From: a virus
Length of the DNA: 24,606 nt
IMG/VR virus record: IMGVR_UViG_3300044617_002133
Span: 1 to 24,606 of that record
Reading direction: 5' to 3' (one strand)
This document shows positions 1-24,606 of this stretch, piece by piece. A program made the position numbers and the translations under genes. The notes below the pieces were generated by a model. It did no database searches, was not told the origin of the DNA, and saw only the letters and a list, made by a program, of their open reading frames with translations. Position 1 is the first letter of the stretch, and each line of letters begins with the position of its first letter.

Positions 1-2
1 CC

Positions 3-59
3 AACGCGCGCGGGGTAGTTCAGAAAAACACCGGAAATCTGGCCGTGCGCATCGAGTGA
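3..59 (+). CDS. 3' end of an upstream gene (partial), unknown
   Basis: An open frame enters the window from the left and ends at TGA 57-59, with a C-terminus reading NLAVRIE. Codon choice in the last residues (CTG GCC GTG CGC ATC GAG) matches the phage genes that follow, and the stop lies 15 bases before the next GTG start, typical of the tight spacing here. Only 18 codons are visible, so no function can be given. An upstream terminase-region or DNA-metabolism gene would fit the position, but that is inference, and the frame could be open by chance in such GC-rich DNA. Confidence 0.35.
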   Translation, partial: NARGVVQKNTGNLAVRIE

Positions 60-74
60 CCGCTTTGCGCGAGC

Positions 75-926
75 GTGTCGTCGATGGCCGCGAAGAAGAA
101 ACCAGCGCCGCGAGCTGCTCGAGCTCGAGCCGAGCCGACGAAGCGCTGCGCGAGGTGCGTGCGGTACGGGCGAGACCCTGAGCGGCCGCTCTCCGAGTTC
201 CCCCGCAACCGCGCGACCGCTGACGGGCTGGCCATCTACTGCCGCCACTGCAAGCGCGAGGCGGACCGCGAGCGCCTGAGAGGCCCCCCGCCTTCAGAGC
301 CGCCCCAGGGCGAGCCCTTCGAGCACCACCCACGGGCGGCACCGGCAGGTGATGCTCAGAGTTCCGCGCCGCGGCTGCGTGCGCCCGCGCTCGCCATCAC
401 CGACGAGCTCATCGCGAAGGCGGCCGGTCTCATCCGCGAAATCGGCGCCACTCGCCGCGCCGCAGCTCGGCACGTCGACGTCTCCGAGAACACGTTCAAG
501 GGCTGGCTGCGCGAGGCGGCCGACCTCAAAGACCCAAGCGACCCACGCGCTCGTCTGCTGTTCGCCGTCGAGCAGGCCGAGGGCGAGGCAGAGATTGCCG
601 CGACGCGCGCCTACTGGGCCGGCACGAAGCTCGACCCGCAGGTGGCCCAGCGATTCCTCGAGCGCCGCTTCAGCAAGGGCGACGAGAAGTGGGCCCGCAC
701 CGAGCACCTCGAGGTGACCGACGGCGACCGCGCCCCCATGGAGACCGCCGATGCACGCAAGCTCCTCGCTGACAAACTCGGGAAGCTCCTCTCCGGCAGA
801 GGCTCGAGCAGTGCTGCAGGACCAGCTGCTCTCGCAGCTGCCGCCGTCGGCGCCGACAACGCTCAGGGAGATGCTCCACCTGCTGAGTCAGGAGGAAGTC
901 CATCGCCTCCTGACGGAGCTGCCTGA
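75..926 (+). CDS. Terminase small subunit-like protein with N-terminal zinc ribbon
   Basis: Probable DNA-recognition subunit of the packaging terminase, acting with the large subunit encoded next. Residues 25-59 carry two CxxC pairs (C25/C28 and C56/C59) around a SEFPRNRATADGL segment. This is the pattern of the short zinc ribbon often seen at the N-terminus of phage HNH-type proteins, but no HNH nuclease motif follows. After a Pro-rich linker (about 71-100), residues 108-150 look like a helix-turn-helix (TRRAAARHVDVSENTFKGWL), and 155-215 is helical with a KWARTEHLEVTDG end common in small terminases. The last 60 residues are Ala/Gly/Ser-rich and overlap the large-subunit gene in another frame. 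The start is GTG 75; ATG 84 would remove three residues, and neither has a strong ribosome site. A transcription regulator is the alternative; the position favours terminase. Confidence 0.7.
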   Translation: MSSMAAKKKPAPRAARARAEPTKRCARCVRYGRDPERPLSEFPRNRATADGLAIYCRHCKREADRERLRGPPPSEPPQGEPFEHHPRAAPAGDAQSSAPRLRAPALAITDELIAKAAGLIREIGATRRAAARHVDVSENTFKGWLREAADLKDPSDPRARLLFAVEQAEGEAEIAATRAYWAGTKLDPQVAQRFLERRFSKGDEKWARTEHLEVTDGDRAPMETADARKLLADKLGKLLSGRGSSSAAGPAALAAAAVGADNAQGDAPPAESGGSPSPPDGAA

Positions 927-2187
927 CGGTCTCGTTCAGACGCTGCTCTTCGACTGGGTCGGGCTGTGGGCCCGTCAGTCGCAGCTGCTTCCCCCGGGTG
1001 AGTGGAACACCTGGCTGATTCTCGCGGGCCGCGGCTTCGGCAAGACGCGAACGGGCGCGGAGACGGTGCGTCACTTCGTCGAAACCGGGCAAGCGAAGCG
1101 CATCGCGCTCGTCGCACCCACCGCTGCCGACGTGCGCGACGTCATGGTCGAGGGTGACTCAGGCCTGCTGTCGGTCTGCCCACCGTGGTTCAAGGCCCAC
1201 TTCGAGCCGTCGAAGCGCCGCATCACGTGGAAGCGCGGCGGGAAGGAAGTCGCACGCGCCACCCTCTTCTCAGCCGAAGAGCCCGAGCGCTTCCGTGGTC
1301 CGCAGCACGACCTGCTGTGGGGTGACGAGCCCGCGTCGTGGCTCGACCCGAACGAAGCCTGGGCGCAGCTGCAGATGGGCCTGCGCCTCGGGAGGAAGCC
1401 GCGCGCCATCATCACGGGCACACCGAAACCCATCGACCTGATTCTCAAGCTGCTCGAGGAGGAGAAGACCGGGGACTGCTACGTCACTCGCGGCTCGACG
1501 TACGAGAACGCGGCCAACCTCGCCGCCAACTTCCTGCAGCAAATCACCCGCCTCTACGGAAACACGCGCCTCGGCGAGCAGGAGATTCGCGGCGGCGTGC
1601 TGCTCGACGTGCAGGGCGCCATCTTCAACCCGGTCGCGGTCGCGAAGTACCGCGTCGCGCGCCGACCCGAAGAGACGCCACTCGAGCTGCGCGCGCGCCT
1701 GAAGCTGACGCGCGTCGTGGTGGCTGTCGACCCGGCGCAGACCTCGGAGAACAAGGTCGACGAGACGGGCATCATTGTCTTGGGTCTCGGTGAAGACGGC
1801 ATCGTGTACGTGTTGGAAGACGCATCGATGCGGGGCAAGCCCGACGAGTGGGCGCGTGCGGTCAGTCACATGTTTCACCGCTGGAGCGCTGACGAAGTCG
1901 TGGCCGAGGTGAACGTCGGTGGCGAGATGGTCGAGTTCACCATCAAGACGGTCGACGACGCCCTCCCCGTGAAGCTGGTGCGCGCGATGCGGGGCAAGGC
2001 GAAGCGCGCTGAGCCCGTGGCGGCGCTGCTCGAGCAGGGCAAGGTGTGCCTCGTGGGCGAGTTCCCGAGACTTGAGAAGCAGATGAAGACCTTCACCGGC
2101 GTCAACGGGAAGCGTGACGACCGCTGCGACGCGATGAGCTGGGGTGTGCACGAGCTCGCGCTGGGTGCGGCCTTCGCCTTCGTGTGA
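811..2187 (+). CDS. Terminase large subunit (packaging ATPase and nuclease)
   Basis: Motor that pumps DNA into the prohead through the portal and cuts the concatemer. With the start at GTG 811 (458 residues), residues 72-79 are the Walker A loop AGRGFGKT, 167-173 the Walker B strand DLLWGDE, and 202-207 the coupling motif TGTPKP. The C-terminal RNase H-like nuclease shows D307 in VVVAVDPAQ, an acidic strand VAEVNVGG (about 364-371) and DDRCDAMSW (about 436-444). The frame is open back to ATG 751. GTG 811 is chosen because AGAGG lies eight bases upstream and the protein then begins like relatives, with a short Leu-rich helix before WLILAGRGFGKTRTGAE. ATG 871 is another option. The gene overlaps the small subunit by 116 bp and its stop overlaps the portal start in GTGA. 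Confidence 0.95.
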   Translation: MLQDQLLSQLPPSAPTTLREMLHLLSQEEVHRLLTELPDGLVQTLLFDWVGLWARQSQLLPPGEWNTWLILAGRGFGKTRTGAETVRHFVETGQAKRIALVAPTAADVRDVMVEGDSGLLSVCPPWFKAHFEPSKRRITWKRGGKEVARATLFSAEEPERFRGPQHDLLWGDEPASWLDPNEAWAQLQMGLRLGRKPRAIITGTPKPIDLILKLLEEEKTGDCYVTRGSTYENAANLAANFLQQITRLYGNTRLGEQEIRGGVLLDVQGAIFNPVAVAKYRVARRPEETPLELRARLKLTRVVVAVDPAQTSENKVDETGIIVLGLGEDGIVYVLEDASMRGKPDEWARAVSHMFHRWSADEVVAEVNVGGEMVEFTIKTVDDALPVKLVRAMRGKAKRAEPVAALLEQGKVCLVGEFPRLEKQMKTFTGVNGKRDDRCDAMSWGVHELALGAAFAFV

Positions 2188-3695
2188 CGGGCCGGGCGTA
2201 CGACGTCACCATGGGTCTGCTCAGCACCGTGTCTGGTTGGTTCCGCGGTCGCAGCGTCGAGGCGCGCGCGGTCGGCGGTGCCGTGGCTCGCGCTGACCTC
2301 GAGGGCGGGCTGCTCGCACCAGGTGCTGCAGGTCGAGGCCCGCCGGCCCGTGGCACCCGCGAGCTCATCGCCGCGTACCGAGAGCAGCCGTGGCTCAGGG
2401 CCGTCACCAACCGCATCGCCCGCGGCGTCGCTTCGATGCGCTGGGGCGTTTACGTGCGCGCGAGCGAGCCGGTGAAGCCAGCCGGGCGCATGGCCCCGAC
2501 GTGGCGTTGGGGCGTCGACCGCGCGGTGCGTGACTCCGCGCTGCAGTCACCCAACCGCGAGGGACGAGCGAAGCGCATGGCTCAGCTGCAGCGCGCGGGA
2601 GTGCTGCGCGAGGTGGCGGACCACCCGATGCTCGAGCTGCTGCAGCGGCCGAACCCGATGATGACGGGCCATGCGGCGTTGCAGGTGACGCAGGTGTGGT
2701 TGGACATCAAGGGCGAGGCCTTCTGGCTGGTCAGCTACGCGCCCGACGGCACGCCAAACGGTCTCTGGCCGGTGCCGCCGCACTGGGTGCAGGCTGTGCC
2801 GAACACAGGGGCGCCGTACTTCGTCGTCAGCACCGGCTCTGTGCAGATGAAGCTCGACCCGAGCGCCGTCATCTGGCTTCGCGACATCGACCCCAGCAAC
2901 CCGTATGGCCGTGGCGCTGGCGTTGCGGAGTCGCTCGGCGACGAGCTCGAGACCGACGAGTACGCGGCGAAGTACCTCAAGGCGTGGTTCTTCAACAACG
3001 CGACGCCCTCGATGCTCGTCTCGTTCGAGACGAACGCGACCACGAAGCAACTCGAAGAGGCGCGCGACAAGTGGGAGCAGTCGCACCGCGGCGTGCACAA
3101 CGCCCACCGCGCACACTTCGCCGCCGGCAAGATGAACGCGGTCAAGCTCGACACGAGCTTCCGCGACCAACAGCTGCTCGAGCTGCGCCGCATGCACCGC
3201 GACACCGTCATTCAGGTGTTCGGCGTTCCGCCTGAGGCAGTGGGCGTCATCGAGAACAGCAACCGGGCCACCATCGACGGCGCCGGGTACATGTACGCCA
3301 TCGGCGTCGAGCACCCGCGCTGCGAGTTCCTCCGCTCCGAGCTCGCGCACCAGCTGCTGCCGAAGTTCAAGGGCGGTGACGCTGCGCTGCTCGAGTGCGA
3401 GCTCAGCACGCCGCAGGACCAGACCCGCCGCCTCGAGGTGATGAAGGCGCAGCCCGCCGGCTTCCTGCTGAACGAGTTCCGCTGCGAGGCCGGGTACGAC
3501 CCGCTGCCCGAGCTCGAGGGCGAATTCGCTGCCGCCATGCCTGGGCAGAACGGCAGTACCGCAAAGCCTGCTGCGCCCCCGCCCGAGGTCGACGACGAGG
3601 AAGAGCCGGAGGCCGAGCCCGCCGAAGCAGAGACGGAAGAACTCTCGGCAGCCCGCATGGACCCTCCCTGGGCGAAGCACCTGCGTCGACTCTGA
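2184..3695 (+). CDS. Portal protein, HK97 type
   Basis: Forms the dodecameric ring at one capsid vertex through which DNA enters and leaves, and nucleates head assembly. The family is recognised from ELIAAYREQPWLRAVTNRIA near the N-terminus, a central DIDPSNPYGRGAGVAESL stretch, the helical EYAAKYLKAWFFNNATPS region and FGVPPEAVGVIENSNRATI, all typical of HK97-like portals. At 503 residues it is somewhat longer than usual because of an acidic Glu/Pro tail (about 455-490). GTG 2184 overlaps the terminase stop as GTGA; ATG 2211 would give the common MGLL beginning and is a real alternative, as neither has a clear ribosome site. The gene is followed by the diverged copy of the repeated intergenic motif and then the protease gene. 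Confidence 0.93.
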   Translation: MTGRAYDVTMGLLSTVSGWFRGRSVEARAVGGAVARADLEGGLLAPGAAGRGPPARGTRELIAAYREQPWLRAVTNRIARGVASMRWGVYVRASEPVKPAGRMAPTWRWGVDRAVRDSALQSPNREGRAKRMAQLQRAGVLREVADHPMLELLQRPNPMMTGHAALQVTQVWLDIKGEAFWLVSYAPDGTPNGLWPVPPHWVQAVPNTGAPYFVVSTGSVQMKLDPSAVIWLRDIDPSNPYGRGAGVAESLGDELETDEYAAKYLKAWFFNNATPSMLVSFETNATTKQLEEARDKWEQSHRGVHNAHRAHFAAGKMNAVKLDTSFRDQQLLELRRMHRDTVIQVFGVPPEAVGVIENSNRATIDGAGYMYAIGVEHPRCEFLRSELAHQLLPKFKGGDAALLECELSTPQDQTRRLEVMKAQPAGFLLNEFRCEAGYDPLPELEGEFAAAMPGQNGSTAKPAAPPPEVDDEEEPEAEPAEAETEELSAARMDPPWAKHLRRL

Positions 3696-3732
3696 CGGCG
3701 CGTCACATCGTGTGAGGCCTCTCGCGTCTTCT
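3693..3732 (+). promoter_or_regulatory. Diverged copy (D) of the repeated ~40-bp intergenic motif
   Basis: The stretch begins at the portal stop codon and shares TGACGGC, the core ATCGTGTG and a terminal TTCT with the copy at 10301 at identical spacing, with 24 of 40 positions equal. It lacks the GGAAT part of the core found in the other three copies. It ends seven bases before the protease ATG and leaves no room for a separate ribosome site. It may be a weak or specialised promoter for the capsid block. Confidence 0.4.
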
Positions 3733-3739
3733 GTGTCTC

Positions 3740-4537
3740 ATGAAGACGCCGGTTCGCCGCGAGGCGCCATCTGGAGCAGAGGCCACGGGCGACCGGAAGC
3801 GGCGCTTCGTGCTCAGCGATGAGAGCGTCGACCGCTACAACACCGTCTTCAAGCTCGCCGGCTGGGAGCTCGAGAACTTCTCGCGCAACCCCGTGGTGCT
3901 CTGGTGCCACGACCACCGCTCGCTCCCGCTGGGCAAGGCGTCGGTGAGTAAGAGCGGCGGCGCCCTAGTTGCCGAGGTCGAGTTCTTCGACGACGCGACC
4001 AACCCCGACGCCACCCGCATCATGAAGATGGTGGACGGCGGCGTGATGGGCGTGTCCGTCGGCGCTCGCGTGCTCGAGTCCGAGTACAACCTCGAGCGCG
4101 AGAGCGAAGACGAGTGGGAGAACTGGGTGTCTCCCCCGCTCGACTTCACCCGCGCCGAGCTGCTCGAGATGAGCATCGTCAACGTGCCCGGCAACGCAAA
4201 CGCGCTGCCCATGCGCACGGCTGAGCTCGACGAGCTGCGTCTCATGACGCAGGCCGCGGTGTTCCGCGCGAGCGAGCCGAGAGACTTGAAGGCCCACCCG
4301 GAAGCGAAGGCGCTGCGTGCTGCTGCGCTCGCGAAGCGCTCGGCTGCGGAACCATCCGCGCCCGCCGCTCCGCCTCCCGCGCCGGGCGAAGAAACCGTCG
4401 AGCTGCCCGAAGGACTCGACGCCGAAGGTCTCGCGAAGTTGGTGCGCGACACCGTCACCGAAAGCATCGCGGACCGGTTGAAGGCAGCCGCGCTCCGTCA
4501 ACGTGGGGAACTCGAAGTCGAGGGAGCAAAATCGTGA
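3740..4537 (+). CDS. HK97-family prohead protease
   Basis: Maturation protease that is packaged in the prohead and removes the scaffold-like N-terminus of the capsid protein. Residues 20-165 form the protease domain: RRFVLSDESVDRYNTVFKLAGW, then NPVVLWCHDH with the likely catalytic histidine at 57 or 59, and MGVSVGA with the likely nucleophile S106, as in the herpesvirus-like serine proteases of this family. LLEMSIVNVPGNANA (about 141-155) is the conserved segment after the active site. A Pro/Ala linker and a charged helix (about 220-265) may act as a scaffold tail. No ribosome site precedes ATG 3740. The stop overlaps the capsid start in GTGA, so the two are coupled. Confidence 0.92.
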   Translation: MKTPVRREAPSGAEATGDRKRRFVLSDESVDRYNTVFKLAGWELENFSRNPVVLWCHDHRSLPLGKASVSKSGGALVAEVEFFDDATNPDATRIMKMVDGGVMGVSVGARVLESEYNLERESEDEWENWVSPPLDFTRAELLEMSIVNVPGNANALPMRTAELDELRLMTQAAVFRASEPRDLKAHPEAKALRAAALAKRSAAEPSAPAAPPPAPGEETVELPEGLDAEGLAKLVRDTVTESIADRLKAAALRQRGELEVEGAKS

Positions 4538-5823
4538 CCGCAATCACCGCGAAGGACCTGGGCAGCATCATCAAGGACAACGTCGAGAAGGCCATGGCCG
4601 ACAAGATGATCGGCGCCGAGCAGGAGGCCCGTGCGGCCTTCGATGCGGCCATGAAGCGGGGCGACCCCGAGTTCATGCGCAAGGTGTCGCAGCTCGCTGC
4701 CGGCAACGGCCAGCCGTCGCGCGAAGACCGCCTCGAGCAGTACCGCCTGGGCATCGACCCGAAGAAGGGACGCGGCCTCGGCTTCGCCCGCGCGGTGCGC
4801 GCCATCACTCACGCCAAGCGCAGCGGCGCGAAGCCGCAGGACGTGGCGCACGAGTGGGCGAAGCGCGGTTTCGTCGGCTACCGCGAGGCGGCGGAAGACC
4901 TCGCCACCTTCGAGAAGCGCGCCCTCGAAGCGGGCACCCTCTCGGGCGCTGGCGTGCTCGTTCCCGAGACGCTCTCGGCTGAGTTCATCGAACTGCTCTA
5001 CGCGAGCACCGTCGCGACCGCGATGGGCGCGCGGGACCTCGAGTTCACCGGCTCGCTCGCTCTCGGGCGCCTGAACGCCGGCGCGACCGTCGGCTACGTG
5101 GGCGAAGAGGCGAACATCACGCCCTCGCAGCCCTCGCTCGGCGCGGTGAAGCTGACCGGCAAGAAGGCGGCGGGGCTCGTCGCCATTACGAACGAACTGC
5201 TGGCGAATCCTTCCGTGGGCGCCGACGCGATGGTGCGCGACGACCTCCTGCAGGCGATGGCGCTCCGCCGCGACCTCTCGTTCTACCGCGGCACCGGCGC
5301 GGAGACGCAGCCCAAGGGCGTCCAGAGCTGGATTCGCTCGGGCAACAAGTTCAACCAGACCGGCACCACGCTGGCGCAGGTGGTCGCGGACTACGTCAAC
5401 CTTGCGCGCCTGGTCGACGAGTCGAACGTGCCTTCGAACGACGCGGCCTACGTGATGGCGCCGCGCACCTTCTGGGGCCTCGCGAAGCTGCTCGACACCA
5501 ACGGCAGCTTCGTCTTCATGCCGATGCTGATGGCCGGCAACCTGTTCGGCTTCCGCTTCGCCAAGACGACCCAGATTCCGGTCAACCTCAGCGGCTCGCA
5601 GTCGCAGGTGTTCTTCGGCGTGCACTCCGACGTCATCCTCGGTCGCGACGTCTCGCGCCCGCTCGAGGTCGAGACGCAGGTGAACGGGGCGTACTGGAAC
5701 GGCTCCGCGGTAGTCGCCGGCTTCAGCAACGACACCTCGCCCGTGCGCATCATCGAGTCGCACGACGTTGCCGCGCGTCACGACAACACCTTCGCCCTCA
5801 TGGAGCAGGTGACCCTGTCGTAA
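4534..5823 (+). CDS. Major capsid protein, HK97 fold
   Basis: Builds the icosahedral shell. Residues 1 to about 135 are charged and helical and resemble the delta (scaffold) domain removed by the protease. The mature part starts near SGAGVLVPETLSAEFIELL (about 137-155) and continues with the A- and P-domain signatures: GEEANITPSQPSLGAVKLTGKK, AITNELLANP, LSFYRGTGAETQPKGVQSW and VMAPRTFWGLAKLLDTNGS. K210 and K211 lie where the HK97 cross-linking lysine is found, but whether cross-links form cannot be read from sequence. GTG 4534 overlaps the protease stop. The 429-residue length is usual for a precursor with a fused delta domain, so no separate scaffold gene is needed. Confidence 0.95.
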   Translation: MTAITAKDLGSIIKDNVEKAMADKMIGAEQEARAAFDAAMKRGDPEFMRKVSQLAAGNGQPSREDRLEQYRLGIDPKKGRGLGFARAVRAITHAKRSGAKPQDVAHEWAKRGFVGYREAAEDLATFEKRALEAGTLSGAGVLVPETLSAEFIELLYASTVATAMGARDLEFTGSLALGRLNAGATVGYVGEEANITPSQPSLGAVKLTGKKAAGLVAITNELLANPSVGADAMVRDDLLQAMALRRDLSFYRGTGAETQPKGVQSWIRSGNKFNQTGTTLAQVVADYVNLARLVDESNVPSNDAAYVMAPRTFWGLAKLLDTNGSFVFMPMLMAGNLFGFRFAKTTQIPVNLSGSQSQVFFGVHSDVILGRDVSRPLEVETQVNGAYWNGSAVVAGFSNDTSPVRIIESHDVAARHDNTFALMEQVTLS

Positions 5824-5884
5824 CGGGCGCCTGAGCCGACACCGTCACTCGCAGTCCAAGACTCGCAGCCAGGAGAACTGAACC

Positions 5885-6334
5885 ATGTCCGCACAGACCA
5901 TCACGGGGGTCGGCGCCGAAGTCGCGACCCGCATCGGCATCGACCCCGCCGCGCGCACGGCGGGCACCGCCAACGGCACCGGCTTCGACCGCATCGGCTT
6001 CAACAGCTGCGTTCTCATCGGCCAGTCGGGCGCTGAGACGGGCTCGCCCACCGCGCGCTCGGTCGACTTCAAGATTCAGCACAGCGACGTGGTCGGCTCG
6101 GGCTATGCCGACTACACGCCGTCAATCCCGGCTCCGGGTGCGACCGGCGCGCTGGCGCAAATCGCCGCGGTCACCACGATGAAGAAGCGCAGCATCGACC
6201 TGAAGACGGCGAAGCAGTTCATCCGCGTGGTGGCCACCACGGCCTTCACGGGCGGCACCTCGCCGACGCTCCTCAGCTCCGCGGTGGTGGTGCTCGGCGG
6301 TGCCGACGTCCTGCCCATCGCCGACGACACGTAA
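5885..6334 (+). CDS. Probable capsid-associated (decoration-like) protein
   Basis: Unknown by name, but it has the look of a small beta-rich virion protein that many HK97-type phages encode just after the capsid gene: a central FKIQHSDVVGSGYADY segment, then KQFIRVVATTAFTGG and a hydrophobic final strand SSAVVVLGG. The 149-residue size and position suggest a head decoration or stabilising protein; that function is inferred. The ATG has the strong ribosome site AGGAG about nine bases upstream, consistent with high expression. It sits 61 bases after the capsid gene and is followed by a 113-base gap with a terminator-like hairpin. Confidence 0.65.
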   Translation: MSAQTITGVGAEVATRIGIDPAARTAGTANGTGFDRIGFNSCVLIGQSGAETGSPTARSVDFKIQHSDVVGSGYADYTPSIPAPGATGALAQIAAVTTMKKRSIDLKTAKQFIRVVATTAFTGGTSPTLLSSAVVVLGGADVLPIADDT

Positions 6335-6400
6335 GACCCAAGGTCCACGGACGAGCCGGGCTCACCGGGGACGTGGACGACCTGCAGCACGGCGCAGAAC

Positions 6401-6432
6401 CCGGGGTGTGAGCCGCCCCGGCCTTTCCTTTT
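6401..6432 (+). terminator. Terminator-like hairpin after the capsid block
   Basis: CCGGGG at 6401-6406 pairs perfectly with CCCCGG at 6416-6421 around a nine-base loop, and the T-rich run CCTTTCCTTTT follows directly. It lies in the 113-base gap between the decoration-like gene and the next head gene. It could cut down read-through from the highly expressed capsid genes. The T-run is interrupted, so termination is probably partial. Confidence 0.5.
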
Positions 6433-6447
6433 GCCCCGAGAGAACAC

Positions 6448-6726
6448 ATGGCTCTTCAGCTCCTTCGCCTCACGAAGCACTTCGGCAACCTCACCGCGGG
6501 CGAAGTCGGCGGCTACACGCCCGACGCGGCCGCGCACATCATCAAGAACCAGGGCGGCCTGCTCATCGGCGCCATCGACCCTGCGAAGCAGGTGCACGTG
6601 ATGCGCGAGGTGGACGGCGAGATGAAGGACCTCATCGTCGACGCTGAGCCCGAGCTCGTCGACGGCAAGCCGACCGGCAACCTCGTCGCGAAGCCTGAGC
6701 CGAAGAAGGCCGAGCCGAAGAAGTAA
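6448..6726 (+). CDS. Small head protein, unknown function
   Basis: A 92-residue protein. The N-terminal half (LRLTKHFGNLTAGEVGGYTPDAAAHIIKNQGG) has the layout 'aromatic, AGE, small hydrophobic, A-x-x-I, G' seen in short phage head-region proteins of unknown role. The C-terminus is a low-complexity run of Lys, Pro and Glu (KPEPKKAEPKK). It lies between the decoration-like gene and the head-tail connector, so a head or neck accessory role is inferred. The start is ATG 6448 with a weak GAGAGA ribosome site ahead of it. No catalytic or metal-binding motif is visible. Confidence 0.7.
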   Translation: MALQLLRLTKHFGNLTAGEVGGYTPDAAAHIIKNQGGLLIGAIDPAKQVHVMREVDGEMKDLIVDAEPELVDGKPTGNLVAKPEPKKAEPKK

Positions 6727-6731
6727 TCGAA

Positions 6732-6763
6732 GCACCGCGCCCACTCAGGGCGCGTCGAGGTGC
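6732..6763 (+). other. Strong hairpin overlapping the connector ribosome site
   Basis: CGCGCCC (6736-6742) pairs with GGGCGCG (6748-6754) around ACTCA. An outer GCAC (6732-6735) pairs with GTGC (6760-6763) across a small internal loop. The outer arm uses the GAGGTG ribosome site of the connector gene starting at 6769. The structure could therefore tune its translation or act as an RNA-processing site. No T-run follows, so it is not a classic terminator. Confidence 0.45.
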
Positions 6764-6768
6764 CCACA

Positions 6769-7422
6769 ATGGCTGACTCCGACCTCACCCTCGCGGCGAC
6801 AGCGGCTGAGGCCCTCGGCGTGAGCCCTTCTGACGCGAAGCTGCCGCGCATCATCGGCGCCGCGTCAGAGGCGATTGCGAGCTACATCGGTCGCCGCCTC
6901 CACTACGCGGCGGCCAACGTCGAGCGCCTCGCCGGGTACGTCAACCAGGTGCGCCTCTACCTCGGCGTCACGCCGGTGCTCAGCGTGGCGCAGGTGGTGC
7001 TCCCCGATGGCTCGGTGCTGACTGAGGCCGGGGACGACTTCGCGCTCGAGGACGCAGCAACCCTCTACCGCGCCGCCGGCTGGCCCTTCACCGGGCTGGT
7101 GCGGGCCGGGCTGCTCTACGACATGCCCGCCGTGGGCACCGAGAAGCGCGGCATTGTCGCGACGTACGCGGGCGGCTGGGTGACTCCAGCTCAGGCAGCG
7201 TCGGGTGGCTGGGCCGGGCCGGTCCGCTCGCTCCCGTTCGAGCTCGAGGAGGCCTGTCTTCAGACGGTTGCCGCCCTCTACGCGAAGCAGGGGGCAGATC
7301 AGACCGTCGCCAGCGAGTCACTCGGCGCCTACTCGGTGAGCTACCGGCTCCCGAGTGCCATCGGCAGCATCCCCGACGTCGTGAAGGCCACGCTCGACCG
7401 GTACCGGAGGCTGGTGCCGTGA
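6769..7422 (+). CDS. Head-tail connector, gp6-like
   Basis: Adaptor ring that docks on the portal and receives the tail, as HK97 gp6 does. The 217-residue protein has the typical plan: an N-terminal helix pair (AAEALGVSPSDAKLPRIIGAASEAIASYIGRRL), a beta region with LYLGVTPVLSVAQVVLPDGS, then a C-terminal helix ELEEACLQTVAALYAKQG and the ending SIPDVVKATLDRYRRLVP. ATG 6769 is preferred because GAGGTG stands eight bases before it; the frame is open to GTG 6760, which is itself part of that ribosome site. The stop overlaps the next start in GTGA. Confidence 0.85.
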   Translation: MADSDLTLAATAAEALGVSPSDAKLPRIIGAASEAIASYIGRRLHYAAANVERLAGYVNQVRLYLGVTPVLSVAQVVLPDGSVLTEAGDDFALEDAATLYRAAGWPFTGLVRAGLLYDMPAVGTEKRGIVATYAGGWVTPAQAASGGWAGPVRSLPFELEEACLQTVAALYAKQGADQTVASESLGAYSVSYRLPSAIGSIPDVVKATLDRYRRLVP

Positions 7423-7739
7423 GTATCGCGAGCTGGCTGAGGCAGACGGCCTACAAGGCCTCGGTGACGGGCACCGACTCGTACGGGAAGCCCACCTACG
7501 GCTCGCCGGTGGCTGTGCCGGTGCGCGTCGAGCTCGACTCGCGCCTGGTGCGCAACGCTCAGGGCGAGCAGGTGCAGTCGACGCACAAGCTCTGGAGTCT
7601 CACCGCCATCAGCATCACCGACCGCGTGTGGCTGCCGAACGCGAGCACCGCAGACGCGAACGCGTCGAAGCTGCCGCTCGCCGTCAACGCGGTCGGAGAC
7701 AAGGCAGGCGCGCGGACGCTCTTCGAGGTGTGGCTCTGA
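7419..7739 (+). CDS. Head-tail stopper-like (head closure) protein
   Basis: Probable ring protein below the connector that closes the DNA channel. It is 106 residues long, starts with an amphipathic SIASWLRQTAYKASV segment, continues as a small beta barrel-like domain (TYGSPVAVPVRVELDSRLV, THKLWSLTAISITDRVWLP) and ends in a short strand TLFEVWL, the pattern of HK97 gp7 and SPP1 gp16-type stoppers. The assignment rests on size, strand pattern and position between the gp6-like and gp10-like genes. GTG 7419 overlaps the connector stop, and its own stop overlaps the next start as TGATG. Confidence 0.7.
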   Translation: MSIASWLRQTAYKASVTGTDSYGKPTYGSPVAVPVRVELDSRLVRNAQGEQVQSTHKLWSLTAISITDRVWLPNASTADANASKLPLAVNAVGDKAGARTLFEVWL

Positions 7740-8146
7740 TGGCACCGCGAGTCGTCATGGCGCTCGAGGTGAAGGGGCTCGAGGGGCTCAAGCGCGAGCT
7801 GCGCAAGCAGAAGCGCGAGTTCTTCCGCGAAATGGCGGCCGCTCTGCCCGTCGAGGCCGAGAAGCTCATGTCTCAGGCGAACGTGTCGGCTCCGAAGCGG
7901 AGCGGCGAGCTGGTCGGCAGCGCCAACGTCAGCGTCGTTCTGCAGGAGAACAAGGGGCGCGTGCGCGTGGCAGCGGCGTACCTCGACGAGAAGGCGGCGG
8001 CGGTGCACGAGGGGGTGCACTGGGGCGGGCGCGTTGAGGGGACGCGCGGTTTCAAGTGGTACGAGCGCGCATTCAACGCGTTTGAGGTCGGCTTCATCGA
8101 GCGCATCGCCCAGCGGCTGCGCCGTCTCACTGGAGGTGGCTCGTGA
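7739..8146 (+). CDS. HK97 gp10-like tail-completion (neck) protein
   Basis: Small neck or tail-completion protein of the gp10 family. The 135 residues begin MAPRVVMALEVKGLEGLKREL, followed by a long helix (KQKREFFREMAAALPVEAEKL), the family-typical APKRSGELVGS, a beta part with VRVAAAYLDEKAAAVHEGVH and the ending FIERIAQRLRRL. This helix, 'P.rTG.L..S', beta, 'Y...vEfG' layout is characteristic. ATG 7739 is chosen over the longer open frame because it overlaps the upstream stop (TGATG) and fits the family length. The stop overlaps the GTG of the fibre-like gene. Confidence 0.82.
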   Translation: MAPRVVMALEVKGLEGLKRELRKQKREFFREMAAALPVEAEKLMSQANVSAPKRSGELVGSANVSVVLQENKGRVRVAAAYLDEKAAAVHEGVHWGGRVEGTRGFKWYERAFNAFEVGFIERIAQRLRRLTGGGS

Positions 8147-9093
8147 GCGTCACTCCCTCTGCCCCGCCCGACGCCTCCGGCACGGTGCGCGGTCTCGTCA
8201 ACCTCGTCGCGCAGACGTTCGCAGGCGCGAAGACCTTCGTCGCTCTGCTCACCGCGTCGGCCGGCATTCAGCTCAACGCGCAGCTGCTGTCTGGCACTGC
8301 GTACACGTTCGGCGCGGGTGGCTTCTTCGGTGCGAACCCCGCATGGGTGACGACGAACACGACGAAGTTCATCATTCAGAACGGCACGCCCATCTCGGGG
8401 TTTGCCGGCATCGATGTGCGGGCAACCGGTGCGGTGCAGTTCGCATCGGCGCTTGGAGCTGGCGCGAGTGATGTTGTTGTGAAGGTCGGCTCCAGTCAGG
8501 CCGACGGCTCAGTCAACGCGAGCGCGAAATTGCTTTCGATCCGAACGGGCATCAGCGGAACAGAGATCGAGCGCGCCTTCTTTCAGAAGGGAGGCTTGAC
8601 GTTCTGGGGCGCTTCATCGAGCGCTATCAAGTGGGACAACGGTACGCCGGGCGTGTCGTGGCAGATCGAGGCTGCGCCGGGCACCGGGTCGCTGCGCTTC
8701 GGCAACAATACCTCGACCTACTTCGGGCTCCGATTTAGCGACGGCTACGCGGTGAGCGAGTTCGGCTACGAGTTTTCCGTGGGCGCAACCGTCTACCTCA
8801 AGACACGACTCGGCGCGCTCGACCAGTGGGGCACCGACTCAACCGGCACGCCCGGTGCCGCGACCATCAACAAGCCGACCGGGAAGAGCGCGATCGCCAT
8901 CGGCGCTTCGTCGGTCGTCATCACGAACTCGCTCGTCACCGCAGCGTCGCGTGTGATCATCACGCAGCACGCGCGCGATGCGACCTGCAAGGAACTCATC
9001 GCAGTGCCCGGCGCTGGAATCATCACCGTGAGCGGCACAGCCAACGCGACAGCCGCCCTCCCGTTCAGCTGGCAGGTCTCGAACATCCTCTGA
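8143..9093 (+). CDS. Fibre-like virion protein inserted in the neck block
   Basis: Predicted fibre or receptor-binding protein of 316 residues. The N-terminus GLVNLVAQTFAGAKTFVAL, with SAGIQLNAQLLSG after it, is a phrase often seen at the start of the repeat region in phage fibre-like proteins. The middle is beta-rich and low in charge. The C-terminus (AIAIGASSVVITNSLVTAAS, then FSWQVSNIL) resembles the terminal beta domain of many fibres. GTG 8143 overlaps the gp10-like stop. The gene looks foreign: it uses more AT-rich codons (GTT GTT, TTT AGC), carries five GATC sites although the rest of the window avoids GATC, and always uses ATC after G. Its place between the neck and tail terminator genes is unusual for a fibre. 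A head or neck whisker is a sensible alternative. Confidence 0.65.
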   Translation: MSVTPSAPPDASGTVRGLVNLVAQTFAGAKTFVALLTASAGIQLNAQLLSGTAYTFGAGGFFGANPAWVTTNTTKFIIQNGTPISGFAGIDVRATGAVQFASALGAGASDVVVKVGSSQADGSVNASAKLLSIRTGISGTEIERAFFQKGGLTFWGASSSAIKWDNGTPGVSWQIEAAPGTGSLRFGNNTSTYFGLRFSDGYAVSEFGYEFSVGATVYLKTRLGALDQWGTDSTGTPGAATINKPTGKSAIAIGASSVVITNSLVTAASRVIITQHARDATCKELIAVPGAGIITVSGTANATAALPFSWQVSNIL

Positions 9094-9100
9094 GGAACAC

Positions 9101-9337
9101 ATGCCCACTGCAAAACAGCAGGCCACCACCCTCGCGGTCGCGCTCTACCAAGAGGGCCCCGCCACCTTCCGCGAGAAGTTGGCCGAGGCCATCAACACGC
9201 TGAACGAGCTCGCCGCTCTGCACGACCGGGCGACGGCCGACACCACGGTCACCACCGTTCAGACGCAGACCTTCACCGACCAGCGCGATGCGTTGGTCGT
9301 CACCCGCTTTCAGGCGTGGCTCGCCGCGAATCCCTGA
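9101..9337 (+). CDS. Small protein of unknown function, neck region
   Basis: A 78-residue protein starting at ATG 9101 with the ribosome site GAGGAAC just upstream, seven bases after the fibre-like gene. Residues 1-45 are predicted helical (ALYQEGPATFREKLAEAINTLNELAALHD). The second half is Thr-rich (TTVTTVQTQTF) and ends in FQAWLAANP. There is no signal peptide, membrane segment or metal motif. The position next to the fibre-like gene suggests an adaptor, assembly factor or structural partner of that protein, but this is inference. Start, ribosome site and spacing make a real gene likely. Confidence 0.65.
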   Translation: MPTAKQQATTLAVALYQEGPATFREKLAEAINTLNELAALHDRATADTTVTTVQTQTFTDQRDALVVTRFQAWLAANP

Positions 9338-9340
9338 GCC

Positions 9341-10303
9341 ATGGCTGACCCGCGCTCCGTCATCGTTGTCGACTCCACCGGGGCACCGCTCACCAGCGGC
9401 ACGCCCGGGGTGCAGGCGTTCAACCGAGCGACGGGCGCCAGCCGCACCGCACCGGCGATTGCGCACCTGCCGGCGGTGCCGGGCACGTGGCGAATCCTGC
9501 CCACCGACGACGACGAGACCGTGGGCACGGTGGTGCTGGTCGACTTCGGGGCGGGCAACCTTCCCCGCTTCTGGTCGTTTCAGGTCCACAAGGCCGACAA
9601 CTCGAACCAGTTCTGGGCGGTGCCCGTCGTTGGCGCTGATGGCTCCGCCTGGGCCGGGGCGGCACCAACGTTCGGCGGCTACTCGGGCAGCCCCACCCCG
9701 TCGCTGACGGCCATGCCGGGCGCCGCGACCGCGCTCTACACGGCGGCGCCGAGCTCGGGCGACATCACCACGGGCGCCGAGGGCCGCATCGACGGGCCCG
9801 CCGGCTCGAGCCAGCCGTTCTGGAACGTCTCGACACTGCCGGCGAGCACCTCGAGCCCGTGGGAAGCGCCCTCGCCCGGGCCCGTGAAGAACCCCGCGCT
9901 CGACGTGGTGAACTTCCTCGACACGAAGGCGGCGGGCAGTCTCACGCTCGCGAAGGGCACCAACCTCTTCGTGGGCCCTGAGCGCAGCTTCCCGCGCACG
10001 GCGGCGAGCTGCGTGTTCGCGCTCAACACGGGCGGGCCCGGCCCTGAGCCGTACCTCGGCGGGCGCCGCACTGCGCTCTTCCGCCCGACGGTCCAGCTCC
10101 TGGTGCGCGCCGGCGCCGGAGACCTCGAGGCGGGCGAGGCCATCGCTCGAGCAGTCTTCGAGTGGCTCCACCAGTACGTGCTCATCGGGTACACCAGCCT
10201 CTACGTGCGCGACTCGGCGCCGGTGTACCTGGGCGAGTTCGACCAGCGGCACCGCTGGGCCATCAACGTCGAGTGCCAGTACCGGTCAAGCCTCGCGCCC
10301 TGA
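9341..10303 (+). CDS. Tail terminator with an extra N-terminal beta domain
   Basis: The C-terminal 135 residues (about 184-320) match a tail terminator or minor tail protein: PALDVVNFLDTKAAGSLTLA, NLFVGPERSFPRTAASCVFAL, GRRTALFRPTVQLLVRAG, EAIARAVFEWLHQY and INVECQYRSSLAP. This type caps the tail tube and fixes its length. Residues 1 to about 112 form a separate beta domain (SVIVVDSTGAPLTSGTPGVQ ... GTWRILPTDDDE ... VDFGAGNLPRFWSFQV ... GSAWAG) like the Ig-like adornments of phage structural proteins. A Ser/Pro/Ala-rich linker joins them. Terminators are normally 120-160 residues, so this is about twice the usual size. The stop codon is the first part of repeated motif copy A. Confidence 0.72.
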   Translation: MADPRSVIVVDSTGAPLTSGTPGVQAFNRATGASRTAPAIAHLPAVPGTWRILPTDDDETVGTVVLVDFGAGNLPRFWSFQVHKADNSNQFWAVPVVGADGSAWAGAAPTFGGYSGSPTPSLTAMPGAATALYTAAPSSGDITTGAEGRIDGPAGSSQPFWNVSTLPASTSSPWEAPSPGPVKNPALDVVNFLDTKAAGSLTLAKGTNLFVGPERSFPRTAASCVFALNTGGPGPEPYLGGRRTALFRPTVQLLVRAGAGDLEAGEAIARAVFEWLHQYVLIGYTSLYVRDSAPVYLGEFDQRHRWAINVECQYRSSLAP

Positions 10304-10340
10304 CGGCCCTCGGAATCGTGTGCGTGGTGGGGGGCATTCT
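10301..10340 (+). promoter_or_regulatory. Repeated intergenic motif, copy A (candidate promoter)
   Basis: It begins at the terminator-protein stop and contains the 13-base core CGGAATCGTGTGC (10311-10323), GTG three bases later, then GGCA-N-TCT ending at 10340. The same elements recur at the same spacing at 17775 and 20896. It stands 34 bases before the first tail-tube ATG, which has its own GAGGGA ribosome site, so it is placed like a promoter for the tail operon. Confidence 0.6.
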
Positions 10341-10374
10341 CCTCGTCGCTCGCTGACCTCCTGAGGGAACGCCC

Positions 10375-10782
10375 ATGGCCACTGCTGCACACCTCCGAAA
10401 GCTGTACGCGAAGAGCACCAGCGTCGCGCCTGTCGCCGGCGACGAAATCGACGGCTCGAAGGACTTCAGCTTCACCCGCTCGCGCGATGTCCTCGACACC
10501 ACCGACTTCAAGGACGGTGACCAGCGCACGAAGCTGCTCGGGCTGAAGGACGGCTCCGGCAACATCAGCGGCGACTGGGAGAACGGCGACGCCGTGCAGG
10601 CGCTGCTGCTCAGCTCGCACGACTCCGGCGCCCTCGTCTACATCACCGACCTGCCCGACGGCACCAACGGCTTCACCTTCCCGTGCCTCGTCGAGTCCAT
10701 CGAGACGGGCGGCGCCGTCGGTGACCTCGTCTCGCGCACCTTCAACCTCACGCAGGCCGGCGCGGCCATCGTCCGCCCGTAA
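10375..10782 (+). CDS. Tail tube protein (short paralogue)
   Basis: Probable major tail (tube) protein of 135 residues, the subunit that stacks into the hollow tail. FSFTRSRDVLDTTDFKDGDQ followed by KLLGLKDGSGNISGDW (about 31-68) is the hallmark of one tail-tube family, and the C-terminal strands (TFPCLVESIETGGAVGDLVS, RTFNLTQAG) fit the same beta-sandwich. A clear GAGGGA ribosome site lies upstream of ATG 10375. It is first in the block that follows motif copy A. The next gene contains the same domain, so tandem duplication is likely. Which of the two forms most of the tube cannot be decided here. Confidence 0.8.
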   Translation: MATAAHLRKLYAKSTSVAPVAGDEIDGSKDFSFTRSRDVLDTTDFKDGDQRTKLLGLKDGSGNISGDWENGDAVQALLLSSHDSGALVYITDLPDGTNGFTFPCLVESIETGGAVGDLVSRTFNLTQAGAAIVRP

Positions 10783-10791
10783 GGAGCGCCC

Positions 10792-11472
10792 ATGCCTGGC
10801 GTCGCCTACCAGTCCGTCGTTCGCGGCAGAGGCACGTCGACGGCGTTCACGAACGAGCCGACGACGAAGCTCACCGCGAACACCGTCTACCAGCTCAACA
10901 CCGACGCGCGCCGCCTGCTCGACCCGGGCGTTGCCCTCACTGTCGAAGTGGACGCCGACGGCCCCGGTGCTGGCGCCTACGTCGTGGCGCCGGCGAGCTC
11001 GTACACCGTCAACTGGCAGTTCGGCATCATCACCTTCCTCGCCGACCAAGGCGCGTCGGCGCTGGTGCGCGTCTCGGGCAGCTTCCTGCCCGTCGTCGAC
11101 CTGCTCGGTGTCACGTCGTGGAGCATCACCCAGTCCCGCGACGTGCTCGACGACACTGCGGTCAACAACTCGACGGGCAACCGCAGCAAGCGGCTCGGGC
11201 TTGAGGACCTCTCGGGCAGCATCGAGACGACCGAGCTCCTCACCGTCGACAACGACACCGGCGCCGGCGTGCAGCGGCTGCAGGACTACCTCGACAACGG
11301 CACGCCCTTCTTGCTCGAGGTGCTGCCCGGCACCGGGGCGAAGCGCTTCCGTGGCTGGGTGCTGCTCGAGTCGGGTGAGAACGGGGGCGGCGTCGCTGAC
11401 CTCATCAACAACACGGTCAACTTCACCGGCGCCTCTCGCGCCGTCGGGGCTGGCTGGTCTTGGGAGCCGTGA
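10792..11472 (+). CDS. Tail tube protein (long paralogue with N-terminal extension)
   Basis: A 226-residue protein whose C-terminal half repeats the domain of the preceding gene: residues 109-146 (WSITQSRDVLDDTAV, then KRLGLEDLSGSIE) line up with residues 30-66 there. The last 80 residues carry matching strands (GTPFLLEVLPGTGAKRFRGW, FTGASRAVG). The first 105 residues are extra and beta-rich (YQLNTDARRLLDPGVALTVE, YTVNWQFGIITFLADQGAS). The extension could decorate the tube surface or contact the baseplate. AGGAG stands before ATG 10792. The stop is two bases before the chaperone ATG. Confidence 0.72.
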   Translation: MPGVAYQSVVRGRGTSTAFTNEPTTKLTANTVYQLNTDARRLLDPGVALTVEVDADGPGAGAYVVAPASSYTVNWQFGIITFLADQGASALVRVSGSFLPVVDLLGVTSWSITQSRDVLDDTAVNNSTGNRSKRLGLEDLSGSIETTELLTVDNDTGAGVQRLQDYLDNGTPFLLEVLPGTGAKRFRGWVLLESGENGGGVADLINNTVNFTGASRAVGAGWSWEP

Positions 11473-11474
11473 CC

Positions 11475-11852
11475 ATGAATCGAACCGAAGCCCGCTCATT
11501 CCTGCTCGGTGGCTCGCGCCGCTTCCGCAGCGAGAAGGTGTCCGTGCTGCTGCCCGGTGATGCTGCGCCGCTCGAGCTCGAGGTCCGTCAGCCCACCTAC
11601 GCCGATCAGCAGCGCATCATCCGGGCCGGCAACGTGCAGGCGGGCAAGGAGTCGCAGGTCGACGGGCTCGCCATCGGTTTCGAGGCGACGTTGCTGTGCA
11701 CGTACGTCGACGGGGTGCGGCTCTTCGACGAGGCCGACCGCAAGGCCCTGCTCGAGATGGCCGGGTGCAACGAGCTGGTGCAGGCCGTGAGCGCCGTCGT
11801 CATGAAGCTCATCGCGGCGACGCCCACCGAGAAGGACGCCGAAAAAAACTGA
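11475..11852 (+). CDS. Tail assembly chaperone, short form (G-like)
   Basis: Counterpart of lambda gpG, a 125-residue chaperone that binds the tape measure and tube subunits during tail assembly. It lies between tube and tape-measure genes, the fixed place for this function. Typical features are the beta-rich start (RSEKVSVLLPGDAAPLELEV), the PTYADQQRII helix and a C-terminal helix NELVQAVSAVVMKLIAATP. ATG 11475 is two bases after the upstream stop; the open frame to GTG 11460 would overlap the tube gene. The last codons GAA AAA AAC lead into TGA and form a classic -1 slippery heptamer. Confidence 0.85.
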   Translation: MNRTEARSFLLGGSRRFRSEKVSVLLPGDAAPLELEVRQPTYADQQRIIRAGNVQAGKESQVDGLAIGFEATLLCTYVDGVRLFDEADRKALLEMAGCNELVQAVSAVVMKLIAATPTEKDAEKN

Positions 11853-12028
11853 AGGGGGACGGGCTCCGGCTCACCCTCTTCGAGGTGAGCGAGCGAGTTG
11901 GCCGTCCCGTGCACGAGTTGGAAGAGCAGCTGACGGTCGATGAGCTGCTCGAGTACCGCGCGTTCTGGAAGCTGAAGGCCGACGCGGAGAAAAAGGCGGC
12001 CGATGCGGCTCGCCATCGCAAGGGGTGA
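11475..12028 (+). CDS. Tail assembly chaperone, frameshifted long form (GT-like)
   Basis: Fusion made when ribosomes slip back one base at A-AAA-AAC (11843-11849), continue at CTG 11849-11851 and read to TGA 12026-12028, giving about 184 residues. The added 59-residue T domain (LTLFEVSERVGRPVHELEEQ, then TVDELLEYRAFWKLKADAEK) has the helical pattern usual for gpT-type domains, which recruit tail-tube subunits. It has no good start of its own, since the frame before the slip site lacks a plausible ribosome site and is not protein-like. It ends three bases before the tape-measure GTG. The product requires frameshifting and is inferred from sequence. Confidence 0.82.
11843..11908 (+). other. Programmed -1 frameshift signal
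   Basis: The slippery heptamer A AAA AAC (11843-11849, in frame) is followed after six bases by GGGACGG (11856-11862), which pairs perfectly with CCGTCCC (11902-11908). The enclosed 39 bases contain an inner hairpin CTCAC/GTGAG (11870-11889). Upstream, AAGGA at 11832-11836 resembles an internal ribosome-site stimulator. Heptamer, spacer and stem are in the arrangement known to promote -1 slippage. Confidence 0.82.
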
Positions 12029-12031
12029 ACC

Positions 12032-14191
12032 GTGTCGCTTCAGGTCGGCAGTCTCTACGCGAGCCTCACCGCCTCCACCTCGGGGTGGAGCAAGGCGATG
12101 GACGGCGCGCTGAAGACTGCCGAGAAGTTCGCGAAGGACATGAAGAAGCTGTCGAGCGAAATCGCCTCGACCGGGGCGGCCATGACGGCGGTCGGCGCGG
12201 CCGCGGTCGCCCTGGCGCAGTCGGTCGACGGGCCGACGAAGACGGCGATGGACGGGCTGCACAAGTCGACGCAGCTGCTGGCGGTGCAGGTCGCCGACAT
12301 GCTGCTGCCGGCCATTCGCGCGCTCTCCGAGATGATGAAGACGGCGGCGGGTGTCGTTGCCGGGCTCAGCCCACACACGAAAGAGATGATCTCCACCTTC
12401 GCCGTCATCGCGGTGCAGGTGGCTGCCGCGGCAAAGGCCTTCAGCATGCTCTCGGGTCTCGCGGGGAGCGTGTTGGGGTTGGCTCGTGCGCTCCTCGCAG
12501 TCTCCGCGCCCCTGGCGGGCATTGCGCTCGCGGTCGGTGCCGTCGTGGCGGTGGTGATTCTGCTGCACCGGGCGTGGCGGAAGAACTGGGGCGGAATTCA
12601 GGAAGCCACGGCGGAGGTGCTCGAGTGGCTCCGTAAGGGCTTCAGCCAGCTCGCCGACTTCATGGGCGGCGTGTGGAACTTCATGGTCGACGGCGCGAAG
12701 GGCTTCGTTGATGGGCTGCTCGCCGTCGGTTCGGCCATCGAGCGCATCACTGGGAAGAAGCTCGGCATCGACGGCATGCGCGAGGGCTTCGCCGGACTGT
12801 GGAAGGACCTGAAGAGCGGCAGCTTCTTCAGCGGCGCGTTCGAGTTCGGCAAGTCGCTGGGCGCGCAGGTCGGCGGCGCCATGAGCGAAGAGTTGAAGCT
12901 CATCATGAACGAGCTCGGCATCGACAAGCTCTTCAGCCAGGGGAAGGTCATCGGGCTCGGGCGGGGCATGGGCGGCTCCAGCATGCCGAGTAACCCGGCG
13001 GGTCGGGGCTCGGAGATGAACGGGCGCGGTGGTGCAGCGTTCGGTCCCGAGGTCGGCAACATCAGCACCAGCGCGGCGGCGGACAACCGCTTCTTCCGCG
13101 AGATGACGATGATGGCCGATCAAGCCGAGGCGACGAACAACCGCCTCGCCAAGACCTTCGGCAGGGCCGAGGCGCATGCAGTCACGATGGAGAATGCAGC
13201 GAAGCGCGCGGCCGAGCACGCGAAGAAGCACGCCGCGGTGGTCGCGACGCTGAAGACGATGGGCAACACCCTCGTGCAGAACACCGGCGCGCTTGGCGCC
13301 GCCATCAGCAACATCGCCAACGCGGCCTCGCAGGGTGGGCCGTGGGCAGCGCTGCTCGCCGCGGTGATGGAAATCTTCAACCGCATGCAGTCGTTCCAGC
13401 GCCTGCTGCGCATCTTCGAGCAGATGTTCGTGCGGCTCGGCGAGATGCTAGCCCCGCTGCTCGACGGCATCTTCAAGCTCATCGGCGACGCAGTGGCGTG
13501 GTCGATTGAGGGACTGAAGCCGCTCTTCGATGCGCTGCAGCCGCTGTTCGATGCGCTGCTTCCGCTGCTCACCAAGATGCTCTCGGGCATCGGGCAGACG
13601 AACGCTCTCTTCAGCGGACTCGCGCCCGTCATCGAGGTGTTCGCGACCGTCATCGGTGCGGTGTTCGAGGCGTTGAAGCCGCTCATGGACATTCTCGGGC
13701 TGCCGATGAAACTCGCCATCAGCGGCATCTTGGCGTTCGTGCTCGCGCTGAATGAAATTGCCGCTGCTCTCGGCGACGCGAAGGCGGCCGACGAAGCAAA
13801 GCGGCTGCGCGGACTCATCGACAAGCTCTGGGCGCCCGACGTCGACGCGCGCAATGCCGCCGATGCGGCCGCTGCCGGGGCCATGTGGGACCTCGACCGC
13901 AGCGCAGGGGACGCAAGTGAGTCCCTGTCGAAGATGGCTGAGTCGCTCACCAATGTGCCGAGCGGCTACAAGATGGCGCTCGCCCGCTTCAACGCTGACA
14001 CCGGCATGACCGGTACGCCCTTCGCCGGTGGCGGTGGTGGCGGCACGACCATCAATGGCGACGTGTACGTGACCAGCTCGGCCGAGACGGTCGAGAACCT
14101 CGCCGAAGACGCAAAGAAGGAAGCGGCTCGCGAGCGAGGCCAGCAGCGCGGCACCGGGGCGCCACCTCGAGGCCGGGGCGGGAGGGACTGA
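12032..14191 (+). CDS. Tail tape measure protein
   Basis: Sets tail length and passes through the tail lumen at infection. The 719-residue protein starts VSLQVGSLYASLTASTSGWS, has an amphipathic helical N-terminal part, a long hydrophobic stretch (about 121-178, ending VGAVVAVVILLHRAW) and a Gly/Met/Ser-rich linker (about 310-345). Further helices follow (KRAAEHAKKHAAVVATLKTM, FVRLGEMLAPLLDGIFKLIG, MKLAISGILAFVLALNEIAA) before a Gly-rich tail with TTINGDVYVTSS. At roughly 0.15 nm per residue the tail would be near 110 nm; this is an estimate from the known scaling. No peptidase or lysozyme motif is apparent. GTG 12032 is three bases after the T-domain stop. Confidence 0.9.
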   Translation: MSLQVGSLYASLTASTSGWSKAMDGALKTAEKFAKDMKKLSSEIASTGAAMTAVGAAAVALAQSVDGPTKTAMDGLHKSTQLLAVQVADMLLPAIRALSEMMKTAAGVVAGLSPHTKEMISTFAVIAVQVAAAAKAFSMLSGLAGSVLGLARALLAVSAPLAGIALAVGAVVAVVILLHRAWRKNWGGIQEATAEVLEWLRKGFSQLADFMGGVWNFMVDGAKGFVDGLLAVGSAIERITGKKLGIDGMREGFAGLWKDLKSGSFFSGAFEFGKSLGAQVGGAMSEELKLIMNELGIDKLFSQGKVIGLGRGMGGSSMPSNPAGRGSEMNGRGGAAFGPEVGNISTSAAADNRFFREMTMMADQAEATNNRLAKTFGRAEAHAVTMENAAKRAAEHAKKHAAVVATLKTMGNTLVQNTGALGAAISNIANAASQGGPWAALLAAVMEIFNRMQSFQRLLRIFEQMFVRLGEMLAPLLDGIFKLIGDAVAWSIEGLKPLFDALQPLFDALLPLLTKMLSGIGQTNALFSGLAPVIEVFATVIGAVFEALKPLMDILGLPMKLAISGILAFVLALNEIAAALGDAKAADEAKRLRGLIDKLWAPDVDARNAADAAAAGAMWDLDRSAGDASESLSKMAESLTNVPSGYKMALARFNADTGMTGTPFAGGGGGGTTINGDVYVTSSAETVENLAEDAKKEAARERGQQRGTGAPPRGRGGRD

Positions 14192-14194
14192 GCC

Positions 14195-15103
14195 ATGCCC
14201 GTTCTGGCCATTGCCGGCGTCGAGCTGCCCGTCGTGCCTGAGACGCTGCGCCGCTCGTTCGAGACCGTGGGCCAGCGCTCGCGTAACGCGCGGGGGCACA
14301 CCGTGCTCGAGCGCCGGCGCGCGAAAAGCATCATCGAGTTCGAGCTCAGCCCCTGCCCCTTCGAGGAAGCGATGCTCTACCGCTCGCTCATCCTCGGCGA
14401 GGGCGAGTTCTGGAACACGCTCACCAGCGCATACGGGGCGAAGGGTCTGCAGCTCACCGGCACCGGGGCATGGAGCGGGAGCGGCGGCGGCAACCCGCAC
14501 AACGGCAACGGCACTTTCGTGCTCACCACGGGGCAGACGATGGTGGTGCCTGGTCGCTTCTACGACCAGAGCGCGGTGAGCGCGACCACGGGAGGCATCA
14601 CCGGGGCGACGCTCATCGGGTGGCGCTTCGACGGCGCCGCGTACCGCCTGGCGGGCTTCAGCTGGCGCTCGGGCGACTTGGTGGTGGCCACGCGCCGCGA
14701 GAAGCTGGGCTCACTCGGGAGCTCGGGCGCGGCGCAGGCGTACACCGGCACGGAGACGCTCGCGGTGTCGGCCGGCAACATGACCCTCACTGCACCCGGC
14801 GCTGGCGGGCCTTGGCGGTGGAGCAACATCACCGTCTACCCGTGGTTCTGCGACTCGACGCTCGTCGACCTGCTCCTCGATGGGCAGGCGGCCAGCACGT
14901 ACACCCTGCCGCAGCTTCCTCGCGTGTACGTGACGGGCGATGCGGTGCTGCCGCTCGACCAGCAGAACGCCACGGGCGGGCTCAACCAGGCGTCGCTCAT
15001 CTGCACCGGCGAGGTGGACGAACTGACCTCGGTGTCTCTCGCGCGCGGGGGCACGTTCCGCCACACCGACATGCGCCTGAGCGGCTCGCTCATCGAGGTG
15101 TGA
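14195..15103 (+). CDS. Distal tail (Dit-position) protein, unrecognised sequence
   Basis: A 302-residue, beta-rich, Gly-rich protein between the tape measure and the large tail-tip gene, where distal tail (Dit) proteins lie. The N-terminus has a substrate-neutral RRSFETVGQRSRNARGHTVL segment and FELSPCPFEEAMLYRSLILG, followed by an insert with GSGGGNPHNGNGTFVLTTGQ. The C-terminus (YTLPQLPRVYVTGDAVLP, FRHTDMRLSGSLIEV) is all strand-like. No enzyme motif is visible. ATG 14195 stands three bases after the tape-measure stop. A hub or Dit role is inferred from gene order; a minor tail protein is the alternative. Confidence 0.6.
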   Translation: MPVLAIAGVELPVVPETLRRSFETVGQRSRNARGHTVLERRRAKSIIEFELSPCPFEEAMLYRSLILGEGEFWNTLTSAYGAKGLQLTGTGAWSGSGGGNPHNGNGTFVLTTGQTMVVPGRFYDQSAVSATTGGITGATLIGWRFDGAAYRLAGFSWRSGDLVVATRREKLGSLGSSGAAQAYTGTETLAVSAGNMTLTAPGAGGPWRWSNITVYPWFCDSTLVDLLLDGQAASTYTLPQLPRVYVTGDAVLPLDQQNATGGLNQASLICTGEVDELTSVSLARGGTFRHTDMRLSGSLIEV

Positions 15104-15104
15104 C

Positions 15105-17777
15105 GTGAGGACCAAGTCAGCTCAGGCCACGGCCGTTCTCGCCAACCCGAGCCACAGCGCGCGGGCGCTGGTGACGGTGTACTCGAGCGCCGGAGTGGCG
15201 GGCCCGACGTGGGGCGCCTCCGCGCCCAACGGACAGGTCGAGCCGGTGATGCACGTCGAGGTGAGCCACGACCTCGACTCGTTCCGCACCGCCCGAGTGC
15301 GCCTCCAGCGCCAGCAGGGCCGGTACTCGCTCGCTCCGCTGGTGAGCACCAGCAACCCCCTTTTCGGCGCTGAGGCGCCCGTGGCCGTCGGGCGGCGGCT
15401 CCTCATCGAGGTCGAGCTGCAGCTCGCCGACATCACCGTGACGCCCTCGGGGCTGCGCGAGACGGTGTTCGACGGCTTCATCGACGAAGTGGCATGGCCT
15501 GACGACGAGATGGAACTCGTCTGCACCGACAAGTTCGCCCGGCTGCGGGACACGTGGATTGAGACCGAGCGCGTCTATGGGTACGCGCAGGGCGTCAATG
15601 CGACAAAGGGCTGCCTCGTTTGGCGGTACGACATGGCGGCCCTCGCGCTCAACGAGCTCGTCGTGCCCTCCGAGAAGAAGTTCAACGGGCGGTTCTACCG
15701 GGTGAGCGCAGTCAGCGGCCCGCAGTCGGCGGTCGAGCCGGTGTGGCCGACGGGCGGCGGCTCCACCGTGGTGAGCGGCGGCGTCACCTTCACGGAGTCG
15801 GGGGCGGTGAGCGACAGCACCGGCACCGCCATCGAGACCATCATCTCGCAGGTGCTGGCCGACAACGGACTGGGCAGCTTCGTCACGCTGCAGACGCCCG
15901 TCTCGCCCGGGTGGGCCATCAAGCCCTACATTCAGCAGCGCGAGTCCGTGGCCGACGCGCTGCAGGCGATGGTCGACCAGCTCGGCTGGTGGCTCCGCTT
16001 CGAGTGGTCGAGCGGGCTCGGGCGGTACGAGCTTCACCTGGTGCAGCCCGACCGCGCCTCGAGCACCACCCACAAGACGCTCGCCCAGGACGAAGAGGTT
16101 GAGTGCACCGAGGTGGCGGTCGACGTCTGGAGCATCCGCAACGTGGTGCGCGTCATCTACGGAGACAGCATCAGCAAGGACGCCGCTGGGCGGCCGACGC
16201 GCATCGTGCGCGAGGTGAGCGACGCGGCCAGCATCACGAAGTACGGGCGGCGCTTCATGGAGGTGGCCGAGGCCGACGGCTCGAACATCGACACCTCGAC
16301 CGAGGCCGACCGACTGGCAAACGCTATCCTTTCCGACCTCAAAGAGCCCACCGTCGGGGTGGCGGTCGGCTTCCCTGTTGACCCGTACCTCGAGCTCGGG
16401 GACCGCATCGCCATTCCGGCAGATCAACTCCGATGGACCTCGACGCAGACGCTGGCGGTCGAGTCCCTCACCCACAGCATCGACGGAACCAGCGCCCGCA
16501 CGAGCGTGCGGCTGCGGGGGGCGCCCGCCGCCCGTCACACCGCATGGCTCGAGATGGACGCACGCACCCGAGAAGGGGACGTGCACCAGGTTTCTCTGCT
16601 CAACGCCAACGCGACCACGCTCTCGAGCGCCGCAGTGGTAGGTGGCCAGCGCTTCACCATCGCCGACACCCGTGGGAAAGGCGCGTGGAGCCAGATGCAC
16701 GAGCTCCACGTGAGCGAGACGGCGGCCTTCACGCCCTCGACGTCGACCCTGCGCGCTGCCGGTGAGCAGAGCTCGTTCGACGTGCCCTCACTGGTGCCGG
16801 GGAAGACGTACTACTGGCAGGTCGTCCCCTACACGCTCAACGCTGACCGCCTCGTGCGCGGCTCGCCGTCGGCAGAGCGGAGTTTCGTCGCGGGCCGGGC
16901 CTCTGCCGGTCACCTCGACCAACTGGCGCTGCTCGGGGTTCCCAACCCGCAGTTCGCCAGCGCGCTCGACCAACCGTCAGCCGAAGTCTATGTGACGCCG
17001 CCCGACCACTGGAGCATTGTGGCAGGCACGTGGGGCGCCACGAGTGACGCCTATGCCGCCCTCGCCGGCACGTCGCAGTACCGCATGATTCGGCTGCGGC
17101 AGACGGCGACCTCAGCGCAACTGCAGAGCAGCGTCTTCCCCATCGAGCGCGGCGCAGTCGCCGCCAAACTGCTCGCGGTGGTGTCCCCGAACGGCACGTA
17201 TTCGGCCGGTCGAGACCTGCACTTCGTCATCGACTTCTTCAGCGACCTCGGGAACACAAGCACGGGCAGCGTCGACCTCGTTTGTCCTGGCAACATTGTG
17301 GGCGCGGGCTCGTGGGCGGAATACTCCAGCGACCTCGCTGTGCCTGCCGGGTCGAACTTCGCGCGGGTGAAGCTCTACAAGGAGGCCACCTCCTCGGCGT
17401 ACGGCTTCGATGTGGCGACGGTCGCGCTTCGGGCGCTGGGCCCGCTCGCTCAGCCGGCCTTCACCGGCGTGACGTTCAGCACCGGGTGGCAGAACTACAC
17501 GGCCGGGTTCGGCGGGCCGTGGGCCAACGTCCAGTACCTGAAGGACTCGATGGGGTTCGTTCATCTTCACGGGCTCTGTTACCGCGTCAGCGGCGTCAAC
17601 ACGGTGATGTTCACGCTCCCTGTCGGGTTTCGTCCCGCCGGTCAGCAAATCTTCGCGGTCGACTCAGCAGGAGGTCACGCTCGCGTCGACGTCAACACAA
17701 ACGGCGACACGAGCATCACCGGCGGCACGCCGGGAACGTGGGTCAGCGTGAGCGGCATCACCTTCCGAGCGGCCTGA
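15105..17777 (+). CDS. Large tail-tip protein (hub with FN3-like and receptor-binding ends)
   Basis: An 890-residue protein with several parts. Residues about 48-150 and 240-475 resemble the hub fold of tail-associated proteins (VMHVEVSHDLDSFRTARVRL, VFDGFIDEVAWPDDEMELVC, QRESVADALQAMVDQLGWWL, VDPYLELGDRIAIPADQLRW). Residues about 528-595 look like a fibronectin type III domain (WSQMHELHVSETAAF, YYWQVVPYTLNADRLVRGSP). The last 108 residues (WQNYTAGFGGPWANVQYLKD, GFVHLHGLCYR, FTLPVGFRP, GTWVSVSGITF) match a terminal domain shared by many fibre tips. It therefore probably joins the tail to the receptor-binding end. GTG 15105 follows the upstream stop at once. Its stop begins motif copy B. Confidence 0.82.
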   Translation: MRTKSAQATAVLANPSHSARALVTVYSSAGVAGPTWGASAPNGQVEPVMHVEVSHDLDSFRTARVRLQRQQGRYSLAPLVSTSNPLFGAEAPVAVGRRLLIEVELQLADITVTPSGLRETVFDGFIDEVAWPDDEMELVCTDKFARLRDTWIETERVYGYAQGVNATKGCLVWRYDMAALALNELVVPSEKKFNGRFYRVSAVSGPQSAVEPVWPTGGGSTVVSGGVTFTESGAVSDSTGTAIETIISQVLADNGLGSFVTLQTPVSPGWAIKPYIQQRESVADALQAMVDQLGWWLRFEWSSGLGRYELHLVQPDRASSTTHKTLAQDEEVECTEVAVDVWSIRNVVRVIYGDSISKDAAGRPTRIVREVSDAASITKYGRRFMEVAEADGSNIDTSTEADRLANAILSDLKEPTVGVAVGFPVDPYLELGDRIAIPADQLRWTSTQTLAVESLTHSIDGTSARTSVRLRGAPAARHTAWLEMDARTREGDVHQVSLLNANATTLSSAAVVGGQRFTIADTRGKGAWSQMHELHVSETAAFTPSTSTLRAAGEQSSFDVPSLVPGKTYYWQVVPYTLNADRLVRGSPSAERSFVAGRASAGHLDQLALLGVPNPQFASALDQPSAEVYVTPPDHWSIVAGTWGATSDAYAALAGTSQYRMIRLRQTATSAQLQSSVFPIERGAVAAKLLAVVSPNGTYSAGRDLHFVIDFFSDLGNTSTGSVDLVCPGNIVGAGSWAEYSSDLAVPAGSNFARVKLYKEATSSAYGFDVATVALRALGPLAQPAFTGVTFSTGWQNYTAGFGGPWANVQYLKDSMGFVHLHGLCYRVSGVNTVMFTLPVGFRPAGQQIFAVDSAGGHARVDVNTNGDTSITGGTPGTWVSVSGITFRAA

Positions 17778-17815
17778 GCGGCACCCGGAATCGTGTGCTG
17801 AGTGCGGGGCAGTCT
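17775..17815 (+). promoter_or_regulatory. Repeated intergenic motif, copy B (candidate promoter)
   Basis: This copy shares 36 of 41 bases with copy C and the full 13-base core (17787-17799) with copies A and C. It starts at the TGA of the tail-tip gene and ends 37 bases before ATG 17853, which has a CGGAG ribosome site about 12 bases upstream. The 75-base gap it occupies is one of the longest in the tail region. It is placed to drive the appendage genes. Confidence 0.62.
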
Positions 17816-17852
17816 CACCGGTGAACGTTGCAGCTTCCCGGAGTGCTGACCC

Positions 17853-18260
17853 ATGGCCCTGAAGTTCCCCGTCGCCTTCCGCAACACCCGCGCCGACACC
17901 GTGCCGACTCGCGCGGGCAACGGCGCCCTCCTGCGCATCTACAGCGGTACGCGCCCAGCGAATGCAGACACGGCCCCCGCGGGCACGCTGCTGGCCGAGC
18001 TGACGTGCGGCACCCCCTTCGCCCCGGCTGCCTCGAGCGGCGCCTTCGCCGCCAACTCCATCACGCAGGACTCGAGCGCGAACGCCACTGGCACGGCCAC
18101 CTGGTTCCGCTTGGTCAACTCGGCGGGCACCAACACCGTGATGGACGGCGACGTGACGGCCACGGGTGGAGGTGGCGACCTCGAGCTCGTCACCACCTCC
18201 ATCGTCGCCACCCAGCCGGTGCAAGTGACGGCCTTCAGCTTCACCGAGGGGGGCGCGTAA
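17853..18260 (+). CDS. Conserved-looking virion protein, unknown function
   Basis: A 135-residue beta-rich protein. The segments RAGNGALLRIYSGTRPANAD and GTATWFRLVNSAGTNTVMDG, then GDLELVTTSIVATQPVQVTAF, follow a pattern seen in small phage proteins next to tail-fibre genes, for which no role is established. It begins at ATG 17853 downstream of motif copy B and ends at TAA directly before the GTG of the next gene. The abundance of Ala, Thr, Gly and Asn with few charges fits a virion surface protein. No catalytic or membrane motif is visible. Confidence 0.68.
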   Translation: MALKFPVAFRNTRADTVPTRAGNGALLRIYSGTRPANADTAPAGTLLAELTCGTPFAPAASSGAFAANSITQDSSANATGTATWFRLVNSAGTNTVMDGDVTATGGGGDLELVTTSIVATQPVQVTAFSFTEGGA

Positions 18261-19826
18261 GTGGCCGACAACGTCACTGCCAACCCGGGCGCCGGCGGTG
18301 CGACGCTCGCCACCGACGACATCGGTGGCGTGCAGTACCCGCGATCGAAACTCGTCATCGGCGCCGATGGCGTCAACGACGGCGACGTGTCGGCCGCCAA
18401 CCCGCTGCCGGTGCGCGTGCAGGGCGTGGCGACGCGCACGAATGGGCCGCTGGCCAACGACAACGGGCTGGTGATGCGCCAGGCGCCCCTCGACGTGTGG
18501 AGCGTCGGCTTCGCGCGCGTGGGCAGCGGGCTGCTTGAGCCCGAGATGACTCAGCGCAAGCTCGGAACGGGCGTCACGGTCTCGCAGTCGACTTCAAATC
18601 TGGTGGTCGCCGCGGGCACCACCGTCAACGCAGAGTTTCTCGCGCGCAGCGTGGCGAGCTTCCGGGGCGCCTTTCTGCAGCGCCACCGCGCCATCCTCAG
18701 CCAGCGCATCGCGAACAACAACTTCGCGGTGATGATGGCCGACCGCATCGGCGAAGGCCTCGCGTGCACCATCAACAGCGCGACCTCCATCACCGTCACC
18801 GCGCCTGGGCACGGCTTCACGTCGCAGAACGTCGGGCAGTCGATGTTCGTCGGCGCCATCGTTGGGGCTGCAGGCGTACCCGGGCGCTACGCCATCGCCT
18901 CGGTGCCGACGGTGGACACCATCACCTTCACGGTGGCTGGCTGGCCGGCGAGCGGCTCGTGCACGGTCGACCTCTTCGGGTGGAACTACTTCCGCACGCT
19001 GTACAACGGCACCACCGCGACGAACGCCCTCGTTGACGCCCAACGCCGCGGGTGGGCGTCGGGCGACACAACGGCCACCATCAACACCACGGCGAGCCCC
19101 GGCCATGTGATGCAGACCGCCGTCGACGGGCGGAACGCGTACTGGAGCGATTCGCTGGTGGCCTCGAGCGCCACGCCCAACTTCGCCACGCGCGCGCACC
19201 GCATCGAGAACCTGCCGGACGACGACGTCGAGCTCTTCCTCTACGTCTGGAGCTTCAACGGCGCGGTGGCACCCGCTTCGTCGACGTCGTGGACCATCGG
19301 CTTCGTTGCCGTCGAGGACGTCACCAACGTGGCGACGTACATCGCCGGCTTCCGGCCAACAGGCAACGCCGCGCCGCTTCCGGTGGCGTTTCCCACCACG
19401 CCGACGGTAACAGTGGGCACGCTGCCGGCGACACCTGCGGGCGCCAACACCATCGGCGGCGTGCGCCTGATCTCCGATGCAGCCCAGGGCGCAAGCACAA
19501 CACACCACCTCATCGCTGCAGCCGGCACCAACGCAACGTCGGTCAAGACGTCAGCCGGCAACATCAACGCCATCGTGCTCAGCAACGCATCGGCGGCCGC
19601 TCGCTACTTCAAGCTGTGCAACCTCGCAGCTGCGCCGACCCCCGGCACAAGCACGCCTGTGATGACGGTGCTTGTTCCGGCGGGACAGGCCGTGACGGTG
19701 AACTGCGGACCCTTCGGCATTCGGCTCGCGACCGGCATCGCGTACCACCTCACGACGGGAATCGCTGTTGCGGACACGGGCGCTCTCGCCGCGGCCGACA
19801 TGTCCGTCGCCATCTTCTACACGTGA
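18261..19826 (+). CDS. Probable tail fibre or appendage protein
   Basis: A 521-residue, beta-rich and weakly charged protein following the last with no gap (TAA then GTG 18261). The N-terminus (TDDIGGVQYPRSKLVIGADG, VNDGDVSAANPLPVRVQG) is a recurring start in virion appendage proteins. The middle (FRGAFLQRHRAILSQRIANN, TVTAPGHGFTSQNVGQSMFV, WNYFRTLYNGT) looks like a folded beta domain. The C-terminal 110 residues (NASAAARYFKLCNLAAAP, TPVMTVLVPAGQAV, FGIRLATGIAYHLTTGIA, MSVAIFYT) resemble a terminal domain common in phage virion proteins. A fibre, spike or capsid fibre are all possible. Function is inferred from composition and place. Confidence 0.6.
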   Translation: MADNVTANPGAGGATLATDDIGGVQYPRSKLVIGADGVNDGDVSAANPLPVRVQGVATRTNGPLANDNGLVMRQAPLDVWSVGFARVGSGLLEPEMTQRKLGTGVTVSQSTSNLVVAAGTTVNAEFLARSVASFRGAFLQRHRAILSQRIANNNFAVMMADRIGEGLACTINSATSITVTAPGHGFTSQNVGQSMFVGAIVGAAGVPGRYAIASVPTVDTITFTVAGWPASGSCTVDLFGWNYFRTLYNGTTATNALVDAQRRGWASGDTTATINTTASPGHVMQTAVDGRNAYWSDSLVASSATPNFATRAHRIENLPDDDVELFLYVWSFNGAVAPASSTSWTIGFVAVEDVTNVATYIAGFRPTGNAAPLPVAFPTTPTVTVGTLPATPAGANTIGGVRLISDAAQGASTTHHLIAAAGTNATSVKTSAGNINAIVLSNASAAARYFKLCNLAAAPTPGTSTPVMTVLVPAGQAVTVNCGPFGIRLATGIAYHLTTGIAVADTGALAAADMSVAIFYT

Positions 19827-19833
19827 GGCCTCC

Positions 19834-20004
19834 ATGGTGACGATCAAGCCCAGCACCTCGTTGCACGCCGAAGTCACCGCGCACGAATCAGGGCCAGGTG
19901 TTGTCACCGCTCGAGAGACGCGAGACGGCGTGGCGTGGCTCGTTGTCGAGTTCCCCGGCTACGGCACGGTGATTCTGCCCGCCGCCGACTTCGACGAGGT
20001 GTGA
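19834..20004 (+). CDS. Small protein of unknown function (56 residues)
   Basis: It starts at ATG 19834, seven bases after the fibre gene, and ends at TGA one base before the next GTG start. The longer open frame upstream overlaps the fibre gene and is not used. The sequence alternates polar and hydrophobic residues (HAEVTAHESGPGVVTARET, DGVAWLVVEFPGYGTVILP), which suggests a small all-beta domain. The end is acidic (ADFDEV). No membrane or metal motif is seen. A minor virion or fibre-associated role would fit its neighbours, but nothing in the sequence shows it. Confidence 0.6.
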   Translation: MVTIKPSTSLHAEVTAHESGPGVVTARETRDGVAWLVVEFPGYGTVILPAADFDEV

Positions 20005-20005
20005 C

Positions 20006-20563
20006 GTGTCAGCGGTGCTGACGTACTGGCTCAAGCTCGAGCTGTTCGGCACGGGCGGCGGCGGCGGAGGCACCACCGGCACCGTCAACGCCACCGCCCC
20101 CACGCCCACGCTTGCCGCGTCGGGCACCCCTGTCGTCACCGGAGCAGCGATCGCGACCGGGCCCGCGCCGAGCATCTCGAGCTCGGGCACCCCTGTCGTC
20201 ACTGGTTCGGCGGCCCCGACGGCCCCGGTCTCGAGCATCTCGAGCTCGGGCAGCCCGGTCGTCACAGGACAGACGGCGGTCATCACGCCCCTGCCCGCGC
20301 TCTCGGCACTCGGCAGCCCGGCAGTGGCTGGCGTGGTGCTTGTCGCGTCACCGGCGGCATCGCTGGTCGCGTCAGGGGCCCCTGTCGTGTCGGGCGTGGT
20401 GGTGGTCACCACGTCGGTGCCGACGCTGCAGATGCTGGAGCCGCCCGTCGTTCGGTACGCGGCACCCGGCGAGCTGGTGACTGTCGCCCTCGCGACCACT
20501 CCGAGCGTCAGCGTGGGAGCCGCTCCCGTCGTCGCCACCACATCGAGCCCTGCCACTGTTTAG
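20006..20563 (+). CDS. Repeat protein with five 21-residue units
   Basis: A 185-residue protein of unusual make-up. Residues 1-16 are an amphipathic head (SAVLTYWLKLELFGTG), 17-30 a Gly hinge with six glycines in a row, and 32-136 five exact-length 21-residue repeats with the centre SGTPVVTG, drifting to LGSPAVAG and SGAPVVSG. A degenerate remainder follows to the end. Almost no charged residues occur after residue 12. Such a periodic Ser/Thr/Val/Pro protein is probably an elongated virion surface element, perhaps a short shaft or a flexible linker anchored by its N-terminus. A membrane-associated role for the head cannot be excluded. I do not recognise a family. GTG 20006 stands one base after the upstream stop. 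Confidence 0.65.
   Translation: MSAVLTYWLKLELFGTGGGGGGTTGTVNATAPTPTLAASGTPVVTGAAIATGPAPSISSSGTPVVTGSAAPTAPVSSISSSGSPVVTGQTAVITPLPALSALGSPAVAGVVLVASPAASLVASGAPVVSGVVVVTTSVPTLQMLEPPVVRYAAPGELVTVALATTPSVSVGAAPVVATTSSPATV
20099..20413 (+). repeat. Five tandem 63-bp repeats within a coding region
   Basis: The units correspond to residues 32-52, 53-73, 74-94, 95-115 and 116-136 of the protein starting at 20006. Units 2 and 3 are closest (ISSSGTPVVTG and ISSSGSPVVTG, with CATCTCGAGCTCGGGCA shared in the DNA), and later units are more diverged. All keep the 63-base period without indels, so the number of units could change by recombination without breaking the frame. Confidence 0.85.
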
Positions 20564-20592
20564 GTGGCCTCACCCGCCGTCGGAGCCACACC

Positions 20593-20898
20593 ATGAACGT
20601 CTTCACCATCAAGCAGGGCGACACGCACCGCCGGCTGCAGCTGACTCTCTCCTCGCTCACCACCACCGGGGCCAGCGGCGTGAGCTTCCGGGGCAAACAG
20701 CGGGACGGAGCGCTGAAGTTCACCCGCGCGGGAGTCATCGACAGCTCGAGCCAGGTGAGCTGCCAGTTTCAGGCGAGCGACATCAACACGCCCGGCACCT
20801 TCGACGTCGAGGCGACGCTCACCTACCCGGGCAGCGAAGAGGAGACGGTGCCGACCGAAGGGTACGTGACGATGGTGGTGCTGCCCCGGCTGGCCTGA
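20593..20898 (+). CDS. BppU-like N-terminal domain protein (baseplate or fibre adaptor)
   Basis: A 101-residue beta domain. It begins FTIKQGDTHRRLQLTLSS, continues GASGVSFRGKQRDGALKF and ends TFDVEATLTYPGSEEETVP, then TEGYVTMVVLP. This 'kqGDt..l...L', 'G...y.ae...ty.dG....P..gy..i.V' order is that of the immunoglobulin-like domain at the N-terminus of lactococcal-phage upper baseplate proteins (BppU) and many stand-alone phage proteins. It probably plugs an appendage into the tail tip. ATG 20593 has CGGAG about eight bases upstream. The stop starts motif copy C. Confidence 0.7.
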   Translation: MNVFTIKQGDTHRRLQLTLSSLTTTGASGVSFRGKQRDGALKFTRAGVIDSSSQVSCQFQASDINTPGTFDVEATLTYPGSEEETVPTEGYVTMVVLPRLA

Positions 20899-20936
20899 GC
20901 GGCGCCCGGAATCGTGTGCAGGGTGCGCGGCACTCT
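20896..20936 (+). promoter_or_regulatory. Repeated intergenic motif, copy C (candidate promoter of the lysis block)
   Basis: The 13-base core lies at 20908-20920, with GTG and GGCA-N-TCT at the same distances as in copies A and B. It begins at the stop of the BppU-like gene and ends six bases before ATG 20943. No ribosome site fits between, so a transcript starting here would be nearly leaderless or would use the motif itself for initiation. It marks the boundary between appendage and lysis genes. Confidence 0.6.
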
Positions 20937-20942
20937 TCGAGC

Positions 20943-21137
20943 ATGGGTCGCCGCCACCTCCGCGCCAACACGCCCGGTCGAGCTCGCTGCCCGACGTGCG
21001 GCGAGCCCCTGTTCCTCCTCCGCTGGGGCCACGAAGAGCGGTGTCTCGAGTTCTCCGAGAGGCGCGCAAGCCGTCGCACTGCCGTTGGCCTCGTGCTGCT
21101 GGTGCTTTCGGCCGCGCTGATGGCGGTGTCTCCGTGA
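20943..21137 (+). CDS. Small membrane protein with C2HC zinc-finger-like motif
   Basis: A 64-residue protein at the head of the lysis block. C16-x2-C19-x10-H30-x3-C34 gives a compact C2HC zinc-binding pattern, preceded by a basic stretch (GRRHLRANTPGRAR). A single hydrophobic segment (residues 46-62, TAVGLVLLVLSAALMAV) follows, flanked by RRASRR. By the positive-inside rule the basic zinc domain would be cytoplasmic and the short C-terminus outside. It could be a holin regulator or antiholin that senses something through the zinc site; that is inference. ATG 20943 is used because the frame further upstream runs through the motif. The stop overlaps the next start in GTGA. Confidence 0.62.
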   Translation: MGRRHLRANTPGRARCPTCGEPLFLLRWGHEERCLEFSERRASRRTAVGLVLLVLSAALMAVSP

Positions 21138-21346
21138 CTCCTCGCAGCGGCTGGCGCAGCTCAAAGCTTCACCTCGCACTCATCGGCATGGGCGTGCTGA
21201 CGCTCGTCTTCCTCTTCGTTGTCGCGCGCACGGGCGGCGGGGCGGGCTTCGGTGAGTACTGCATCGCCCTCGTCTCGCTCGTCGGCACGTACAGCGGCAG
21301 CCGCGTGGCCGAGTCCTTCGCCCAGCGCCCCAAGGTGAGCCCGTGA
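21134..21346 (+). CDS. Holin-like protein with two membrane segments
   Basis: A 70-residue protein with a basic N-terminus (TPRSGWRSSKLH), a first membrane segment LALIGMGVLTLVFLFVVAR (about 14-32), a short loop and a second weaker segment FGEYCIALVSLVGTYSGSRV (about 40-59), ending in QRPKVSP. The 'Y.gsrvae' end of the second segment is common in small phage holin-like proteins. Two segments with both ends cytoplasmic is the class II holin plan. It would form the membrane lesion that times lysis. GTG 21134 overlaps the upstream stop, and its stop overlaps the next GTG, so three membrane proteins are translationally chained. Confidence 0.68.
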   Translation: MTPRSGWRSSKLHLALIGMGVLTLVFLFVVARTGGGAGFGEYCIALVSLVGTYSGSRVAESFAQRPKVSP

Positions 21347-21711
21347 GCGAAGAGAAGACGCCCAGCATCCCCGAGATGTTCGCGGTCACTGTGAAGCGCG
21401 CTCTCGGGCGCGAGGCCATGATGTTGGCGGCCTTCGCCATCGTCATCGGCGGGGCCGTGCTCTATGGGCAGCACGCACTCGCGCAGGTGGTGCGGACCCA
21501 GGTCGACGCCGGCGTCACCGCCACAGCGAAGCAGGCGGCCGAGCTCGAGGTGCGCCTGCAGCGACACGAGCGCGACTCCGCCGACGTGCACGCGGCCATC
21601 AAGGCCGACGTGACCGAGGTGCAGCGGGACATTCGCGCTCTCTACAAGGCCGTGATGACCGGCCAGCGCCAAGAGCGGCTCGAGGCCCCAGCGAAGGACG
21701 GTGGACCGTGA
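21343..21711 (+). CDS. Membrane protein with coiled coil, XhlA-like
   Basis: A 122-residue protein with one membrane segment (about 26-45, MMLAAFAIVIGGAVLYGQHA) and a long coiled coil (about 60-110, QAAELEVRLQRHERDSADVH, then VTEVQRDIRALYKAVMTGQR). This resembles XhlA-type proteins that sit beside holins, although those usually carry the coil before the membrane segment, so here the order is reversed. An accessory holin, holin inhibitor or spanin-like component are possible. GTG 21343 overlaps the holin-like stop, and the stop overlaps the DUF5675 gene start. Confidence 0.6.
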   Translation: MSEEKTPSIPEMFAVTVKRALGREAMMLAAFAIVIGGAVLYGQHALAQVVRTQVDAGVTATAKQAAELEVRLQRHERDSADVHAAIKADVTEVQRDIRALYKAVMTGQRQERLEAPAKDGGP

Positions 21712-22130
21712 AGCTCGAGCTGATTCGCGTCGTGCTGACGCCCCGATGCACCGTGAGCGTGCTGCGCATTGACGGCGTGCACGCCTGCTTCATGCTCGAG
21801 GACACCGCCCGTGCGCCCGGCGTGAAGGTGCCGCGGCAGACGGCCATTCCCGAGGGTAAGTACCGAGTGGAAATCACCCACTCGCCGCGCTTCGGCGTCG
21901 ACATGCCCCTCGTGATGGACGTGCCCGGCTTCAGCGGCATTCGCATTCACGCGGGCAACACGAAGGACGACACCGAGGGCTGCCTGCTGCCGGGGCGGCA
22001 CGTGCTCCTGCTGAATGCGGGCGAGTACCAGGTGACCGAGTCGCGCGCCGCGTACGTCGACCTCTTCGCCCAGCTCGACGCGGCCCGGCGTCGGTCGGAG
22101 TCGGTCGAGCTCGTCGTCTCCCACGTATGA
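21708..22130 (+). CDS. DUF5675 protein, candidate peptidoglycan-active enzyme
   Basis: A 140-residue protein clearly of the DUF5675 type: VSVLRIDGVHACFMLEDTAR, TAIPEGKYRVEITHSPRFG, MPLVMDVPGFSGIRIHAGN and DDTEGCLLPG. The invariant-looking H81 and C92 in IHAGN-x6-EGC recall the His and Cys of L,D-transpeptidase (YkuD-type) active sites, HGT...GC. No biochemical role is established for the family as far as I know. It follows three membrane proteins and no other lysozyme, amidase or peptidase is seen in the window, so it stands where an endolysin is expected. No signal peptide is present, so release would need the holin. Overlaps in GTGA upstream and ATGA downstream. Confidence 0.85.
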   Translation: MKLELIRVVLTPRCTVSVLRIDGVHACFMLEDTARAPGVKVPRQTAIPEGKYRVEITHSPRFGVDMPLVMDVPGFSGIRIHAGNTKDDTEGCLLPGRHVLLLNAGEYQVTESRAAYVDLFAQLDAARRRSESVELVVSHV

Positions 22131-22360
22131 GCAAGCCGACCATCGCAAAGCTGCACGAGGCTCTCCACAAGATGCATCGACGCGCGTGTGGCGACACGTC
22201 GGTGGTCTACATGAGCGTGCCCGCTGACTTGACCAAGGATGCCGACCTGTTGCTCTCGGACGCGCTCGGAGAACTCGAGGCCTACCGCGCGCGTGACCGC
22301 GAGCAGCTCAACGCCATTCGTAGGGCGAGCGGCTTCGCGCTCCTCGACGGGCCGCTCTGA
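22127..22360 (+). CDS. Small protein of unknown function in the lysis block
   Basis: A 77-residue protein starting at ATG 22127, which overlaps the DUF5675 stop (ATGA). It has an N-terminal helix rich in Lys and His (KPTIAKLHEALHKMHRRACG), a YMSVPADLTKDADLLLSDAL centre and a charged C-terminal helix (GELEAYRARDREQLNAIRRA). It lacks a membrane segment and signal peptide. The single Cys makes metal binding unlikely. The steady stop-start overlaps with both neighbours make it a real gene. Its place between the candidate enzyme and the spanin-like gene could mean a lysis accessory or an unrelated passenger. Confidence 0.65.
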   Translation: MSKPTIAKLHEALHKMHRRACGDTSVVYMSVPADLTKDADLLLSDALGELEAYRARDREQLNAIRRASGFALLDGPL

Positions 22361-22361
22361 C

Positions 22362-22904
22362 GTGGACCACCCGCGCCTCCAGAGCTTCGACAGGTTGCTG
22401 CAGCCCCTGCCCGCCTGGCGCGTTGCCCTGGTCGCGCTGGTGGTCGCCGGCGCCGCGGGCTTCACCGGCTTCGGCATCGGCCGCATGAACGCGCTCGAGC
22501 AGGTCGAAGAGCACGCCCTCGTGCTCACCGTGACGCGCGAGAAGACGGTCGAGCGCTGGCACCGCGCGAAGGACCGCGTCGTCTACGTCGAGAAGACCAC
22601 CAGCCCCGACGGCACCGTGCTCGAGAAGCGCAGCGAGCGGGAGACCGAGCGCGCCGAACTCGTCCGCGACGTCGAGCGGAAGACCGACACCCGGGCGGAG
22701 ACGGCGAAGGTGACCATCTCGAGGCCCGACTGGCGCATCGGGGTGCATCTCGGGGCCACGTGGAAAGAGCCCGCGCTGAAGCTCGGTGACACGCCCCTCG
22801 TGGTGGGCGGGAGCATCGAGCGGCGCATCATCGGCCCGTTCTCGCTCGGTGCATGGGGCTCGACGATGGGCGCGGCGGGGCTGAGCGTCAGCGGCGAGTT
22901 CTGA
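22362..22904 (+). CDS. Spanin-like membrane protein with coiled coil
   Basis: A 180-residue protein with an N-terminal membrane segment (about 20-39, VALVALVVAGAAGFTGFGIG), a long charged coiled coil (about 42-122, including ALEQVEEHALVLTVTREKTV and KRSERETERAELVRDVERKT) and a glycine-rich, beta-looking end (WRIGVHLGATWKEPALKLGD, then IIGPFSLGAWGSTMGAAGLS). Membrane anchor plus periplasmic coil at the end of the lysis cassette is the plan of an inner-membrane spanin (Rz), but no Rz1-like lipoprotein frame is found inside or after it. GTG 22362 stands one base after the preceding stop. The 3' end overlaps a minus-strand gene by 17 bp. Confidence 0.6.
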   Translation: MDHPRLQSFDRLLQPLPAWRVALVALVVAGAAGFTGFGIGRMNALEQVEEHALVLTVTREKTVERWHRAKDRVVYVEKTTSPDGTVLEKRSERETERAELVRDVERKTDTRAETAKVTISRPDWRIGVHLGATWKEPALKLGDTPLVVGGSIERRIIGPFSLGAWGSTMGAAGLSVSGEF

Positions 22905-23088
22905 GCCATGCCTCGATGGCGTCCAGCACCGCGAAGACCGAGCCCTGTGCCCGCCACTCGCTCTCCCGCGCGTGAAAGTCGAGCCCGTCGGCGGTGCACA
23001 GCCAGACGACCCGGGCGTGATGCGTCGACGTCTGCTCGTGGTCGACGGGGCCGCCGCACACCTCGCACCGCCTCTCGTCGAGCCGCAT
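22888..23088 (-). CDS. Small Cys/His-rich protein, unknown
   Basis: A 66-residue protein read leftwards, last of the minus-strand block. C8-x2-C11 in CEVCGG and a later C31 with H39 (WLCTADGLDFHA) could form a zinc site, and H23-H24 offer further ligands. The C-terminus is a helix VFAVLDAIEAWLRTRR. The ATG (23088-23086) has a GAGTGAGG ribosome-site-like stretch just ahead, next to the upstream stop. Its end overlaps the spanin-like gene on the other strand by 17 bp, so the two operons meet head-on with no spacer. A small zinc-ribbon regulator or host-directed protein is possible; nothing decides it. Confidence 0.65.
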   Translation of the reverse strand: MRLDERRCEVCGGPVDHEQTSTHHARVVWLCTADGLDFHARESEWRAQGSVFAVLDAIEAWLRTRR

Positions 23089-23097
23089 CGCCTCACT

Positions 23098-23304
23098 CTA
23101 CTCCGTGCGCTCAGCGAGCAGCACCAGGGCGAGCCGCTCCGCCCTCTCAAGCGCGAGCAGTGCCGCGCGGTACCGAGCCGGACACCCTCCCTGCTGAGCC
23201 CGACGAAAAGCCACCTCGCACACTCTGAGCCACTCCGCCGCCACCTGTTCTCTGGTCATGCGCCGGGGTGAGCACGAGGGGTGCCCGACGAAGGTGTTGA
23301 TCAA
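23098..23304 (-). CDS. Small helical protein, unknown
   Basis: The core TREQVAAEWLRVCEVAFRRA, with ARYRAALLALERAERLALVL after it, is almost all amphipathic helix. Two starts are possible: TTG 23304, which overlaps the upstream stop as TTGA and gives 68 residues, or ATG 23259, which gives 53 and begins at the well-formed helix. Neither has a clear ribosome site; the chained style of the block favours TTG, and codon preference favours ATG. No motif identifies a function. It lies nine bases before the next minus-strand gene. Confidence 0.55.
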   Translation of the reverse strand: MINTFVGHPSCSPRRMTREQVAAEWLRVCEVAFRRAQQGGCPARYRAALLALERAERLALVLLAERTE

Positions 23305-23411
23305 CGCGGCAGGTCTGACGTCTCGGGTCCCGGTGGTTGGACTGGAGCGTCCGTGCCCTCGACTTCTCGCGCGGCGAGAGGCAGCGCGTCGATGTCGACG
23401 GGGTGGGTCAC
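23301..23411 (-). CDS. Very small gene (36 residues), unknown
   Basis: GTG 23411-23409 overlaps the TGA of the upstream gene as GTGA, and the stop at 23303-23301 overlaps the next TTG as TTGA. The product is acidic and Pro-rich (THPVDIDALPLAAREVEG, then APVQPPGPETSDLPR). It fills exactly the gap between two genes of the block. Its size means it could be a chance frame, but overlaps on both sides in the style of the block and normal codon use support it. Confidence 0.5.
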   Translation of the reverse strand: MTHPVDIDALPLAAREVEGTDAPVQPPGPETSDLPR

Positions 23412-23860
23412 GGCAACTCCAATACGGCGGCGAGCTGCTGCGTCAGAGTCTGGAGCGCGGCATCCGGCGAATAGGTCGTCCCCAGCCCAAACACCTGCGG
23501 AAACCCGAGGACCACTTGACCGTTCGGGAGGGAAGGCCGCGCCACGACAAGGGCGCGTGCGCCGGGCTCGTCGGACTCGGCGCGGCGACATGCCTCGGCC
23601 CAAGCCGCGCGCTCCTCCTCCGTGGAGCATTCGGGGTCCGGCGTGAAGTCGCGCGGGTCGCCGCCCTGAAACGTACCGTAGTGCGACGAGTAGGCTTCGA
23701 GGTTGCTGCGCATTTCATCAAGCACCGCAGAGAGAAGCCCTCGGTGGTCGCCGGTCATTGAGCCGGGCCGCGGAGCCAGCAACATCCGCTCGACCTCGAC
23801 CGGCGAGTAGCCCGCCTCCAACAGCATGTCGCGCACGTTGCGCGGGTCGGGCGCGGTCAT
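23408..23860 (-). CDS. Protein of unknown function (150 residues)
   Basis: The start is ATG 23860-23858 (TAPDPRNVRDMLLEAGYSPV), because GGAGGAG lies just upstream and the ATG overlaps the previous stop as ATGA. The frame is open further but that part shadows the upstream gene. The N-terminal 25 residues look like a small helical UBA-like unit (VRDMLLEAGYSPVEVERMLL). The middle is acidic (TPDPECSTEEERAAWAEACR). The end includes GQVVLGFPQVFGLGTTYSPD and a final helix. I do not recognise the family. It could be a DNA-metabolism accessory or a host-takeover protein, but there is no direct evidence. Confidence 0.65.
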   Translation of the reverse strand: MTAPDPRNVRDMLLEAGYSPVEVERMLLAPRPGSMTGDHRGLLSAVLDEMRSNLEAYSSHYGTFQGGDPRDFTPDPECSTEEERAAWAEACRRAESDEPGARALVVARPSLPNGQVVLGFPQVFGLGTTYSPDAALQTLTQQLAAVLELP

Positions 23861-24549
23861 TTCTCCTCCGTCACGAGCGACGTGGCGCGGACGTGCGACG
23901 AAATCTCGCCAAGTTCCGACGCGGTGGCGCACTGCGACTTCGCGAACACCTCCCGAGCGCACGCCTCACGCTGCCTCTCCGCGACCGCGCGGAGTTCCTC
24001 GGCGTGCTGCGCCTTGAGCGCCTTCATCTCGACCGCCAGCGATTCGAGGTATCGCACGTAGTCAGACCCAACGGCCCTGCTGCGCGCCGAGTTCAACGCC
24101 TCCACCGTCCGACGCAGGCGCGTGTAAGGCTTCCCGCGCTTCGCCTCGATGGCTGCACAGTCTTCCAGCGTGTACGGCTCGTTGTCCCGCGTGCCGTCAG
24201 TGACGCCGGGAATGGGCGCGAGTGACGCCTTGAGCGCGGCGAGTTCGGCGCGGAGGGTCTCTATGGTCTCGACGGGCGGCGGAGGCGGCCCGAGCGTCCA
24301 CGCGCCGTACTTTTCGACGTACCACTTGCTCGGATTGAGCGGGACGACCTCCACCTCTTCGTCCGGGTCGAGCCCCGTGATGAAGTTGTGCGTCTCGAGC
24401 ATGCACTTGATGCGCTTGCCGTCGTCCATCCACGCGACGATGACGATCTCGTTCGTGAAGGGAGTGCCGCCCTCGATGCTGCACCAGATGCCGTGGTGGT
24501 AGGGCTTCAATTCGCGCGCCTTCACCTTGATTTGCGCGGGCTCGCTCAT
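23857..24549 (-). CDS. Coiled-coil protein with small N-terminal beta domain, unknown
   Basis: A 230-residue protein with three parts. Residues 1-83 form a beta-like domain (QIKVKARELKPYHHGIWCSI, FTNEIVIVAWMDDGKRIKCM). A run of six prolines (about 88-93) follows, then a short coil (VETIETLRAELAALKASL), a middle segment (EPYTLEDCAAIEAKRGKPYT) and a long coiled coil (about 165-205, YLESLAVEMKALKAQHAEEL). ATG 24549-24547 overlaps the stop of the upstream gene as ATGA, and its end overlaps the next start with the strong GGAGGAG in between. The function is unknown. Confidence 0.68.
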   Translation of the reverse strand: MSEPAQIKVKARELKPYHHGIWCSIEGGTPFTNEIVIVAWMDDGKRIKCMLETHNFITGLDPDEEVEVVPLNPSKWYVEKYGAWTLGPPPPPVETIETLRAELAALKASLAPIPGVTDGTRDNEPYTLEDCAAIEAKRGKPYTRLRRTVEALNSARSRAVGSDYVRYLESLAVEMKALKAQHAEELRAVAERQREACAREVFAKSQCATASELGEISSHVRATSLVTEEK

Positions 24550-24606
24550 CGCCCCTCCAGTTTCGCGAGCCGCGTCATGCGCTCCAGTGCGGCCTCCAGT
24601 TCCGCG
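24546..24606 (-). CDS. 3' end of a minus-strand gene (partial), coiled coil
   Basis: The frame enters from the right edge and ends AELEAALERMTRLAKLEGR before TGA 24548-24546, which overlaps the next ATG as ATGA. The heptad-like Leu spacing suggests a coiled coil. Only 19 codons are visible, so the function is open. It shows that the minus-strand operon continues beyond the window. Confidence 0.55.
   Translation of the reverse strand, partial: AELEAALERMTRLAKLEGR

Follow-up and report, generated by a model that had tools for sequence, protein, structure and literature searches.

A repeated intergenic motif with the layout of a late-gene promoter, mostly leaderless, in a group of uncultured phages

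Introduction

Phage phi13 is described as having a late promoter, P23, whose start site is preceded by four direct repeats, and the position just upstream of terS is that of known late transcriptional regulators (PMC13123087). A different arrangement is found in the T4 middle promoters, which rely on sigma appropriation by MotA/AsiA and have an activator box in place of the -35 element (PMC7403470). In high-GC bacteria, leaderless genes carry a TANNNT hexamer some 12 bp ahead of the start codon (PMC3160421). Here we analyse a motif repeated in the intergenic gaps of a whole IMG/VR record (24,606 bp, 68.5% G+C), hereafter the window, whose genes run in the order terminase, portal, protease, HK97-type capsid, connectors, tail tube, tape measure and tail-tip. 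A preliminary description had put the motif forward as a candidate late promoter, a proposal strengthened here by its presence in the same gaps of relatives, by a -10-like hexamer at a fixed distance and by a promoter's distance to the start codons.

Results

A motif repeated in gaps of the window

The 13-base core CGGAATCGTGTGC occurs exactly three times in the window (10311, 17786 and 20907, all on the + strand), so that the repeat is real and had been aligned correctly; on recount, copies B and C indeed share 36 of 41 bases. As a thrice-repeated 13-mer also appeared in 44 of 200 order-3 Markov simulations with the window's composition, this repeat alone is weak evidence and independent evidence was therefore sought. 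A 42-bp matrix was built from ten sites in three genomes (the window and its relatives G1 and G2, see below; 102 kb). Leave-one-out scores of the sites ranged from 24 to 47 bits, the next best place in the 102 kb scored 9.2 bits, and the maximum in 3 Mb of simulated sequence was 16.3 bits. The matrix search, a check suggested in the preliminary description, found the ten sites in the same gaps of the three genomes and none scattered elsewhere. Every strong match fell within a gap, and gaps account for 3.4% of the window. Chance does not explain the longer motif or where it is placed.

Strong matches in the window were limited to 10301, 17775, 20896 and the diverged copy at 3693. These four sites, previously said to divide the genome into blocks, were confirmed, and two weak sites before terS (~57) and portal (~2185) had been overlooked. 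The weak sites were recognised through orthology and spacing rather than by score, as were the weak ones of G1 and G2, and became visible because the relatives G4 and G5 have sites at those gaps. The sites, and the gene heading the last block, are as follows.

52..84, + strand: weak site 1; box TCGAGTGA at 52-59 with the T of TGA at 57; hexamer GAGCGT at 71-76; terS ATG at 84, with the predicted +1 at or beside the ATG; orthologues with equal spacing in G1 and G2
2180..2211, + strand: weak site 2, TerL/portal junction; box TCGTGTGA at 2180-2187, overlapping the TerL stop; hexamer TACGAC at 2199-2204; portal ATG at 2211; orthologous sites in G1, G2, G4, G5, L034, L052 and L054
3693..3740, + strand: site 3, diverged copy; CGGC at 3696-3699; ATCGTGTGA at 3707-3715; hexamer TCTTCT at 3727-3732; protease ATG at 3740, leaderless layout
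10301..10374, + strand: site 4, copy A; CGGC at 10304-10307; core at 10311-10323; hexamer CATTCT at 10335-10340; 34-nt leader with SD-like GAGGG at 10363-10367, then the major tail protein ATG at 10375
17775..17852, + strand: site 5, copy B; CGGC at 17779-17782; core at 17786-17798; hexamer CAGTCT at 17810-17815; 37-nt leader with SD-like CGGAG, then ATG at 17853
20896..20943, + strand: site 6, copy C; core at 20907-20919; hexamer CACTCT at 20931-20936; ATG at 20943, leaderless layout
20943..21137, + strand: 64-aa gene heading the last gene block; start set by the promoter layout

The layout corrects the start of the gene after the 20896 site to the ATG at 20943; its 64-aa product has a CxxC pair (CPTC) and a hydrophobic C-terminal stretch, and gave no PHROG match. 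Searching the window against Rfam gave no match.

All four named copies begin at the stop codon of the upstream gene, as had been noted, and this stop codon lies outside the motif proper. It is incidental to it, because a G2 copy sits about 40 bp past the stop and a G4 site stays with the protease gene despite the genes inserted after portal. The statement that nearly all other junctions are tight needs a correction: motif-free gaps of 40-180 bp are found at 5824-5884, 6335-6447, 6727-6768 and 23229-23407.

Conservation of the sites in relatives

A search with the capsid protein led to two collinear relatives, L022 (G1; 36,310 bp; capsid 83% identical to that of the window) and L023 (G2; 40,967 bp; 68%). 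Window, G1 and G2 all carry the motif in the portal/protease gap, before the major tail protein gene and after the gene for an 890-aa tail protein. Record L006 is 93% identical in nucleotide sequence over the tail block, and its copy A differs at weakly conserved positions only. A motif search of IMG/VR with GGAATCGTGTGCNNNGTG gave 17 matches, the full motif being present in L006 only; the G1/G2 consensus, compared with cultured phages by BLAST, reached no E-value better than 0.8, and a search of genome contigs with an MCP alignment found nothing. With the portal protein, the genome contigs gave three distant loci and no others.

An alignment of portal proteins added L051 (G4, 35 kb), L053 (G5, 31 kb), L034, L052 and L054, with about 53-54% portal identity. 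In each lineage the equivalent positions carry a repeated box peculiar to it: GGTGAAAGCCTCG in G4, GTGTGAAAGCCTCG in G5 (the G4/G5 box being given as GGTGAAAGCC), GGCTGAATTC in L034, GTGTGATTCC in L052 and CTGTTGAAT in L054. There are five sites in G4 and five in G5 (before terS, at TerL/portal, before protease, before the tail tube and after the 890-aa tail protein), and three each in L034, L052 and L054. Matrices made for each lineage, in which the sites trained their own matrices, scored the sites against the best other place at 28.5 vs 15.9 (G4), 24.0 vs 10.3 (G5), 30.7 vs 8.1 (L034), 26.8 vs 8.4 (L052) and 35.4 vs 10.0 (L054). The non-structural regions of G1, G2, G4 and G5 contained no sites; most of the window's early region lies outside its record. 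In L051 (~11,550-14,210), about 2.7 kb of unrelated genes stand between portal and protease, and the promoter remains with protease.

The gap after the counterpart tail-appendage gene in G1 has no site. Because this gap is site-free and copy C is closest to copy B (36/41), the extra promoter of the window may have arrived with a rearranged module.

Anatomy of the sites

An ungapped alignment of 35 sites from eight genomes, which are linked by orthology and shared ancestry and hence not independent, and whose records are possibly incomplete, revealed a common layout: a lineage-specific box with TG(A/C), 11 bases, and a hexamer xANNNT. The box triplet is TGA at 29 sites and TGC at 6. With the hexamers read at a fixed offset picked by eye and counted afterwards, position 2 is A in 33 of 35 and position 6 is T in 30 of 35. 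The five sites without the final T are all TerL/portal sites and all begin with T (Fisher p=6.5e-5, for sites that are orthologous and so not independent). C or G occupies the first position at 27 of the 35 sites; such hexamers would be poor -10 boxes by themselves, an argument for an activator. The left part is bipartite in the window's lineage (CGGC, seven bases, ATCGTGTG), and no common -35 element was present across the aligned sites.

At 29 of the 35 sites the hexamer and the start codon are 6-9 nt apart; at the other six, namely the five tail-tube sites and the window site at 17775, the distance is 25-37 nt. If the hexamer is taken as a -10 element, 29 transcripts would thus begin at or beside the start codon. 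Pairing to the 16S rRNA tail was calculated for the 17 nt upstream of the start codons: it averaged -3.4 kcal/mol for the 29 adjacent genes, against -3.5 for random sequence (p=0.91); it was strong for 90 other late genes (mean -6.8 kcal/mol, p=6.5e-20) and strong as well for the six leadered genes (mean -8.9). The two marks of leaderless-gene promoters, a hexamer about 12 bp before the start codon and no Shine-Dalgarno (SD) sequence, were thus found together at 29 of the 35 sites.

Late-promoter reading

One motif, on one strand, precedes several virion/lysis operons, as in a late regulon. We consider it very probable that the motif is a late-gene promoter, one per virion/lysis operon, combining a -10 hexamer for the host polymerase with an activator box and yielding mostly leaderless messages; transcription, its late timing, the host polymerase and the activator are all elements that we infer from the layout. 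The right half, xANNNT, would act as the -10 element of host RNA polymerase, while the left half, GTGTG(A/C) at about -29 to -24, would replace the -35 element; in the window's lineage it would extend to CGGC-N7-ATCGTGTG, from -43, and a phage-encoded activator would most likely bind it. Transcription is predicted to start at or beside the start codon, giving a leaderless mRNA, at four of the six window sites (+1 at 84, 2211, 3740 and 20943, within 1-2 nt), and the remaining two, for the tail-tube message and the 17853 message (+1 at ~10347 and ~17822, with the same tolerance), would have leaders with an SD. Against a promoter count the 2 of 35 hexamers that lack the A and the 5 of 35 that lack the T.

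A second clade with a different box

Three more distant records (L060, L062 and L063; portal 38-40% identical; 54-61% G+C) carry TTGGAAT, nine bases and xANNNT upstream of both the portal and the protease gene, whose start codons come 5-8 nt later. In L063 further sites precede the tail protein gene, which has an AAGGAG leader, and the tape measure gene, whose ATG is six bases on. The layout of this clade is the same and the box different. By-eye inspection of the upstream regions of L056-L059, L061 and L064-L082 found no obvious repeated box.

A candidate reader of the box

In G1 and G2 the gene immediately before terS encodes a tandem-HTH protein (63% identity between the two), the C-terminal part of which matches Sigma70_r4_2 (7.8e-10) and HTH_23 (3.8e-11). 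In G4 and G5 a homologous HTH (E 2e-10 and 2e-8) forms the C-terminus of an N6/N4 DNA methyltransferase:

L097 (G4) 9335-10414: methyltransferase-HTH fusion with a Cys-rich segment, immediately upstream of terS
G5 (L099+L100) 17950-19131: methyltransferase-HTH fusion with a Cys-rich segment, immediately upstream of terS

L063 has a 75-aa homologue with one HTH (8e-8) just before terS, so that a DNA-binding gene upstream of terS, as in RinA/Ltr systems, is present in G1, G2, G4, G5 and L063; the window begins about 83 bp before terS and the HTH gene region lies outside it. The two-HTH candidate of G1 and G2 goes with a two-part box, and the one-HTH candidate of L063 with a single 7-bp box.

The candidate matches generic HTH families only. 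Its best PHROG was phrog_664 (DNA-binding protein, 3.9e-14), and phrog_836 (late activator, 5e-5) was matched via the HTH. AlphaFold predicted two confident three-helix domains (overall pLDDT 69), and the best Foldseek match was a paired-type bipartite domain, with none at E<=0.001, so only the term tandem HTH is claimed. By its position, this protein or domain can be conjectured to be the activator of the late promoters.

Two other proteins were considered for this role. A RusA-like protein, the sole non-structural family common to G1, G2, G4 and G5, was rejected because its residues look like those of the RusA resolvase, although it gave no Pfam or PHROG match. A LexA-like HTH protein of G1, G2 and G4 was set aside, not being found in G5.

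Alternative readings of the motif

We regard it as unlikely that the promoter is read directly, in the absence of any phage activator, by an alternative sigma factor of the host (of ECF type or another) for which the box would be the -35 element. Copies A-C do contain GGAAT, the basis of an ECF resemblance in the preliminary description, within a two-part motif of fixed spacing. The conserved GGAAC/T -35 element of ECF-type promoters is, however, missing from many orthologous sites in relatives, which read GCATCGTGTGA, GTGTGAAAGCC, GTTGAAT or GGCTGAATTC (also GCAT, GTGTGAAA, TTGAAT or TGAATTC), and the conserved downstream element is xANNNT instead. Moreover, the box lies nearer to the -10 than a usual -35, and it changes fast among related phages, unlike the hexamer, as would be expected of a phage-encoded reader. 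A sigma-54 reading of the motif, with TG at -26/-25 and GCA at -13/-11, was also rejected: position -24 is A at 29 sites and C at 6, never the second G, and the C at -12 varies.

It is distinctly improbable that the sites are operators, similar to stoperators, through which a prophage repressor silences the late operons, the adjacent promoter being incidental. Tyrosine-recombinase-like genes, recognised by sequence inspection in G1, G2 and G4, suggest that these phages are probably temperate, and the single orientation with one site per operon would suit such a role. The fixed spacing to both hexamer and start codon argues instead that promoter function is built in, and no sites lie near early genes.

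The use of the promoters by a phage-encoded RNA polymerase or complete sigma factor is very unlikely, even though short, asymmetric, genome-specific, low-copy motifs on late operons are also seen with known phage sigmas (PMC4331800). Sigma70_r2 had no match in any of five records (window, G1, G2, G4 and G5; possibly incomplete) with positive controls, the sigma-like content of the records being region-4-like HTHs only; the phage polymerase suggested earlier is likewise disfavoured by zero matches to single-subunit polymerase PF00940 in the five records, in a search that had no positive control.

An RNA-level element (processing site, translational control or terminator), suggested by its place between one gene's end and the next gene's start, and as RNA processing already by the preliminary description, is scarcely credible, as RNAalifold found no consensus pair across 26 of the 35 sites, the motif stops at the start codon and the adjacent genes lack an SD.

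Other observations on the genomes

At 11840-11852 of the window, the ORF that precedes the tape measure gene has CGAAAAAAACTGA at its end, followed by an ORF in an overlapping frame; G1 has the same GAAAAAAACTGA. The arrangement resembles the frameshift usual for tail assembly chaperones.

Three independent contigs (the window, L022 and L052) begin at position 1 about 50 bp upstream of the terS promoter, and the other end of G1 (CCCCGGGGTCGAT...CCCTTG) resembles the sequence left of that point in G2. The shared start is probably a cos site, in which case the left end of the window would likely be a physical genome end.

A portal homologue was also seen in a Firmicutes MAG contig (L086, 1-3215), in a 1072-residue open frame in which the similarity ends at residue 262, possibly owing to an intein or other insert.

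Discussion

On the late-promoter reading, transcription starts in uncultured phages would become predictable at nucleotide level from sequence alone. A layout of late-gene control with swappable recognition boxes is suggested in at least two distant phage clades, and the presence of leaderless virion genes beside an SD-led major tail protein gene raises the possibility that leader type may set the ratio of virion proteins. More tentatively, these sites might belong to an undescribed, widespread class of late promoters in which a paired-type tandem-HTH protein, fused in some of the phages to a DNA methyltransferase, replaces the -35 contact of the host polymerase and drives leaderless virion mRNAs, box and reader diverging together while the -10 and its spacing to the start codon stay fixed.

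Phage late-promoter regulons are known, and the combination of a box with a mostly leaderless layout would be a variant of them. Among the closest are the RinA/Ltr systems of Gram-positive temperate phages, with which the present one shares temperate-phage late genes and a candidate DNA-binding protein and promoter upstream of terS (PMC13123087). It differs from them in the number of sites, five or six with one for each operon, in the -10-like box that every site has to itself, and in its mostly leaderless layout; no match of the candidate to the RinA family was found, and the candidate's best PHROG is a generic DNA-binding family. The low-copy, well-conserved intergenic motifs of the phage 7-11/phiEco32 sigma promoters were likewise found by comparing the gaps of one genome (PMC4331800), whereas a complete phage sigma gene was not found in the five records here. 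With high-GC leaderless promoters the sites share the hexamer about 12 bp before the start and the absence of an SD (PMC3160421), but the first base is here usually C/G and not T, a phage box stands upstream, and late operons only are concerned. Finally, the T4 middle promoters also have a box instead of a -35 and a -10 downstream (PMC7403470); their box sequence is unrelated and their gene class different, so that, with architecture alone compared, the present promoters would work like them without being members of that class.
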